Of a DNA stretch of 57,636 nt, positions 1 to 57,636 are shown in pieces. The position numbers and the translations under genes were made by a program. The notes under the pieces were generated by a model that made no database searches, was not told the DNA's origin, and saw nothing but the letters and a program-made list of their open reading frames with translations. The DNA lies in assembly GCA_003219695.1 (NCBI GenBank), contig QHQA01000039.1, positions 1 through 57,636 of the forward strand, read 5' to 3'. Origin of the DNA: Verrucomicrobiota bacterium. GTDB taxonomy: Bacteria; Verrucomicrobiota; Verrucomicrobiia; Chthoniobacterales; UBA10450. Numbering within the stretch: the stretch's first letter is position 1; every line of letters starts with the position of its first letter.

Positions 1-1069
1 CACCCCGCGCGTTGTGCATGCTGATATCCAGCTCGGCATTGCCGGAGAGTGTGATACTGCACGTGCCGCCTTTGGATTTGTCCTCAAAGGAAATCACTCC
101 ACCATCGGAGCCATCAACTCCGCCGTTGGCTGTGATGTTGGCCGCCGCCGCGGTGGTGGTGTCGATAAAGTATAAAAACGTCCCGGTAAGTCCTGCTCCC
201 ATGCCGCCGTTGATGACAAAGGTGGCATTGTCTGCCGTCGCAGTGTTGTCGAACAGGATAAAGCTGCCTTGCTCGCCGCTCGCGCTTCCCCCAATCGTCG
301 TGAAGGTGCCTTCACCGGCACTGGAAAAGCCCTCGAAGTCAATCTGGGAAGGAAACACTTGGTTCCCGCCGATACACGTTCCGATCATATGCTCAGCGTT
401 GTTGCTGCCCGCAAAGGACACAAATGCCGCAGTGCTGAGGTTCAGGGTCGCGTTGCCGCCGGTCGAGCTGTCGAAGAATGAAATGACCGAGTTGGCGCTG
501 GCATTGATCGTCGCATCTCCTGCCGTCGACTCATCCCAGAAGTCCAAAGTGCCTTGAAGAGACCCACTTGTGAGGTCGAAAGTCGCCGACCCGGCAGAAG
601 AAGAGTTGTAGAACGTGAGTAGTCCGCCAACGGTGCTGACATTTGTCACACTGCCCGCGGTGGCGCTGTTGTAGAAAAACATCGCACCGGCTAAGTCACT
701 CTCTTCCGGAATGACCACTGACTGCAGCGAGCCTGAGTTATTGACGAACCCGGCACCGTTCAGCTTTAGATTACTTACATCAAGGGTGATTGTGTAGGCT
801 GGCGCCCCACTGTCAAAAACCACACTATCAACATTGATATTCGAACCAAAATCGACCAATACGTTCGTAACGGTTGAGGCATCAAAAGTCGCGATATCCG
901 TTATTGCGTTCGGAACGGTTTGTGGTGTCCAGTTCGCCGCAGTGTTCCAATCGCCACTTGAAGGATTGTGATCCCAAGTGGCACTGCCCGCGAAGGAGAG
1001 CCGCTGCGCAGTTAAAAATAGCAGCGCAGCGGCAACAAGAAACCTAAGTCTAGTGAATAACGTGTTCAT
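1..1069 (-). CDS. Secreted beta-strand-repeat protein (partial, runs off the window start)
   Basis: The minus strand stays open from an ATG at 1069 to the edge of the window, so the C-terminus is missing. The product starts with a signal peptide (basic MNTLFTRLRF, hydrophobic core, cleavage near SFAG). The mature part opens with a 'WNTAANW' motif typical of verrucomicrobial autotransporter/PEP-CTERM-like surface proteins. It continues as loosely repeated units of the type F-[YWF]-[ND]-x-S-[ST]-A-G-x-A-T, for example 'FYNSSSAGSATF' and 'FWDESTAGDATI', which suggests a beta-solenoid. The ATG overlaps the stop codon of the upstream esterase gene (TAATG), so translation is probably coupled. The specific role is unknown. 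Confidence 0.75.
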   Translation of the reverse strand, partial: MNTLFTRLRFLVAAALLFLTAQRLSFAGSATWDHNPSSGDWNTAANWTPQTVPNAITDIATFDASTVTNVLVDFGSNINVDSVVFDSGAPAYTITLDVSNLKLNGAGFVNNSGSLQSVVIPEESDLAGAMFFYNSATAGSVTNVSTVGGLLTFYNSSSAGSATFDLTSGSLQGTLDFWDESTAGDATINASANSVISFFDSSTGGNATLNLSTAAFVSFAGSNNAEHMIGTCIGGNQVFPSQIDFEGFSSAGEGTFTTIGGSASGEQGSFILFDNTATADNATFVINGGMGAGLTGTFLYFIDTTTAAAANITANGGVDGSDGGVISFEDKSKGGTCSITLSGNAELDISMHNARG

Positions 1070-2072
1070 TAATGAGTCTGTAAGAAGGTGATGACTTCTT
1101 GGCTGACACACTGGCCGTCGCTATTCGGGTCGTTGTTTTGCGCGTGCCAGTACTTATATGAATGGTCGTGTGGATCCCCGTAGTCGTAACTCATTCTATA
1201 CTTTTCGACATGAAGGCTGGGAAATTGCGATCTCAGTGCATTGAACATATCATCCTCCTGCGAGTAAGGCACAGGGTCGCCTTGGGTGGCGTACAACATA
1301 ACCGGCGGCGGGCTGCTGGTCGCGCCATGTGATACTAACCAGGCTGGGGAAGCTTGATCCAACGCACAGGTCACACCAAAATCGCAACTCGGATCGCAAT
1401 TAGTCTGAGGCTGGAGGTTAACGTAATTATCGAGGTCATTTTCGAACTGTGTGAGCGCGGACGAAGGGATGCCACCCGGATTGGACCAATCGCAGAATTC
1501 GGCAGGACCGGAAAGGCTGACCACCGCTTTGATATGGGCTCGGGCCGTTTCGTTCCAACCGCAGTTGGGGAAGGTCGCCGATGAATCCAGCATTACCCAC
1601 AGGACCAAGGTCCCACCTGCGGAGCCACCAACAAGATAGATGTTGCCGTTGCACTGAGAATCGGCGAGCGCGGCCATAATCTGACGTTTGAGGTCATCGG
1701 TTTGATCGGGAAAGCCGCCGTTGTCGTTAACACTACGAGGCGCCTGACCGTCCAGTGCCCGCCTGCCTGGAGGTCATAGCTCGCCTGCTGCTCTGTCGGG
1801 GTGCCCCTGTCACCATATTCCAACTTGAATATGTCCGGCGGAAGCATCAGCACCGTCGGGTACGGTGGGCCGTACGGGGTCGGAGGCACAAAGCGATAGC
1901 GGTGCAAGATGCTTCCATAGGGTTGATACGGGGAAGCAAGTGTCTCCTCATTCATCAGCGTCACATGCCCATCATTCGGGCAATCGACCGCGAAACTGAA
2001 CCGGTTGCTCAGAAGCAGCGCCGCAGCACAGATGGTTAAACGGATGGTGAATTTAGCTAGGTGGGGTTTCAT
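1069..2072 (-). CDS. Secreted alpha/beta-hydrolase (HSL-type esterase), frameshifted
   Basis: Two overlapping frames together give one secreted hydrolase. The first frame (2072 down to about 1730) has a signal peptide (MKPHLAKFTIRLTICAAALL...). The second (about 1730 down to 1069) has the nucleophile elbow G-G-S-A-G-G, a likely acid Asp in 'YATQGDPVPY' and a likely His in 'DPHDHSYKYW'. The second frame can be read upstream of its first ATG as 'VNDNGGFPDQTDDLKRQ', which joins the first frame cleanly if one base is added near 1730-1735. So this is either a single-base deletion in the sequence or a recent pseudogene. The substrate is not predictable. The stop overlaps the start of the next gene. 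Confidence 0.7.
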
Positions 2073-2352
2073 TAGCGCGGATGGTTAGGTGTTTGGATTT
2101 TGGTTTGAGTTCAATGTTTGGATTAGAAAAATAGAATGAGGCAATCGCAGCCCTGCCGAGATGGCTGACGAGTGCGGAAGGCGGTGTCGGGCCGCTGAGG
2201 AAACGCTTGGGAGGAGTCACAGCGGAATCGCTTTATTCCATCCGCCTTCTGTGTGTCAATATTATTTTAGGCTTTTAAAATATTTTATTCTCGCCGCCAG
2301 AGATGCCGGGCATCAGGGTTGCAATCTTTGGTCGCGTAAAACGATTGTTTAA

Positions 2353-2366
2353 TGTTCTCTTGAACA
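2353..2366 (+). promoter_or_regulatory. LexA (SOS) box upstream of imuA
   Basis: TGTTCTCTTGAACA is a perfect TGTTC-N4-GAACA palindrome ending 12 nt before the imuA ATG. This is the LexA-binding motif reported for Verrucomicrobia. Placed in front of imuA, it predicts DNA-damage induction of imuA-imuB. The remainder of 2073-2352 shows no convincing gene. Confidence 0.8.
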
Positions 2367-2378
2367 TATCACGACCAT

Positions 2379-3101
2379 ATGTCATTTTTTGTTCGAATGA
2401 CTGCGAGCGCCAAAATTATCGATCTTCGCAACCTGCTGGCGGAGCGTTTTCCTCATGTCGCCGTTACGACGGCAACGCGCTTGTTTACGGGTTTACCTTT
2501 TCTTGATGAACCCATTGGCGGCGGCTTGCCGCGAGGCGCGATCACGGAATTGATCAGCCCGCGAACAAGCGCAGGCAGCGCATCGCTCATTCGCGCTCTC
2601 CTTCATGCCGCATATTGCGATCATTATTTCCTGGCGCTGATTGATGGGCGGGATTCGTTCGATCCCTGTGGATTAGATAATGCCTTACTGCGACAGTTGC
2701 TTTGGGTGCGTTGCAGCAAGGCATTCGAGGCAATCAAAGCGACTGATCTGCTTTTGCGCGATGGCAATTTCCCCCTGGTGATTGTTGATCTGGTGCTGAA
2801 CGCCCCGGAAGAATTGCGCAAAATTCCGCAAACGAGCTGGTATCGTTTGCAACGGTTGGTCGAACTAGCGCCGGTGGTGTGTCTGGTCCTCACCCGATAT
2901 GAAATGGTCGCCAGCGCACAACTGAAACTTGTTCTCCAAAATTGTTGGAGCCTCGAAACTTTGGAAAATGAGGATGCGCTTTCACAGCTGCGAATGGTTG
3001 TGAAGCGATCGCATCTCAGCGACGATGTTGGTAAGGACATCGCGCTGCGATGTGCCGCCGGGGCGACTACAGCGCGCCGCTCCTATCTCGGAGTCCATTA
3101 A
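2379..3101 (+). CDS. imuA: ImuA, SOS mutagenesis accessory protein
   Basis: This 240-residue protein has the layout of the RecA/SulA-like ImuA family. Its N-terminal 'LFTGLPFLDEPIGGGLPRGAITELISP' region is split here as FLDEPIGGGLPRG followed by AITELISPR. The stretch matches the substrate-binding start of RecA-like ATPases, but the loop 'SPRTSAGSASL' lacks a canonical Walker A Lys. In other bacteria ImuA works with ImuB and DnaE2 in error-prone translesion synthesis. The stop overlaps the imuB ATG (TAATG), so the two are coupled. A LexA box lies just upstream. An internal Met at residue 7 is an alternative start. Confidence 0.8.
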   Translation: MSFFVRMTASAKIIDLRNLLAERFPHVAVTTATRLFTGLPFLDEPIGGGLPRGAITELISPRTSAGSASLIRALLHAAYCDHYFLALIDGRDSFDPCGLDNALLRQLLWVRCSKAFEAIKATDLLLRDGNFPLVIVDLVLNAPEELRKIPQTSWYRLQRLVELAPVVCLVLTRYEMVASAQLKLVLQNCWSLETLENEDALSQLRMVVKRSHLSDDVGKDIALRCAAGATTARRSYLGVH

Positions 3102-3628
3102 TGTTTGCGACAATTTATTTGCCGAACTTCTATTTGCAGGCCGCCACCCGGCATCAGCCGGAACTGTGCGCAAAACCGGTAGCATTGATCGAAGAACAGG
3201 ACAGGAAACCGGTCATCATTCAACTGAACGAGGCCGCGGAAGAGACTGGCATTCGAAAAGGAATGACGCCAAGTCAGGCTCTGGCGCGATCTTTGCAGGT
3301 AGTGATTAAAGTCCGGGCGTGCGCACAGGAAAAATCGGTCCAGGAACTTTTGCTTTACCACGCGTTTACCCTCAGCCCGTTTGTGGAAAATACTGCGCCC
3401 GGCGTTTGCACGATTCAATTTAGAGACTTCCGCAATTTGAGTGCGAAAGTTGCGCGAGTTATCGAACAATTGGCTCAATGCGAAATCCACGCGCTAGCCG
3501 GCATTGCTTCAGTCCCCGATGCAAGTTTCCTCGCAGCGCATCTGGCGCGTCCAGTTTTGCAAATTGAGAACGCAAAAGAATTTCTGGCACCTTTGCCGAT
3601 TGAGACACTCCGGACGACTGGAACATAG
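3101..3628 (+). pseudogene. imuB: ImuB, Y-family polymerase-like protein, C-terminally truncated
   Basis: The product begins MFATIYLPNFYLQAATRH, a typical ImuB/DinP start, and continues through 'PVALIEEQDRKPVIIQLN' and 'ARSLQVV', the palm-like part of the ImuB fold. It stops after 175 residues with 'LPIETLRTTGT', where family members of roughly 450-500 residues continue into the helix-hairpin-helix thumb, the little finger and the C-terminal partner-binding tail. None of the three frames after 3628 resumes the family. The truncation therefore looks real rather than a one-base error, and the protein has probably lost interaction with the beta clamp and DnaE2. No dnaE2 follows. Confidence 0.7.
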
Positions 3629-3734
3629 AATTCCGAAATCCTAGCAGGACTGATACCTGACAGGCAAGATGCCCATTGACCCCACAGCCTCGCCACAGGA
3701 CGAGTCCGTCCGACTGGCGGACAAGATGGCTGCG

Positions 3735-4394
3735 TCATGCTGTTGCCGATTTGCGTTCGATCAACAGTCGATAGACTAAACCGCCCAGCGCGCCACCCAG
3801 CAACGGTCCGATCCAATAGACGTAATGATCGTGCCAGAAATTTGCGGCAACAGCTGGCCCGAACACCCGCGCCGGATTCATCGCGGCGCCCGTAAGCGTT
3901 CCGCCGAACAAGATGTCGAGTGTGATGGTCGATCCGATTACGAGACCAGCGACGCGCCGCGGCCCGCGTTCATCCACCGCTGTGCCATGAACCACGAACA
4001 CGAGAAAGAAAGTGAGTATGCCTTCGACCAAAATTCCTTGCCACGCCGTCAGGTTGATGGCCAACTGGGGAGTTCCACTCACTACTACGTTCCGACCGAA
4101 TAAGCCGAGACAAATTAAAGCAGCTGCGATTCCGCCGAGGCATTGCGCGATCCAGAAGGAAACTGCGTTGCGCCATTTCATGTGCCCGCCGCAAACCAGT
4201 CCAAACGTGACCGCCGGATTTAACTGACCACCTGAAATGTGCAGGGTTGCGGACACAAATGCCGCGATCGTGAGGCCGTGAGCAAGCGCTACCGCAAGTA
4301 CGTTGTCGCCGGCTGTCTTGATCGCGCCGATGCCGACAAAGATCAGCGCGAATGTTCCGATGAATTCCGCGAGCAAGGGACGAAGCTTGGTCAT
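3735..4394 (-). CDS. Aquaporin / MIP-family channel
   Basis: A membrane channel of about 219 residues from the Met at 4394 (an upstream Met at 4406 is possible). Both half-helix signatures are present: 'GGQLNPAVTFG' and 'GAAMNPARVFGPAV'. Six hydrophobic segments flank them, the usual aquaporin topology and length. It should conduct water or small neutral solutes. Telling AqpZ from GlpF needs the selectivity-filter residues in an alignment. The gene converges on the truncated imuB with about 100 bp between them. Confidence 0.88.
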   Translation of the reverse strand: MTKLRPLLAEFIGTFALIFVGIGAIKTAGDNVLAVALAHGLTIAAFVSATLHISGGQLNPAVTFGLVCGGHMKWRNAVSFWIAQCLGGIAAALICLGLFGRNVVVSGTPQLAINLTAWQGILVEGILTFFLVFVVHGTAVDERGPRRVAGLVIGSTITLDILFGGTLTGAAMNPARVFGPAVAANFWHDHYVYWIGPLLGGALGGLVYRLLIERKSATA

Positions 4395-4477
4395 GCTTCG
4401 ATCCAATCAAATTCGCTGCGCCCTGGCAACTCAGATGTCGTTCTTCGTGAATCTGTGCCTGGGCGCCAGGCCGCCGG

Positions 4478-4660
4478 TCAGCGGTTCTTTTTAGGTTTCC
4501 CGATTTTCTCCGTTTGCTGTACGAGGAAGGACTTCACGCGTGCATACTCCTTCTGAGCGCCGTTCGCGAAATCGCCCGGTCCGTACTCGAACAGCACGAC
4601 GAAGCAAAAAGTCAAAACGATGAAAAGGACGAACCAGAAAAGCCCGCGCAGAATCGCCAT
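4478..4660 (-). CDS. Small single-pass membrane protein, unknown function
   Basis: A 60-residue product: 'MAILRGLFWFVLFIVLTFCFVV' region (TM helix about residues 5-24), then a charged tail ending KIGKPKKNR. It is divergent from the aminotransferase gene that starts near 4757. I do not recognise a family. The clear hydrophobic segment and basic end favour a real gene over chance. Confidence 0.5.
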   Translation of the reverse strand: MAILRGLFWFVLFIVLTFCFVVLFEYGPGDFANGAQKEYARVKSFLVQQTEKIGKPKKNR

Positions 4661-4756
4661 GCAGACAGCTAGCGCGTGCGAACAGTGCGATCAACCGGAG
4701 ACGCCGGCTGCGACAACACCTTGAACAGGATGCCGAAGCTGCCAAGCTATCTGGCC

Positions 4757-5965
4757 ATGCGGGTGCCGCTGCTTGATCTTGGCGAACAATACCGTGCCTT
4801 GGCTGATCCAATTCACGAGGCGATTGACGAGGTCCTGGCGAGCCACCGTTTCATTCTCGGACCAAAAGTGGAGGCATTCGAGAAGGCGATCTGTGCTTAT
4901 TGCAATTCACCGCATGCCGTCGGTGTCTCATCTGGAACAGACGCTTTGCTGGCCATTTTGATGGCGCTCGGAATCGGGCGGGGCGACGCCGTAATCACCA
5001 CGCCTTACACATTTTTTGCCACTGCCGGATGCATTGCGCGGGTTGGCGCGAGACCACTCTTTGCCGACATCGATCCGGAGACATACGACATCCGCCCCTC
5101 CGCGATTCAGGAGTGCGTCGAGAGGAATTGTCAGCTCGGTTCGAGTGGCCAATTGGAAACAAAGCGTGGAGAGAAAGTCCGCGCCATCGTTCCGGTTCAT
5201 TTGTTCGGCTTATGCTGCCAGATGGACGCGCTCCATGAAGTTTCGGAACGCTACCAGCTCGAGGTGATCGAAGACGCGGCCCAGGCGATTGGCGCGGAGT
5301 TTCGGTGCGAAGAAAGGACTGCTAAAGCAGGAGCCATGGGCGAGGTTGGTTTCTTTAGCTTTTATCCTTCGAAGAATCTCGGCGCTGCGGGGGACGCGGG
5401 GATGATCGTCTGCCGGGATGAAGGGCTCGCGAGAAAATTGCGGACTTTTAGAGAACATGGAATGGGACCGCGCTATTTTCATCATGTCATTGGAGGCAAT
5501 TTTCGCCTGGACGAAATCCAGGCTGCGATTCTCGCCGTTAAGCTTCCACACTTGGAAAAGTGCGCGGCGGCGCGGCGCGACGCCGCAGATTTCTATGGTG
5601 CAGAATTTACCCGCGCGGCCTTGACGGAAAAAATCGCTCTACCCTGTGAGCCCTATCGCGACCGCGGCCTAACGAATCATCACGTCTATCATCAATACGT
5701 CATCCGCGCGCCGATGCGCGATCCCTTGCGCGAGCATCTGGCTAAACGCGAGATCGAGACGGCGATCTACTATCCGCTCGGACTCCACGAGCAAAAATGT
5801 TTTACCTATCTCGGCTACAAAAAAGGCGATTTTCCGGAGACCGAACGCGCGGCGCGCGAGACGCTGGCATTACCAATTTATCCCGAGATTTCGCGCGAGG
5901 CGCAGCGATATGTGGTCAATGCGATTGCCGAGTTCTTCAAGGTGACGCCCAATCGCGGAAAGTGA
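4757..5965 (+). CDS. DegT/DnrJ/EryC1/StrS-family PLP sugar aminotransferase
   Basis: The family start MRVPLLDLGEQYRAL lies at 4757. In-frame Mets at 4730 and 4676 are less likely because they precede the conserved N-terminus. Visible family features are 'VGVSSGTDALLAILMALG', 'TPYTFFATAG', the cofactor-contacting 'VIEDAAQAIGA', and the PLP lysine in 'FFSFYPSKNLGAAGDAG'. Later come 'GGNFRLDEIQAAIL' and 'ALPIYPEI'. Such enzymes transfer an amino group to a nucleotide-linked keto sugar for cell-surface glycans. No other sugar-nucleotide genes are nearby, so the substrate is open. Confidence 0.88.
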   Translation: MRVPLLDLGEQYRALADPIHEAIDEVLASHRFILGPKVEAFEKAICAYCNSPHAVGVSSGTDALLAILMALGIGRGDAVITTPYTFFATAGCIARVGARPLFADIDPETYDIRPSAIQECVERNCQLGSSGQLETKRGEKVRAIVPVHLFGLCCQMDALHEVSERYQLEVIEDAAQAIGAEFRCEERTAKAGAMGEVGFFSFYPSKNLGAAGDAGMIVCRDEGLARKLRTFREHGMGPRYFHHVIGGNFRLDEIQAAILAVKLPHLEKCAAARRDAADFYGAEFTRAALTEKIALPCEPYRDRGLTNHHVYHQYVIRAPMRDPLREHLAKREIETAIYYPLGLHEQKCFTYLGYKKGDFPETERAARETLALPIYPEISREAQRYVVNAIAEFFKVTPNRGK

Positions 5966-6042
5966 TTCGCCTAGCCGACGTTAGGCCAGCGTCACTTGCA
6001 ACCGGCGCAGCGCAAGCCTATATCAATCGCTCGCTAAATTAA

Positions 6043-6126
6043 GGGTAGGTACCGAAGTGGCCAAACGGGGCAGACTGTAAATCTGCTGGCTTTACGCCTT
6101 CGCTGGTTCGAATCCAGCCCTGCCCA
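6043..6126 (+). tRNA. tRNA-Tyr (anticodon GTA)
   Basis: An 84-nt class II tRNA with a long variable arm. The acceptor stem GGGTAGG pairs with CCTGCCC and the discriminator is A at 6126. The anticodon loop is CTGTAAA between GCAGA and TCTGC, giving GTA. The T arm is GCTGG-TTCGAAT-CCAGC. No CCA is encoded. Confidence 0.95.
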
Positions 6127-6158
6127 TTTGCCCTCTCGAACCCCTATTTGCGAAATTG

Positions 6159-6494
6159 TCAGTAGCCTCTTCGCTGGCCGCCTTCGCGGCGACCACCGTA
6201 TCCGCCGCCGCCGTAGCCACGCCCACCGCCACCAGGCGGTCGCGGTTCTCGCGGGCGCGCTTCATTCACGGTTAATGGCCGGCCTTCGATGGACTGGCCA
6301 TTGAGCTTCGAAATGGCGTTTTGAGCGTCCTCTTCGGAACCCATGGTGACGAAAGCGAAGCCACGCGACTTGCCAGTGAATCTGTCCTGCATGAGAGTGA
6401 CTTCCTGCACAGCGCCAGCCTGTGAAAAAAGCTCCTGCAGTTCGTTCTCAGTGGTGTTGAAGGGAAGATTGCCTACGTATAATTTGGTTCCCAT
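6159..6494 (-). CDS. Glycine-rich RRM RNA-binding protein
   Basis: A 111-residue protein with one RNA recognition motif: RNP2 'KLYVGNLPF' at residues 4-12 and RNP1 'KSRGFAFVTM' near 42-51. The Gly/Arg-rich tail is GGGGRGYGGGGYGG-like. This is the bacterial Rbp family, often cold-induced, which binds RNA and acts as a chaperone. The start codon lies 4 nt from one arm of a 12-bp inverted repeat, which may control translation. Confidence 0.9.
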   Translation of the reverse strand: MGTKLYVGNLPFNTTENELQELFSQAGAVQEVTLMQDRFTGKSRGFAFVTMGSEEDAQNAISKLNGQSIEGRPLTVNEARPREPRPPGGGGRGYGGGGYGGRREGGQRRGY

Positions 6495-6498
6495 TGGG

Positions 6499-6575
6499 TT
6501 GAGTTTATTCTGGAAAACGCCGCCAGGTCACTGTTCCCGCTTATCGGATTTCAAATCGTCACTGAATAAACTCAA
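6499..6575 (-). promoter_or_regulatory. Inverted repeat in the 5' leader of the RRM gene
   Basis: TTGAGTTTATTC (6499-6510) and GAATAAACTCAA (6564-6575) are perfect 12-bp complements separated by 53 nt. The proximal arm ends 4 nt before the RRM ATG. If transcribed, the AU-rich stem would cover the ribosome-binding region. No Shine-Dalgarno sequence is visible there. Regulation is inferred. Confidence 0.45.
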
Positions 6576-6679
6576 CTGACAATCCACCAACTGCCGGGCT
6601 TTGTTTTCGTTTGGCTCACTTGTAAGATGCTTCCCATAAGAAAGTCAATAGAAAATCGCGGGTAATTTTCCCTCCAATC

Positions 6680-7906
6680 ATGGCCCAACCCAGCAGCCCG
6701 AACGGAAAAAAGGTCAGTGCCCGCGTCGCCATTGTGGCCGTGGGCGTGGTCAGCCCGTTGGGATTTGGACTGGCTGAGACACTCGAATCGCTGCGCAAGG
6801 CGCGAGATTGCGTGAGCTCGGTGAGGCGATTCTCGGTCGCGCAATGTCGATGCAAAACCGCTGGTCAAGTTCCCGATGACCGCCTGCTAGCGAGCCAGGG
6901 CGAGGCGCCACATTCGCGACGTCTGCATCGCGCCTCACACATGATGATTCAAGCGCTAAAAGAAGTTGTAACGCAACAACCCCAGTTTAAACCGGAGTTG
7001 GCGGTAATCGGAACGACAAGCGGCGGCATGTCCTACGGCGAAAGTTACTACCGCTCATTACGTCAAGCTGGGCATCTGCGGCATGCGCCGACGTGGATCG
7101 CAAATTATCCAGCGCAAAAACCGGTGATCGATGCTCAGGCGGTCTTTGGAATCTCCGCGCCGTGCCAGGTCATTGCGAATGCGTGCGCCTCGGGCACCAA
7201 TGCCATTGGTCACGCGTTCGAATGTGTGCGGTCGGGTCGCTATCAGCGCGTGTTAGCTGGCGGTTACGACGCGCTGTCGGAGATGGTCTTCGTCGGCTTT
7301 GATTCGCTTCAAGCCTCTACGCCAGAAAAATGTCGCCCGTTTGATCGGCATCGCACTGGCATGGTGCTGGGAGAAGGCGCAGCGCTGCTGGCATTGGAAA
7401 ATCTCGACCTGGCTCAGCAACGTGGCGCGTCGATCCTCGCAGAAATCGTCGGTTACGGCATTTCCACGGATAATTTTCACATCACACAGCCGGAGCCGTC
7501 CGGTATCGGACCGCGGCAGGCGATGGAGCGATCTCTCCAGGACGCTAGCGTCTCGGCGGGCGAAGTCGATTACATCAATGCGCACGGCACAGCTACTGTG
7601 TTTAATGATGCGGCTGAGGGAAAAGCCGTTAGCGGATTGTTCAATAGCGTGCCGGTGAGCTCAACCAAAAGCATGATGGGTCATTCGCTGGGAGCGGCCG
7701 GCGCGATTGAGGCCATCGTTTGTTTGCTGGCGATCCAGCATCAATTTCTTCCTCCGAACATTAATTTCAGCGCTCCAGATGACGATCTGGATTTAAACAT
7801 CGTGGTAAACGAAGCGCGCCCAGCTGTTCTGCGCACAGCGCTCTCGAATTCCTTTGGTTTCGGTGGGACAAATGCTTCGATTCTCATGCGCAAATCCCGG
7901 GCATGA
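6680..7906 (+). CDS. Beta-ketoacyl-ACP synthase (KAS II / ketosynthase-alpha type)
   Basis: A 408-residue thiolase-fold condensing enzyme with the full catalytic set: Cys169 in 'NACASGTNAIG', His302 in 'INAHGTAT', Lys330 and His335 in 'STKSMMGHSLGAAGA', and the C-terminal 'NSFGFGGTNAS'. It condenses malonyl-ACP with an acyl primer. The stop overlaps the next gene (ATGA), which is a homologue lacking catalytic residues. The pair therefore looks like a KS-alpha/KS-beta heterodimer rather than housekeeping FabF. No ACP, malonyltransferase or ketoreductase gene is adjacent. Confidence 0.85.
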   Translation: MAQPSSPNGKKVSARVAIVAVGVVSPLGFGLAETLESLRKARDCVSSVRRFSVAQCRCKTAGQVPDDRLLASQGEAPHSRRLHRASHMMIQALKEVVTQQPQFKPELAVIGTTSGGMSYGESYYRSLRQAGHLRHAPTWIANYPAQKPVIDAQAVFGISAPCQVIANACASGTNAIGHAFECVRSGRYQRVLAGGYDALSEMVFVGFDSLQASTPEKCRPFDRHRTGMVLGEGAALLALENLDLAQQRGASILAEIVGYGISTDNFHITQPEPSGIGPRQAMERSLQDASVSAGEVDYINAHGTATVFNDAAEGKAVSGLFNSVPVSSTKSMMGHSLGAAGAIEAIVCLLAIQHQFLPPNINFSAPDDDLDLNIVVNEARPAVLRTALSNSFGFGGTNASILMRKSRA

Positions 7907-9030
7907 GTCTGGCAATCGCCGGAATGGGATGGGTGACGCCCCTGGGCAGGAGCGTTGATTCAGTGTGGGAGCAGTTGCTTCATGGGCATGAGGCATCTGC
8001 GACAACGATTTCCGAACAGTTTGGCGACCGCGACTACAGTGTCTTCCGCGTACCGGAATCGGCGATGGCGGGAGTTGCCCATCCGCGCCTTCGCCGAGCG
8101 AGTGCGATTTCGCGATTTGCCGCAGCAGCAGGTTTGGATGCGTTGCATGCCGCAGGCATAAACCTCGATTCCCAGAATGCTGAACGAACTGCGCTCATCT
8201 TTGCGATCTCAAATGGAGGCGTGATTTACACAAAGCGATTTTATCGCGACGTCGTTGAAGCAGGCGCGCAGTCAGCCAGTCCGCTTTTGTTTCCAGAAAC
8301 CGTCTTTAACGCGCCGGCCAGCCATCTCGCGGCGATTCTCGGGATCACCGGCGCCACTTATACTTTGGTCGGCGACGGAGCGGTAGGTCTTCTGGCAATA
8401 AAAATGGCCGAAGACCTGATGGCGAATGAGGCGCTCGACCATTGCCTTGTCGTTGGAACCGAAGAAGTCGATTGGCTCTTGTGCGATGCCTATCGGCGGT
8501 GGCGGCTGCTTCGCTTGCAACCGCCGATTGAGCCATTCAGTGAGCAACATCTGGGAATGATTCTGAGCGAGGGAGCAGGCGCAATCCTTCTCGGGCGCGA
8601 GGGCCCGTTGATCATCGAATGCGCGCATCCGGGCGGATACTTTACGAAGCGCGGCGAAGCGGAGGAAATTTTGAAGCGGATTCTAGGCGATTTGAGCCAG
8701 ACCGAAATCGATCTTGTTATCGCGAGCGCCAACGGTACGTTTGTCGATCAAGCGGAACGCAGAGCGTTAAAGCAGGCCATTCCGCGAACGCTCGTTTACA
8801 CCGCCAAGCCCTCCTTGGGCGAGAGCGCTGGTGCTGCAGGACTGTGGCAAGTCATCCTTGGGGCCCAAGCTTTGCGTTCTGCGGAGCTTCCGCCTGTGCT
8901 TCACGCGGACCCAGCCGTCAGGTTGTGGCTTTCGCTTGCACGCACGCCTGTGGCAAACGCGCGCCGCGCAATCGTTCTAAGCTGCGGAGTCAATCAACAG
9001 GCCGCAGGATTGCGACTGGCAGTTGGATGA
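7903..9030 (+). CDS. Ketosynthase-beta / chain-length-factor-like protein (catalytically dead)
   Basis: A 375-residue KAS-fold protein aligned with its upstream partner, but every catalytic position is changed. Cys is replaced by Asp158 in 'TLVGDGAVG', the first His by Asn277 in 'ASANGT', and the second His by Glu307 in 'AKPSLGESAGAAG'. The Lys is kept at 302. This is the pattern of a chain-length factor, which shapes the tunnel of a heterodimeric ketosynthase. The 4-nt overlap with the KS gene supports a 1:1 complex. The product could be a polyene, a polyketide or a special fatty acid, and cannot be told from here. Confidence 0.75.
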   Translation: MSLAIAGMGWVTPLGRSVDSVWEQLLHGHEASATTISEQFGDRDYSVFRVPESAMAGVAHPRLRRASAISRFAAAAGLDALHAAGINLDSQNAERTALIFAISNGGVIYTKRFYRDVVEAGAQSASPLLFPETVFNAPASHLAAILGITGATYTLVGDGAVGLLAIKMAEDLMANEALDHCLVVGTEEVDWLLCDAYRRWRLLRLQPPIEPFSEQHLGMILSEGAGAILLGREGPLIIECAHPGGYFTKRGEAEEILKRILGDLSQTEIDLVIASANGTFVDQAERRALKQAIPRTLVYTAKPSLGESAGAAGLWQVILGAQALRSAELPPVLHADPAVRLWLSLARTPVANARRAIVLSCGVNQQAAGLRLAVG

Positions 9031-9067
9031 TATTTGCTAAAGCTAGTAGCTGCATTCGCGTCACATA

Positions 9068-9086
9068 TGTCCCGACGTATGGGACA
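9068..9086. promoter_or_regulatory. Small inverted repeat upstream of sucB
   Basis: TGTCCC-N7-GGGACA lies about 60 nt before the sucB start and could be an operator. Only the symmetry supports this. Confidence 0.25.
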
Positions 9087-9144
9087 GACATTGACGAAAC
9101 GCGCCTCGACCGCGACGCTCGATTAGCTTACGTAATTCTTACGC

Positions 9145-10449
9145 ATGGCCATCGAAGTAAAAATTCCGTCGGTAGGCGAATCGGTGACCAGTGGGGTCGT
9201 CTCCGCTTGGCACAAAAAATCGGGTGAGTTTGTGGATGAAGGCGAAACGCTCTTCACGCTTGAGACCGACAAGGTTTCCACGGAGATCGTCGCCGAAAAA
9301 GCCGGCATTCTGGAAACGAAAGTGCCCGAAGGCCAGGAAGTGAAGATCGGCGAGGTGGTTGCAGTTATCGACGATTCGAAGCAGCGGCCGGAAGAAAAAA
9401 AGGCAGAGAAGCCTCCAGGAAAAAGGAAGGAACCCGAAGAAAAGAAGAAAGAGCCGGAGGGAAAGAAGAAAGAACCCGAGCCGGACAAAAAGGCCGCAGT
9501 TGTAGCCGCGGGCGTTGACCGCGGCAGGCCGGAGTCACCGCCTCCGGCGACAGCGCTTTCGCCCGCCGTCCGCCGAATCGTCGAAGAAGAGAAACTCGAG
9601 GCGGAGAAAATTTCCGGGACAGGCGTAGGCGGTCGCTTAACCAAAGCTGACGTGCTGGAAGCGGCGCAGGAACGCAAATCTGCAGGGAAAGCTGTTAGCT
9701 TCCCTAGGACGGCAGCGCCGTCCCCTACGGAAGTTGAAGCCTCCGCGGACGGCCGGTTCATTCGCAAGAAGATGTCGCCGTTGCGCCGCAAGATCGCGCA
9801 GCAACTGGTGATGGCGCAGCACACCGCGGCGATCCTCACCACATTCAACGAGTGCGATATGAGCGCCGTTCAGGAATTGCGCCGGAAGAAACAAGAAGAG
9901 TTCACGAAAAAGAACGGCGTCAAACTCGGACTAATGTCATTCTTTGTGAAAGCCTGCGTGGAAGCGCTTAAAGTCGTGCCCGTGGTCAATGGCCGCATCG
10001 AAGGCGACGATTTTATCCAAAACAATTTCTATGACATCGGCGTTGCCGTCGCGACCGAACGCGGGCTGGTTGTGCCGGTCGTGCGCGATGCCGGCAAGAA
10101 AAGTTTTGCCGATTTGGAACGCGACATCGCCGATTTCGCCGCTAAGGCGCGCGAAGGAAAATTGAAGCTTGAAGAGCTGCAAGGCGGCACATTCAGCATC
10201 ACAAATGGCGGAGTATTTGGATCGCTCTTCGCCACGCCGATCTTAAACCCGCCGCAGAGCGGCATTCTTGGCATGCACAAAATCATGCCGCGTCCCGTCG
10301 CCGTGGACGGCAAAGTGGAAGTCCGCCCGATGATGTATCTTGCGTTCAGCTATGATCATCGCGCAATCGACGGAAAAGAAGCCGTCACTTTTCTCATCAA
10401 GGTGAAGGAGTGCATCGAGGACCCGAAAAAGCTCCAACTGGATTTTTAA
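9145..10449 (+). CDS. sucB: Dihydrolipoamide succinyltransferase, E2 of 2-oxoglutarate dehydrogenase
   Basis: A 434-residue E2. The lipoyl domain is at residues 1-78 with the lipoylated Lys43 in '[10 protein letters not shown]'. A Lys/Glu/Pro linker follows, then a peripheral-subunit-binding domain near 133-170 ('[13 protein letters not shown]', '[12 protein letters not shown]'). The catalytic acyltransferase domain ends with His405 and Asp409 in '[13 protein letters not shown]'. The 'VGESV' start and the ending favour the succinyl over the acetyl enzyme. E3 (lpdA) lies 400 bp downstream; E1 is not in the window. Two palindromic repeats are embedded in the coding sequence, one on each side of the binding domain, both in linker regions. 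Confidence 0.9.
9501..9525 (+). repeat. Palindromic repeat (TGTAGCC hairpin family) inside sucB
   Basis: TGTAGCCGCGGGCGTTGACC-type unit with arms GCCGCGG/CCGCGGC, encoding V-A-A-G-V-D-R-G in the interdomain linker. It has the same core as copies in pxpB, yyaL, recQ and the GT39 gene. Confidence 0.75.
9681..9728 (+). repeat. Double-hairpin repeat inside sucB
   Basis: Outer TGCAGGG...CCCCTAC arms enclose two small hairpins (GGAAAGC...GCTTCC and GGACGGC-AGC-GCCGTCC). It encodes '[16 protein letters not shown]' in the second linker. It matches the recO copy at 19048-19099 in structure and in reading frame. Confidence 0.7.
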
Positions 10450-10460
10450 TTTCTCCACTT

Positions 10461-10491
10461 GTCATGTTGAGCGAAGCGAAACATCTCTGAT
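10461..10491 (+). repeat. Interspersed repeat GTCATGTTGAGCGAAGCGAA
   Basis: A direct repeat of the unit at 10799-10830. Together they bracket the GIY-YIG remnant. It is related to the GTCATTCCGAGCGAAG units elsewhere in the window. Confidence 0.7.
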
Positions 10492-10512
10492 TATTTCTGC
10501 TCAGGTGCGCAA

Positions 10513-10777
10513 TCACGACTACTGGGTTACATTCTCACGAACAAGCATTGCACCACGTTGTACATCGGCATCACGAACAACATAACGTAAACGACGCGAT
10601 CGCATGCGAGAAGAAACTGAAGGGCTGGCGCCGCAGTAGGAAAATTGCGCTTATCGAACAAACAAATCCGCGTTGGCTTGATCTCAGTGACGACTGGGAA
10701 CAGCAGCCAAAATTGTATGATCGGCCTTGGGAGACAGAAGAAATGATCCGAGATTCTTCGCTTCGCTCAGAATGACA
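10513..10777 (+). pseudogene. Remnant of a small GIY-YIG nuclease-domain gene
   Basis: The N-terminal piece reads DYWV-YILTNKHCTTLYIGIT, the GIY-YIG signature, after a one-base frame correction near 10530. It is joined to the family's C-terminal part 'EKKLKGWRRSRKIALIEQ', then 'NPRWLDLSDDWE'. The middle third is missing. The last residues and stop come from an inverted copy of the interspersed repeat at 10746-10777. This is a dead copy of a UPF0213-like gene, trapped between repeats, in the gap between sucB and lpdA. Confidence 0.7.
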
Positions 10778-10798
10778 CATGTTCGTTCCAGTAGCTTT

Positions 10799-10830
10799 GT
10801 CATGTTGAGCGTAGCGAAACATCTCAGATC
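10799..10830 (+). repeat. Interspersed repeat, second flank
   Basis: GTCATGTTGAGCGTAGCGAA..., near-identical to 10461-10491. It lies about 20 nt before the lpdA ATG and so forms part of its leader. Confidence 0.65.
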
Positions 10831-10851
10831 ATTGTTTGGCTCACAATAATC

Positions 10852-12258
10852 ATGGAAAAATTTGATGTCGTGATCATCGGCTCCGGGCCGGGCGGTTACA
10901 TTGCCGCCATCCGTGCTGGCCAACTCGGCCTGAAAACCGCGCTCGTTGAGAAAGACAAGGAGCTGGGCGGCACGTGTCTAAATGTCGGTTGCATCCCCAG
11001 CAAGGCGCTTCTCACTTCGAGCGATCATTTCATTTTCGTCAAAAAGGAAGCGGCCAAGCACGGCATCGTCATCGACGGCGCACGCGTTGATCTCGCCAAG
11101 ATGCAGGAGCGCAAGAACAAGGTTGTTAAGACGTTCAACAGCGGCGTCCGCTCGCTGATGAAAACGAACAAGGTCACGGTGATCGGGGGTCTGGGTACGA
11201 TTACTGCGCGTGGAAAAGTTTCGATTAAATCCTCCAACGGGGAGACGCAGGAGATCGAAACGAAAAATATTGTCATCGCCACTGGGAGCGCGCCGGTAGA
11301 ACTGCCATTTGCGAAATTTGACGGCAAAACAATTGTCAGCAGCACCGAAGCGCTGGAGTTCACCGAACCTCCGAAGAAACTCGTTGTAATCGGCGCCGGC
11401 GCGGTCGGCTTGGAACTCGGCTCGGTTTGGAACCGGCTCGGCGCGGAAGTAACGATGTTGGAATTTCTGCCGCGTATCGCGCTCGGGTTCGACCTTGAAC
11501 TGTCGAACCTGCTTCAGCGTTTGCTCACCGCACAGGGCATGACCTTCCATCTCGAAGCAAAAGTGACCGCGGTGAAGATCAACAATGGACTCGCGATCGT
11601 GACTGCGACCAAGGACGACCAGGAACTCAAATTCGAAGCAGACAAAGTTCTTGTGTCAGTTGGACGCCGCCCGTTCTCGAATGGGCTTGGCGCGGAAAAA
11701 GCTGGTGTTGAATTCGACGAAAAGAAGCGGATCAAGGTGGACAAACATTTCCGCACAAATGTGGAAGGCATTTACGCGATCGGCGACGTGATCGCCGGTC
11801 CAATGCTTGCGCACAAAGCTGAAGACGAAGGAATGGCGTGCATCGAAATCATCGCGGGCAAGGCCGGCCACGTAAACTACGACGCGATTGCCGGCATCAT
11901 TTACACGAATCCAGAACTCGCAGGCGTCGGCCTCACCGAAGAGCAAGCGAAAGAGAAAAAGATCGACGTGCATATCGGCAAATTCCCATTCCGCGCTAAC
12001 AGCCGCGCTCTTTGCAGTGATGACCTGGAAGGCATGGTCAAGTTTGTCGCTGACGCCAAAACCGATCGCATTCTCGGCGCACACATCCTGCACCACTTTG
12101 CTTCAGAGTTAATTGCCGAAGCCGTTTCAGTAATTGAATTCGGCGGCAGCTCCGAAGACGTCGGCCGCACTTGTCATTCCCACCCCACCTTGACCGAAGC
12201 TGTCAGGGAAGCCGCGCTCAACGTCGAGAAACGCGCGCTGCACATCATCAACCGCTGA
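10852..12258 (+). CDS. lpdA: Dihydrolipoamide dehydrogenase (E3)
   Basis: A 468-residue flavoprotein: FAD motif 'VVIIGSGPGGYIAAI' at the N-terminus, redox disulfide Cys42/Cys47 in 'GGTCLNVGCIPSKALL', NAD-binding 'VVIGAGAVGLELGSVW', and the second FAD motif 'GIYAIGDV'. The catalytic His444/Glu449 are in 'SHPTLTEAV'. It reoxidises dihydrolipoamide for the 2-oxoacid dehydrogenase complexes and works with the SucB encoded just upstream. A decayed copy of its last 60 codons lies at 16057-16243. Confidence 0.95.
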   Translation: MEKFDVVIIGSGPGGYIAAIRAGQLGLKTALVEKDKELGGTCLNVGCIPSKALLTSSDHFIFVKKEAAKHGIVIDGARVDLAKMQERKNKVVKTFNSGVRSLMKTNKVTVIGGLGTITARGKVSIKSSNGETQEIETKNIVIATGSAPVELPFAKFDGKTIVSSTEALEFTEPPKKLVVIGAGAVGLELGSVWNRLGAEVTMLEFLPRIALGFDLELSNLLQRLLTAQGMTFHLEAKVTAVKINNGLAIVTATKDDQELKFEADKVLVSVGRRPFSNGLGAEKAGVEFDEKKRIKVDKHFRTNVEGIYAIGDVIAGPMLAHKAEDEGMACIEIIAGKAGHVNYDAIAGIIYTNPELAGVGLTEEQAKEKKIDVHIGKFPFRANSRALCSDDLEGMVKFVADAKTDRILGAHILHHFASELIAEAVSVIEFGGSSEDVGRTCHSHPTLTEAVREAALNVEKRALHIINR

Positions 12259-12409
12259 TTGTCGTAGCGGCGTTTGTGTCAAACGCAGAATCCAGCTGCT
12301 TAGATGTAGTAACTCCAATAGCCGGGGAAACATTGCTGCTGGCTTGAAAGAGAAATTTCGCCTTGAATAATGCTGATGACCGACGGTTAAATCGGCGCGA
12401 TGATCTGCC

Positions 12410-12868
12410 ATGAGTAAGCCAAACAGAAAACTGACCTATCCAATTGGGTCAGTTTGGACGCTCGGCAAGCCAGCCCAAGCCGAGACCGGTCTCGGCAAAA
12501 TTGTTAAGATTGTTGGAAAGGCGGAAGATTTTCGCAGAGTAGTCGTAGTGGATTGCGAGCACCCCGAGAAAAAGGCCGAGGTCAGAATTAAGAATCTTGG
12601 CAACAAACTTGCGGAATGTGCCAAGGGTTTCGATCCCGGCAGTTACAAGCTTGCAGCAAACCGTGGGCGGATTACATCCAAAGCTCACGATCCCGCAGCG
12701 CACACCGTAAAACATTTATTTGTTGGCCGATTGCTGGAAGAAATTTCGTACGAGGGTAAGAAGGTACGCGTTTATCGCGACGGTGGTTTGGGACGCGAAA
12801 ACGTTTTGACGACTGAAGTTTTCCAGGCGTTGGATTTTATGCCGCGAACCTTGTTTTCGATGAAGTGA
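12410..12868 (+). CDS. Unrecognised 152-aa protein, partner of the downstream nuclease-like gene
   Basis: I do not recognise this family. The product is soluble and basic, with a beta-rich start 'KLTYPIGSVWTLGKP' and no signal peptide or membrane segment. Its last four bases overlap the ATG of the next gene (ATGA), so it is co-translated with a PD-(D/E)XK-like protein. Possible roles include DNA binding or regulating the nuclease, but nothing in the sequence settles this. Confidence 0.6.
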   Translation: MSKPNRKLTYPIGSVWTLGKPAQAETGLGKIVKIVGKAEDFRRVVVVDCEHPEKKAEVRIKNLGNKLAECAKGFDPGSYKLAANRGRITSKAHDPAAHTVKHLFVGRLLEEISYEGKKVRVYRDGGLGRENVLTTEVFQALDFMPRTLFSMK

Positions 12869-13422
12869 TTGGTTCTAGTCATGGAAGCACTCGTGGCTGT
12901 GCGTTATTGAAACAAGAAGCAGAAAGCGCAGAATTCTCTCTGCTACCTGGTACTCATAGCAATATCTCGGTCGAGGCCAAGAACGGCAGGAAAACTGTGC
13001 AGCCAGATTTAATTGTAAAGACGAAGAGTGTATATTGTGTTGTCGAGGCGAAAGGCCTGCGGCGGAGTTCATTTCAACATCGTCAGCTCGCCCGTGAGTT
13101 TCGTCTAGCGCACACAGCAGAAGATAAGATACCTCAGCAAACGCCACTACTTTTGTTGGTACTAACCAGGCCACCGCTGGTTCTCATTCAGGGCAAAGGA
13201 CGTCAATCACTGGAAACCGCTATTATGGCCGGACTGCGAGAGGAAATCTCGCCTGAAGAGATGTCAGGTTGGCAGGAAAAGATCCGTGAGACTGTGACCT
13301 GGATTACTTGGTCTGACATTGATCGGATTGTTCAACGAAATTTCAACGCCATGAACATAGCAGATCGTTCAGTGCAGGCCTCAATCAAGCGGCTGGTTCA
13401 GTCGATAAGCGAATTCCATTGA
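12865..13422 (+). CDS. PD-(D/E)XK nuclease-like protein, unknown system
   Basis: 185 residues with a restriction-endonuclease-like core. Asp is in 'KTVQPDLIVKTK' (about residue 50), followed by a beta strand carrying E-x-K in 'CVVEAKGLRRSS' (about 63-66). 'HRQLAREFRLAH' after it could supply the helix. The spacing D-x12-E-x-K suits the fold. The C-terminal half is helical and unassigned. It forms a two-gene unit with the upstream ORF. No methyltransferase or helicase is adjacent, so a classical restriction system is unlikely. A defence, repair or mobile-element role is possible. Confidence 0.55.
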   Translation: MIGSSHGSTRGCALLKQEAESAEFSLLPGTHSNISVEAKNGRKTVQPDLIVKTKSVYCVVEAKGLRRSSFQHRQLAREFRLAHTAEDKIPQQTPLLLLVLTRPPLVLIQGKGRQSLETAIMAGLREEISPEEMSGWQEKIRETVTWITWSDIDRIVQRNFNAMNIADRSVQASIKRLVQSISEFH

Positions 13423-13514
13423 TCGGCACGGCGGCACTCGGGGTAACAACAGGAACTGATCAACATCAGTTGGAAGTCAGCCGGAAATGATCACAGGTTA
13501 GAACAACTGCAGAA

Positions 13515-13709
13515 ATGTCAATATTGGTCGACGCGCTGGTAATTTCGCTAGTGCTTTACGCCTTTGGTGGCTGCCTTGCTTTGGTCGTGCTAGTCGTACG
13601 AGACGTCGTGTCAGCAATACATAGCGGTTACGCGCGAGGCCGCCAAATTCGGGAGGCGCGAAAAGCAGCGCGAAAGGCTCGCCGGATGGCGCGGACGCCG
13701 GTCGTCTAG
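13515..13709 (+). CDS. Small membrane protein with basic tail
   Basis: 64 residues: a hydrophobic helix spanning about residues 5-30 ('LVDALVISLVLYAFGGCLAL', then VVLVV), followed by an Arg/Lys/Ala-rich amphipathic tail (REARKAARKARRMAR). No family is recognised. It lies 92 nt after the nuclease-like gene on the same strand and might belong to that unit. Confidence 0.4.
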   Translation: MSILVDALVISLVLYAFGGCLALVVLVVRDVVSAIHSGYARGRQIREARKAARKARRMARTPVV

Positions 13710-13752
13710 TTTCAGCTGATTAAATTATTTGCTGTTCTCTCACTTAAGGCGC

Positions 13753-13938
13753 TCAGCGAATCGTCGCCTCACGTCGGCGAATTACAAACAGCGTCACCAG
13801 CGCGGAAACTGCGCAGATAATCGCGCCGAACGCTAGCGCGAATGGCGTGCCCAGCCGATGCGCGACGGCGCCGGCTTCGAGGCTGCCCAGTGGAATCATG
13901 GCGCCGAACATGAGCGACCACACGCCCGTGACGCGCCA
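13753..13938 (-). pseudogene. Fragment A: C-terminal 60 codons of an MFS transporter
   Basis: On the minus strand this reads '...GVWSLMFGAMIPLGSLEAG', then 'AVAHRLGTPFALAFGAIICA' and '...RRREATIR' stop. It is nearly identical to the end of the intact MFS gene at 17032-18354. No upstream part of the gene exists. It ends at a 21-nt palindrome (13942-13962). It is the leftover of a partial duplication. Confidence 0.85.
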
Positions 13939-13941
13939 CCG

Positions 13942-13962
13942 TTCGTTAGGGGGCCTAACGAA
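13942..13962. repeat. Perfect palindrome at the fragment A boundary
   Basis: TTCGTTAGG-GGG-CCTAACGAA, 9-bp arms with a 3-nt loop. It sits exactly where homology to the MFS gene stops and may mark a recombination or insertion junction. Confidence 0.6.
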
Positions 13963-13988
13963 TGAGGCCTAACACGGCTCGCTGTTTA

Positions 13989-15784
13989 TCACTTCGGCAC
14001 GAATGGCCAGAAGACAGGGATGAGAATGCTGGCTACGATCCAGAGGATGATGTTGAGCGGCGCGCCGATCTTAGGGAAGTCAGCAAAGCGATAACCGCCC
14101 GCGCCAAACACGTAGGTGTTGGTTTGATGTCCGATGGGCGTGGCAAAACTCGCGGCGCAACCAAACATGACCGCAACGGCAAATGGTCGCGCGTCCACTC
14201 CCATCGTCGCTGCGATCTCGAACGCGATGGGAGTTATTAATAGAGCAACGGCGTTGTTGCTGATCAGCTCCGTGAGAATAGTTGCGACTAAATACATCAC
14301 CGAAAGCGTCACGCGCGGACCGAAGTGGCCAACTGCCCCGGTGACACCGCCGGCGATGAGATGGGCAGCGCCGGTTTTTTCCATGGCGGCACCGAGCGCG
14401 AGCATGCCGAAAATCATGTAGAGAATTCTCCATTGGATGGCGCCGCGCGCTTCCTCGATGTCGAGGCAGCGCGTGAAGACCACGAAGATCGCGGCGATAA
14501 GCGCGAGCGCGGCAATGGGTAGCACGTGAAACGCAGCGAACACAATCACGCTGAGAATTCCGGCGACCGCGAGCGGCGCTTTGTGCCGGCGAAAAGCGCG
14601 TTGTGTCGGTTCGGTGAGACTGAGGAAGTCGCGCTCCTGCATGAGCCGATGAATCGCTTCGGGCGGGCCCTGCACAGCAGCGTGTCGCCAAAAGTCAGCT
14701 CGACGTCCTGAAAATTTTCCCGCAGGTTCTCGCCCTGGCGATGCACGGCCAGGATGAGCACGCCATAACGCTGCTCGAAATTGAGCTCATGCAGCGTCTT
14801 GCCCAGAAAAGTGGAGCGATTCCCGAGGATTCCCTCCATCAGGATGGTTTGTTGCTCGCCGATGGCTTCGAGGCCGAGGTTAGCTTCCGATTGGAAAACC
14901 ACGCCGGACATTTCCTTGATTCCTTTCACGCCGGCGATTGAGCTCTCGAGAAGGAGCTGGTCGCCGGCGGCGAATCGCAAACTCTTTAGTGGCGTCTCGA
15001 GCCGCTCGCCGCCGCGCACCACAGTAATGATCTGCGCTTCGCGTAACCGGGCGAGCGGCGTTTCGGCGATTGCTTTGCCCACCAGAGGCGACGCCTTACT
15101 GATCACGGCCTGGGTGAGAAATTGTCGCGTTATCCCCGCGCCGATAAGAGCCGCGAGCGTTTCCCGTTTGGGCAAAAGGTAGCGCGCAAAGGCGAGCAAA
15201 TATCCAACGCCGCCGACGACGAAAATGATTCCCAGCGGTGTGATCTCGAACATCCCAAATGGTGCGAGACCTCGGCGTCGCACAATGCCATCGACAAGCA
15301 GATTCGTAGAGGTGCCGATAAGTGTGATCGTGCCGCCGAAGATCGAGAAATAAGAAAGCGGAATAAGCAGACGCGATGCTTTCAAATTCGTGCTGCGCGC
15401 GAGGGCCAGAACCACGGGCACAAACACAACCACCACCGGCATGTGATTGATCAGGGCCGAGAGTGGCAACGTCAATGCGGCCAGAGCAAGCGCCGCCCGC
15501 CGTTCAGTCGTTCCGGCCATGCGGGTGAAAATGCGCGCGAGACAATCAATCACGCCGGTACGCTCCAGGCCGGCGCTCAGCACGAACATGCAACTAATCA
15601 CAATCGGCGCGCTGTTACTGAAGACGCTGAGTGTTTCATCCGCCGTGAGCACGCCGGAGACCAGCAACACACCCATCGCGCTCAGCTCCACCAGATCTGG
15701 CGAAAGCCATTCGCGTAGGAACGCGGTGAAAACCGCTACCACCAGGCAGAAGACGATGATGAGATGAAGAGTGTGCACGCTCAT
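13989..15784 (-). CDS. SLC13/DASS-type anion transporter with two RCK_C (TrkA-C) domains, frameshifted
   Basis: A membrane transporter in two frames. The N-terminal frame (start MSVHTLHLIIVFCLV at 15784) holds the first membrane half ('ALINHMPVVVVFVPVVLALA') and two TrkA-C-like domains ('GKAIAETPLARLREAQIITV', 'GKTLHELNFEQRYGVLILAV'). The C-terminal frame holds the second membrane half with 'TELISNNAVALLITPIAFEI' and 'FATPIGHQTNTYV'. The join at about 14679 needs one extra base (CTGCTG-TGCAG). This is the usual architecture of large sodium/anion (sulfate, carboxylate) symporters. It is flanked on both sides by MFS fragments. Confidence 0.8.
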
Positions 15785-15879
15785 TTCTCGGTCGCAGATT
15801 TCAGGCCGGTCGATTTTCTCGCAGACAACGCCGCCGATCACAACTGCGAAATTGTCGGCTTACTCTGTCCGGCGCGAGA

Positions 15880-16018
15880 CCGCGAGTTGTGTATCGCGCC
15901 GCCGCATGATGAGCAGCGTGACCAGCGCGGCGAGCGCGCAAATGCAAGCGCGAATGCGAGCGCGAACGGCGTGCCCAGCCAGTGCGCAACGACACCTGCT
16001 TCAAGGCTGCCAAGTGAA
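15880..16018 (-). pseudogene. Fragment B: second decayed MFS C-terminus
   Basis: The minus strand reads 'SLGSLEAGVVAHWLGTPFAL' and then, in another frame, an 'ALVTLLIMRRRD'-like end. This is again the C-terminus of the MFS gene at 17032. At least one frameshift is present. It lies next to the lpdA fragment. Confidence 0.75.
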
Positions 16019-16056
16019 TCACGTATAGCATGGACGCTGTGTACGGCATTTGTTGG

Positions 16057-16243
<187 letters not shown>

Positions 16244-16253
16244 ACATACGTCC

Positions 16254-16697
16254 TTAGGCTTCTGTGATTGGGCGCGCTTCAATGAATGGGAACTTGGCGA
16301 AATCGCGAATGTTCTCAGTGATTATTTCGTTCACACGCGCTTCACGCATGGTCACAGCGAGGAAGAGGTCATGCCATGCAGGCCCGGTTACTTGGAGCCT
16401 TCGACCTTCGCGAATCGACCGCAGAACGGTGCCCCGGCTCGGGTATATTTTTCGCAAGCGTCGCGAACGGTAAAGAATTTCTGCCCTTTTTGCAGCTTCC
16501 TCCGGCGTCATCGCAGGTTCGACAAACCGGCCCCGCGTGACCACAGCCATAAATTCGGTAAGATTTTGCGGAGCGAGACAGTAAAGCCCTTTTCTGCGCA
16601 AGCCGCGGTCCACGAGCACAGCCGCTGCTGAATGAAATGGAGAGTCCCGATAGGCGGCGTGCACGAGAACGTTTGTATCCAGTAACGCCTCTGCCAT
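16254..16697 (-). CDS. PIN-domain toxin (VapC-like ribonuclease)
   Basis: 147 residues with PIN acidic residues: Asp7 in 'ALLDTNVLVHAAY', Glu48 in 'QNLTEFMAV', and Asp110 in 'WHDLFLAVTM'. It should be a Mg-dependent RNase. The gene starts 6 nt after its antitoxin gene ends. The usual 'T-x-N-x-x-D-F' end is present as 'ITENIRDFAKF'. Confidence 0.85.
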   Translation of the reverse strand: MAEALLDTNVLVHAAYRDSPFHSAAAVLVDRGLRRKGLYCLAPQNLTEFMAVVTRGRFVEPAMTPEEAAKRAEILYRSRRLRKIYPSRGTVLRSIREGRRLQVTGPAWHDLFLAVTMREARVNEIITENIRDFAKFPFIEARPITEA

Positions 16698-16703
16698 TAG
16701 TGA

Positions 16704-16958
16704 CTATTCTTCGTAAATATCTTGCCGACTGAGTGAACGACGCGGCTTGCCGGGTATCGCCCCAAGGGGATCAGGTATAGCAGCTGAGTTGGCAGCGGCA
16801 CGGGAGTTCCACGGTTTGTGACGCAGCGGATGTTTTTGCATTCGCAAGTACTCCTCCAGCCCGTAGGTTCTGCTCGGCTTCCCATTCTTTGATACAACGA
16901 CGAAAGGTTCGTTTAGCGCGGCGCGCTCACGAATCTTTCTCGCAACATTATGCGGCAT
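16704..16958 (-). CDS. Antitoxin of the PIN toxin (Phd/YefM-like)
   Basis: About 84 residues starting at MPHNVARKIRERAALNEP (16958). 'FVVVSKNGKPSRTYGLEEYL' is typical of Phd/YefM-type antitoxins, and the Pro/Arg-rich tail would wrap the toxin. A longer in-frame start at 17078 would overlap the MFS gene and lacks family support. A 12-bp palindrome lies just upstream and is a likely autoregulatory operator. Confidence 0.75.
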   Translation of the reverse strand: MPHNVARKIRERAALNEPFVVVSKNGKPSRTYGLEEYLRMQKHPLRHKPWNSRAAANSAAIPDPLGAIPGKPRRSLSRQDIYEE

Positions 16959-16968
16959 GTTTTTAATT

Positions 16969-16980
16969 TTCACATGTGAA
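16969..16980. promoter_or_regulatory. Palindromic operator candidate of the PIN TA operon
   Basis: TTCACATGTGAA is a perfect 12-bp palindrome 10 nt upstream of the antitoxin start, where type II antitoxins bind to repress their own operon. Confidence 0.5.
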
Positions 16981-17031
16981 GCTAAAGCTATTGATTTATT
17001 TTGCAACGAAATTGGTGATTTAATTCTGTAT

Positions 17032-18354
17032 TTAGGTGCCGTTATGTCCGCCTTGTGCTTCGCGCCTGCGAATGACATATAGCGTCACCAATGCGGAAAC
17101 TGCGCAAATGATCGCGCCGAACGCGAGCGCGATACACGTGCCCACCCAATGAGCAACGGCGCCGGCTTCGAGGCTGCCGAGCGGGATCATGGCCCCGAAC
17201 ACGAGCGACCACACGCCCATGACGCGGCCGCGCATTTCATCGGCCACGATTGTTTGCAGCACGGTGTTCGAGGTTGAGAAGAACAACAGCATCCCAAAAC
17301 CGGCGGTGAAGAGAAACGCCAGCGCGAGATAGAAATTGTCCGTGAATGCCAGCGCTAACAGGCTTGCGGCAAACAGCCAGACTCCCCCCAGCGCGAGTCG
17401 GCGTGGCGCAAACAGATGACCGTAAGTCGCCACGACCAGCGCGCCGATGAATGCTCCGGTGCCGCTGGCGGACATCAACACACCGTAACCGTTCGCGCCG
17501 CGCCCCAGGACATCGCGCGCGAACGCTGGCATGAGCACCGTATATGACCAGCCGAAAATCCCGATGGCGAGGAACAGCAACAAAATTGTGCGCACACGCT
17601 GATGTTTGATCGAGTAAACGATTCCCTGCCATGCGTGCTCGCCCGCGGAGGCGATATGTTTCTTCCGTTCAAACAATGGCAGGCGCATCAGCAAGAAGCC
17701 GGCGATTACCGCGATAAAGCTGAGTCCGTTCAGAAAAAAACACGTCGCCACTCCCACGGCGCCGATCATCAGACCCGCAGCCGATGGACCGACAACGCGC
17801 GCGCCGTTTACGATCGAGCTGTTGAGCGAGATCGCGTTCAGCAAATCTTCTCGGCTCGTCATTTCGACCGTGAACGCCTGGCGCGCGGGCATGTCGAAAC
17901 CCATCGCCACTCCGTTAAGGGCCGCGACCACGATGATGAAGATCGGCGTCGCAAATCCCGCCCACGCGCCGGCGGCGAGCAGGAAGGCACAGGTCATTTG
18001 CGCGCTTTGCGTGAACAGGAGAATCGAACGTTTTGGGTAAAGATCGGCAAGCGCGCCGCCCCAGATCGAGAACAACATCATCGGCGCCGAGCCCACAGCC
18101 GCGACCGTGCCTAACAAGAGCTTGGAATTCGTGATCTCATACACATACCAGCTCATCGCTGTTTGCTGCATCCAAGTTCCGATAAGCGAGACGAGCTGGC
18201 CCCAGAAAAAGAACCGGTAATTGCGATGTCGCATGGCGCGAAAGGTGTGACGCCACGTGATGCCGCCTACCGGGATGCGGCGCTGCCGCCCGCTGATGTC
18301 CTCCGGCACGCGCGCCGTTTCAGTAGTCCTCGTCGGCATCAGGAAAGAGACCAC
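17032..18354 (-). CDS. MFS exporter (MFS_3 / EntS-like)
   Basis: 440 residues (Met at 18339 is an alternative start) with about twelve hydrophobic segments. It has MFS_3-type landmarks: 'RNYRFFFWGQLVSLIGTWMQ' at the N-terminus, the loop 'GALADLYPKRSILL', and 'FDMPARQAFTVEM'. This group exports siderophores or drugs. Partial copies of its last 60 codons occur twice nearby (13753-13938 and 15880-16018). Confidence 0.85.
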   Translation of the reverse strand: MVSFLMPTRTTETARVPEDISGRQRRIPVGGITWRHTFRAMRHRNYRFFFWGQLVSLIGTWMQQTAMSWYVYEITNSKLLLGTVAAVGSAPMMLFSIWGGALADLYPKRSILLFTQSAQMTCAFLLAAGAWAGFATPIFIIVVAALNGVAMGFDMPARQAFTVEMTSREDLLNAISLNSSIVNGARVVGPSAAGLMIGAVGVATCFFLNGLSFIAVIAGFLLMRLPLFERKKHIASAGEHAWQGIVYSIKHQRVRTILLLFLAIGIFGWSYTVLMPAFARDVLGRGANGYGVLMSASGTGAFIGALVVATYGHLFAPRRLALGGVWLFAASLLALAFTDNFYLALAFLFTAGFGMLLFFSTSNTVLQTIVADEMRGRVMGVWSLVFGAMIPLGSLEAGAVAHWVGTCIALAFGAIICAVSALVTLYVIRRREAQGGHNGT

Positions 18355-18395
18355 GCCTCTTCAAGTTTCGCACGAGGTGCTTTTTGGCGTAAGCC

Positions 18396-18515
18396 TGTAG
18401 CGCAGGTTTCGAAACCTGCTGTGTCGCCGATTTCTAAATCGGCAGAGCTGGGAAATCGCGATCGCGTGGCGGGTTTGGAAACCCGCGATACAGCAGACTA
18501 GGAAGTCTGCGCTAC
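18396..18515. repeat. Four-hairpin palindromic array
   Basis: Outer arms TGTAGCGCAG/CTGCGCTAC enclose CAGGTTTCGAAACCTG, GCCGATTTCTAAATCGGC, GCGGGTTTGGAAACCCGC and GCAGACTAGGAAGTCTGC. It is similar in layout to 21793-21897. It lies between the divergent MFS and recO genes. Confidence 0.75.
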
Positions 18516-18547
18516 GTTTGAGTACGGCTTCGCCGGTTCCCTGAATG

Positions 18548-18579
18548 ATCAGAGATTCTTCGCTTCGCTCAGAATGACA
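18548..18579 (-). repeat. Interspersed repeat (inverted copy) before recO
   Basis: ATCAGAGATTCTTCGCTTCG... ending AATGACA, the reverse complement of the GTCATG/GTCATT family. It ends 17 nt before the recO start. Confidence 0.65.
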
Positions 18580-18596
18580 TTCTATGGTGCTTTGAA

Positions 18597-19187
18597 GTGG
18601 AAACCACTGCCGCCATCCTGTTGCGCAAACGCAAATTCAGCGACACCAGCCTTATCGTGTCGTGGTGTACCGAATCGTTCGGCTGCATTCAAACCGTTGC
18701 CAAAGGCGCGCGCCGCCCTAAAAGTCCGTTTGCCGGAAAACTGGATTTGTTTTTCGAGGCCGAAATTTCCATCGTGCGGAGCCGCAAATCGGACTTGCAC
18801 ACGCTGACGGAGGTCGTGCTGAAAAATCCGTTCGCGGGAATTCGCAGCAATTATCTGCGGACGCAGACAGCTGCGTATTTTGTTGAGCTGATTGAGATTT
18901 GCACCGAGCGCGATCATCGCGAGCCGGAATTGTTCGGCTTGTTGCGCCGCGCGTTTGGTTATCTTGACGCAAATGATCCGACGCTGCGCGTGGTGGCGCA
19001 TTTCGAGACCGAGCTGGCGCGCATCGCCGGCGTGCATGATGCAAAATCTGTAGGGGAAGCCGTCGGCTTCCCACGGGACGCTACCAGCGTCCCCTACAGC
19101 TCGGCGTTTGCGCTCGGAAATTTGTTCGGGCGACTGCCGCTCTCGCGCACGCCCCTCTTAAAAACACTGGCGGCGCGCACGCCGTGA
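18597..19187 (+). CDS. recO: DNA repair protein RecO
   Basis: 196 residues with the RecO OB-fold N-terminus 'TAAILLRKRKFSDTSLIVSW', 'VAKGARRPKSPFAGKLDLF' and a helical C-terminal part. RecO loads RecA on SSB-coated DNA with RecR. It is shorter than the usual 230-250 residues and has no Cys4 zinc site. Residues about 151-167 are encoded by a double-hairpin repeat at 19048-19099, inserted in frame in the C-terminal domain. Confidence 0.8.
   Translation: METTAAILLRKRKFSDTSLIVSWCTESFGCIQTVAKGARRPKSPFAGKLDLFFEAEISIVRSRKSDLHTLTEVVLKNPFAGIRSNYLRTQTAAYFVELIEICTERDHREPELFGLLRRAFGYLDANDPTLRVVAHFETELARIAGVHDAKSVGEAVGFPRDATSVPYSSAFALGNLFGRLPLSRTPLLKTLAARTP
19048..19099 (+). repeat. Double-hairpin repeat inside recO
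   Basis: CTGTAGGGG...CCCCTACAG outer arms with two inner hairpins: GGGAAGCCG-T-CGGCTTCCC and GGGACGCT-ACC-AGCGTCCC. It encodes 'VGEAVGFPRDATSVPYS', in the same frame as the copy in sucB. Confidence 0.8.
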
Positions 19188-19258
19188 GATCGGGTGAAAA
19201 GCATTGCATGCGAGACGGTGTGAAACGATGTGTCCCAACAACCGAAGCCTTAACAAAC

Positions 19259-19843
19259 ATGAAAACATTACTCCGATTTAGCGCAGTCAGTCTTGTTTTC
19301 GCTGGCCTCTGCGCCGCCGCATCGGCGAACGAGATTTACAAATTCGATTCATCTGGCTCGACGATTGGGTTCAGCGTGCATCAGTTCCTCGGCACGACTC
19401 ATGGAAAATTCACAAGGTTCAGCGGCAGGATCGAACTTGATCGCGAGCGCCCTGAGAATTCTTCGGTCACTGCGCAGATCGACGTGCGCAGCATCGACAC
19501 GCGCATCAAAAGGCGGGATGATCATCTGCGCAGCGCGGAATTCTTTAACGTGGAAAAATTCCCGAGTATGACGTTCAAGAGCCGGGGCGTGAAGCGCACT
19601 GGGCCGCAAAGCGGCGACATTCTTGGCGATCTCACGATGCACGGCGTGACAAGGCCGATCACGCTACATGTGAAACTGCTGACGCCGATGAATGAAACAA
19701 GCCGGACGCGTTGGGCGGTGAGCACTGACCCAATCACACGCCGCGATTCTAACTTGATGTTTTCACCGGCGACCGAGGCAATCTCTGGCATCAGCCAGAC
19801 GGTTGCGATCAATATCGAGATTGAAGCTAGGCGCGCGGAGTGA
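19259..19843 (+). CDS. YceI-family periplasmic protein
   Basis: 194 residues from the Met at 19259. Signal peptide 'MKTLLRFSAVSLVFAGLCAA', then the YceI lipocalin-like barrel: 'STIGFSVHQFLGTTHGKFTR', 'DDHLRSAEFFNVEKFPSMTF' and 'GDLTMHGVTRPITLHVKL'. The family binds polyisoprenoid-like lipids in the periplasm. The precise role is unknown. Confidence 0.9.
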   Translation: MKTLLRFSAVSLVFAGLCAAASANEIYKFDSSGSTIGFSVHQFLGTTHGKFTRFSGRIELDRERPENSSVTAQIDVRSIDTRIKRRDDHLRSAEFFNVEKFPSMTFKSRGVKRTGPQSGDILGDLTMHGVTRPITLHVKLLTPMNETSRTRWAVSTDPITRRDSNLMFSPATEAISGISQTVAINIEIEARRAE

Positions 19844-19869
19844 GTGCGCGTTGTAGCAGATCAAGCATG

Positions 19870-19961
19870 GTCATCCTGAGCGCAGCGCAGCCAAGTCGAA
19901 GGATCTCGCGGAATCACCATCGGTTGTGCTACGGGATTGCTCGACTTCGCTCGGAGTGACG
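19870..19961. repeat. Interspersed paired repeat before pxpBC
   Basis: GTCATCCTGAGCGCAGCG... and its inverted partner ...CTCGACTTCGCTCGGAGTGAC form an element of about 90 nt. It ends 6 nt before the pxpBC ATG, so it supplies the leader and leaves little room for a ribosome-binding site. Confidence 0.7.
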
Positions 19962-19966
19962 GAACG

Positions 19967-21778
19967 ATGGAAATCATTCCCCTCGGCGATTCCGCGCTGA
20001 TCGTGCGCTTGCGCGAACAATTTGAGCACGCGCCGGCGGAAACACTGAACGAGGTCCTCCGTGCATTTCAACAGCTTCGCAAGTCTGGAATTCCCGGTGT
20101 GATTGAACTCGCGCCAGCTTACACCAGCGTTGCAATGTTTTTTGATCCGATTGCGGTTGCCAAAGCGAGTGGAAGATCGGATGAAGCGTTTGATTGGCTG
20201 GCAACGCGCGTTCGCGCCGTTGTAGCCGGGGTCGGCGACCCCGGCAGACGCGTCAGAATTTCAAAACGCGATGTTCGCGTAGTCGAAATTCGAGTTTGTT
20301 ACGATTCGGAGTTCGCTCCGGATCTCGACGATGTTGCGGGTCATGCACAGCTCTCGACAAAAGAAGTTGTCGAGCTTCACAGCGCGGCTGAATATCGCGT
20401 GGCCTGCGTCGGGTTTGTTCCCGGTTTTCCATTTATGGCCGGATTGCCGAAAAAATTAGCGACGCCGCGCCGATCCACGCCGCGCAAGGAAATTCCTCCC
20501 GGTGCGGTGGGCATTGGTGGCGCGCAAACGGGAATTTATCCGCTGCGCTCGCCTGGCGGATGGAATCTGATCGGGCGCACACCTTTGAAACTTTTTGATC
20601 CGGCGAAAGATCCGCCCACGCTCTTGCGCGCTGGGGATCGCGTGCGTTTTCGCGCGATCACCCGGGAGGAATTTGACGCTGCGAGCACCAAGCCGTCATC
20701 CCGAGCGAACTCGAGGGATGCCGTTGCGGCACCCACAATTTTGCACCGGGATTCCTCGACTTCGGCCGGAATGACGGCGAATATTGTGCGCGCCGGTTTT
20801 CTTACCTCAGTGCAGGATCTTGGCCGTGCCAGTTTCCGTGAGTTTGGCGTTTCGACCAGTGGCGCGCTTGACCCGTTTGCGTTGCGCGTGGCAAATTTGC
20901 TCGTCGGCAATGATGAAGACGCGGCCGGACTCGAAATTACGCTGGGCGGTTTGCGATTGCGTTTTAATGACGAGCGAATCGTGGCCTGGTGCGGCGGCGA
21001 GTTTGATGTGCAGATTGGTTCGCGACCATTGCCGGGCGGGCATGTAGCGCGTTTGCAAACCGGTGACGAATTGAGATTCGGCCACTCCAAAATTGGTTGC
21101 CGATGCTGGCTGGCGATTTCCGGCGGAGTGGACGTGCCGGTTGTTCTTGGAAGCCGCTCCACGGATTTACGAGCGAACTTTGGCGGATTTGAGGGGCGCG
21201 CTTTGCGTGATGGGGATGTGGTTTCGCTTGGCAAATGGCCGGGGTCATCCGCCTTCGCTAAAGCTACGGCGGACAAGTCGACCCCGCCTACAGGAATTTC
21301 CTCGTGGACTGCGCCGCATGATTGGGTAGCGCCGGCAAAGCGCGAGCCTATCTCACGCATCGTGCGCGGCGTCGATTGGAACCGCTTCAACACGTTAACC
21401 GTTGAACGCCTAACGAGCGAAGCATTTACTGTTTCACCTGATTCAGATCGCATGGGCGTGCGTCTTGATGGCCCGGAGCTGAAGCGGACCGATAGCGCAG
21501 ACCTTATCTCTGAAGGGGTCGCGCCCGGCACGATCCAGGTCCCGCCGGGCGGAAAACCGATTTTGCTTTTGGGCGATTGCCAAACCATCGGTGGTTATCC
21601 CAAAATCGCTCACGTGATTACGGTTGATCTTGGCATTGCGGCGCAGCTTCGCGCCGGTGATCGCGTTCGGTTTTCCGAGATCTCGCTGGCCGATGCGCAT
21701 CGGCTCCTACTGGAACGCGAGCGTGAGCTTGAGCGTTTCCGCATCGGTCTTAGCCTCCAACGCTCATCTGACTCTTGA
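19967..21778 (+). CDS. Fused 5-oxoprolinase subunits PxpB-PxpC (KipI-KipA)
   Basis: About 603 residues from [15 protein letters not shown] (19967). The extra upstream codons derive from a repeat. The PxpB/KipI half (1-240) has '[12 protein letters not shown]' and '[20 protein letters not shown]'. The PxpC/KipA half (from about 272) has '[20 protein letters not shown]' and '[14 protein letters not shown]'. With PxpA (21911) it makes the ATP-dependent 5-oxoprolinase that converts pyroglutamate to glutamate. The linker (about 242-270) is encoded by an inserted 87-nt repeat, and two further repeats sit at residues 85-93 and 427-436. Confidence 0.88.
20221..20246 (+). repeat. TGTAGCC hairpin inside the pxpB part
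   Basis: GCCGGGGTC-GGC-GACCCCGGC, perfect 9-bp arms, encoding V-V-A-G-V-G-D-P-G. Confidence 0.8.
20692..20778 (+). repeat. Paired GTCATCCCGAGCGAAC repeat forming the PxpB-PxpC linker
   Basis: The left half GTCATCCCGAGCGAACTCGA and right half TCGACTTCGGCCGGAATGAC are imperfect inverted copies of the interspersed repeat. The element is 87 nt (29 codons) and keeps the frame. Confidence 0.75.
21248..21273 (+). repeat. TCCGCCTTCGCTAAAGCTAC repeat inside the pxpC part
   Basis: An imperfect palindrome TCCGCC...GGCGGA encoding A-F-A-K-A-T-A-D-K. It lies between the outer GGCCGGGGTC and GACCCCGCC arms. A related unit is seen at 36909-36930. Confidence 0.65.
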
Positions 21779-21792
21779 AACAGTGCGCCTTT

Positions 21793-21897
21793 GGAACATA
21801 GACTTGTAGTCTGTGTGCCCAGCGGGTTTGTAACCCGCTGAAGACCGGGTACAGGAAAAAATGCCCGGTAGGCGCACAGGGCACAGCCCTATGTTCC
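21793..21897. repeat. Four-hairpin palindromic array before pxpA
   Basis: GGAACATA...TATGTTCC outer arms with inner hairpins AGACTTGTAGTCT, AGCGGGTTTGTAACCCGCT, ACCGGG...CCCGGT and AGGGCACAGCCCT. It lies between pxpBC and pxpA, 13 nt before the pxpA ATG. Confidence 0.75.
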
Positions 21898-21910
21898 GCG
21901 CATTGCAGTT

Positions 21911-22684
21911 ATGAAATTATCAGTCGATCTCAACGCAGATTTGGGAGAAGGCTCGGGCCACGACGGCGAACTGTTCGAGTTCATCAGCTCGGCGAACATC
22001 GCGACCGGTTTTCACGCCGGTGATTCCGATACGATGCACGCCGCAGTTTCTACAGCGAAGAAGCATGGAGTCGCTGTCGGCGCGCATCCAAGTTTTTTCG
22101 ACCGCGAAAACTTTGGACGCAAGGAACTGAAGGTGCCTAAAGAAGAAGTGTTCAATGCCGTGGCTTATCAGCTCGGAATTTTTCAAGCGATTGCGTCCGC
22201 TCTTAGCGTGCAGCCAAACCACGTCAAACCCCACGGTGCTCTCTACAACATGGCGGTGCGCGACGAGAAACTGGCCGATACGATCGCGCGGGCGATTGCA
22301 TCGGTCGATCCGAAGTTAATTCTGTTCGCTCCCGACAACACCGAGCTCGCCCGCGCCGGCGAGGCGCAGGGTTTGCAAGTCGCGCGCGAGATTTTCGCCG
22401 ATCGCAATTACTTGAATGACGGCTGGCTGGTTCCGCGCACCCGACCGGATGCGTTGCTACACGACCCCAAAGAAGCTGCCGCGCGCGTGCTGCGAATGTT
22501 GCGCGAAGGCAAAGTGCGGTCCGTTGAAGGCCGCGATGTGGATGTGCGCGGCGAAACGATTTGCGTTCACGGCGATACACCGGGTGCAGTTGAGTTCGCG
22601 CGCGAATTGCGAGCGCAACTCGAGCATGAAGGCGTCAGAATCAGCGCGCCGCGAAGTTTACGCCAGAATCCGGTGGACTTGTAG
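21911..22684 (+). CDS. pxpA: 5-oxoprolinase subunit A (LamB/YcsF family)
   Basis: 257 residues with family signatures: 'DLNADLGEGSGHDGELFEFI', 'SANIATGFHAGDSDTM', 'GVAVGAHPSFFDRENFGRK' and 'VKPHGALYNMAV'. It forms a TIM-barrel-like subunit that acts with the fused PxpB-PxpC encoded upstream to open pyroglutamate to glutamate. Confidence 0.93.
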   Translation: MKLSVDLNADLGEGSGHDGELFEFISSANIATGFHAGDSDTMHAAVSTAKKHGVAVGAHPSFFDRENFGRKELKVPKEEVFNAVAYQLGIFQAIASALSVQPNHVKPHGALYNMAVRDEKLADTIARAIASVDPKLILFAPDNTELARAGEAQGLQVAREIFADRNYLNDGWLVPRTRPDALLHDPKEAAARVLRMLREGKVRSVEGRDVDVRGETICVHGDTPGAVEFARELRAQLEHEGVRISAPRSLRQNPVDL

Positions 22685-22712
22685 GTCCCAAAATGGGAAC
22701 CTGAATAGAGTC

Positions 22713-22916
22713 ATGAGCACGACCATCGAAGCGCTTTACGATGATGGAAAGTTGATCTTGCAACAGCCGCTGCCTTTGCCGGCAAAGACGCGAGTCCTTG
22801 TGACAGTTGAAACGGATCGTGAGCGCGGCGCCTGGTTGCGAGTCTCAGAAGAAGGTCTTCTGCGAGCTTGGGACAATTCGGATGACGATGTCTTCAATGA
22901 ATTGCTCACGAAATGA
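22713..22916 (+). CDS. AF2212/DUF104-like antitoxin
   Basis: 67 residues beginning STTIEALYDDGKLILQQPLP, which fits the DUF104 pattern (I-x-A-x-Y-x-x-G-x-L...). The C-terminal half is acidic. It overlaps the MazF-like gene by 20 nt. DUF104 antitoxins usually pair with PIN toxins, so pairing with a MazF-like toxin is less common. Confidence 0.65.
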   Translation: MSTTIEALYDDGKLILQQPLPLPAKTRVLVTVETDRERGAWLRVSEEGLLRAWDNSDDDVFNELLTK

Positions 22917-23207
22917 CGTCGTCTTATTACCGATTCCTTTCAGCGATCTAACGAGTCGAAAAGTTCGGCCGGCGATTGTAATTGGCAAACAACGCTCCGA
23001 CGTATTTGTGGTGCCGATCTCATCACAACTGGCCAATGTCGATTGGCCGCTTGAAGAATGGTCGGCGGCAGGCTTGAACGTGCCGTGCGAGTCAAGGCCC
23101 AAGTTGCTACGGTAGAAGAGCAGCAGATCATTAAAATCATCGGGAAACTACAGAGGCCCGACATAGACATGTTGAACGTGCGGTTGCGAAGCTGGCTCCA
23201 GCTTTGA
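22897..23207 (+). CDS. MazF/PemK-like toxin, frameshifted
   Basis: Reads from ATG 22897 as 'MNCSRNDVVLLPIPFSDLTS', then 'RKVRPAIVIGKQ', the typical MazF-fold N-terminus. The frame breaks near 23085. The next frame continues 'VRVKAQVATVEEQQIIKIIG' and ends '...RLRSWLQL', the family's C-terminal helix. One added base restores a 103-residue toxin, so this is either a sequencing deletion or an inactivated endoribonuclease. Confidence 0.75.
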
Positions 23208-23214
23208 TGCGGCA

Positions 23215-24714
23215 ATGAGCGATAGAACCGACAGTCAGCAAGAGGGGACCAGCCTGGTTCGTGCGCTCGGGCCGATTGACGCGACGATGATCGTGATCGG
23301 CTCGATGATCGGGTCGGGCATTTTTATTACTTCGGCCGAATCATCGCGGTTGAACGGCGCGCCGGGCTGGCTCCTGCTCGCTTGGGCAATTGCCGGTTTG
23401 TTGACCATCACTGGCGCACTTTGTTGTTCGGAACTCGCGACCATGATGCCGCGCGCGGGAGGCGTTTATGTTTTCCTGCGCGAAGCATACGGTCATTCGA
23501 TCGGATTTTTGTACGGCTGGACGTTGTTTCTGGTGATTCAAACGGGGACCATCGCCGCGGTGGCGATTGCGTTCGCGAAGTTTCTCGGCGTTTTCGTCAC
23601 GGCAGTTTCACCAGACAATTACCTTGTCGCGCCAATCGCGTTCGGCGGTTACGCGATCAGCTTGTCGGTGGAACAACTGGTCGCGATCGCGTTAATCGCG
23701 CTGCTGACATGGACGAACACGCGCGGGCTCGAAGTTGGGAAGATTGTCCAGAACACATTCACGTTTGCAAAGACTGCTGCGCTGGCCGCTGTGGTGGTGA
23801 TCGGCTTGTCGTTAGGCTGGCATTCGAGCAGCGCAGCGCCGAACGCGGCATGGTGGAACTCGTGGGCTAACGGCTGGAGCCCGCAGATGGCACAGCCCGG
23901 TTTCACATTGGTTGGCGGACTAGGGCTCGCGCTCCTCTTTGGAAGATCGATGGTCGGTCCGCTTTTCGCGCAGACTGCCTGGACGAATGTCACGTTCATC
24001 GGCAGCGAGGTGCGCGAGCCAGGGAAAAATCTCGTGCGTGCGCTGGTGGGCGGTTGCAGCATCGTGGTCGTTCTTTATTTGCTGGCCAACGTTGCTTATC
24101 TCGCAGTGCTGCCGTTTGCGGAAATCCAGCACGCCCCACAAAATCGCGTGGCTGTGGCAATGATGAACGCCGTGTTCGGTCGCTCGGGCGCGCTGTGCAT
24201 GGCCGCTGCGATCATGATTTCCACGTTCGGCTGCGACAACGGGCTCATTCTCGCCGGAGCACGCGTTTACTATGCGATGGCGCGCGATCGATTGTTTTTT
24301 CAAAAAATCGCGACGACAAACCGTTTTCGCGTTCCCGCGGCGGCTTTGGTGGCGCAGGGAATTTGGACCGCGCTGCTGACGTTACCGCGCACCGTTGCAG
24401 TCGATGCGGCGACGCGCCGAATCACTTACGGAAACGTTTACAATCAACTGCTCGAATACATCGTCTCGGCCGACTTACTTTTTTACCTTCTGATGGTTGT
24501 TGCGCTAATCATTTTGCGCCGTACGAAACCGGATGCCGAGCGTCCATATCGCACCTGGAGTTATCCCGCGGTGCCTATCATCTCGATTCTGCTATCGGGA
24601 ATGTTGATTGTTGATCTGGCGTGGCTCGCGCCTGCCACATCGGGAATTGGCATCCTGATCGTGTTAACCGGCATTCCGGTTTATTTCTTGTGGCGGCTGC
24701 GCCCAATACGGTGA
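23215..24714 (+). CDS. APC-family amino acid permease (LAT-like)
   Basis: 499 residues with about twelve hydrophobic segments. 'IVIGSMIGSGIFITSAE' in TM1 is the APC substrate-binding loop, and 'PRAGGVYVFLREAYG' follows TM2/TM3. It should import or exchange amino acids. It follows the MazF-like gene after 7 nt. The pxpABC genes upstream suggest, but do not prove, a link to glutamate/pyroglutamate uptake. Confidence 0.88.
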   Translation: MSDRTDSQQEGTSLVRALGPIDATMIVIGSMIGSGIFITSAESSRLNGAPGWLLLAWAIAGLLTITGALCCSELATMMPRAGGVYVFLREAYGHSIGFLYGWTLFLVIQTGTIAAVAIAFAKFLGVFVTAVSPDNYLVAPIAFGGYAISLSVEQLVAIALIALLTWTNTRGLEVGKIVQNTFTFAKTAALAAVVVIGLSLGWHSSSAAPNAAWWNSWANGWSPQMAQPGFTLVGGLGLALLFGRSMVGPLFAQTAWTNVTFIGSEVREPGKNLVRALVGGCSIVVVLYLLANVAYLAVLPFAEIQHAPQNRVAVAMMNAVFGRSGALCMAAAIMISTFGCDNGLILAGARVYYAMARDRLFFQKIATTNRFRVPAAALVAQGIWTALLTLPRTVAVDAATRRITYGNVYNQLLEYIVSADLLFYLLMVVALIILRRTKPDAERPYRTWSYPAVPIISILLSGMLIVDLAWLAPATSGIGILIVLTGIPVYFLWRLRPIR

Positions 24715-24753
24715 GCCAGTCCGCTTTATACTCAGGAAACGAATCATTTGTGT

Positions 24754-24939
24754 ATGCCTGCAAAATCAAAGAAACAGCAAATGGCTGCCGGCGCAGCTCT
24801 GGCTGCAAAGCGTGGCGAACGTAAGGTCTCGTCACTCAAGGGCGCTTCGCGAGGAATGTACAAATCGATGAGCAAATCGGAGCTGCGCAAGATGGCCAAG
24901 ACCAAGCGCAAAGGCAAGCCGAAGCAGAAGCGGCGTTAA
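24754..24939 (+). CDS. DUF3008 small basic protein
   Basis: 61 residues from MPAKSKKQQMAAGAALAAKR (24754), then 'GERKVSSLKGASRGMYKSMS' and a Lys-rich end. This is the DUF3008 pattern of small basic proteins of unknown role. An ATG 6 nt upstream is possible but lacks family support. Confidence 0.8.
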   Translation: MPAKSKKQQMAAGAALAAKRGERKVSSLKGASRGMYKSMSKSELRKMAKTKRKGKPKQKRR

Positions 24940-24974
24940 CGATCAGCGAAAGTTTAGCCGAAGCGTGGGAGGAA

Positions 24975-25751
24975 TCACTCTTTTTGCATTACCTCCATCA
25001 CTTGTCTCAGCGGTTCCGTGCTCACTCTGTTCGCGCCCGTAAACGGATGGTCAAGGACGTAGATCAAAAATAAGATTAATGTAATCGTCACCGTAAGCGT
25101 AGTCGTAATCACGTACTGCGCCTTGATGTTTTTCATTCCGAAGAAAAAAGTGTACGACACGGTGAATACTCCACCGATAAGTAACACCAGCCAGATCGCT
25201 GATGGCACGGTGTCGTTCGCCGCAAATATTCTCAGCCGGCGGTACTCAGCGAGGTTGTTTACGCGTGTTAATGTGTCGGCGTAGAGCTCTCTGTTGGTTA
25301 CCGACTTCTCATCCAGTTGATAAAATGTTGTTAGAAGCTTCGGCATGGCCCCGGTGGAGTGAAGCGCTATCTCGCCCTGTTGCATTCTCTTCAGTTCATC
25401 ATAAACGGAAACCGTATAATCCATGAGTCCCTGGCGTATGACTGAACGGGAGGGTTCGGGCAATGCTTGCGCGCTATGAAAAATGTCGTCCACCTCGTTG
25501 GCTTCCATTTCCAGATTTTTGGTCCCGTCGGAGTATCCGCTCCAGGTTACGAACACAACGAACGCGACCATCACTCCGTAAAACAATCCGAAGGCGTTGA
25601 AAATGATTGCCGCTACCTCGTGATTTTCCTTTAACACCTCCGCGGGATACTTCCTTCTCACCAGGTAAAGGCCTGCGAGCGCAATTGCGGTCGTGATTCC
25701 TGATACGATCAAAAACGAAATCGCCGGCGGTAAGTAAAGCAGGGATTGCAT
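24975..25751 (-). CDS. DUF4239-like membrane protein
   Basis: 258 residues: two N-terminal TM helices ('FLIVSGITTAIALAGLYLV', 'IIFNAFGLFYGVMVAFVVFV'), a central soluble part (about 75-180), and two C-terminal TM helices before a short tail. The layout and 'HEVAAIIFNAFGLFYGVMVA' match the DUF4239/bestrophin-like group. Function is not known. Confidence 0.75.
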   Translation of the reverse strand: MQSLLYLPPAISFLIVSGITTAIALAGLYLVRRKYPAEVLKENHEVAAIIFNAFGLFYGVMVAFVVFVTWSGYSDGTKNLEMEANEVDDIFHSAQALPEPSRSVIRQGLMDYTVSVYDELKRMQQGEIALHSTGAMPKLLTTFYQLDEKSVTNRELYADTLTRVNNLAEYRRLRIFAANDTVPSAIWLVLLIGGVFTVSYTFFFGMKNIKAQYVITTTLTVTITLILFLIYVLDHPFTGANRVSTEPLRQVMEVMQKE

Positions 25752-25812
25752 TGTGCTCCTTCAGGTTCTGGCCAAGATTTCCATCGATTGTCGAGGGAAA
25801 AGAATTTTTCTT

Positions 25813-25888
25813 TGTAGCCGGGGGCGTTGACCTCGGCTAGCGACGAAACGATGCCACGAACCCGCCGGGGTCGTCGCCCCCGGCTACA
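25813..25888. repeat. Paired TGTAGCC repeat supplying the recQ 3' end
   Basis: TGTAGCCGGGGGCG ... CGCCCCCGGCTACA, perfect outer arms with an internal unit. On the minus strand it encodes the last residues of RecQ (A-V-A-G-G-D-D-P-G-G-F...) and contains its stop codon. Confidence 0.8.
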
Positions 25889-28038
25889 GCGTCGCGCGCC
25901 GCAAATGCGCGAAAGATCCGCAGCAACCCAATATCGTATCTGTTGCCAAGGAACGCGCTGACATCCACAAGCTTTCCATTGTTGATTTGTCGAAATGCCG
26001 ACTCGATTTCCTCCCTTTGCGAAGCCATGAAGAACCGATCGGCCTCGAGGGATTCGCCCGATTCAATCGCGGCTGCCAGATGCTCGTAAATCGTGCTTCG
26101 CACGAATCCGCGCGCGCGAGAAATATCTTCGACTGATTCACCGCCGCGAAAGCGCCGGAGCGTTTCTTTCTGGCTGTCATTCAAGCGCGACCGGCGTCGC
26201 GAAAGCAGCGGATCGACATTGCGTGAAAATGTCTGGCGCGGATTGGCGGCGAGATAATTTTTGACCTCACTGAGAAACGGCTCGACAAAATCTTTTGCCT
26301 TTTGTTCGCCCACACCGGGAATTCGGCGAAACTCGTTCGCGTTCATCGGATAGTTTCTCGCCATTTCGCGAAGCGACACGTCGGAAAAGATAATGTAAGC
26401 CGGCACGCCGCGTTCGTCGGCGAGCTTGCGACGCAGGCCGCGCAAGCGCTCGAACAGCGGTTCGTCGCATTCGATCGCGCCAGCGCGAGTTTTTTGATCG
26501 CGCGCGGCGATGTCGATTTGTTTTGTCAGCGTAATCGGCGTCCGCTGGCGCAAGGCTTCGTGCCCGGCTTTGGTGATCGTGAGCGTTGCGAACCTCCCGG
26601 GCGCGCATTCGATGAGCCCCAGCCGCAGCAACTCGCGTCCGATCGCCTGCCACGCTTCACGTTTCAAATCCCGGCCAATGCCGTAAGTGGACAGCTCGTC
26701 ATGACCTCGCTGCCGGATCGCCTCGGTGTCTGCGCCACGCAGAACATCAACAACATGATTCAAGCCGAACCCGAATCCGCTTTTCGTGTGCACTCGATAA
26801 ACGCAGGAAAGAAACTTTTGCGCGTGCACGGTTCCGTCGAACGTTTCGCGCGGCTGCAAGCAGTTATCGCAACCGTCACAGCGCTGTTCTCCAAATTTTT
26901 CGCCGAAGTACTCCAACAGCACGGCGCGCCGGCATTGGCGGGTCTCAGCGTAGTGCACCATCTGCCGGAGTTGTTCGCGGGCGATGCGCGCTTCGGTTTC
27001 GCTCTTTTCGTCAATGAAATGGAGTTGCTTGGCGACGTCGCTTGCGCTGAAAAGCAGCACGCATTCGCTGGGCAAGCCGTCGCGTCCGGCACGGCCGGTT
27101 TCCTGGTAATAACTCTCCAGATTTTTCGGCAGATCGTAATGCACGACGAAGCGGACGTTCGGTTTGTTGATGCCCATGCCGAACGCGATCGTGGCCGTGA
27201 TCACGCGCACGTCGTCGCGCAGAAACGCTTCCTGATGTTTCGTGCGCTCGGTGGGCGTGAGGCCCGCGTGATACGGCTTCGCGCTCACGCCGTCTTCATT
27301 GAGATTTCGCGCCAACGATTCTGTGCTTTTTCTGCTGGCGCAATAGACGATGCCGCTGTCATGAGGCCGGCTCAGGATGAAGGCGAGCAGTTGTTCGTAG
27401 GGCGCCGATTTCGGAACGACTCGATACGACAGATTCGGCCGGTTAAAGCTAGCGACGTAACAGCGCGGTTCGCGCAGTTTCAGTTCCTTGATGATGTCAG
27501 CCCGCACCCGTTCGGTGGCCGTCGCCGTGAGCGCTATCATCGGCACGTCGGGAAGGTACGTCCGCAATTTTTTCAGCTCACGATACTCCGGACGGAAATC
27601 GTGGCCCCATTCGCTGATACAATGCGCTTCGTCGATTGCGAACTGGGCAATGTTCCAGTTGAGCGCGCGCTCCAGAAATGTATCGAGCATGAGCCGCTCC
27701 GGCGCGACGTACAGCATCCGGTATTCGCCGCGATGCAAGCCGCGCCAGCGCGCCTTTGCTTGGTCGCGATCCAGTGTGGAATTTAAGTACGTCGCCGGGA
27801 TCCCGCTCGTTTGCAGCGCATCCACCTGATCTTTCATCAGCGAGATGAGCGGCGATACCACGATGGTCAGCCCATTGCGCAACAACGCCGGCAGCTGAAA
27901 GCAAAGCGATTTTCCACCGCCCGTAGGCATCAGCACAAATACATCGCGCCCGGCGAGCGCATCCCGGATGATTTCCTGCTGCAACGGCCGGAATTGGTCG
28001 TAGCCGAAATGTCTTTTCAGCGTGCCTAGCAACTTCAT
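25837..28038 (-). CDS. recQ: ATP-dependent DNA helicase RecQ
   Basis: 733 residues: Walker A 'LMPTGGGKSLCFQLPAL' with Lys43, DEAH box 'AIDEAHCISEWGHDFRPEYR', helicase motif VI 'YYQETGRAGRDGLPSECVL', RQC zinc ligands in 'CRRAVLLEYFGE' and 'CDGCDNC', a winged helix, and an HRDC domain near 525-600 ('DVSLREMARNYPMNANEFRR'). It unwinds DNA 3' to 5' in recombination and repair. Its last 17 residues and stop come from a palindromic repeat, so the native end may have been replaced. Confidence 0.95.
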   Translation of the reverse strand: MKLLGTLKRHFGYDQFRPLQQEIIRDALAGRDVFVLMPTGGGKSLCFQLPALLRNGLTIVVSPLISLMKDQVDALQTSGIPATYLNSTLDRDQAKARWRGLHRGEYRMLYVAPERLMLDTFLERALNWNIAQFAIDEAHCISEWGHDFRPEYRELKKLRTYLPDVPMIALTATATERVRADIIKELKLREPRCYVASFNRPNLSYRVVPKSAPYEQLLAFILSRPHDSGIVYCASRKSTESLARNLNEDGVSAKPYHAGLTPTERTKHQEAFLRDDVRVITATIAFGMGINKPNVRFVVHYDLPKNLESYYQETGRAGRDGLPSECVLLFSASDVAKQLHFIDEKSETEARIAREQLRQMVHYAETRQCRRAVLLEYFGEKFGEQRCDGCDNCLQPRETFDGTVHAQKFLSCVYRVHTKSGFGFGLNHVVDVLRGADTEAIRQRGHDELSTYGIGRDLKREAWQAIGRELLRLGLIECAPGRFATLTITKAGHEALRQRTPITLTKQIDIAARDQKTRAGAIECDEPLFERLRGLRRKLADERGVPAYIIFSDVSLREMARNYPMNANEFRRIPGVGEQKAKDFVEPFLSEVKNYLAANPRQTFSRNVDPLLSRRRSRLNDSQKETLRRFRGGESVEDISRARGFVRSTIYEHLAAAIESGESLEADRFFMASQREEIESAFRQINNGKLVDVSAFLGNRYDIGLLRIFRAFAARDAVAGGDDPGGFVASFRR

Positions 28039-28328
28039 GCTCCCTTTTTATTTATCGAAGCGTCTGTCTTCTGGACAGCCTAATTCGCGCCCCCAGTCTG
28101 CCTGGGTAATGTTCGCCAATTGTGCCTGAACATCCAAGCGGGCGCAGTAAACTGGCGGTTGGTTGGGTCACCTCTCGTTTCGAAGTGGACAGGGAAGGAT
28201 TGAGGGCAATCAGACGAAAATCGCGCGTGGAAGTGCCGCTCTTCGCCTTTGTCCTCTCATTGTCATCTCCCCAGCCGACGGGACAATCTGCTAAACTGAC
28301 AATCAACGAACGCTGTCGCGACACGCTC
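28039..28328. other. Intergenic gap with no supported feature
   Basis: 290 bp between the recQ start and the YyaL-like stop. It should hold the recQ promoter. I see no gene, RNA or strong repeat. Confidence 0.4.
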
Positions 28329-30599
28329 TCAAAACTTTAGTATGTCGCCAAGAGCCGTCGCGTCGGTGATCGGCGCTTTGCAAGTGAAATTTTCGCAAAC
28401 GTATGCGGCTGCCTTGCCGTCCACCGGCGACATCGCGCGGATGGCTTCGTTTGTTTCGCCGAGAAACTTCTGGCCTTCACCACCATCAGCCAGAAGGAGG
28501 ATTGTCTTTGGCAGAAAATGGCGGGGCACTTCTTTGAGCAGCGCTTTCGTTTCCGCTGCGTCCGGTCTCCCAGCGATCACAATTTGTCGCGGTTTGCTCA
28601 ACGAGTAATCGAGCGCCACCAACATTTGCGGCATGGCGCTGGGGAAATGGGAAAGCGTGGCCGCAAATGCATCGATCGTCTTTCTTGCGCACTCGGCTCC
28701 GGCGGCTGCCGGATCATCGAGAATTTGCGATAAGCGTAAGAGATTCAGCGCTGCGACCGAGCTCGCGGCCGGCTCCGCGCCGTCATTGTCGTCTTTCATC
28801 CGGAGAAAAACACTCTGATCCTTGCCACTGGTGCTGAAGTAGCCGCCGTTCTTCTCGTCGAAAAACAGACGGTCCTGCGTCTGCTGCAATTCGGTCGCAA
28901 GCTTTAGCCACTCCACATCGAATGATGCTTCGTAGAGATCGAGGAGCCCCTGGATCACCAAGGCGTAATCGTCAGCGAACCCTTCGATATCACTGCGGCC
29001 GTGGCGATAGTTGCGATACAAAATCTTGCGCGACGAGTCGTACAAGTTTGTCCGCAGAAAATTCGCGGCGCGTGTTGCAATTTCCAGGTAGCGCGGAGCA
29101 TCGAGCACTTGCGCGGCGCGCGCGTAGGCGGAGATCATCAGGCCGTTCCAGGCGGCGATGATCTTGTCGTCTAGATGCGGGGGCGGGCGCCCGGCGCGAA
29201 TGGCAAACAATTTCTCGCGACTCTGCGCAAGCGATTCTGCAGTTTGCTCTTCGGTCTTCTTAAAATGTTCTGCTGTCTTTGCGATCGTATGGCGTTCAAT
29301 CAAAATATTTTTGCCGCGGAATTCATCATGCGGATCGCTTCCTTCCGGCGCGTTGCCGTGAGCTTGCACGCCGTAGTGAAAATCGAAAATCTCAGCGGCA
29401 TCGCCAAGCGCTTCGTCGATTTCTTTTTTGCTCCAGACGTAGAACGCGCCTTCGGCGGTCTTCTCGTGACCGGGATCACCGATCCCGGCTACAACTGGGC
29501 TGTCGGCGTCTTCGGCGGAGAAGAAGCCGCCTTCCTTTGAAGTCATGTCGCGGGCGACATAATCGAGAATGTCATGCGCGACTGCCTCATATTGCTGGTG
29601 GCGGGTGATTTGAAATGCGTCGAGATAAGCGACAGCGAGTTGCGCCTGATCGTAAAGCATCTTTTCGAAGTGCGGCACGTGCCAGTAACGATCGACTGAG
29701 TAACGATGGAAGCCGCCGCCGACATGATCGTGCATGCCGCCTGCCGCCATTTTGCGAAGCGTGAATAGCGTCATTTCGAGCGCTTGTGAAGATAGCGCAT
29801 GTGTCCCGCTTGCTTTGTCTGTGGAAGGCAAGCCGGAGGCATGCCCTACATTACGCGCGTAGAACCGTGTGAGGAAATTGAGCGCGACCGGTCGCGGAAA
29901 TTTTGGCGCGTTACCGAATCCGCCTTCTTTCGGGTCGTAGCTGCGATCAAGCTGCTTGTAAGCGGCCTCCAAGATCCCAGCGTCGATTTTGCCTTCAGCG
30001 GTTCCCGATTGAGATTCCCGCAGAGCCTGAACTATCTTGCCGCCTTGCTCAACAATCTGGTCATGTTTCTCTTTCCAGGCAGTCGCGATTCTTTCGAGCA
30101 CCTTCTTGAACCCGGGCTGACCATATCGGTCTTCTGGCGGAAAATAAGTTCCGCCGACAAACGGTTTCAGATCGGGCATCAACCAGACGCTCATTGGCCA
30201 GCCGCCCCCGCCGGTGGTTGCCTGGACAAACGTCATGTAAATCCGGTCAACATCGGGGCGTTCTTCCCGGTCCACCTTAATGTTCACGAATTGCCGGTTC
30301 ATGATCGCGGCCACTTCTTCGTTCTCAAACGATTCGTGCGCCATGACATGGCACCAGTGACAGGTGGAATAGCCAACTGAGAGAAAGATCGGTTTGTTCT
30401 CCCGACGCGCTTTGGCAAACGCTTCCTCGCGCCACGGATACCAATCGACCGGATTATGCGCGTGCTGGAGAAGGTAAGGCGATTTCTCGTGCGCCAGTCG
30501 ATTCGTGTGCTCGGCGCGAGCAGGCGCGTTCTCAGCAGAAGTGGTCGATGTCACCAACCACGTTAGCGCGAGAAATCCAAACCGGAAATGGCTTCTCAT
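28329..30599 (-). CDS. YyaL-like DUF255 thioredoxin-domain protein, exported
   Basis: 756 residues. A signal peptide ([20 protein letters not shown]) precedes the DUF255 thioredoxin-like domain: '[20 protein letters not shown]', redox-like Cys80/Cys83 in '[16 protein letters not shown]', '[16 protein letters not shown]'. An alpha/alpha-barrel domain follows ('[20 protein letters not shown]', '[16 protein letters not shown]'). The family is widespread, with unclear chemistry. Two repeats are embedded in frame, near residues 250-267 and 369-377, at loops where homologues are normally shorter. Confidence 0.88.
29470..29493 (-). repeat. TGTAGCC hairpin inside the yyaL-like gene
   Basis: CCGGGATC-ACC-GATCCCGG plus CTACA, read on the minus strand as V-V-A-G-I-G-D-P-G between 'EDADSP' and 'HEKTAEG'. 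Confidence 0.8.
29797..29850 (-). repeat. GCATGTGTCCCGCTTGC repeat inside the yyaL-like gene
   Basis: An imperfect palindrome with outer GCATG/CATGC, encoding [16 protein letters not shown] on the minus strand. Confidence 0.6.
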
Positions 30600-30633
30600 G
30601 CGAGGAATGAGTGCGGGTTACTGTGCCATTCTT

Positions 30634-30731
30634 GTCATTCCGAGCGAAGTCGAGGAATCTCTGGCTGTTTTAAACGGGCGTGCGGCGCTCTCGTAGAAAT
30701 CAAAGATGTCTCGACTCCGCTCGACGTGACA
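30634..30731. repeat. Paired GTCATTCCGAGCGAAG repeat before the TauE-like gene
   Basis: GTCATTCCGAGCGAAGTCGA... with an inverted partner TCTCGACTCCGCTCGACGTGAC. The element is about 98 nt, fills the gap between the divergent yyaL-like and tauE-like genes, and ends 5 nt before the ATG. Confidence 0.75.
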
Positions 30732-30735
30732 AAGC

Positions 30736-31473
30736 ATGGACACCACTCATCTCGTTCTCCTTTTTCTCACCATCGGGCTGATCGCATTTCTTTATTCGTC
30801 CGTTGGTCACGCCGGCGCGTCGGGTTACATCGCGACCATGACGTTGTTCGGCCTCGCGCCGACTGTCATTCGTCCGACTGCGCTTGTCCTTAACATTCTC
30901 GTCGCGTCCATCGGCGCGTTCCAATTCTGGCGCGCCGGTCATTTTTCCTGGAGACTGTTTTGGCCATTTGCCCTGTTTTCCATTCCGGCCGCGTACGTCG
31001 GCGGCTATTTGCAGCCGTCCGCTTCGGTGCTGAGGATTTTAATCGGGGTTGTCCTACTTTTCTCGGCGGCGCGCCTGGTGTTTCGCCGGAGCGATCCGCG
31101 GGAAACGTCCCCGCCGTCGCGACCGGTGGCGGTAAGCGTCGGAGCTGGGCTCGGATTTCTTGCAGGACTAACCGGAACCGGTGGCGGAATATTTCTCACG
31201 CCGCTGCTGTTGTTCTGCCGATGGGCGCACATTCGACAGGCCGCTGCTGTTTCGGCGCTCTTCATTTGGGTAAACTCGATTGCCGGACTTGTTGGTTACT
31301 TCACCAAAATTCATTCCATCCCTTCGCTTGGACTCATTCTTGCAGCCGCTGCAATCATTGGTGGCATCATCGGCTCGCATTTGGGCAGCAGGCGTTTTGC
31401 TGTTCGAGTGATCTCGCTTTGTCTGGCTACGGTGCTGCTCATTGCGGGGATGAAACTAATTTTTACCAGATAG
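30736..31473 (+). CDS. TauE/SafE-family (DUF81) membrane transporter
   Basis: 245 residues with about seven hydrophobic segments and the family's duplicated Gly-rich motifs 'YSSVGHAGASGYIATMTLFG' and 'FLAGLTGTGGGIFLTPLLLF'. Members export sulfite or organosulfur anions, but no sulfur genes are adjacent, so the substrate is open. Confidence 0.88.
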   Translation: MDTTHLVLLFLTIGLIAFLYSSVGHAGASGYIATMTLFGLAPTVIRPTALVLNILVASIGAFQFWRAGHFSWRLFWPFALFSIPAAYVGGYLQPSASVLRILIGVVLLFSAARLVFRRSDPRETSPPSRPVAVSVGAGLGFLAGLTGTGGGIFLTPLLLFCRWAHIRQAAAVSALFIWVNSIAGLVGYFTKIHSIPSLGLILAAAAIIGGIIGSHLGSRRFAVRVISLCLATVLLIAGMKLIFTR

Positions 31474-31485
31474 AACCCACGGAGT

Positions 31486-31530
31486 GACGGCTTCCCAGCC
31501 CCGAACGCTTTCGGGGCTGCCCAAGCCGTC
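31486..31530. terminator. Strong hairpin between convergent genes
   Basis: GACGGCTT...AAGCCGTC outer and AGCCCCGAA...TTCGGGGCT inner arms lie between the TauE-like and DUF309 stops. It may act as a bidirectional terminator, but it lacks a T-run and resembles the genome's repeat hairpins. Confidence 0.4.
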
Positions 31531-31541
31531 GCTCCTTGATC

Positions 31542-32012
31542 CTACCGAAGCTTCAGCTTGGGGGCGGTTTTCGGCGACCAAGGATTGGTTTTGTAGTCGG
31601 ATGCGACGATCTGATCGGCATATGCCCGCAAGAGTTGGCGAAGCGCTGCGACATCCAAGCCGTGATGTCGCGGCATGAATCTGGACAGATTCTTCTCCGC
31701 GAGCCGGAACAATCGCACAGCAGGCGGCAAACGCTTGCTGTGTTTTGCGTGCGAAGGGTATTCGAATCGCTTCTGAAGATGAACAAAGGCGCCCGCGGCC
31801 TGGATCAATCCCTTGAAGAAATCCGCATCACGTGAATCGGTGTTGAGCCACAGCTGCTCAAGGACATCGTGCGCATCGTAATAGCGCTGCTCGTTCCAGC
31901 ACTTGAAAAACGCCAGGTAAAACGGGTGCCTTGAGACGTCGGTCTCGGCTAGATCGATGGCACCTTCGGCCAGCTCGGCCACAAGCTGCGAAATCCTCTC
32001 GCCTTTGTTCAT
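31542..32012 (-). CDS. DUF309 protein
   Basis: 156 residues. The DUF309 signature is present as 'YYDAHDVLEQLWLNT' followed by 'DFFKGLIQAAGAFVHLQKR', a helical bundle with conserved His/Glu. Function is unknown. It is convergent with the TauE-like gene. Confidence 0.85.
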   Translation of the reverse strand: MNKGERISQLVAELAEGAIDLAETDVSRHPFYLAFFKCWNEQRYYDAHDVLEQLWLNTDSRDADFFKGLIQAAGAFVHLQKRFEYPSHAKHSKRLPPAVRLFRLAEKNLSRFMPRHHGLDVAALRQLLRAYADQIVASDYKTNPWSPKTAPKLKLR

Positions 32013-32144
32013 GGAGAGCCTTAATTTGCTTGCAGCTCAGAGAATGAGCAAACCACCAATCACCAGCTCTTCCGAGGAACACCCTCACCCGCCCCCTCTC
32101 CTCGTGAGGGAGAGGCGATCTTGCGGTGTGCGGTTCCGTAGAAA

Positions 32145-33416
32145 ATGACAGTCCCCGCCTTGGTCATTTTGCTGGTCGCCATCGGAATTCTGATTTTCTG
32201 TTCCGCGCTGTTTTCCGGGCTGGAGACAGCGCTCTTCTCACTGAAGCGGCATCAATTGCGCCGGCTGGAAGCGAATCACGCCCGGCTCACGAAATTTATC
32301 CAAGTGTTCCGGGAAAATCCGCGTCGCGTTCTGAACATTCTGCTGCTGGGCGACGCACTGGTAAATGTGGTCCTGGTGGTGTTGTGCCTGGTGTTCTTGT
32401 GGGAAGGTCCGCTGGCAGGGCGCATCCCCCAGTGGCTGGCCGGGATTGTGATCTTTGCTGTTGTGGTGCTGCTCTGCGATTTGATTCCGAAAATCCTGGC
32501 GCTTTCGGCGCCCTATAGACTCTCAGCCATCGGCGCCTTCACCTTGCAAATATCAATGCCGCTCCTTGACCGCATCGGCCACGGACTCGAGACGATCAGC
32601 ACGTATGTGCTCGATCGTCTTACGCCTGCGCATCTGCGCACGCGCCAGCGCTCGAGCGACGAGGAACTGGAGACCCTTGTCGAGATGGGACAAGAAGAGG
32701 GCGCGCTCTACGAAGGCGAAGCCGAGATGATCCAGGAAATCATCAAGCTCGGCGATAAAACGGCCAAGGACTGCATGACGCCGCGCGTGGATACTTTCAT
32801 GCTGCCCGACGATTTGACCAATGAAGAGGCGATCGCGCGGTTAAAGGAGAAGCGCCATCGGCGCGTCCCGGTTTACGCCGATACACCCGATCAAATCCTC
32901 GGAATCATCGACGTGAAACTGTTCCTGCTCGGTCCGTCGGAGCATTACACCGAAAAACTGCTCGCGCCCTCGTTCGTCCCCGAGACGATGCGTGCATTGG
33001 AGTTGCTCAAGCTGTTTCTGACTCGTCCCCAAGGGATGGGAGTGGTGGTGGACGAATTTGGCGGCACCGAAGGAATCATCACTATGGAGGACATTGTGGA
33101 GGAGATCCTGAGCGATGCAGTGCCTCGAGGCGATGCCGCCCTTTACATCGAGCCGCTCGGAAACGGCAGATTTCTCGTGAGCGGCAACGCGCGCCTGGAC
33201 GATTTAAGCGATCACCTCGGGTTTGAAATCGATGTGGAAGGAATCGACACGATCGGCGGCCTGGTCTTTACGCGTCTCGGTTATCTGCCGCCTTCTGGCA
33301 CAAAACTGGAGATCCCGCGCCTTGCCATCACGGTGCGTCGCGCAGGGCGCAAGAGAATTGAGGAAGTTCTGCTGGAGAAAACAACGAACACGAACGCATT
33401 CGAGGCTGCGGCATGA
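32145..33416 (+). CDS. CNNM/CorC-type membrane protein with CBS pair (DUF21)
   Basis: 423 residues: DUF21 membrane domain ('FCSALFSGLETALFSLKRHQ', 1-150), paired CBS domains (about 205-325; 'DCMTPRVDTFMLPDD', 'GIITMEDIVEEILSD') and a C-terminal CorC/HlyC domain ('DLSDHLGFEIDVEGIDTIGG'). Members are linked to Mg2+/Co2+ export or resistance. The stop overlaps the next gene (ATGA). Confidence 0.9.
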   Translation: MTVPALVILLVAIGILIFCSALFSGLETALFSLKRHQLRRLEANHARLTKFIQVFRENPRRVLNILLLGDALVNVVLVVLCLVFLWEGPLAGRIPQWLAGIVIFAVVVLLCDLIPKILALSAPYRLSAIGAFTLQISMPLLDRIGHGLETISTYVLDRLTPAHLRTRQRSSDEELETLVEMGQEEGALYEGEAEMIQEIIKLGDKTAKDCMTPRVDTFMLPDDLTNEEAIARLKEKRHRRVPVYADTPDQILGIIDVKLFLLGPSEHYTEKLLAPSFVPETMRALELLKLFLTRPQGMGVVVDEFGGTEGIITMEDIVEEILSDAVPRGDAALYIEPLGNGRFLVSGNARLDDLSDHLGFEIDVEGIDTIGGLVFTRLGYLPPSGTKLEIPRLAITVRRAGRKRIEEVLLEKTTNTNAFEAAA

Positions 33417-34366
33417 CGGTGGGCTTTGTCATTTTTTGTTGCTGGATTATTTCGTTTTTCTTTAACGGAATTGAAAGCGGACTGCTCTCGATCGATCCAG
33501 TGCGGTTGCGCCAAAACGTGAAGCATCGCGTGCCGGCCGCCTTGCGGTTGGATCGCTTGCTAAAACACCCGGAACGTTTGCTCGTGACCGTTCTCCTCGT
33601 CACGAATGCGGCCGACATACTCGGTCTGCTCCTGCTGACGCGCGAGCTGGTCGGGGCGTGTGGCTACGCCGGGTTCTTTTTCTCTCTGGCAATCGCGCTG
33701 CCGGTCTATCTATTTTTCCTCTCGGTCCTTCCTAAATCGCTGTTCCGGTGGTTTCCGTTTCGCGCGCTGGCCCGGCTTGCCGGAGTGCTGGAACTCGTGT
33801 CGATCCTGTTTTCGCCTTTGCTGGAATTTGGCGCACGATTGACCAAGCTGCTCTTGCCGGCTCGGACTAAAAAACGAGCACGGCTGTTTGCCGGGCGCGA
33901 AGAGCTAAAACAGATCACGACCGAAAGCGAGCGCCAGGGCACTCTGAGCCCAACCGAGCGCGCGATGATCCATAGCGTGGTGGACTTTCGCAGCATCAAA
34001 GTTCGCGATGTAATGCTGCGGTTGGCGAAAGTTGTCACCTTGCCGGCAGGCGCGTCAACTCAGGAAGCAATCGAGCTTAGCGCTTCTTCCGGTCTGGATC
34101 GTTTTCCGGTGGTTCCGCGAGATGGACAACCGGCTGGGTTGGTCAACGTCCTGGATATCCTGCTCGACCAAAACGGAAACAAACCACTGGGCAGTTATGT
34201 CCGGCGCATTGTCACCACTACCGAAGAGGAGCCAGCCTACCGCGTTGTGCAGCAACTCCGCGCCGCCCGGCTAGGGCTGGCTGCTGTTCTCGATCGAAAG
34301 AAGAATTTTCGCGGCATTGTTACTATCGACGATTTGATTCGGCGGCTTGTTTCTGCAGGCGGTTAG
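33413..34366 (+). CDS. Divergent DUF21/CBS paralogue without the C-terminal CorC domain
   Basis: 317 residues with a shorter DUF21-like membrane part ('FFFNGIESGLLSIDPVRLRQ') and a CBS pair ('VRDVMLRLAKVVTLPAGAST', 'GIVTIDDLIRRLVSAGG'). It ends right after the second CBS, so the CorC/HlyC domain is missing. Its 4-nt overlap with the full-length paralogue suggests a heteromeric transporter. Confidence 0.82.
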   Translation: MTVGFVIFCCWIISFFFNGIESGLLSIDPVRLRQNVKHRVPAALRLDRLLKHPERLLVTVLLVTNAADILGLLLLTRELVGACGYAGFFFSLAIALPVYLFFLSVLPKSLFRWFPFRALARLAGVLELVSILFSPLLEFGARLTKLLLPARTKKRARLFAGREELKQITTESERQGTLSPTERAMIHSVVDFRSIKVRDVMLRLAKVVTLPAGASTQEAIELSASSGLDRFPVVPRDGQPAGLVNVLDILLDQNGNKPLGSYVRRIVTTTEEEPAYRVVQQLRAARLGLAAVLDRKKNFRGIVTIDDLIRRLVSAGG

Positions 34367-34453
34367 CGCCAAGGGCGCTGTTTCATCCTACCAGCCTTCC
34401 TGAGCGAAGCCGAAGGCTTAACATGACACCGCTGCTGTGTGGCTAGTTCTACC

Positions 34454-36253
34454 TCATCCAGGGAACACTTCCTCTTCGCCCAGCATTCGGGCGCAACTTA
34501 CCAGCGCGACGTGCGAGAAGGCCTGAGGAAAATTTCCCAGCTGACGCTTGTTGCGTGGATCATATTCTTCAGAGAGCAGTCCGAGCTCGTTGCGCAGATC
34601 CAGCAGGCGCTCGAATAATTCGCGGGCTTCTTTTTTCCGGCCAAGGAGGTGCCAGCACATGGCTAGCCAAAAGGAGCACGGAAGAAACACCCCTTCGGTG
34701 CCTGGTAATCCATCGACGCGCGTTTCGTGCGGCCGATAGCGTCGCACCAGGCCGTCTTGCATTAATTCGTGTTCAATCGCTTCGATCGTTCCGCGGACGC
34801 GCTCGTCTGTGACCGGCAAAAACCCGCCAATCGGCATCGTGAGGAGGCTAGCATCCAACGCATCAGATCCATAAACCTGCGTGAAAGCCTTTTTCTTCGT
34901 GTTATAGCCGCGGTCGCAAACTTCCGCGTGAATCTGATCCCGAATTTTTTGCCAGCGGTCAAAGTGCTCGCTCGCAGCGCAGCCGCAGTCCTCCACCAGC
35001 TTGATCGCGCGATCGAAGGCCAGCCACGCCATCATCTTCGAGTGAGTAAAATGCTGGCGACCGCCGCGGACTTCCCAGATTCCCTCGTCCGGTTTTTGCC
35101 AGTGCGACTCCAGGAATTTCATCAGCTCAACCATGAGCGCCCATTCGGGTTCGCTCATTTTGATTCCGGCACGATCAGCTTGCCACATTGCGGCCAGCAC
35201 CTCTCCATAGACGTCGAGCTGAAACTGATTTGAAGCTGCATTCCCGATACGCACCGGGCGGGAGTTTTCGTAGCCTGCCAGCCACGGAATCTCGTATTCG
35301 TCCAAGCGACGTTCGCCGCGCACACCGTAGATTGTTTGCATTTGTGCCGGGCTGCCGGCGATCGCACGCAGCAGCCATTGCCGCCAGGATGTGGCTTCCT
35401 CGCGATAGCCCGCGCGCATTAACACGAGTAAAATCAGCGCCGCGTCTCGCAACCAGCAGTAGCGATAGTCCCAGTTGCGCACGCCTCCTATTTGCTCCGG
35501 TAACGAAGTGGTCAGCGCTGCGACCAAGCCGCCCGTAGGCGCATAGGTCAATCCCTTCAACACCACGAGCGAGCGCACTACTGCATCGCGCCATTTTCCT
35601 TTCCCTTTAAATTGGGCCGCCCAATCGCCCCAGAATTTTTCCGTGTCGCGCAGCGCGTGTTCGGCATCTACCTTTCTTGGCGGATCCGTGTGAGAAGCAA
35701 ACCACGTAAGCACAAACGGGATTCGGTCGCCTTTCGCCATGGTAAACTCGGCCACGGTGGTTAAATCTTTCCCGTGCGTTTCGACCGGTGTTCGCAAGAT
35801 CAAGCCATCGGGACCGGCAATCGCTTCCAGTCCGTCGTGTCGCTTGCGTTTCCGCACCCAGGGCACAATCTGGCCGTAATCGAGGCGGATGATGAGTTCC
35901 ATCTGCATCGGGACTTTGCCCCGCACCCCTTCGATGATGCGGATGATGTCCGGATTCTCGCCGCGCGACGGCATAAAATCGATCAGGCGTACCGCGCCGC
36001 TTTTTGTTGTGATCTCCGTTTCCAGGACAAGTGTATCACCACGGTACCGGCGACGTGTCTCTACAATTTCCTCTTCGGGGAAAAACCGCCAGTGCCCGTT
36101 TTTCGCGTCGCCCAGCAGCGAGGCAAAACACGCTGGCGAATCGAACCGCGGAAAACAAAGCCAATCCACGCAACCATCGCGACTCACCAGCGCGCCCGTC
36201 TGCGTGTCACTCAGAAATCCGTAGTCCTCGATCTTGGTATTTTCCTTCGCCAT
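34454..36253 (-). CDS. GH15-family glucoamylase/trehalase-like glycoside hydrolase
   Basis: 599 residues in two parts: an N-terminal beta-sandwich (1-230; 'IEDYGFLSDTQTGALVSRDG', 'VDWLCFPRFDSPACFASLLG') and an (alpha/alpha)6 barrel. The barrel has 'GGVRNWDYRYCWLRDAALIL', a likely general acid Glu in 'KPDEGIWEVRGG', and a likely base Glu in 'GLLSEEYDPR'. GH15 proteins of this bacterial type hydrolyse trehalose or short alpha-glucans. No signal peptide is seen, so it is cytoplasmic. Confidence 0.9.
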   Translation of the reverse strand: MAKENTKIEDYGFLSDTQTGALVSRDGCVDWLCFPRFDSPACFASLLGDAKNGHWRFFPEEEIVETRRRYRGDTLVLETEITTKSGAVRLIDFMPSRGENPDIIRIIEGVRGKVPMQMELIIRLDYGQIVPWVRKRKRHDGLEAIAGPDGLILRTPVETHGKDLTTVAEFTMAKGDRIPFVLTWFASHTDPPRKVDAEHALRDTEKFWGDWAAQFKGKGKWRDAVVRSLVVLKGLTYAPTGGLVAALTTSLPEQIGGVRNWDYRYCWLRDAALILLVLMRAGYREEATSWRQWLLRAIAGSPAQMQTIYGVRGERRLDEYEIPWLAGYENSRPVRIGNAASNQFQLDVYGEVLAAMWQADRAGIKMSEPEWALMVELMKFLESHWQKPDEGIWEVRGGRQHFTHSKMMAWLAFDRAIKLVEDCGCAASEHFDRWQKIRDQIHAEVCDRGYNTKKKAFTQVYGSDALDASLLTMPIGGFLPVTDERVRGTIEAIEHELMQDGLVRRYRPHETRVDGLPGTEGVFLPCSFWLAMCWHLLGRKKEARELFERLLDLRNELGLLSEEYDPRNKRQLGNFPQAFSHVALVSCARMLGEEEVFPG

Positions 36254-36281
36254 GTAACCGCTCTTCCTCTCCGTCTTCCTC

Positions 36282-36812
36282 TTACTCTTGCTCGATTTCT
36301 TCTGTAGTGGCAGCCGTGTCGGCTGCTCCCGCCAGCTTTTCGATCCCTTCCCTAGTTAATCGGAAAACAGTCCATTCATCCATCGCTTTTGCGCCGAGGG
36401 CGCGATAAAACTTGATCGCCGGTTCGTTCCAATCGAGCACCGCCCATTCCATCCGGCCGCACCCACGATCCAGTGCAGTCTTTGCAAGAGCGATAAGCAA
36501 TGCTCGTCCGTAACCTTTTCCCCGCTTTTCCGGCTTAACGAACAAATCTTCGAGGTAAAGCCCAGGCCGCCCGAGCCAGGTAGAAAAATTATGAAAGAAA
36601 ACTGCAAACCCGACCGGCGAGTCTCCTTCCAAAGCAAGAAGCACTTCTGCCGCTGGCCGTTCGCCAAACAAAACCTCGGCAAGGCCTTCTTCCGTCGCAG
36701 TGACCTCCTCCGGCGCGCGCTCGTACGTCGCTAAATCGCGAATGAGTTCCAGGATGACCGGCACGTCTTCCACACGAGCCGGGCGAATCTGGAGATTAGC
36801 AACGTCCTTCAT
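36282..36812 (-). CDS. GNAT N-acetyltransferase (diamine acetyltransferase-like)
   Basis: About 176 residues from MKDVANLQIRPARVEDVPVI (36812; 36848 is a longer alternative). GNAT motif A is 'LYLEDLFVKPEKRGKGYGRA', and motif B 'RMEWAVLDWNEPAIKFYRAL' follows. The 'ALL..A' spacing and the 'FFHNFSTWLGRPGLYLEDLF' segment resemble SSAT-type diamine acetyltransferases, so a polyamine or amino-compound substrate is plausible. It lies 28 nt upstream of the GH15 gene in the same direction. Confidence 0.85.
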   Translation of the reverse strand: MKDVANLQIRPARVEDVPVILELIRDLATYERAPEEVTATEEGLAEVLFGERPAAEVLLALEGDSPVGFAVFFHNFSTWLGRPGLYLEDLFVKPEKRGKGYGRALLIALAKTALDRGCGRMEWAVLDWNEPAIKFYRALGAKAMDEWTVFRLTREGIEKLAGAADTAATTEEIEQE

Positions 36813-36887
36813 CCTAGCGAAGCTCCTCCGCAGACAGCATCTAACCACGAATGGACACTAATTCACACGAATGTTTTCGGTCGCCTC

Positions 36888-36971
36888 GGCGACCTTGGAG
36901 TGCCTGCCAAGCCGTAGCCTTGGCGAAGGCTGGCGGCGGCTTGACGCCGCTTTTGTAGCCGAGCACTCCGA
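36888..36971. repeat. Palindromic element in the 36.9-kb gap
   Basis: Outer TTGGAGTGC...GCACTCCGA arms enclose GCCGTAGCCTTGGCGAAGGC (related to the pxpC-embedded repeat) and GGCGGCTTGACGCCGC. No gene is visible in 36849-37086. Confidence 0.65.
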
Positions 36972-37086
36972 TTCCTTAAACATTCTGAAAAACTCTCGAC
37001 ATTTTTTGCGATCTCAACAAAATCGGTGCTCCACGAGGTGATGCGATCATGAGACAGCGAGACACCAGGACGGGGGAGCCCGCATC

Positions 37087-38509
37087 GTGAAAGCGCATCT
37101 TAATCAAGGCGCGTTTAACCTGCTTTTGTTAATGGCTTTATGCACGATGCCATTTGCACTCGGACAGCGAACCAGCGGCAGGGGCACTCCCGGCAACATC
37201 ATCACAGTCACCAACACAAGCGACAGCCGTCCCGACTTATTGCGTCAGGCCCTGGCGGATGTGAACGATGGTGACATGATTGAGTTCGCAGGACTGGCAC
37301 GATCGGATTAACGAGCGGTGAACTGTTGGTGGACAACAGCATCACAATCTCAGGACCGACCGCTAACAACCTTGCAGTTAATGGCAACGCTAAGATTACT
37401 GTGTTCCACATCGGTTCTGGTGAAACCGTGACCATTTCTGGCCTGAGCATCACTAACGGTTATACCACCGGGTTTGGCGGCGGCATCCATAACGACCATG
37501 CATCGCTGACACTCAACAATTGCACCGTTACCGCCAATAACGGGTCGGGCTTTCAAGGTGGCGGTATCTACAATGATGCGGAAAACTCGAGTGGCGCACT
37601 GCTGGAGATAAACAACTCCTCAGTTACGGACAACTCCGGGGGGAAGGCATTTATAACGATGCACTCGGCGGCGGCGTTGCGACGCTGAACATAACCGACA
37701 GCAGTCTGAACAACAATTCCGGCGGTGCTATTTCCAGCCGCGGCTGGCTCTGCACATTTTGCGGACACGGCACGGCAACAGTTCAAATAACCGACAGCTC
37801 GATTACTGGCAATGGCAGCACACCATTTGGCGGCGCGATCTATAGCGACACTGGAGCGTGCTGCCCCGTGACGGTATCACTCGCTAACAGCACTGTCAGC
37901 GCAAATGCTGGGGCCGCGGTGTATAACTTTGTCCTATCGACTACAGCAGTAAGTAACAGTACCATCAGCAACAACTCAGGCGGCGGTATTTACAGCGATC
38001 CCGGAGTCGCAGCAAGTGGATCATACATTGATAATACCACCATGAGCGATAACTACGTGGAGATTTGGAACACGGGTTTCAATGGCACATATATCAAGAA
38101 CACCATCTTCAACGTGAGCCCTGGAGGACACAGCATCGTGACTAACTACAACGCGGTCACGTCAAACGGCTACAACGTTAGCAGCGATGATAGCGGCGGT
38201 TATTTGAACGGCTCGGGCGATCAAATCAATACCGATCCGCTGCTTGGTCCTTTGCAGGATAATGGCGGACCTACATTCACACACGCGTTGTTACCCGGTA
38301 GCCCAGCCATTGATGCAGGCGATCCAAACTTCGCTCCTCCGCCTTACTACGATCAGCGTGGGCCAGGCTTTGATCGCGTCCGAGGCAGTCGGATCGACGT
38401 GGGCTCATATGAAGTGCAGGCAACCTCAACGCCAACACCTACACCAACTCCGACGCCAAGGCCTACACGGATTCCGCGGCCTCGCCCTACCCCAGCCCCG
38501 CGCCCGTAA
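37087..38509 (+). CDS. Secreted right-handed beta-helix protein (choice-of-anchor Q), two frameshifts
   Basis: Three frames join into one product of about 474 residues. Frame one has a signal peptide ([20 protein letters not shown]) and '[20 protein letters not shown]'. Frame two has beta-helix rungs such as '[19 protein letters not shown]'. Frame three has more rungs, then the choice-of-anchor Q end '[20 protein letters not shown]', 'IDAGDP', and a Thr-Pro repeat tail. The breaks lie at about 37290 and in a G6 run near 37637; each is repaired by one added base. It is probably a cell-surface adhesin-like protein. Confidence 0.78.
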
Positions 38510-38636
38510 GTTTTGTAATAGCGTCCGCCTCCGGCCCCGCAACTCAAATGGAGGGCGAGCTCGGCGAGCTTCGGGCTTTATGCGAGCGTTCATGGACATT
38601 CGTTAGGCCTCGCAGAGCTCCGCTCTCCAGTGCAGG

Positions 38637-39713
38637 TCATTTGCCGCTATCCAGCGCGCGGCTGATGCGACCGAGTCCTTCGGCAAACATTTCGGTATTC
38701 ACGCCCATACCGATGCGAAAGTGATTGGGCATTTCGAAAAAACGACCCGGCACGGCGGAAGTATCGAACTCCGATCGCAGGCGCTCCAGAAAAGCTTCCG
38801 CGTTTCCGTGTACGAATCGCAGGAATGCGGTGGTGCCCCGCTTCGTCGGTACCGCACACACCCCGCCCTGTTGCGCGAGGGAATCGCGAAGCAGTTCGCG
38901 ATCTGCTTCCAGAATCCGGCGCGCTCTTTCACGGAGCAGATCGAGATGCTGAAATGCCGCGAGGCTGAGCAGTTCGCCGGGATAAACTGCTGTGGCGCTG
39001 TAAAGATCATTCAGGCGGCGCATCTTCCACGCGAGATCAGGCTGCGCCAAAATCCATCCGCATCGAAGGCCGCTGACGCCGTAAACTTTCGTTAAACTGC
39101 TGGTCACCACGAACTCCGGTCCGAGATGGAATGACGTGCGCGGTGTGTTCTCGTAAACCGCATCGAGATAAACTTCATCGACCAGCACGAGCGCGCCGAT
39201 GCTGAGCGCGATATTGTCGATTTCGCTCAGCACTGATTCGGGCGTCAGAACACTCGTCGGATTGTGGAGGTTCGTGATCACGATGAGCCGCGTGTTTGGC
39301 GTGATGCAGCGGCGGACCTCCGCTGGATCAATCGCCCAGCCGTTTTCTTCAGCGCGCCGAAAGCGCTTTACGTTCGCTTCCAGGTAATGCGCGACATCGA
39401 GAATGGGACCATAGGCCGGATGCTCGATTAAAACTTCGTCGCCCGGCTCGATGATCGCTGCCATGGCCAGATGATTCGCCATGGACGTGCCCGCGGCTTC
39501 CACAACGCATTCGGGATCAACTCCACAATGCGCGGCGATGGCTTTCTGCAAGGGCGCATAGCCGTAGCTGTTGTCGCCATTGATTTCGAGCTCGTCCAGG
39601 TTGGCCGGCAGTTCGCGAAGAGAAACTGGCGCAACGCCGCTCGTAGCCAGATTGAACCGCGCGCTGCTTTGGGTCTTGGCCCAGTGCATGTAGTCGGAAT
39701 GTTTGTGCCTCAT
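38637..39713 (-). CDS. Class I/II PLP aminotransferase
   Basis: 358 residues from MRHKHSDYMHWAKTQ (39713), whose ATG overlaps the stop of the upstream permease (ATGA). The fold-type I features are 'VVEAAGTSMANHLAMAAIIE', 'VITNLHNPTSVLTPE', 'LVDEVYLDAVY' (Asp and Tyr contacting PLP) and the Schiff-base Lys in 'TSSLTKVYGVSGLRCGW'. Coupling to an amino acid permease suggests amino acid catabolism or an amino-acid-derived product. Confidence 0.88.
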   Translation of the reverse strand: MRHKHSDYMHWAKTQSSARFNLATSGVAPVSLRELPANLDELEINGDNSYGYAPLQKAIAAHCGVDPECVVEAAGTSMANHLAMAAIIEPGDEVLIEHPAYGPILDVAHYLEANVKRFRRAEENGWAIDPAEVRRCITPNTRLIVITNLHNPTSVLTPESVLSEIDNIALSIGALVLVDEVYLDAVYENTPRTSFHLGPEFVVTSSLTKVYGVSGLRCGWILAQPDLAWKMRRLNDLYSATAVYPGELLSLAAFQHLDLLRERARRILEADRELLRDSLAQQGGVCAVPTKRGTTAFLRFVHGNAEAFLERLRSEFDTSAVPGRFFEMPNHFRIGMGVNTEMFAEGLGRISRALDSGK

Positions 39714-41047
39714 GAATTCTCTCGTCTGAATCTCCTCCAACACCAGTAAACCGGCACTCCACTGAGCATGATGCACAGGGCGATCGCACTGTTCGCGGGC
39801 GCGGTAACAATGGCGCTGCCCAAAATTCCGACACACGACAAAACAAAAAGCAGCGTTGTGAACGGATGGCCGGGAACGCGGTAAACGCAGGCGTCTGAAC
39901 CGATCTGACGCCGGCGCAAAATGAAGAGGGATACCGCGGTCATTCCAAAAAAAATGGAATCAACGGTCATCTCGAAATTGAGAATCTCGCCATAGGTTCC
40001 CGAACAAGCGATCACAAGTGCTGCGACACCCTGAAGGATGATCGCCACGACCGGCGCGCCTGAGCGTTGCGATAGTTTGCCGACGCTCTTAAGAAGAAGC
40101 CTGTCGTGCGCCATTGCGTAATACACGCGCGGCGCGGTGAGCATGCTTTGGCTCAGGAATCCGAGAGTGGAAACTGCAATGGCGAAAGCAATCCAACGCG
40201 CGCCGCGCTCGCCCAATGCGATCCGCATCACGTCCGATGCGGGCGTTGTCGTCGCGTCGAGACCAGTCGGGCCGAGCACAAACAAGCACGCAAGATTCAC
40301 TGCAAGATAGAGCGCGACAACCCCCGCCACGCCGATCAGCAGTCCGCGGGACAAATCGCGCCGCGCGTCGCGCATTTCGCCCGCAACAAAAGTGGCGGTC
40401 TGCCATCCGCCATAGGCAAAAGCAACGGGAACCATTGCCGCCCCGATGCTCTTCAAAAGATCAAATGAAACCGGTTGTCCAAGCACGGTTTCCGATTTGA
40501 ATCCCGCAGCCGCGGAATGGCCAACCGCAAATCCAATCAGTACGAGCGCGCTGATCGCGCCAATCTTCAACAACATGAGAGCGCTCTGCACGTTGCTACC
40601 GGCGCGCGCTCCCAAACAGTTAATGCCAGTCAGCGCGAGCAGCACGGCGGCTGCGGTTGCGCTCTCGTTCCACGCTGCGCCCGTGAGCGCGCGAAAGTAT
40701 GACGCGAAAATGACCGCGACCGCAGCCATGCCGCCGGTCTGCGTGACCAGGAGCAGTCCCCATCCGTACACAAATGCAATCGCAGGATGATACGCTTCGC
40801 GGAGATAGACATACTGCCCGCCCGCAGCGGCGGGCAAACGCGTGGCCAGCTCGGCCCAGATGAAGGCGCCGCACATCGCCAGCAACCCGCCCAGCACCCA
40901 CACGCCAAGGATCAGGAACGGCGTGTGGACATGGTGCGCTACTGCTGAAGGATTCGCGAAAATTCCCGCGCCCACGATGCCGCCCATGACAAGCATCACG
41001 GCATCGAAGAATCCAAGCTGACGGCGCGGCTTAATCACTGTTGTCAT
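39710..41047 (-). CDS. APC-family amino acid permease
   Basis: 445 residues with about twelve TM helices. 'VMLVMGGIVGAGIFANPSAV' in TM1 is the APC amino acid-binding loop, and 'RLPAAAGGQYVYLREAYHPA' follows. It resembles the permease at 23215 in layout but is clearly separate. It is translationally coupled to the downstream aminotransferase, so its substrate is probably that enzyme's amino acid. Confidence 0.88.
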   Translation of the reverse strand: MTTVIKPRRQLGFFDAVMLVMGGIVGAGIFANPSAVAHHVHTPFLILGVWVLGGLLAMCGAFIWAELATRLPAAAGGQYVYLREAYHPAIAFVYGWGLLLVTQTGGMAAVAVIFASYFRALTGAAWNESATAAAVLLALTGINCLGARAGSNVQSALMLLKIGAISALVLIGFAVGHSAAAGFKSETVLGQPVSFDLLKSIGAAMVPVAFAYGGWQTATFVAGEMRDARRDLSRGLLIGVAGVVALYLAVNLACLFVLGPTGLDATTTPASDVMRIALGERGARWIAFAIAVSTLGFLSQSMLTAPRVYYAMAHDRLLLKSVGKLSQRSGAPVVAIILQGVAALVIACSGTYGEILNFEMTVDSIFFGMTAVSLFILRRRQIGSDACVYRVPGHPFTTLLFVLSCVGILGSAIVTAPANSAIALCIMLSGVPVYWCWRRFRRENS

Positions 41048-41136
41048 TCCGAGCCCTTCGACTTCGTTCAGGGTAAACTACGTCGAGGAATCCCTGAATC
41101 CTGCCTTGTCATTCCGAGCGAAGTCGAGGAATCTCT
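41042..41136. repeat. Interspersed GTCATTCCGAGC repeats, two units
   Basis: TTGTCATTCCGAGCCCTTCG... and CTTGTCATTCCGAGCGAAGT... lie in tandem at and upstream of the permease start. The first overlaps the ATG, so the 5' end of the gene is repeat-derived. Confidence 0.7.
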
Positions 41137-41182
41137 CGATTTCTCTCGCGGTTTACAGCAGAGGACCAAACGCAATGCGTTT

Positions 41183-42814
41183 TCACTTTGTGACCGAGAC
41201 CAACTTGTAAATTCTAAATTCAGGCGTTGCTTCCACCAGCGTCGCGACTTTCGCCACGTGATCGGCAAATTCTGGATAAGAATCGAGCCACCAAAAAGTA
41301 TTGCTGGTGAAAACTAGATGCGTCGCGCCGCAGCGACGCAGTCGTTCCAGATCGGCAATTGCCTGCTGACTGTCGCTGGGATTGCCGTTGTAGATTGCGT
41401 CGCTTTCGAGAAAGTGCCAGCCCTTGCGCTGCGCGTAATAAAACATCGTTGGATCGCCAGCGTCGGCGGCGACGATCAATGCGCCGGGCGCGGTAATCTT
41501 GTTTAGTTCCAAGCCGGCATCGCGCAGTTGAGCGGCTGATGGTTCGTAAAGTGGCCGCACATAAACGAAAGCCAGGATTAGAAACGAACTTGCGAGGATG
41601 ATCGACAACGTCATCACCGCAATGCGCGAAGGGATTTTCGATCCAAAGAAAGCGCAAGCGGCGCCGGCGAATGCAGCGGCAATTGGTACCAGCGGAAGTT
41701 GATACCATGGGTGGCGATTGCCGTAACCGGCTACGACAATAAACACAACCATCGCAGCGAGCCACCAATGGAAAAGACGGTTGGCCTTGTCGCGTGGCGC
41801 GACGAACAAACCGATCACCGCCATGATTGAAAGAATCGGCGTCAGGCCCGAAGTTGCGGTGCGCCAGGCGATCTCCGAATACCACGAAAAATTTTCAATC
41901 CGAATCCCGCCGGCGCCGAAGAAATGGTGCGGATAAAATTTCTCCGCGATTTGATAGGCGTGCCAGTACCAGATGGCAGATGGCAGCAATGTGATGGCGG
42001 CGAAGAGAAGCAGTTGTAGCCGGGATCGGTGATCCCGGCTCCTCACAGGTTTGATTGTGTTTCGGTCGGAATCACCGATCCCGGCCGCAACTAAATACAA
42101 AAGCGGCGCGGCGATCACGATGCTCGTGATTTTGATTAAGAGGGATAGGGAAATCGCAATCGCTGCCATCAGTAAGGGCGTCCACTTTTGGTCGCGAGTC
42201 CAGCGAAGGAAAAAATATAAGCCGATAATCGAAAGGCTAAGCGATGGCGCGTCCGGCATGAACGAACGGCCGGTAAAAATGTTTAACGGCGCAAAGCTGA
42301 AAAAAAATGTGGTCCAAACAGCTGCGGTAGTGCCGAAGGTTTCTCGCACGAGCAAAAAGAAAAACGGCAGCGAAACCGCAAAGAAAATCACGGCCTGGCT
42401 GCGTCCGATCCATTCATGGACGCCACCAAATTTGTAGCAGATCGCAGCAAGAAAGGGCAAAATGGGAAATTCGGTTCCAACGTAGCCGGTGGCATCGCCG
42501 GCCCAATCGACCTGCGGATAAGCAAACCGAAATCCGTTCTTCAAAAAATTTTGTGCAATCGCCGCAACGTCGCTTTGCCGCCAACTCCAGTGATCGATAT
42601 ACGGCTGAACGATCAAGATGAGTCGCACCCCCACGGCTAAAATCCATAAAACGATTGCAAGCGTGGTTGCTGCACGTGTAGCCGTCGCCCTGTGGGCGAC
42701 GCGGCGCACCCGTGCTAAAGATGTCAGGCCCTCGCTTCCCGCAGGAAAGCGGCTACAGCAGACGCGCTCTGGTCTGCGCATCCTGCAGCCTCTTGACAGC
42801 GGAGTTAAAGTCAA
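41183..42814 (-). CDS. GT39/ArnT-like integral membrane glycosyltransferase
   Basis: 543 residues with about eleven TM segments. The first periplasmic loop has 'DHWSWRQSDVAAIAQNFLKN', the acidic/Arg pattern of PMT/ArnT-type GT-C enzymes that use polyprenyl-phosphate sugars. 'GRSFMPDAPSLSLSIIGLYF' and 'YGNRHPWYQLPLVPIAAAF' are further family-like loops. The N-terminal 50 residues before TM1 are mostly encoded by a repeat (42677-42757). A second repeat (42014-42091) adds about 26 residues in a loop between TM helices. No Met lies between the first repeat and TM1, so the repeat must be translated. Confidence 0.78.
   Translation of the reverse strand: MTLTPLSRGCRMRRPERVCCSRFPAGSEGLTSLARVRRVAHRATATRAATTLAIVLWILAVGVRLILIVQPYIDHWSWRQSDVAAIAQNFLKNGFRFAYPQVDWAGDATGYVGTEFPILPFLAAICYKFGGVHEWIGRSQAVIFFAVSLPFFFLLVRETFGTTAAVWTTFFFSFAPLNIFTGRSFMPDAPSLSLSIIGLYFFLRWTRDQKWTPLLMAAIAISLSLLIKITSIVIAAPLLYLVAAGIGDSDRNTIKPVRSRDHRSRLQLLLFAAITLLPSAIWYWHAYQIAEKFYPHHFFGAGGIRIENFSWYSEIAWRTATSGLTPILSIMAVIGLFVAPRDKANRLFHWWLAAMVVFIVVAGYGNRHPWYQLPLVPIAAAFAGAACAFFGSKIPSRIAVMTLSIILASSFLILAFVYVRPLYEPSAAQLRDAGLELNKITAPGALIVAADAGDPTMFYYAQRKGWHFLESDAIYNGNPSDSQQAIADLERLRRCGATHLVFTSNTFWWLDSYPEFADHVAKVATLVEATPEFRIYKLVSVTK
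42014..42091 (-). repeat. Paired TGTAGCC repeat inside the GT39-like gene
   Basis: TTGTAGCCGGGATCGGTGAT ... ATCACCGATCCCGGCCGCAA, near-perfect outer arms. The first half is read as V-A-A-G-I-G-D-S-D and the second as R-D-H-R-S-R-L-Q. Confidence 0.8.
42677..42757 (-). repeat. Paired TGTAGCCG repeat encoding the GT39-like N-terminus
   Basis: TGTAGCCG...CGGCTACA outer arms and GTCGCCC-TGT-GGGCGAC inside. It is read in a different frame (C-S-R-F-P-A-G-S...) from the other embedded copies. Confidence 0.75.
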
Positions 42815-42854
42815 TCCGGTACCTTAATCCCCAATCACGCAGGAACGCGCTCGC

Positions 42855-43415
42855 ATGAAATCAACAGCTCGCGTTTGTCCTCTGGCAGGTGCCGGTTTGT
42901 TCGCTGTGACCTTGCTCGTTATTTCCGGCGTCGGCCGGGCGCAGGCACAGAACGAACCGATACTCGTGCCTGAGGCGGTCGATTATCAGAAATTGACTCC
43001 CATCTTACCGGAACCGCCGCCGGGCTGGACTGCTGATAAAGCGGAGGGTTCCACCGAAGACGTCGGCGGATTTAAAATTACAAACGTGCATCGCGATTAT
43101 CACAAAGGCGAAGGAGACAAGGCGCCGACAGCGGCGGTCAGCATCCTCGATTCAGTTGCCAATCCCGAGTATGTGAGCGCCACCACGGCTGCATGGAACA
43201 GCAACAGCGAAACCACCGAGGGCTATGGCAAATCTGTCACTATCGACGGCAATCCGGGGTTTGAAGCATTCGAAAAAGAAAGCAAACACGCCACTCTCTG
43301 GGTAATGATTGCCAATCGTTATTTCGTCCAAATCGAATTGCAGAACCAGGATCCGAAGGAATTGCACGAATGGATCAAACGCATCGATCTGAAAAAATTG
43401 GCCGGCATTAAGTGA
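42855..43415 (+). CDS. Secreted protein of unknown function
   Basis: 186 residues. A signal peptide (basic start, 'AGLFAVTLLVISGVGRAQAQ') is followed by a globular region beginning 'PEAVDYQKLTPILPEPPPGW'. Later motifs are 'VSILDSVANPEYVSATTAAW' and 'TLWVMIANRYFVQIELQNQ'. I do not recognise the family with certainty. The last third, with a hydrophobic strand and 'ELHEWIKRID', suggests an alpha/beta fold. Confidence 0.7.
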   Translation: MKSTARVCPLAGAGLFAVTLLVISGVGRAQAQNEPILVPEAVDYQKLTPILPEPPPGWTADKAEGSTEDVGGFKITNVHRDYHKGEGDKAPTAAVSILDSVANPEYVSATTAAWNSNSETTEGYGKSVTIDGNPGFEAFEKESKHATLWVMIANRYFVQIELQNQDPKELHEWIKRIDLKKLAGIK

Positions 43416-43418
43416 TTC

Positions 43419-43494
43419 TGTAGCCGCCGCCCTGTGGGCGGCGCTTGGTCGATTAAGGAAAAAGTGCGGCGCTTCGCACAGCGAAGCGGCTACA
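43419..43494. repeat. Paired TGTAGCCG repeat between convergent genes
   Basis: TGTAGCCGC...GCGGCTACA outer arms with CGCCGCCC-TGT-GGGCGGCG and CGCTTCGC-ACA-GCGAAGCG inside. It exactly fills the gap between the stop codons at 43415 and 43497, so it may also terminate transcription. Confidence 0.8.
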
Positions 43495-43496
43495 AA

Positions 43497-44219
43497 TCAC
43501 CGCTGCTCCGCTTCCCGCACCATTGGCACAAAACGGACAGGCAAGGTGACGCTTTCCTTCAGCTGACCGTTTTTCTTTTCGAGCACGTAAAGTTGTTGAG
43601 CGAATTGTTCGCCGACGGGAATTACCATACGCCCGTCGTCTTTGAGTTGCTCAACGAGCGACTGTGGAACCTTGTCTGGCGCACAGGTCACGATAACGGC
43701 ATTGAAAGGCGCTCCTTCCGGCCAGCCTTTGTAGCCGTCGCCGACTTTCACATGCACGTTCTTGTAGCCGAGTCGTTGCAAGGTCGCCTCCGCATTCTTC
43801 GCAAGCGGCTCGACGATCTCGATCGTGTAAACCTCCGCGACCAATTCGCCCAAAATCGCGGCTTGATACCCAGAGCCGGTCCCAATTTCCAAGACGCGAT
43901 CGCCTCGCTTGGGGCGCAGTTGTTCCGTCATAAACGCTACGATGTATGGTTGCGAGATCGTCTGACCGTAACCGATCGGCAACGGGCCATCTTCGTAGGC
44001 ATCACCGCGTTCATCTGCGGGGACAAACTCCTCGCGCGGCACTTTGCCCATCGCGGCAAGCACACGTTCGTCCTTGATGCCGCGTTCCCTCAGCTGCCGT
44101 TGAACCATGCGCTGACGCGTGGCTTCAAACTCCGAGGATGCCACCGGTCTTTGGCCGCATGCGGTTGCCGTAAGCGCTGCGATCACCAGCCATTGCCAAA
44201 CTCGCTGCACCCGACACAT
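43497..44219 (-). CDS. pcm: Protein-L-isoaspartate O-methyltransferase, exported
   Basis: 240 residues. The SAM motif I 'VLEIGTGSGYQAAILGEL' and family marks 'EEFVPADERGDAYEDGPLPI', 'GYGQTISQPYIVAFMTEQL' and 'VIVTCAPDKVPQSLVEQL' identify PCMT, which repairs isoaspartate in damaged proteins. It carries an N-terminal hydrophobic signal ending 'ALTATACGQ', possibly a lipoprotein signal, so the enzyme may act outside the cytoplasm. Confidence 0.92.
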   Translation of the reverse strand: MCRVQRVWQWLVIAALTATACGQRPVASSEFEATRQRMVQRQLRERGIKDERVLAAMGKVPREEFVPADERGDAYEDGPLPIGYGQTISQPYIVAFMTEQLRPKRGDRVLEIGTGSGYQAAILGELVAEVYTIEIVEPLAKNAEATLQRLGYKNVHVKVGDGYKGWPEGAPFNAVIVTCAPDKVPQSLVEQLKDDGRMVIPVGEQFAQQLYVLEKKNGQLKESVTLPVRFVPMVREAEQR

Positions 44220-44221
44220 TG

Positions 44222-44469
44222 CTTGTCATTCCGAGCGAAGTCCAGGAATGGAGCGAGTGGGACGAGCGACATAGACGGTTGCGCCGCAAGGGTAGCGGCG
44301 AGAGAGTCGGGAGACGAACGAGTCAATCTCTAAGTACAATGTCACCTCTCTTTTGTCATTCCGAGCGGAGCAAAGCGAAGTCGAGAATGGAGCGGTCGGG
44401 GAAACCGCGACATGGACGGGCGGGCCGAGAGGCCGAGCGAGCGGCCGCGAGCGAGTCAAATCTCTAAAT
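44222..44469 (+). repeat. Two tandem copies of a long GTCATTCCGAGC element upstream of thrS
   Basis: Units at about 44223-44332 and 44353-44467 both run TTGTCATTCCGAGC... to ...GCGAGTCAA(A)TCTCTAA with GC-rich, partly palindromic middles. They make up the whole pcm-thrS gap and end 2-4 nt before the thrS ATG. Confidence 0.75.
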
Positions 44470-44471
44470 TT

Positions 44472-46547
44472 ATGTCTGAGGAACGAAAAACGCCCGAGCA
44501 GCGCGCGCAGATGACGGACTTGGAACGACTCCGTCACTCTGCGTCGCACGTCCTAGCGACGGCGATTCTGAAAATCTGGCCGGAAGCGCAGTTCGCCGCT
44601 GGGCCGCCGGTGGAAAATGGGTTTTATTACGATGTCGATCTTCCACACCGCATCTCGCCTGATGACTTCGAGAAGATCGAGACGGAAATGAAAAAGGAGA
44701 TCAAGGCAAACCATCCATTCGAGCGAATGGAAATTTCTCGTGATGAAGCGCTCGAACTTGGCAAGAAAGGGCGGCTCGCGGCCCTGAGCGAACGACCTGA
44801 GCCTAGCAAATACAAGCTCGACATCATCGAGAACATTCCGCCGGACGAAAAAATTTCGCTCTACCGTAACGGCGATTTCGTTGATCTCTGCGCGGGGCCG
44901 CACGTGAAGCGCACGGGAGAAATTGGCGCTTTCAAACTCACGAGCGTTGCTAGCGCGTACTACAAAGCTGACGAAAGAAATCCCCAGCTCCAGCGCGTTT
45001 ACGGCACCGCATTCAAAACCAAAAAGGAACTCGACGACTACTTCGCCATGCTCGAAGAAGCGAAGAAACGCGACCATCGCAAGCTTGGGCGCGAACTGGA
45101 GCTCTTCGTGTTCGACGATGATGTCGGTCCGGGGTTGCCGATGTTTCTCCCGCGCGGCGCTGCAATCGCCGAAGAACTGGAGAAACTTGCGAAAGAAACT
45201 GAGTTCGCCGCCGGTTATCAGCGCGTCCGCACGCCCCATATCGCGCGCGAGAGCCTATACAAAAAGAGCGGCCACTTGCCGTACTATGCTGAGTCGATGT
45301 TCCCATCGATGGCAGTCAGAAAACACGAGGAATATCGCGTTTTCTGGGAGCAATGGGAGAAACGACAGAACGAGGCATACGAACAAACGGTCAAGAGGTT
45401 CATGCCTAATTTAGATGAGCCTGGCATGCGTGAGCGCATCGGCAAGATGGATACGCGAGAACTGAACCAATTTATCGAGCAACGGATTTCGGCCATGGGC
45501 CAAGAAGCTGTCAATGCTTTCAACAGAATGGCTATCGACAGCTTCATCCCAAGTCTGATGATGACGCAGGTGTCTCCGATTGAAGATCGCTATTACCTGA
45601 AGGCGATGAACTGTCCGCATCATCACAAGTTGTTTGCGGCCATTCCGCGCAGTTATCGCGATCTGCCGTTGCGGCTGGCGGAATATGGGACGGATTATCG
45701 GTACGAGAAAAGTGGCGAACTGTTCGGACTCATGCGGGTGCGCTCGCTACAGATGAACGACGCGCACATTTATTGTACGCCAGAACAATTCGAAGCCGAA
45801 TTCAATGCGGTGAACGAAATGTATCTGAAATATTTCAAGCTCTTCGGGATTGAAAAATATCTGATGCGTTTCTCGACGCACGACCCATCGAAGCTCGGCC
45901 AGAAATTTGTCGATGAACCTGAGCTTTGGAAGCAGACGGAGGAGATGACGCGACGTGTATTGAAAGACTCAGGAATTGATTACGTGGAAGTGCCTAACGA
46001 GGCGGCGTTTTACGGGCCGAAGATCGACGTGCAGGTCTGGAGCGTTGTCGGCCGGGAGTTCACACTCGCCACCAACCAGGTCGATTTCGCGCAGCCGCGC
46101 CGGTTCAATCTAGTTTACAAAGATCGCGACAATCTCGAAAAGACGCCGATCTGCATTCATCGCGCGCCGCTCGGCACACACGAACGTTTTATTGGATTTT
46201 TGCTCGAGCATTACGCTGGCAATTTCCCCCTCTGGCTATCGCCTGAACAGGTGCGCATCCTCACCATCGGCGATGACCCAAAGTTGATGGATTACGCCCG
46301 ATCGATTCTGAACGAGCTGCGCGCCCATCAGGTCCGCGCGGAAATCGACGACAGCACCGACAAGATCAACGGTAAAATCCAGCGCGCCGAACAGATGAAA
46401 GTGCACACGATGCTTGTGATTGGAAAGCGCGACATGGAAGCAGACGTGGTGAGCGTGCGGGTTCACGGCAAAGGAAATCTCGGCGCGACGCCGCGCGGTG
46501 AAGCAATCGCGGCTGTATTGGAATCGATCCGCACAAGAGCAAAGTAA
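44472..46547 (+). CDS. thrS: Threonyl-tRNA synthetase without TGS domain, with an insertion
   Basis: 691 residues from MSEERKTPEQRAQM (44472); the in-frame Met at 44412 lies in repeat DNA. The editing domain has 'RLRHSASHVLATAI' and 'YRNGDFVDLCAGPHVKRTGE'. The class II core has Zn ligands in 'KAMNCPHHHKLF', 'NDAHIYC' and 'HRAPLGTHERF'. The anticodon domain follows from about 590. The N-terminal TGS domain is absent. A region of about 80 residues (about 281-366, from 'AVRKHEEYRVFWEQWEKRQN' to 'SPIEDRYYLKAM') is inserted between motif 1 and the first Zn ligand. Confidence 0.93.
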   Translation: MSEERKTPEQRAQMTDLERLRHSASHVLATAILKIWPEAQFAAGPPVENGFYYDVDLPHRISPDDFEKIETEMKKEIKANHPFERMEISRDEALELGKKGRLAALSERPEPSKYKLDIIENIPPDEKISLYRNGDFVDLCAGPHVKRTGEIGAFKLTSVASAYYKADERNPQLQRVYGTAFKTKKELDDYFAMLEEAKKRDHRKLGRELELFVFDDDVGPGLPMFLPRGAAIAEELEKLAKETEFAAGYQRVRTPHIARESLYKKSGHLPYYAESMFPSMAVRKHEEYRVFWEQWEKRQNEAYEQTVKRFMPNLDEPGMRERIGKMDTRELNQFIEQRISAMGQEAVNAFNRMAIDSFIPSLMMTQVSPIEDRYYLKAMNCPHHHKLFAAIPRSYRDLPLRLAEYGTDYRYEKSGELFGLMRVRSLQMNDAHIYCTPEQFEAEFNAVNEMYLKYFKLFGIEKYLMRFSTHDPSKLGQKFVDEPELWKQTEEMTRRVLKDSGIDYVEVPNEAAFYGPKIDVQVWSVVGREFTLATNQVDFAQPRRFNLVYKDRDNLEKTPICIHRAPLGTHERFIGFLLEHYAGNFPLWLSPEQVRILTIGDDPKLMDYARSILNELRAHQVRAEIDDSTDKINGKIQRAEQMKVHTMLVIGKRDMEADVVSVRVHGKGNLGATPRGEAIAAVLESIRTRAK

Positions 46548-46583
46548 TTTCCAGGACGACGGCAACAAGAGCGCCGACTCGGG

Positions 46584-47150
46584 CTATTTACTCCCGGGTT
46601 TGACAGCCGGGATTTCCGCCAGATCGGGTGGGAGATTGTCTGCGGGAAACGTCTCGACTGCCATTTCGATCAGGCTCACAAACGGGCAGCCGAAGTCCGG
46701 TTTTGTTTCGCCGCTGCGATCGACAATCACACCGACCGCGGAGACGATCCCTTTGTGACTGCGGACTATATCGATTGTTTCCTGCACGCGCCCGCCGCGC
46801 GTGACGACGTCTTCGACCACAATGAATTTTTCACTCGGCGAAATTTGAAAACCGCGGCGCAGAACAAGTTTGCCATCCTCTTTCTCGGCAAAGATATGAC
46901 GCTTGCCTAACGAGCGGCCGACTTCCTGGCCGACAATGATTCCGCCAAGAGCGGGGGAGATGACTGCATCGCAATCAAACTTGCGCAGTTTATCGGCGAG
47001 TTGTCCGCACACCCGCGCAGCGATGTCCGTATGCTGCAACAGGATCGCACATTGGAAATACTGGCGGCTATGCAAGCCGGAGCGCAAAATGAAATGGCCA
47101 TCGAGCAGCGCGTTAGTTTTCCGGAACAGGGCGAGGAGATCTTCGCTCAT
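46584..47150 (-). CDS. pyrE: Orotate phosphoribosyltransferase
   Basis: About 188 residues from MSEDLLALFRKTNALLDGHF (47150). The PRPP-binding motif is 'FIVVEDVVTRGGRVQETIDI', and family marks are 'RSGLHSRQYFQCA' and 'ALGGIIVGQEVGRSLGKRHI'. It makes OMP in pyrimidine synthesis. The ATG directly abuts a 149-nt palindromic element with no visible Shine-Dalgarno sequence. The frame is open back to 47303 through the element, so a repeat-encoded N-terminal extension cannot be excluded. Confidence 0.9.
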   Translation of the reverse strand: MSEDLLALFRKTNALLDGHFILRSGLHSRQYFQCAILLQHTDIAARVCGQLADKLRKFDCDAVISPALGGIIVGQEVGRSLGKRHIFAEKEDGKLVLRRGFQISPSEKFIVVEDVVTRGGRVQETIDIVRSHKGIVSAVGVIVDRSGETKPDFGCPFVSLIEMAVETFPADNLPPDLAEIPAVKPGSK

Positions 47151-47299
47151 CTGGGGAGCGCACGCGCCTTGCGCGTACGTTTCGGCGGCCCCGCCGAAAC
47201 GCCTCGAGGAGGGCCACACGATGGATTCCCCTCTACCCCCAAAAAGTCCGCGATGGCGAGGGCGCCATCGCCAGCACGCGAGGCGCGTGCGCTCCCCAG
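47151..47299. repeat. 149-nt palindromic element in the pyrE leader
   Basis: Outer 19-bp perfect arms CTGGGGAGCGCACGCGCCT / AGGCGCGTGCGCTCCCCAG, with inner GTTTCGGCGG-CCC-CGCCGAAAC and GATGGCG...CGCCATC hairpins. It begins at the base next to the pyrE start codon. Confidence 0.85.
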
Positions 47300-47341
47300 A
47301 CACGGCTGCCCATGAAATTTCCTCGTCATGCCAATTCCAAC

Positions 47342-47755
47342 TTACCCAGAGGTGTCGTATGCCGTTTGCTCGCCTTCTTCTGCTGCGGCGATCGCTTCGA
47401 TTTCCACCCCGGCTCCTTTAGGCAGAGCGGAAACCTGGACGGTGGAACGTGCAGGCGGCCGCTGCTTGAAATACGAGCTATAAACTTCGTTGACGGTCTG
47501 GAAATCGCGTAGATCGGTGAGAAAAATGGTGGTCTTAACGACATTGTCGAAAGTGAGCCCTTCGGCTCTCAAAACGGCTGCAATGTTGTCGAGCGCTCGC
47601 CGGGTCTGCGCCGCGATGTCGCCGGAAACAATTTCGCCTGACTTCGGGTCGAGCGGAATCTGGCCGCTGCAAAAGAGCAAATTTCTGCTGCGAACCGCTT
47701 GCGAGTAGGGGCCGATCGCCCCCGGCGCTTCATCCGTCGAAATAATCTTCTTCAT
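47342..47755 (-). CDS. RidA-family enamine/imine deaminase
   Basis: 137 residues from MKKIISTDEAPGAIGPYSQA (47755; 47791 is a longer alternative). RidA signatures are 'LLFCSGQIPLDPKSGEIV', 'TIFLTDLRDFQTVNEVYSSY' and the substrate-binding Arg in 'RPPARSTVQVSALPKGAGVE'. It hydrolyses reactive 2-aminoacrylate-type enamines formed by PLP enzymes. It follows the TPR gene (49228-47813) on the same strand. Confidence 0.92.
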   Translation of the reverse strand: MKKIISTDEAPGAIGPYSQAVRSRNLLFCSGQIPLDPKSGEIVSGDIAAQTRRALDNIAAVLRAEGLTFDNVVKTTIFLTDLRDFQTVNEVYSSYFKQRPPARSTVQVSALPKGAGVEIEAIAAAEEGEQTAYDTSG

Positions 47756-47812
47756 GTTGGCCGATTGTAACTGCAAATTTAACCGGCACAATGAATGGCA
47801 GACTCTAATTAG

Positions 47813-49228
47813 TCAGGCATGCGGGACATTCTGTTCGTAGGAACTTTCTACTCGTTGCGCCACATCCCTGTAGCCGTAATCAACTTCGTAAATCTGCTTC
47901 ATACATGCGAGCGATTTCTCCGGTTCGCTCAGCCGCTCGTAAACCAATCCCAGATTGTACATGATTTCTCTTTTCATCGTGTCCATTGTTGGAATTTCTT
48001 TAGATGCTTCCTCTAGTTGCTTCGTGGCGAGATCAAGCATCCCAAGTTCGGCATAACAGCAACCGAGCAGATTCATCGCTTTCAGGCGCGCATGCGGATT
48101 TTGCCGGGCGCGCTGCAACTCCGGCACCGCCTCGCGAAACTGTCCGGCATTGAGCAGGTGCTCCCCTAGTTCAAATCGAAGCTGGAGATCCGTCGGATTC
48201 CTTGCGACGCGCTCCCGCGCATCGGCGACGAGGATTTCTGCACGCCTGGCTTTGGCGGCCTTTAGTTCGTCGGACTTCGTCGCGTACAAACTGTCTGTCG
48301 CATCGCGTGTCGAGAGAAATTCCTCGTGCGCGGCAATCTCCCGTTCGAGGCATTTGATTTTCAAATCGGAAATCTTTCGCAGCAATCCGGTGTCCGCGCC
48401 TTTGGTCAGATCGGCAGCACGCTGGTACCAAGTGATCGCTGTCGGGAAATCCTCTTTTTGCTCGTTCAACGCGCCCAGGCGCCGCGCCAAATCAACATTT
48501 ACCGGCTCCGCCTGGTGACGCGCGTACGTTTCGGCAATCTGCTGATCCAGCGCTTCGCCGGTCAAGCGCACCCGGCTTTGTTGCTCCAGTGAAATCGCTT
48601 CCTCTTTGTCCTTGATCAGGTCGCGATAACTTTCGGCCTGCGTCCATCCGCCTCTCTTCATGGATGCGCGTGCCGAAGCGTCTTTGCACAGGCGCAGCGC
48701 TTCGGCATCAAGCGGATCGATCTCCGTGATTTGATTATACACCTCCACTTCCTGGTCGCTGTCTCCGAGTTGATGATACAAGCGCCCCAGCTCGTGCAGC
48801 AGCTTGACGTCGCGAGGATTTCCTTCGAGTAACGTCCGGAGCGCGAAAACCCCGATCTCCGGCCAGCCGGCTGCAAGCGCAGCTTCTTTCAAAACCAAAT
48901 TCGCCTGGCGATTGTACGGCTCCTCTTCCAGAACCTTCTCCAGCATTTCAATGGCGCGTTTCGGGTCCTTTTTGATTTCGCGCTGCGCCTTCATGACCGC
49001 GATCGGCGCAGTAGAAATGTTGAAAAAACTTTTCTTTGTCGATTTGCTTCTCGTCACCTCGGCCCGCCGCAACAGTTGGCGCCCCGTCAGAAACTCCGGC
49101 TCCTGCTTGAGAATGTCCTGCAAGAGCGAAATCGCATAACCGAAATTGCGCAGCTCAATCGCGGCTACTGCCTTCAGCCATAAAGCGCGCAGCGATTCAC
49201 TCAACTCTTTTTCGGTTTTGGCTGCCAT
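47813..49228 (-). CDS. Tetratricopeptide-repeat protein
   Basis: About 471 residues from MAAKTEKELSESLRALWLKA. Several TPR-like helix pairs can be seen, for example 'NPRDVKLLHELGRLYHQLGD' then 'SDQEVEVYNQITEIDPLDAE', and 'ATKQLEEASKEIPTMDTMKR'. No signal peptide or enzyme domain is seen, so a cytoplasmic scaffold role is likely. The coiled 'LREIAAHEEFLSTRD'-like centre may oligomerise. Confidence 0.8.
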   Translation of the reverse strand: MAAKTEKELSESLRALWLKAVAAIELRNFGYAISLLQDILKQEPEFLTGRQLLRRAEVTRSKSTKKSFFNISTAPIAVMKAQREIKKDPKRAIEMLEKVLEEEPYNRQANLVLKEAALAAGWPEIGVFALRTLLEGNPRDVKLLHELGRLYHQLGDSDQEVEVYNQITEIDPLDAEALRLCKDASARASMKRGGWTQAESYRDLIKDKEEAISLEQQSRVRLTGEALDQQIAETYARHQAEPVNVDLARRLGALNEQKEDFPTAITWYQRAADLTKGADTGLLRKISDLKIKCLEREIAAHEEFLSTRDATDSLYATKSDELKAAKARRAEILVADARERVARNPTDLQLRFELGEHLLNAGQFREAVPELQRARQNPHARLKAMNLLGCCYAELGMLDLATKQLEEASKEIPTMDTMKREIMYNLGLVYERLSEPEKSLACMKQIYEVDYGYRDVAQRVESSYEQNVPHA

Positions 49229-49306
49229 CACTCGTAGCTTATCACAATTCACAACGCGTGCCTGAGCGCGGGAACCGATGGCGCATACTTCTCAAATGGA
49301 TAAGTT

Positions 49307-50382
49307 TTGTTGATGCGCCGGTTCGATTTCAGTATGAACCGCGACGCGACGCCTTTTGAATTGAACGGCGGCGGTCGCTTTGTCCTCTCGCGCAAGGATT
49401 TTGTTCCGGCGTACCTGAAAGCGTTCGAGGAAGGCGTTCTCCACCAGCGCGCCGAGGAGGCGATCGAGTCGCTGCGCTCGTGCAAAGTTTGTCCGCGCGA
49501 CTGCGAGATCGATCGGTTCAACAACAAGATCGGCGTGTGCAAGAGCGGCAGACTGGCGCGCGTCGCGAGCGCGTTCCCGCATTTTGGCGAGGAGGATTGT
49601 CTGCGCGGCTGGAACGGCTCGGGCACGATCTTTTTCGGCTGGTGCAATCTGCGCTGCGTGTTTTGCCAGAATTTTGAGACGAGTCAGTTCGGCGAAGGCG
49701 CAGAAGTGACCGCGGCGGAGTTAGCGGAAATCATGCTCGATCTGCAAAGGATCGGCTGCCACAACATCAACTTTGTCACGCCCGAGCACGTCGTTCCGCA
49801 AATTCTTGAAGCGCTGGTAAGCGCCGTCGAGCACGGTCTGCGTCTGCCGCTCGTCTATAACACCTCGGCCTACGACAGCCTCGAAAGCATCCAGTGGATG
49901 GAGGGAATCGTAGACGTTTACATGCCGGACTTCAAACTCTGGGATGCCGAGTATTGCCGAAAATATCTTGTGGCCAGCGATTACGCGGATGCCGCGCGTA
50001 CTGTGATCGCCGCCATGCACGCGCAAGTGGGCGAACTAAAAGTGGACGAGAACGGCTTGGCGTTGCGCGGCGTAATCGTTAGGCATCTCGTTATGCCCAA
50101 TCTTCTCGATGACACGCGCGAAATCATGCAGTGGATCGCTGCGAACTTATCGCGCGATACCTACGTCAACGTCATGGACCAATATTATCCCGCGCACAAG
50201 CGGAGACCGAACCGCGCTTCGCAGAGATCAATCGCGGCATTTCCGCCGACGAATTCTGCGGTGCACTCGAACTCGCGCGCGCCGCCGGTCTCTGGCGATT
50301 CGACACCCGCTGGCGCCGCGTCATTCCCCACGGCACGCCGGTCTGGCTGCCGCGCATCCAAAGGCTGGCGAATACGGCCTAA
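49307..50382 (+). CDS. Radical SAM protein, PflA/PflX-like, frameshifted near the end
   Basis: The N-terminal Cys-rich part 'RSCKVCPRDCEIDRFNNKIG' precedes the radical SAM cluster C-x3-C-x2-C in 'GWCNLRCVFCQNFE'. 'INFVTPEHVVPQILEALV' and 'DVYMPDFKLWDAEYCRKYL' are typical of the pyruvate formate-lyase-activase-like group (COG1313). After 'MDQYYPAHK' the frame breaks at about 50200. One added base lets it continue as 'ETEPRFAEINRGISADEFCG' and end '...PRIQRLANTA' at 50382. Its target protein is unknown. The stop overlaps the mutS stop by 4 nt. Confidence 0.82.
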
Positions 50383-52919
50383 AGCAAATCCAGCTGTGGC
50401 TTATGCGATTCCGGCATCGGCTTTCCAGTTTTCTTGGCTCGCGGCTTTCGCTCTGCTGTTGCGCGGCTTGAATCCTCCAAATGCACGAGAATTTCCTTTC
50501 CGCGGTCGAGAATTTCTTTTGGCAGACCGGCCAGGCGCGCAACTTGGATCCCGTAACTTTTGTCGGCACCGCCGGGAACGATTTTGCGCAGGAAAATGAT
50601 CTGCTCGTTCCATTCGCGTACGGCCACGTTCAAATTGCAAACGCCTTCGCGGTCCTCGGCCAGCTTGGTCAGCTCGTGATAATGCGTGGCGAAGAGCGTG
50701 CGCGCTTTGATTTTGTCGTGGAGAAATTCGGCTACGCTCCAGGCGATGGATAGCCCATCGAAGGTCGATGTGCCGCGGCCGATCTCGTCCAGGATAACCA
50801 GGCTGTGCTCGGTGGCGTTGTTGATGATGTTGGCTGTCTCGTTCATCTCCACCATGAACGTGGATTGGCCGCGCGCTAGATCGTCGCTGGCGCCAACGCG
50901 CGTGAAAATGCGATCGACCAGGCCGATCTCCGCGTTCTCAGCGGGAACGAAACTGCCGATCTGCGCCATCAGAGTGATGAGCGCGACCTGGCGGATGTAA
51001 GTGGATTTGCCAGCCATGTTCGGTCCGGTCACGATGGCCATTCGCAGATTTTCGCCGCGCAGCTCGGTATCGTTAGGCACGAATTTTTCTTCCACCAAAT
51101 TTTGATCCAGCACTGGATGCCGGCCATCCTTGATTACGAGGCGGAGGGAGCGGTTTAACGTTGGCCGGCAATAACGAAACAGCCGCGCCGTCTCGGCCAG
51201 CGCGCAGATGACATCGAGAACCGCGATCGCTTCCGCAGTTTGCTGAATTGGCCCAAGCTCGCGCAGAGTTTCCTCCCGCAATTTTTGAAAGAGTTGGTAT
51301 TCGAGGTTTCGCGCGCGCTCGTCTGCCCCGAGAATTTTTGCCTCCATTTCCTTGAGCTCGGGCGTAATGAAGCGTTCGCCGCCCACAGTGGTTTGCTTGC
51401 GCGTGTAACGCGCGGGCACGTTGGCCAGGTTTGATTTGGTCACTTCGATGAAATAACCGAACACCGAATTGTAACGGACCTTGAGCGACTTGATCCCGGT
51501 CGCCGCAATCTCGCGCTCCTGCAATTGGCTGATCCAATTTTTCCCATCACGCGACGCTTGCCGCAAGGCGTCAAGGTCGGCATCATACTCGTCGCGGAAG
51601 ATTCCGCCTTCCTTCAGCGCCGGCGGCGGATCGTCGACCACTGCGCGCGTGAGCTTTTCCGCCAGTGCCGGCATTTCGTGGATTTCGTTTTGCAGGCGTT
51701 GTGGTAGGGCGGGCTCGCCGAGCCCGCCGCCTTCTGCAGCCGTCGGCGCGCCCGGCGGTCGCGCCCTACCAAATTGAATCCGCTCGACGAGCTTTTGAAG
51801 TTCGCCTTTCAAATTCGGGATTTGCTGAAGCGAAGTTTTGAGCGCGACAAGGTCGCGCGCGTTGCCGGAAGCCTGGCTTAACCGGCCAGCGGCGCGTTCG
51901 ATGTCGCGGATCGATTTTAGCTCAGCGCGAATCGATGCCAACAGATCGGGTTCCTGCAAAAGATCGGCGATCATTTGCTGACGCTGTTCCAATTCAGTGA
52001 GATCACGCAGTGGTTGCAAAATCCAGGAGCGGAGTTTGCGCGCGCCCATCGGAGTTTCTGTGCGATCTAGGACAGCAAGCAGGCTCGTGTCGTGCGCGCT
52101 TCGGGACTGGACCAGTTCGAGGTTGATCTGTGTGGCAGCGTCGAGCAGCAGGTAATCGGTGGGCGCATCGCAGCGGAGCGAGCTGAGATGATCGATCGTG
52201 CGCCGCAACTGATGTTTCAAGTAATGAATGATCGCTCCGGCGGCCGCGACCGCCGCGGGCATCTGCGCGCAGCCGAATCCATCGAGCGATTTGGTCTTGA
52301 AATGCTCGCACAGCGTGAAGATCGCTTGCTCCCGCAGAAACGCGTAGCTGTCGTAACCGATGGCGCGATCGAGCTTGCCTAGTTGATCCTTTTGTTCATC
52401 GCTCACCAGCAGTTCGGAAGGCGCGACCCGCGTAAGTTCGTCGAGGAGCGATTGGCGATCTTGCAATTGGGTGAGTCGAAATTCCCCAGTAGTGAGATCG
52501 GTGTAAGCGAACCCGAAAACGCCGTTGTCGATGTAAACTGCGCCGAGATAATTTGCGCGCCGCGCATCGAGCCAGTGAAGCTCGCTGATCGTTCCGGCAC
52601 TGATGATCTGCGTGATTTCGCGATCAACAATTTTGCGGCCTCGCTGCGGTTCGCTCATCTGATCGCAAATGGCCACGCGCCGCCCGGCCTTGATCAACCG
52701 GCGGATATAACTTTGTGCCGCGTGATATGGCACGCCGCACATCGGCACGCCATTGCGTTTGGTCAGCGCGACATTGAGCAGGGTGGACGCCTCCCTGGCG
52801 TCATCGAAAAACATCTCGTAAAAATCGCCCAGCCGGAACAGCAGAAGCGTGTCGGCTGGGACGCTTTTCCGCAAGCGTTGATACTGCTGCATCATCGGGC
52901 TAAGCGCGTCCTGCATCAT
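50379..52919 (-). CDS. mutS: DNA mismatch repair protein MutS
   Basis: 846 residues: mismatch-binding F-x-E in 'LLFRLGDFYEMFFDDA', connector and lever domains, clamp, ATPase with Walker A 'VTGPNMAGKSTYIRQ' (about residue 633), 'DEIGRGTSTFDGLSIAWSVA' and 'FATHYHELTKL'. It recognises mispairs with MutL. Residues about 383-406 are encoded by a 70-nt repeat inserted in the lever region. Met9 is an alternative start. Confidence 0.96.
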   Translation of the reverse strand: MMQDALSPMMQQYQRLRKSVPADTLLLFRLGDFYEMFFDDAREASTLLNVALTKRNGVPMCGVPYHAAQSYIRRLIKAGRRVAICDQMSEPQRGRKIVDREITQIISAGTISELHWLDARRANYLGAVYIDNGVFGFAYTDLTTGEFRLTQLQDRQSLLDELTRVAPSELLVSDEQKDQLGKLDRAIGYDSYAFLREQAIFTLCEHFKTKSLDGFGCAQMPAAVAAAGAIIHYLKHQLRRTIDHLSSLRCDAPTDYLLLDAATQINLELVQSRSAHDTSLLAVLDRTETPMGARKLRSWILQPLRDLTELEQRQQMIADLLQEPDLLASIRAELKSIRDIERAAGRLSQASGNARDLVALKTSLQQIPNLKGELQKLVERIQFGRARPPGAPTAAEGGGLGEPALPQRLQNEIHEMPALAEKLTRAVVDDPPPALKEGGIFRDEYDADLDALRQASRDGKNWISQLQEREIAATGIKSLKVRYNSVFGYFIEVTKSNLANVPARYTRKQTTVGGERFITPELKEMEAKILGADERARNLEYQLFQKLREETLRELGPIQQTAEAIAVLDVICALAETARLFRYCRPTLNRSLRLVIKDGRHPVLDQNLVEEKFVPNDTELRGENLRMAIVTGPNMAGKSTYIRQVALITLMAQIGSFVPAENAEIGLVDRIFTRVGASDDLARGQSTFMVEMNETANIINNATEHSLVILDEIGRGTSTFDGLSIAWSVAEFLHDKIKARTLFATHYHELTKLAEDREGVCNLNVAVREWNEQIIFLRKIVPGGADKSYGIQVARLAGLPKEILDRGKEILVHLEDSSRATAERKPRAKKTGKPMPESHKPQLDLL
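51702..51771 (-). repeat. Paired palindromic repeat inside mutS
   Basis: TGGTAGGGCG...CGCGCCCTACCA outer arms and a GGCGGGCTCG-C-CGAGCCCGCC hairpin. On the minus strand it is read as G-R-A-R-P-P-G-A-P-T-A-A-E-G-G-G-L-G-E-P. Confidence 0.8.
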
Positions 52920-52954
52920 CTTCAGAATTAAATCACCACGCGCGAATTGCGAGT

Positions 52955-53674
52955 TTGGAATGTGGATTCGACAAAATTCCTTGCTTGTATGCGGAGGTTC
53001 CCCTGCAATCGGGCGCGACTTTCATGATTTGCTTCGCTCGCTTGTCCGGCAGACGCTCGTTCATCTTCGGGTTTATTTTTCCTGCAACGCTTCTGGCAGC
53101 GGCGCTTGTCCAAAAAAACCCGCCCGTGCGCCCTGCGGACGCAGACTCGCCGGTGTTGATATGGGATATTGATCTGAAACTGGCCAACACGCTGCCTCGA
53201 ACTTTCCGCACGACTGACGATCCGTTGAAGGCGACGACGGGCGAAAGACCAGCAACAACTGGGTTGAGCGATCTGCGCACCTCGGGCAGTGGCGAGTTTA
53301 CTGCTGAAGGTCTGGAGCTTTTGCTGGCGCGAACTTAGGGCCCGGTGACGGTCTTCGATTTGCGGCAGGAAACGCACATATTCGTCAACGGCCTCCCTGT
53401 TAGCTGGTATGCGTCACGCGACTGGGCGAATGTGGGTCGCAGTCAGCCAGAGATTAAAGCAGGTGAAGCTGTACGTCTGCAATCGCTGAAACCCGAGAGC
53501 GAAATCACTGTTTACCCGGGCGAAGCCATAAAAAAATCAGACGTTGGTTCCGCGACGCCGGAACATGTGACCGTCAATTGGGCACTTGCAGAGCGCGACG
53601 ACGCGCAACTGCTTCCATCAACCGCTCCCATTCGTCCAAACTGCCGCGAAAGCCCAGTTCGCAAGCGGTGTTGA
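52955..53674 (+). pseudogene. Remnant of a secreted PTP-like phytase
   Basis: Reads 'LPRTFRTTDDPLKATTG', 'GLSDLRTSGSGEFTAEGLEL', an in-frame TAG (53336-53338), then 'GPVTVFDLRQETHIFVNGLP', 'VSWYASRDWANVG'. This is the N-terminal part of the PTP-like inositol-polyphosphatase family. The catalytic H-C-x5-R loop that should follow is missing, as the frame ends at 53674 after unrelated sequence. With one internal stop and loss of the active site, it is dead. Confidence 0.72.
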
Positions 53675-53757
53675 AACTCAGCCGTGCGTTCGCCTCACGG
53701 CGCTTTCCGCCTTTTGTGTCGTGAGCGTTCCGATAATGACGCCGTGAAACGAAACGA
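53574..53757 (-). pseudogene. Minus-strand C-terminal gene fragment
   Basis: An open stretch without a start reads 'HDTKGGKRREANARLSFNTA', 'CELGFRGSLDEWERLMEAVA' and ends RRRALQVPN. It looks like the conserved end of a protein, but I cannot name the family. It overlaps the tail of the phytase remnant. Confidence 0.4.
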
Positions 53758-53925
53758 GCCTACGCTTGGGTGACGCCGCCTGCGTCAAAGAACGGGGAAC
53801 CAAAATACACCTCCGTTCTTGGCGTTCCGCCGATAAACTCCCCCGAAGATGCCGTTAAGGCTTCTATTTCGAAGGACGTTAAGGAGTTGATTAGGTTAGC
53901 CTGGAAAATGAAATTCGGAGAGTAA
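53740..53925 (+). pseudogene. Plus-strand C-terminal gene fragment
   Basis: 62 codons with no ATG read 'RRETKRAYAWVTPPASKNGE', 'PKYTSVLGVPPINSPEDAVK' and end 'ELIRLAWKMKFGE'. The amphipathic ending looks like real protein. An overlapping minus-strand ORF (53760-53954) looks less plausible. Confidence 0.35.
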
Positions 53926-54065
53926 CAAAGCCATTTTCCGTGCGCTGCGCGCAACGGAGTTGACGAATCAGGGGCAGCAATGCGTATGTCTCCGTGTATC
54001 TCCGTCGTATAACGGAGAGTACGCCGCCAAGCCTTGGCAGGGCAATCTCGGGCGGAGATGAAGGT

Positions 54066-54088
54066 TCGAATCCTTCCGGTGACGCGTC
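54066..54088 (+). other. tRNA T-arm-like fragment
   Basis: GGTTCGAATCC flanked by GAA/TTC gives a perfect 5-bp T stem and a canonical TTCGAAT loop, but no matching acceptor, D or anticodon arms can be found upstream. It could be the 3' remnant of a tRNA left by an integrated element. Confidence 0.25.
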
Positions 54089-54153
54089 AATACCAAATTA
54101 GGACACTACCGAAAAGCTTGCAATACGGATTCCGCACATGCTAAAAGCAGATT

Positions 54154-54408
54154 ATGAAAAAGATTGTGCTCGTAATGTTCCTATCGGTCGCAGCGTGGTT
54201 TGTACTATGTTGCGACGTTAGTACCTGTTACGCGCAGACAACTGGAACTGACAGCGGATCCGGAAGTGGCTCCGGCTCCTCCAGCGGTAGCTCCTCCAGC
54301 GGTAGCTCCTCCGGCGGTGGCTCCTCTGGTGGTGGTCATTCCGGCGGTGGCTCCTCTGGTGGTTCTGATTCTGGCTCGCCAACAGCTACACCGCCTCCGA
54401 AAAAATAA
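54154..54408 (+). CDS. Small secreted Ser/Gly-rich protein
   Basis: 84 residues: signal peptide 'MKKIVLVMFLSVAAWFVLCC' with cleavage near CYAQ, then a low-complexity tail of SSG/GGGS units ending in PTATPPPKK. The DNA repeats are codon-level (tccggcggtggctcctc-like). No family is recognised. It may be a surface or spacer peptide. Confidence 0.6.
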   Translation: MKKIVLVMFLSVAAWFVLCCDVSTCYAQTTGTDSGSGSGSGSSSGSSSSGSSSGGGSSGGGHSGGGSSGGSDSGSPTATPPPKK

Positions 54409-54444
54409 GTTTTTAAATTGAAGTGCGGCCCTTTCCTGGAAGCG

Positions 54445-54476
54445 GCGTACTTGCTTCTTTGAAACAGCAAGTACGC
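54445..54476 (+). terminator. Hairpin after the Ser/Gly-rich gene
   Basis: GCGTACTTGCT-N10-AGCAAGTACGC, perfect 11-bp arms 36 nt after the stop. There is no T-run. It is a likely terminator or 3' stabiliser. The rest of 54409-54754 shows no supported gene. Confidence 0.5.
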
Positions 54477-54754
54477 GTTATGAAAATAATGCTATGTATC
54501 CCGTTGTGCCCTTTTGCCGTTTCGAAATGAGTCAATTTGGTTCCAAGCAGGGCAATTTGAGCTTTGCGTAATACGCTACCCCCGACCTCAATTTTAATAG
54601 AAATCCGCCGAAGGTTCAGGGAGGACTCTGCGCCACTAATAGCTCACTGTTGTTAAATCACAATGGTCTTTGAACAATGCCATCGAACTTGTTCCGAGTC
54701 TCTGATGCAATTCCGCGTGCCTGGCCGCAATCGCACGTCAAACCGAAGAAGCGT

Positions 54755-55847
54755 TTACGGACTGAAAAGCTCGGCGCTGCCTAGTCCTTCGCCATTTTGG
54801 TCGTAGCCTCCAGCCACCATAACTCTCCCATCAAGCAAGGTGGCGGTTGCATGCTGCTGTCGACCGGTAACAAGTGCGCCTGTCCTGGTTTCCTTGATAG
54901 TCTTCTCCGCCTGCGACCAGGACACGTCCGTCGGGCAAAAGAGCCGCGGTATGTCTGGCGCGAGGCTGGTGCAGCCTGCCGACGACCGTCCAAACGCCAG
55001 TGGCAGGATCCCAAATCTCCGCCGTGCGGATCGAGTTATTGAGATAATCTTGACCGCCGGCAACCAAAACTCGGCCATCTGCGAGGAGAGTGGCCGTCTG
55101 GAGAAGGCGGGCAGCGTGGAGCCGGCCAGTATAAGCCCAGGTGCGAGTTACGGGATCGAATAGCTCACACGAGGTCTGAGGACCCGACACTCCCCCGCCT
55201 GCGGTGACCAGGACTCGGCCGTCGAGCAGAGTTGTGGCCGTGCCCCACCAGTGTGGGTCATTCATGTCGCTGGAGGTTGTCCACAGGCCGGTTGCGGGAT
55301 CATAGGTCTCGTTGCTGGCCAAAGTGCCGACCAGGTCGCCATAGCCGCCTGTCACCAGCACTCTTCCGTCTTGCAGCAACGTTGCCATGTGTTCTTCGCG
55401 GCCGACATGAAGAGAACCCGTCCTGGTCCACCGTCCCCGCCTCGGATCGTAGATTTCGACGCTTGTCATACTTTCCAGGCCATTGTAACCGCCGGCGACA
55501 AGCACGCGCCCATCCAAGAGCAGGGTGGCAGTGTGACTAAAACGGGCGTTTCTCATACTGCCCGTGGGTGACCATGTTGCGGTAGTGCTATCGTAAAGTT
55601 CCGCCGAAGCCAGGTCATAGGTTTCATAGCTGTAACCAGCGGCGGCCAGCACTTTTCCGTTCATCAGCGTTGTCATTGTAAACCACCAACGCTCGTCCTG
55701 CATCGAACCCGTGGCGCTCCAGGCGTTCCCCGCGGCAGGACCGAAGTCACCAGCTATAGTCCAGGATGATAGACCGATGACCATCAGAAGCGGCAGCAGA
55801 ACTCGCTGGTGACTTCCGAAACGGCGATATTGCAGAAGAGTTTTCAT
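54755..55847 (-). CDS. Secreted kelch-repeat protein, frame broken by an internal deletion
   Basis: Signal peptide (MKTLLQYRRFGSHQ...GLSSWTIAG), then kelch/galactose-oxidase-like blades marked by repeats of L-L-x-D-G-R-V-L-V-A-G-G and S-A-E-L-Y-D. The first frame ends after 'VLVAGGEDYQGNQ'. The last blade 'GRQQHATATLLDGRVMVAGG' lies in another frame (54755-54890). About a dozen residues normally found between blades are missing at the junction. So this is a deletion of a few tens of bases, not a one-base error. It starts 9 nt after the small coupled ORF. Confidence 0.72.
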
Positions 55848-55856
55848 GATATCGAG

Positions 55857-56051
55857 TCAAACGCATCTGCGATGATGTTTGGATGGCTGCTTGTGTGCTC
55901 GCGCTCGAAATAATTCGCCGTTTGCATTACTGACGACGTTCGGTTCGCCATGCCACAGCCGCCCGAATGGCAGCCCATTGGAAATCAGATCGACGCCGCG
56001 ATGATCTTTGCGCGGTCGGACTTCGTAAATGCCCCGTAGCCGCGGCGTCAT
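55857..56051 (-). CDS. Small translationally coupled protein, copy 1
   Basis: 64 residues: MTPRLRGIYEVRPRKDHRGV, then DLISNGLPFGRLWHGEPN and a basic tail. Its ATG overlaps the stop of the membrane gene (ATGA). A core of 25 residues shares 20 identities with copy 2 (56705-56851): YEVRPR, D, RGV, LIS and LPFGRLW are conserved. I do not know its function. The absence of signal and TM segments, and the coupling, suggest a small partner protein. Confidence 0.65.
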   Translation of the reverse strand: MTPRLRGIYEVRPRKDHRGVDLISNGLPFGRLWHGEPNVVSNANGELFRARAHKQPSKHHRRCV

Positions 56052-56692
56052 TTGACTAGCTGAGCAAGCTCTGTGGCGGCAGTGCTGAGGACTACTCCTA
56101 CAAAAAGCCATGATGCTCCAATCGCGGAAATGTGAACACCTCCCGTTCCGGTTGCTTCTAACTTGTGTTGAATTGCTCTGTCTTCTGTTTGCCTTGATTG
56201 CGTCTCACCTTTCAGGGCGTCTGCTATCTTCCGAAGGTCCTCGTCGATTTCCTTCTGCATCTGACTAATATCTTCATGAATCGAGTTGATATTTCTCTCT
56301 ACGGCGACGAGACGGGTCTGAATAGTGGGATTCGGCCCCGGTCCGTGTATTACCTGCGCTCTGACCTTACCGACGGCGGCTGAGAGTGCGACGCCACTTA
56401 CTGCAACCACTGCATCGCGCCGCAACAGGGGAAATCTGCCCAGCCAGGCTCTTGCCCTGCTCGCAAACGATGGGTGTCCAAAAAGTGCCCTCGTTTCCGA
56501 TATGCCCCAAATTACTGTACCTATACCAAGTAGCTGAAGACACAGTCCGGTGAGACGTATGACCGGCTCCGCAGTATGCGGTCGAAGTGCTACAACGAGA
56601 GCAACGCAAATGACGGTCGCGGCTAGCCAGGCATGTCGCGCCTCCACAAGCCACGGCCACAGAGCTTTTAGGCGGAAACGGTTGATGATCAT
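56048..56692 (-). CDS. Membrane protein with central coiled coil
   Basis: 214 residues: TM helices at about 20-36 and 47-64, a third hydrophobic stretch near 93-106, a charged coiled coil about 125-175 ('NINSIHEDISQMQKEIDEDL'), and a C-terminal TM helix ('ISAIGASWLFVGVVLSTAAT'). No family is recognised. It lies between the two small homologous ORFs, 12 nt after one and overlapping the other by 4 nt. Confidence 0.65.
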   Translation of the reverse strand: MIINRFRLKALWPWLVEARHAWLAATVICVALVVALRPHTAEPVIRLTGLCLQLLGIGTVIWGISETRALFGHPSFASRARAWLGRFPLLRRDAVVAVSGVALSAAVGKVRAQVIHGPGPNPTIQTRLVAVERNINSIHEDISQMQKEIDEDLRKIADALKGETQSRQTEDRAIQHKLEATGTGGVHISAIGASWLFVGVVLSTAATELAQLVK

Positions 56693-56704
56693 ATGGCTCT
56701 TCTT

Positions 56705-56851
56705 TTAGCGACCAACGTGACAACTTTCGAGCACGCTACCGCGAGGTTCAGAGTACCAGAGCCGACCGAATGGGAGCGCATGGGAAATCAGATTGACGCC
56801 GCGTTTGTCGCTACGCGGTCGCACTTCATAAACGCGCGCAGTCGGGGTCAC
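56705..56851 (-). CDS. Small translationally coupled protein, copy 2 (GTG start)
   Basis: 48 residues: VTPTARVYEVRPRSDKRGVN, then LISHALPFGRLWYSEP and a short divergent end. The GTG start overlaps the peptidase-like gene's TGA (GTGA). It is homologous to copy 1 over its first 35 residues and lacks copy 1's tail. It is too short and GTG-initiated to be found by a simple ORF scan, but conservation of both the peptide and the 4-nt overlap supports it. Confidence 0.6.
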   Translation of the reverse strand: MTPTARVYEVRPRSDKRGVNLISHALPFGRLWYSEPRGSVLESCHVGR

Positions 56852-57273
56852 GCCATTTGTAAGTGCCAAATTTTGCATTTCCATTCATTCAGTTTCGACA
56901 CGTGAAAGCGGAGATAATGATTGTCAGCAGGATTCATTGCGAATCCGACCCCGTTGGCCTTGTTGAAATATGTCCACAATAGAGAATGAGCAGTTCCGGT
57001 CACGGCATCCGTGCCCAGCAATATTGCCGACGCCGGATAGCAGGGAAATAGAACATAACCATCCACGATCTCGGAACACGTGAATCCAAATGCGTGTCCA
57101 ATTTCCGAATAATGCTGCGTATAGACGCACCGATTTACATCGTTTAGATTGCCGCAAATATCGGGACGCATCTTCTTCATCCGGCGTTGTGTGATAGAGA
57201 TTCCGTTTTGAGCGAGGAAGGCTTCAAAGCAAGCGAGTGTGCAGGACGCTGGCGAGAGCTGCTGAATTATCAT
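56848..57273 (-). CDS. C39-like cysteine peptidase-like protein
   Basis: 141 residues from MIIQQLSPASCTLACFEAFL (57273). Q-x(n)-C ('QQLSPASC') with 'ACFEAFLAQNGISITQ' resembles the papain-like C39/C39_2 start. A His in 'GTAHSLLWTYF' and Asp in 'AMNPADNHY' could complete a triad. The frame is open upstream to 57531, but that part overlaps ssrA and is not coding. It is the first gene of the array downstream of ssrA. The substrate is unknown, and the peptidase assignment is inferred. Confidence 0.55.
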   Translation of the reverse strand: MIIQQLSPASCTLACFEAFLAQNGISITQRRMKKMRPDICGNLNDVNRCVYTQHYSEIGHAFGFTCSEIVDGYVLFPCYPASAILLGTDAVTGTAHSLLWTYFNKANGVGFAMNPADNHYLRFHVSKLNEWKCKIWHLQMA

Positions 57274-57392
57274 TGGCAGAACCGATTCTAGCGCGATCCG
57301 GTGAAGCCATTTCCGACATCGGCGCACAACTTTGGACGTGTTGTCAGTATCGTTGTCAGTCCGCGATTTTCGGGGGCTGTTTATCAATAAAT

Positions 57393-57636
57393 TGGAGGCG
57401 AGGGGAGTTGAACCCCTGTCCTCGTCGCTATCCGCGCAAACATCTACATGTTTATCCGGCGATAAATTCTGAGGAGCCAAGCCATGCGCCGGCGCACTGC
57501 CGGCTCCCGAGCGTCCACGAAATCGATTCACGAACCGGCGCGGTCGCCCCGCCGATTCGCCAGCCTGCTGTCCACGTTTTCGCCGTTAGCAGGCGTCACT
57601 GCGAAAACGTCGCGGTCAATTAAGCCGCGAGAGCGA
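57393..57636 (-). ncRNA. ssrA: tmRNA (ssrA), 3' part; 5' end outside the window
   Basis: On the minus strand the 3' end is ...GGGGTTCAACTCCCC-TCGCCTCCA with CCA at 57395-57393, the tmRNA T arm and acceptor. Near the window edge the tag reading frame ends ...GCT CTC GCG GCT TAA (A-L-A-A stop, stop at 57620-57622), followed by pseudoknot-like GC-rich hairpins. tmRNA rescues stalled ribosomes and tags proteins for proteolysis. The 5' tRNA-like half and the tag start are not included. Confidence 0.9.

Follow-up and report, generated by a model that had tools for sequence, protein, structure and literature searches.

GTAG-tagged REP hairpins lying in frame within unrelated genes of a Verrucomicrobiota bacterium

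The window analysed here, a whole stretch of 57,636 nucleotides from a Verrucomicrobiota bacterium (GenBank assembly GCA_003219695.1, contig QHQA01000039.1), carries the same palindromic hairpin within several unrelated genes, which raises the question of what this hairpin is, how it came to lie in coding sequence and why it should be read there in one frame. The first-pass annotation had placed it in sucB, pxpB, the end of recQ, a yyaL-like gene and a GT39-like gene, and pattern scans located it at all five; of the positions given, 9501 and 20221 are starts, whereas 25888, 29493 and 42091 are right-hand ends. The five peptides listed there were reproduced on translation. The hairpins named at sucB, recQ and GT39 are correct, but each belongs to an inverted doublet whose second arm had been overlooked, so that use of a single frame is true of the five named sense copies and not of every copy in these genes. 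The hairpin, TGTAGCCGGGRTCGGTGAYCCCGGC, is a GTAG-tagged REP and often forms an inverted doublet. The copies and their hosts are:

9145..10449, + strand: sucB host gene, with lipoyl, E3-binding and 2-oxoacid dehydrogenase domains
9501..9525, + strand: sucB REP, sense, reading V-A-A-G-V-D-R-G
9528..9552, - strand: second, inverted REP arm in sucB, in antisense orientation, reading P-E-S-P-P-P-A-T, GTAG changed to GTCG
19937..21778, + strand: pxpB-pxpC host ORF, with CT_C_D and CT_A_B domains
20221..20245, + strand: single REP in the pxpB part of this fused ORF, sense, reading V-A-G-V-G-D-P-G
25813..25837, + strand: outer arm of the recQ-end doublet, with the TAG stop of recQ lying across its edge
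25837..28038, - strand: recQ host gene, Pfam-supported
25864..25888, - strand: recQ REP, sense, reading V-A-G-G-D-D-P-G, in the C-terminal tail behind the last Pfam domain
28329..30599, - strand: yyaL-like host gene, Thioredox_DsbH
29469..29493, - strand: single REP in the yyaL-like gene, sense, reading V-A-G-I-G-D-P-G
41183..42814, - strand: GT39-like host ORF, PMT_2; true start perhaps further in
42015..42039, + strand: REP antisense to the GT39-like gene, Arg-rich frame R-D-H-R-S-R-L
42066..42090, - strand: degenerate inverted partner in the GT39-like gene, sense, reading V-A-A-G-I-G-D-S-D, GTAG lost, matched core 42066-42084

Scanning the window at up to three mismatches gave nine matches where 0.38 were expected on average, a number reached in 0 of 100 shuffles, and a second pattern gave 11 matches against 0.07 expected. 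The sucB insert sits between the lipoyl and E3-binding domains, and the recQ copy (25864..25888) is called unclear rather than intragenic by the codon model. AlphaFold models the yyaL product with a mean pLDDT of 87.4 and predicts the insert to be a loop of low confidence flanked by strands 343-345 and 358-360. Residues 348-355, which nearly coincide with the REP peptide, have a pLDDT under 50, and this may in part be an effect of the shallow alignment at the insert.

Across the whole genome there are 68 matches at up to two mismatches and none for a reversed-pattern control. A wider scan counted 192 matches (control 25), only some of which were listed, and the copy census is therefore incomplete: the stretches examined surround the places listed from these two scans and cover 262,240 bases of the 3.14-Mb genome, the places left out including C200:18140, C56:53223 and C92:36786. 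After removal of overlaps, 120 copies were kept that had either at most two mismatches and at least six stem pairs, or three mismatches and at least seven pairs; those with zero, one, two and three mismatches number 79, 31, 7 and 3, of which 48, 18, 6 and 2 are intragenic. The unit of 25 nt has GTAG at one foot, an 8-bp stem and a three-base loop G-N-Y. GTAG is intact in 110 of the 120 copies (the scan pattern itself includes this motif, with up to three mismatches allowed), G is the first loop base in 118, and a G.A mismatch interrupts the stem in 52. Stem pairs 9:21, 10:20 and 11:19 covary, in coding copies too, and of eight pairs counted a mean of 7.0 are Watson-Crick in genes and 7.2 elsewhere, copies with fewer than six pairs being excluded. 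Head-to-head doublets, or REPINs, account for 40 of 80 units, and all 40 have the order '+-' with GTAG outwards. The element was found in each of 15 other genomes sampled from the same genus and also in a further genome outside it.

The hairpin thus shows a GTAG foot, a short stem and small loop, many copies with head-to-head dimers, and flanking of RAYT genes, all hallmarks of GTAG-tagged REPs; a usual although not required hallmark, that of lying mostly between genes, is absent. Seventy-four of the 120 copies (62%) lie in long coding ORFs, compared with 1018 of 1400 random positions (73%; p 0.015); the coding calls come from a codon model for which these loci were also the training data. An earlier coding test with 150-base flanks, which gave 12 copies in frame, 43 with one side coding and 65 intergenic or unclear, was too weak and was replaced. 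This mild depletion from genes in the window genome looks new. The further genome outside the genus has 17 of 62 copies in genes (27%) against 82% of random positions; the G131 sample comprises the 35 listed places of 43 counted. The intragenic ORFs number 49, and 48 of them (all except L048:1414-2172) were submitted to Pfam, which returned a family for 45 and none for L017, L077 and L085. The hosts are proteins of many kinds, with repair and replication genes frequent, and include the housekeeping enzymes DnaE, UvrA, UvrB, AlaRS, ThiC and MnmA, the last with two doublets. Single intragenic copies are split into 12 sense and 13 antisense, and the doublet at L085, in which one arm only was classed as intragenic, was excluded from the spacer count.

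Does the host reading frame survive the insert? Judged from the flanks only, strand and frame are kept in 32 of 32 units whose two flanks are both confidently coding (out of 79 scored), compared with 954 of 991 random uninterrupted positions; random frame use, which the first-pass annotation held would speak against insertion, was not seen. Among the sense copies, 27 of 28 use the frame GTA-GCC, the exception, C70:11468, lying in a frame that holds TGA. The two other sense frames contain stops in 99 and 111 of the 120 copies, which mostly accounts for the single frame that had been read as a mark of selection on the peptide. As GTA-GCC is mostly the sole stop-free sense frame, the peptide encoded by a sense copy is V-A-G-x-x-D-P-G or a close variant, and the inserts would be translated as such. 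In two other genera, the same sense frame is used by 8/8 and 5/5 sense intragenic copies, under a classing rule that needs an open frame. The three antisense frames are open, with a stop in 0, 1 and 0 of 120 copies, and the Arg-rich one is under-used in the window genome (5 of 38 antisense copies, p 0.026) and in three genomes pooled (6/54, p 0.002, the arms of one doublet not being independent).

Comparison of orthologues within the genus covered yyaL, GT39, sucB and pxpB, with recQ left out, and for each of the four genes some orthologues are without the insert. This agrees with the idea of tolerated in-frame insertions in unrelated proteins, for which empty orthologues in relatives and non-random frame use had been anticipated. 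Shared residues in distant orthologues, which would argue against insertion, were absent: not one of the top 80 distant YyaL homologues retrieved carries the insert, and its position is a loop of variable length in many homologues. For five further hosts chosen (MnmA, GcvP, ThiC, YchF and HutH), the best-matching solved chain is also without the insert. Relative to empty orthologues, the net gain is only 5 residues in yyaL and about 4 in pxpB, so the loop was remodelled and not cleanly inserted into, and none of the comparisons of very close relatives showed a cleanly empty site. The state filled or empty switches once on the yyaL tree and once on the GT39 tree, both of which omit rows with partial gene coverage and carry hairpin types assigned by eye.

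From species to species, the GT39 site holds hairpins of different families, one taking the place of another in frame, an observation that looks new. The sister rows L156 and L169 are 99.0% identical over 300 upstream bases, and one of the pair holds a doublet of a GGGATC family, the other a doublet of a GCGGTC-TAT family, with sites of 81 and 126 bases. The GCGGTC-TAT family has 12 to 40 matches of its own (at most three mismatches, control 0) in each of seven genomes searched. The GT39 tree requires eight changes, or six after stem variants are merged, one of them between filled and empty. Beyond the insert, the first 54 bases of L169 and L156 are 69% identical and the next 90 bases 98%, a pattern that fits a short recombination tract and weakens the notion of an exchange worked purely by RAYT. 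In yyaL, nested repeats aside, the variants are stem variants of one family.

The likely agent of spread lies close to the element. Of the RAYT transposase loci fetched from the genus, the ten with the best match (the window genome's own locus included) each have a REP within 230 bases, and the other 20 have none. At L314, a locus outside the linked ten with 55% identity over a short piece, the element is absent. In the window genome the REP-adjacent RAYT-like gene may be decayed, since it is short (an open frame of 144 codons, 93 aa from ATG) and matches Pfam weakly (E 3.1e-5); at a threshold of 1e-5 its 130-aa piece has no Pfam match.

Taken together, the element is very probably a GTAG REP that is spread by RAYT and kept in genes only where it brings whole codons to tolerant places. 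Judging from sequence, the REP-flanked RAYT of the genus, an HUH tyrosine transposase of TnpAREP type, most likely spreads the REP as single-stranded hairpins, which would enter coding and intergenic DNA alike. Copies that bring a stop or shift the frame would be lost to selection, and those retained would add complete codons to a loop, linker or tail that tolerates them, presumably neutral for the protein. A filled site would from then on stay filled across many species, even as its hairpin decays or is invaded by another palindrome; in the one gene studied it appears to have been swapped for another REP family, once apparently with a short recombination tract. That genes of the genus keep permanent hairpin slots, which last across species after a protein loop has first taken up a REP, and in which the hairpin is repeatedly swapped in frame for one of another REP family or acquires nested palindromes, via RAYT cutting at shared GTAG ends or short-tract recombination, is a tentative extension that we regard as rather doubtful. 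If it is true, protein loops would be diversified by exchange of mobile-DNA cassettes and not by point mutation.

Other readings start from the same data. It might be suspected that the repeats in the five proteins are no more than conserved residues of the usual kind, or GC-rich palindromes arisen by chance, given that the yyaL position is a loop of varying length in many homologues, but the shuffles, the empty genome control and distant YyaL homologues that do not have the residues refute this and leave it practically no chance. Selection for the insert itself, as a Gly/Pro turn-forming peptide loop or as a functional mRNA hairpin, would make the single frame a positive advantage, and would suit the single switch in occupancy on each tree, the scarcity of the Arg-rich antisense frame and the covariation of stem pairs in coding copies. 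We consider it unlikely, however, because stops alone explain most of the sense frame rule, hosts are of many kinds and the peptide varies widely at one site, nested repeats included, while covariation is expected if copies stem from several hairpin variants.

It could also be that each site received one insertion and that the ancestral hairpin later underwent only point mutation, without exchange of families. The one occupancy change on each of two trees and the single family of yyaL variants accord with this, but it leaves the unlike hairpins of the near-identical pair L156 and L169 to be explained, the GCGGTC-TAT family has matches in each of the seven genomes searched, and six changes are still needed on the GT39 tree with stem variants merged; such a history is quite improbable.

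REPs are named for their location outside genes. In a genome where their share within genes comes close to that of random positions, it becomes measurable how proteins absorb mobile DNA, and the many related genomes with filled, empty and refilled sites allow REP movement and new protein loops to be compared directly. The first-pass annotation knew of no description for this phylum, a claim that does not hold: in the available parts of their paper, Di Nocera et al. (2013; PMC3733652) report intragenic GTAG REPs as most numerous in Opitutus terrae, a verrucomicrobium. GTAG REPs are mostly intergenic there (Table 1 nonetheless lists intragenic units), in contrast to the 74 of 120 copies in genes here. 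Shared features are GTAG at the hairpin foot, head-to-head dimers, repeat-flanked RAYT genes, copies in repair, replication and tRNA-modifying genes, and REP ends that often give TAG stops, whereas those parts of PMC3733652 contain neither a frame rule nor a case of one hairpin replaced by another in the same place, as seen here. By title and abstract, and mostly without subscription papers, nothing beyond that study came up on REPs of this genus, nor on one hairpin taking another's place at orthologous positions in genes.

REPINs share the inverted doublet as mobile unit and the link to RAYT, as far as the accessible portion of PMC3116915 (2011) goes, but seldom overlap genes in P. fluorescens SBW25, where 14 of 1,067 occurrences of the commonest 16-mers of three groups do so, unlike most copies examined here. 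Closest in form are the REPs of Group 3 TnpAREP, for example in Stenotrophomonas, given in the sections available of PMC8266576 as 23 nt with an 8-bp palindrome, a 3-nt loop and GTAG, and with a high score for loop base G13, comparable to the leading loop G here; they are perfect palindromes, in contrast to the G.A stem mismatch in 52 of our 120 copies. The likeness drawn by the first-pass annotation to Rickettsia palindromic elements is apt for the outcome, palindromes fused in frame to unrelated proteins (PMC10969869; PMC3733652), as in the 32 units above, and breaks down over the tag and RAYT linkage. In the parts of these papers available, the Rickettsia elements measure ~150 bp and form ten families (PMC10969869), and the intragenic repeats of R. 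conorii are RPE-4 and RPE-6 of the CGTC class, apparently without a dedicated transposase (PMC3733652); a CGTC tag or ~150-bp unit with no RAYT named there thus stands against GTAG, a 25-nt unit and linkage to RAYT here.

The palindromic hairpin that the first-pass annotation had placed inside five genes (sucB, pxpB within a fused pxpB-pxpC ORF, the recQ end, a yyaL-like gene and a GT39-like gene) was found at all five places, a count well above chance, and three of the five copies are inverted doublets whose second arm had gone uncounted.

REP arms and a further palindrome in the window
9501 (+) / 9528 (-): REP arms of the sucB doublet
25813 (+) / 25864 (-): REP arms of the recQ doublet
42015 (+) / 42066 (-): REP arms of the GT39 doublet
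21248-21277 (-): palindrome CTTGTCCGCCGTAGCCTYGGCGAAGGCGGA in the pxpC part of the ORF, with an 11-residue peptide on the other strand

The genome-wide scan proposed in that annotation returned 68 matches at up to two mismatches in the 3.14 Mb genome (224 contigs, of which the window is one) and none for a control pattern read backwards. The element is present in all 15 other genomes sampled from the genus, in one of eight order relatives (two matches there) and, at up to one mismatch, in 4 of 113 genomes of a class sample that includes the window's own among the four. Across 120 copies the anatomy is T-GTAG, a stem (either CCGGGATC or a form of it in which the changes are paired), a G-N-Y loop and a closing GATCCCGG, which fits a GTAG-tagged REP. 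With one mixed doublet omitted, 15 of 24 coding doublets and 3 of 15 non-coding ones have a spacer whose length is a multiple of three (p 0.02).

The palindrome at 21248-21277 also occurs in five orthologues, three of yyaL and two of sucB, where it is nested in frame within the REP, and it has 16 matches at up to three mismatches in the window's genome. Further GTAG hairpins with a TGT loop, such as TGTAGCCGCCGCCCTGTGGGCGGCG, apparently form inverted doublets at and beyond the GT39 ORF start (window 42677-42758 and 43419-43494). A dispersed repeat, GTCATTCCGAGCGAAGTCGAGGAATCTC, occurs at 20692, 30631, 41105, 44222 and 44352; inverted relatives lie close to 10460 and 19935.

Under a codon model that demands an ORF of at least 120 codons and coding signal on both sides, 74 of 120 copies are intragenic, against 1018 of 1400 random positions (Fisher p 0.015). 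The known class of mobile hairpin is thus in an unusual state, with most examined copies inside genes. These 74 copies spread over 49 ORFs, and 45 of 48 submitted hosts have a Pfam family at E<=1e-5; our reading of those families gives, among others, IleRS-type and alanyl-tRNA synthetases, GcvP, UvrA, UvrB, a UvrD-type helicase, DnaE, DnaX, ribonucleotide reductase, ThiC, PurL, Rho, YchF, MnmA and HutH. In the five hosts chosen by us for alignment with the best solved chain, GcvP, HutH, ThiC, YchF and MnmA, extra residues fall at the REP (in MnmA at two places). The mnmA of the same genome (L065:1073-2359) carries two separate in-frame doublets within one 429-codon ORF.

Selection of tolerated in-frame insertions, as first suggested, holds in part. 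In a flank-only test blind to the element itself (80 insert units built, 79 scorable), strand and frame are kept in all 32 units with both flanks confidently coding, and in 954 of 991 random uninterrupted positions passing the same rule; the share with both flanks coding is equal (32/79 and 991/2436, p 1.0). Frame counting showed that 27 of 28 sense copies use GTA-GCC; the exception (C70:11468), with a TGA inside the frame used, may mark a truncated or miscalled gene. Since the other two sense frames carry stops in most copies (99 and 111 of 120, against one in the used frame), the shared sense frame is largely stop avoidance. Antisense copies divide 18, 15 and 5 among three frames, the least used being Arg-rich (p 0.026).

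Orthologues of four window hosts (all but recQ) were sought in 35 genus genomes including the window's own, and matched in 28 (sucB), 28 (yyaL), 22 (GT39) and 30 (pxpB piece). Relatives lacking the insert, as the annotation had proposed seeking, do exist: the yyaL site is filled in 18 and empty in 5 of 23 tree rows, and the GT39 site in 15 and 5 of 20, two filled rows (L159, L168) having hairpins in which GTAG is not intact. On trees computed without site columns, in which few branches are well supported, the filled or empty state changes once per tree, and hairpin type at least eight times in all on each (shuffled means 11.9 and 11.8). Because stem variants within a single family are counted among these types, true family exchange is shown for GT39 only, where six changes are left after merging; the yyaL variation consists of stem variants and nested repeats rather than family exchange. 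At least one gene has a slot whose hairpin family differs between species. The GT39 sister rows L156 and L169 share 99.0% identity in the 300 bases before the site and 92.7% in the 300 after it, yet hold two different families in sites of 81 and 126 bases. The replaced stretch starts at GTAGC and extends ~55 bases beyond the insert, which fits short-tract recombination from another lineage. This ~55-base divergent patch lies just after the exchanged hairpin, between flanks 98-99% identical. The second of these families, TGTAGCGGCGGTCTATGACCGCCG, has 34 matches at up to three mismatches in the window's genome (control 0).

In the predicted yyaL product (mean pLDDT 87.4, 32 sequences) the REP peptide is modelled as a low-confidence loop connecting two strands, as would be expected for a tolerated site. 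We infer that the insertions are translated as part of the host protein and are neutral for it.

The window's genome has 14 Y1-transposase matches, 12 above the family cut-off. One RAYT-like gene (contig C106) is flanked by inverted element copies, and relatives of its protein occur in 33 of 35 genomes, its own included. Among 30 fetched loci, the element lies at most 230 bases from each of the ten best-scoring (53-100% identity, the genome's own locus among them), and the other 20 (29-55%) have none within 600 bases. Judged by this linkage, the RAYT would move the element.

In two genomes of other genera, 17 of 62 copies are intragenic against 607 of 743 random positions (p 2e-18) in a single contig of 5,957,605 bases, putatively O. 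terrae (copies taken around 35 places listed among 43 counted), and 12 of 15 against 130 of 153 (p 0.71) in a genome from another genus of the window genome's family. All sense copies classed as intragenic in these two genomes read in the same GTA-GCC frame (8/8 and 5/5), a weaker result than the flank-only test as the classifier demands an open frame.

The annotation knew of no description for this phylum; Di Nocera et al. (PMC3733652) had reported intragenic GTAG REPs, with the largest number in O. terrae, so such REPs were already known in this phylum. Repair and replication hosts recur both here and among the intragenic REPs of that paper. The recQ TAG stop straddles the outer REP edge of its doublet (window 25813-25888), an arrangement that PMC3733652 also describes for other GTAG REPs. 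The linkage of REP and RAYT matches the pairing already documented in other bacteria (PMC3733652, PMC8266576).
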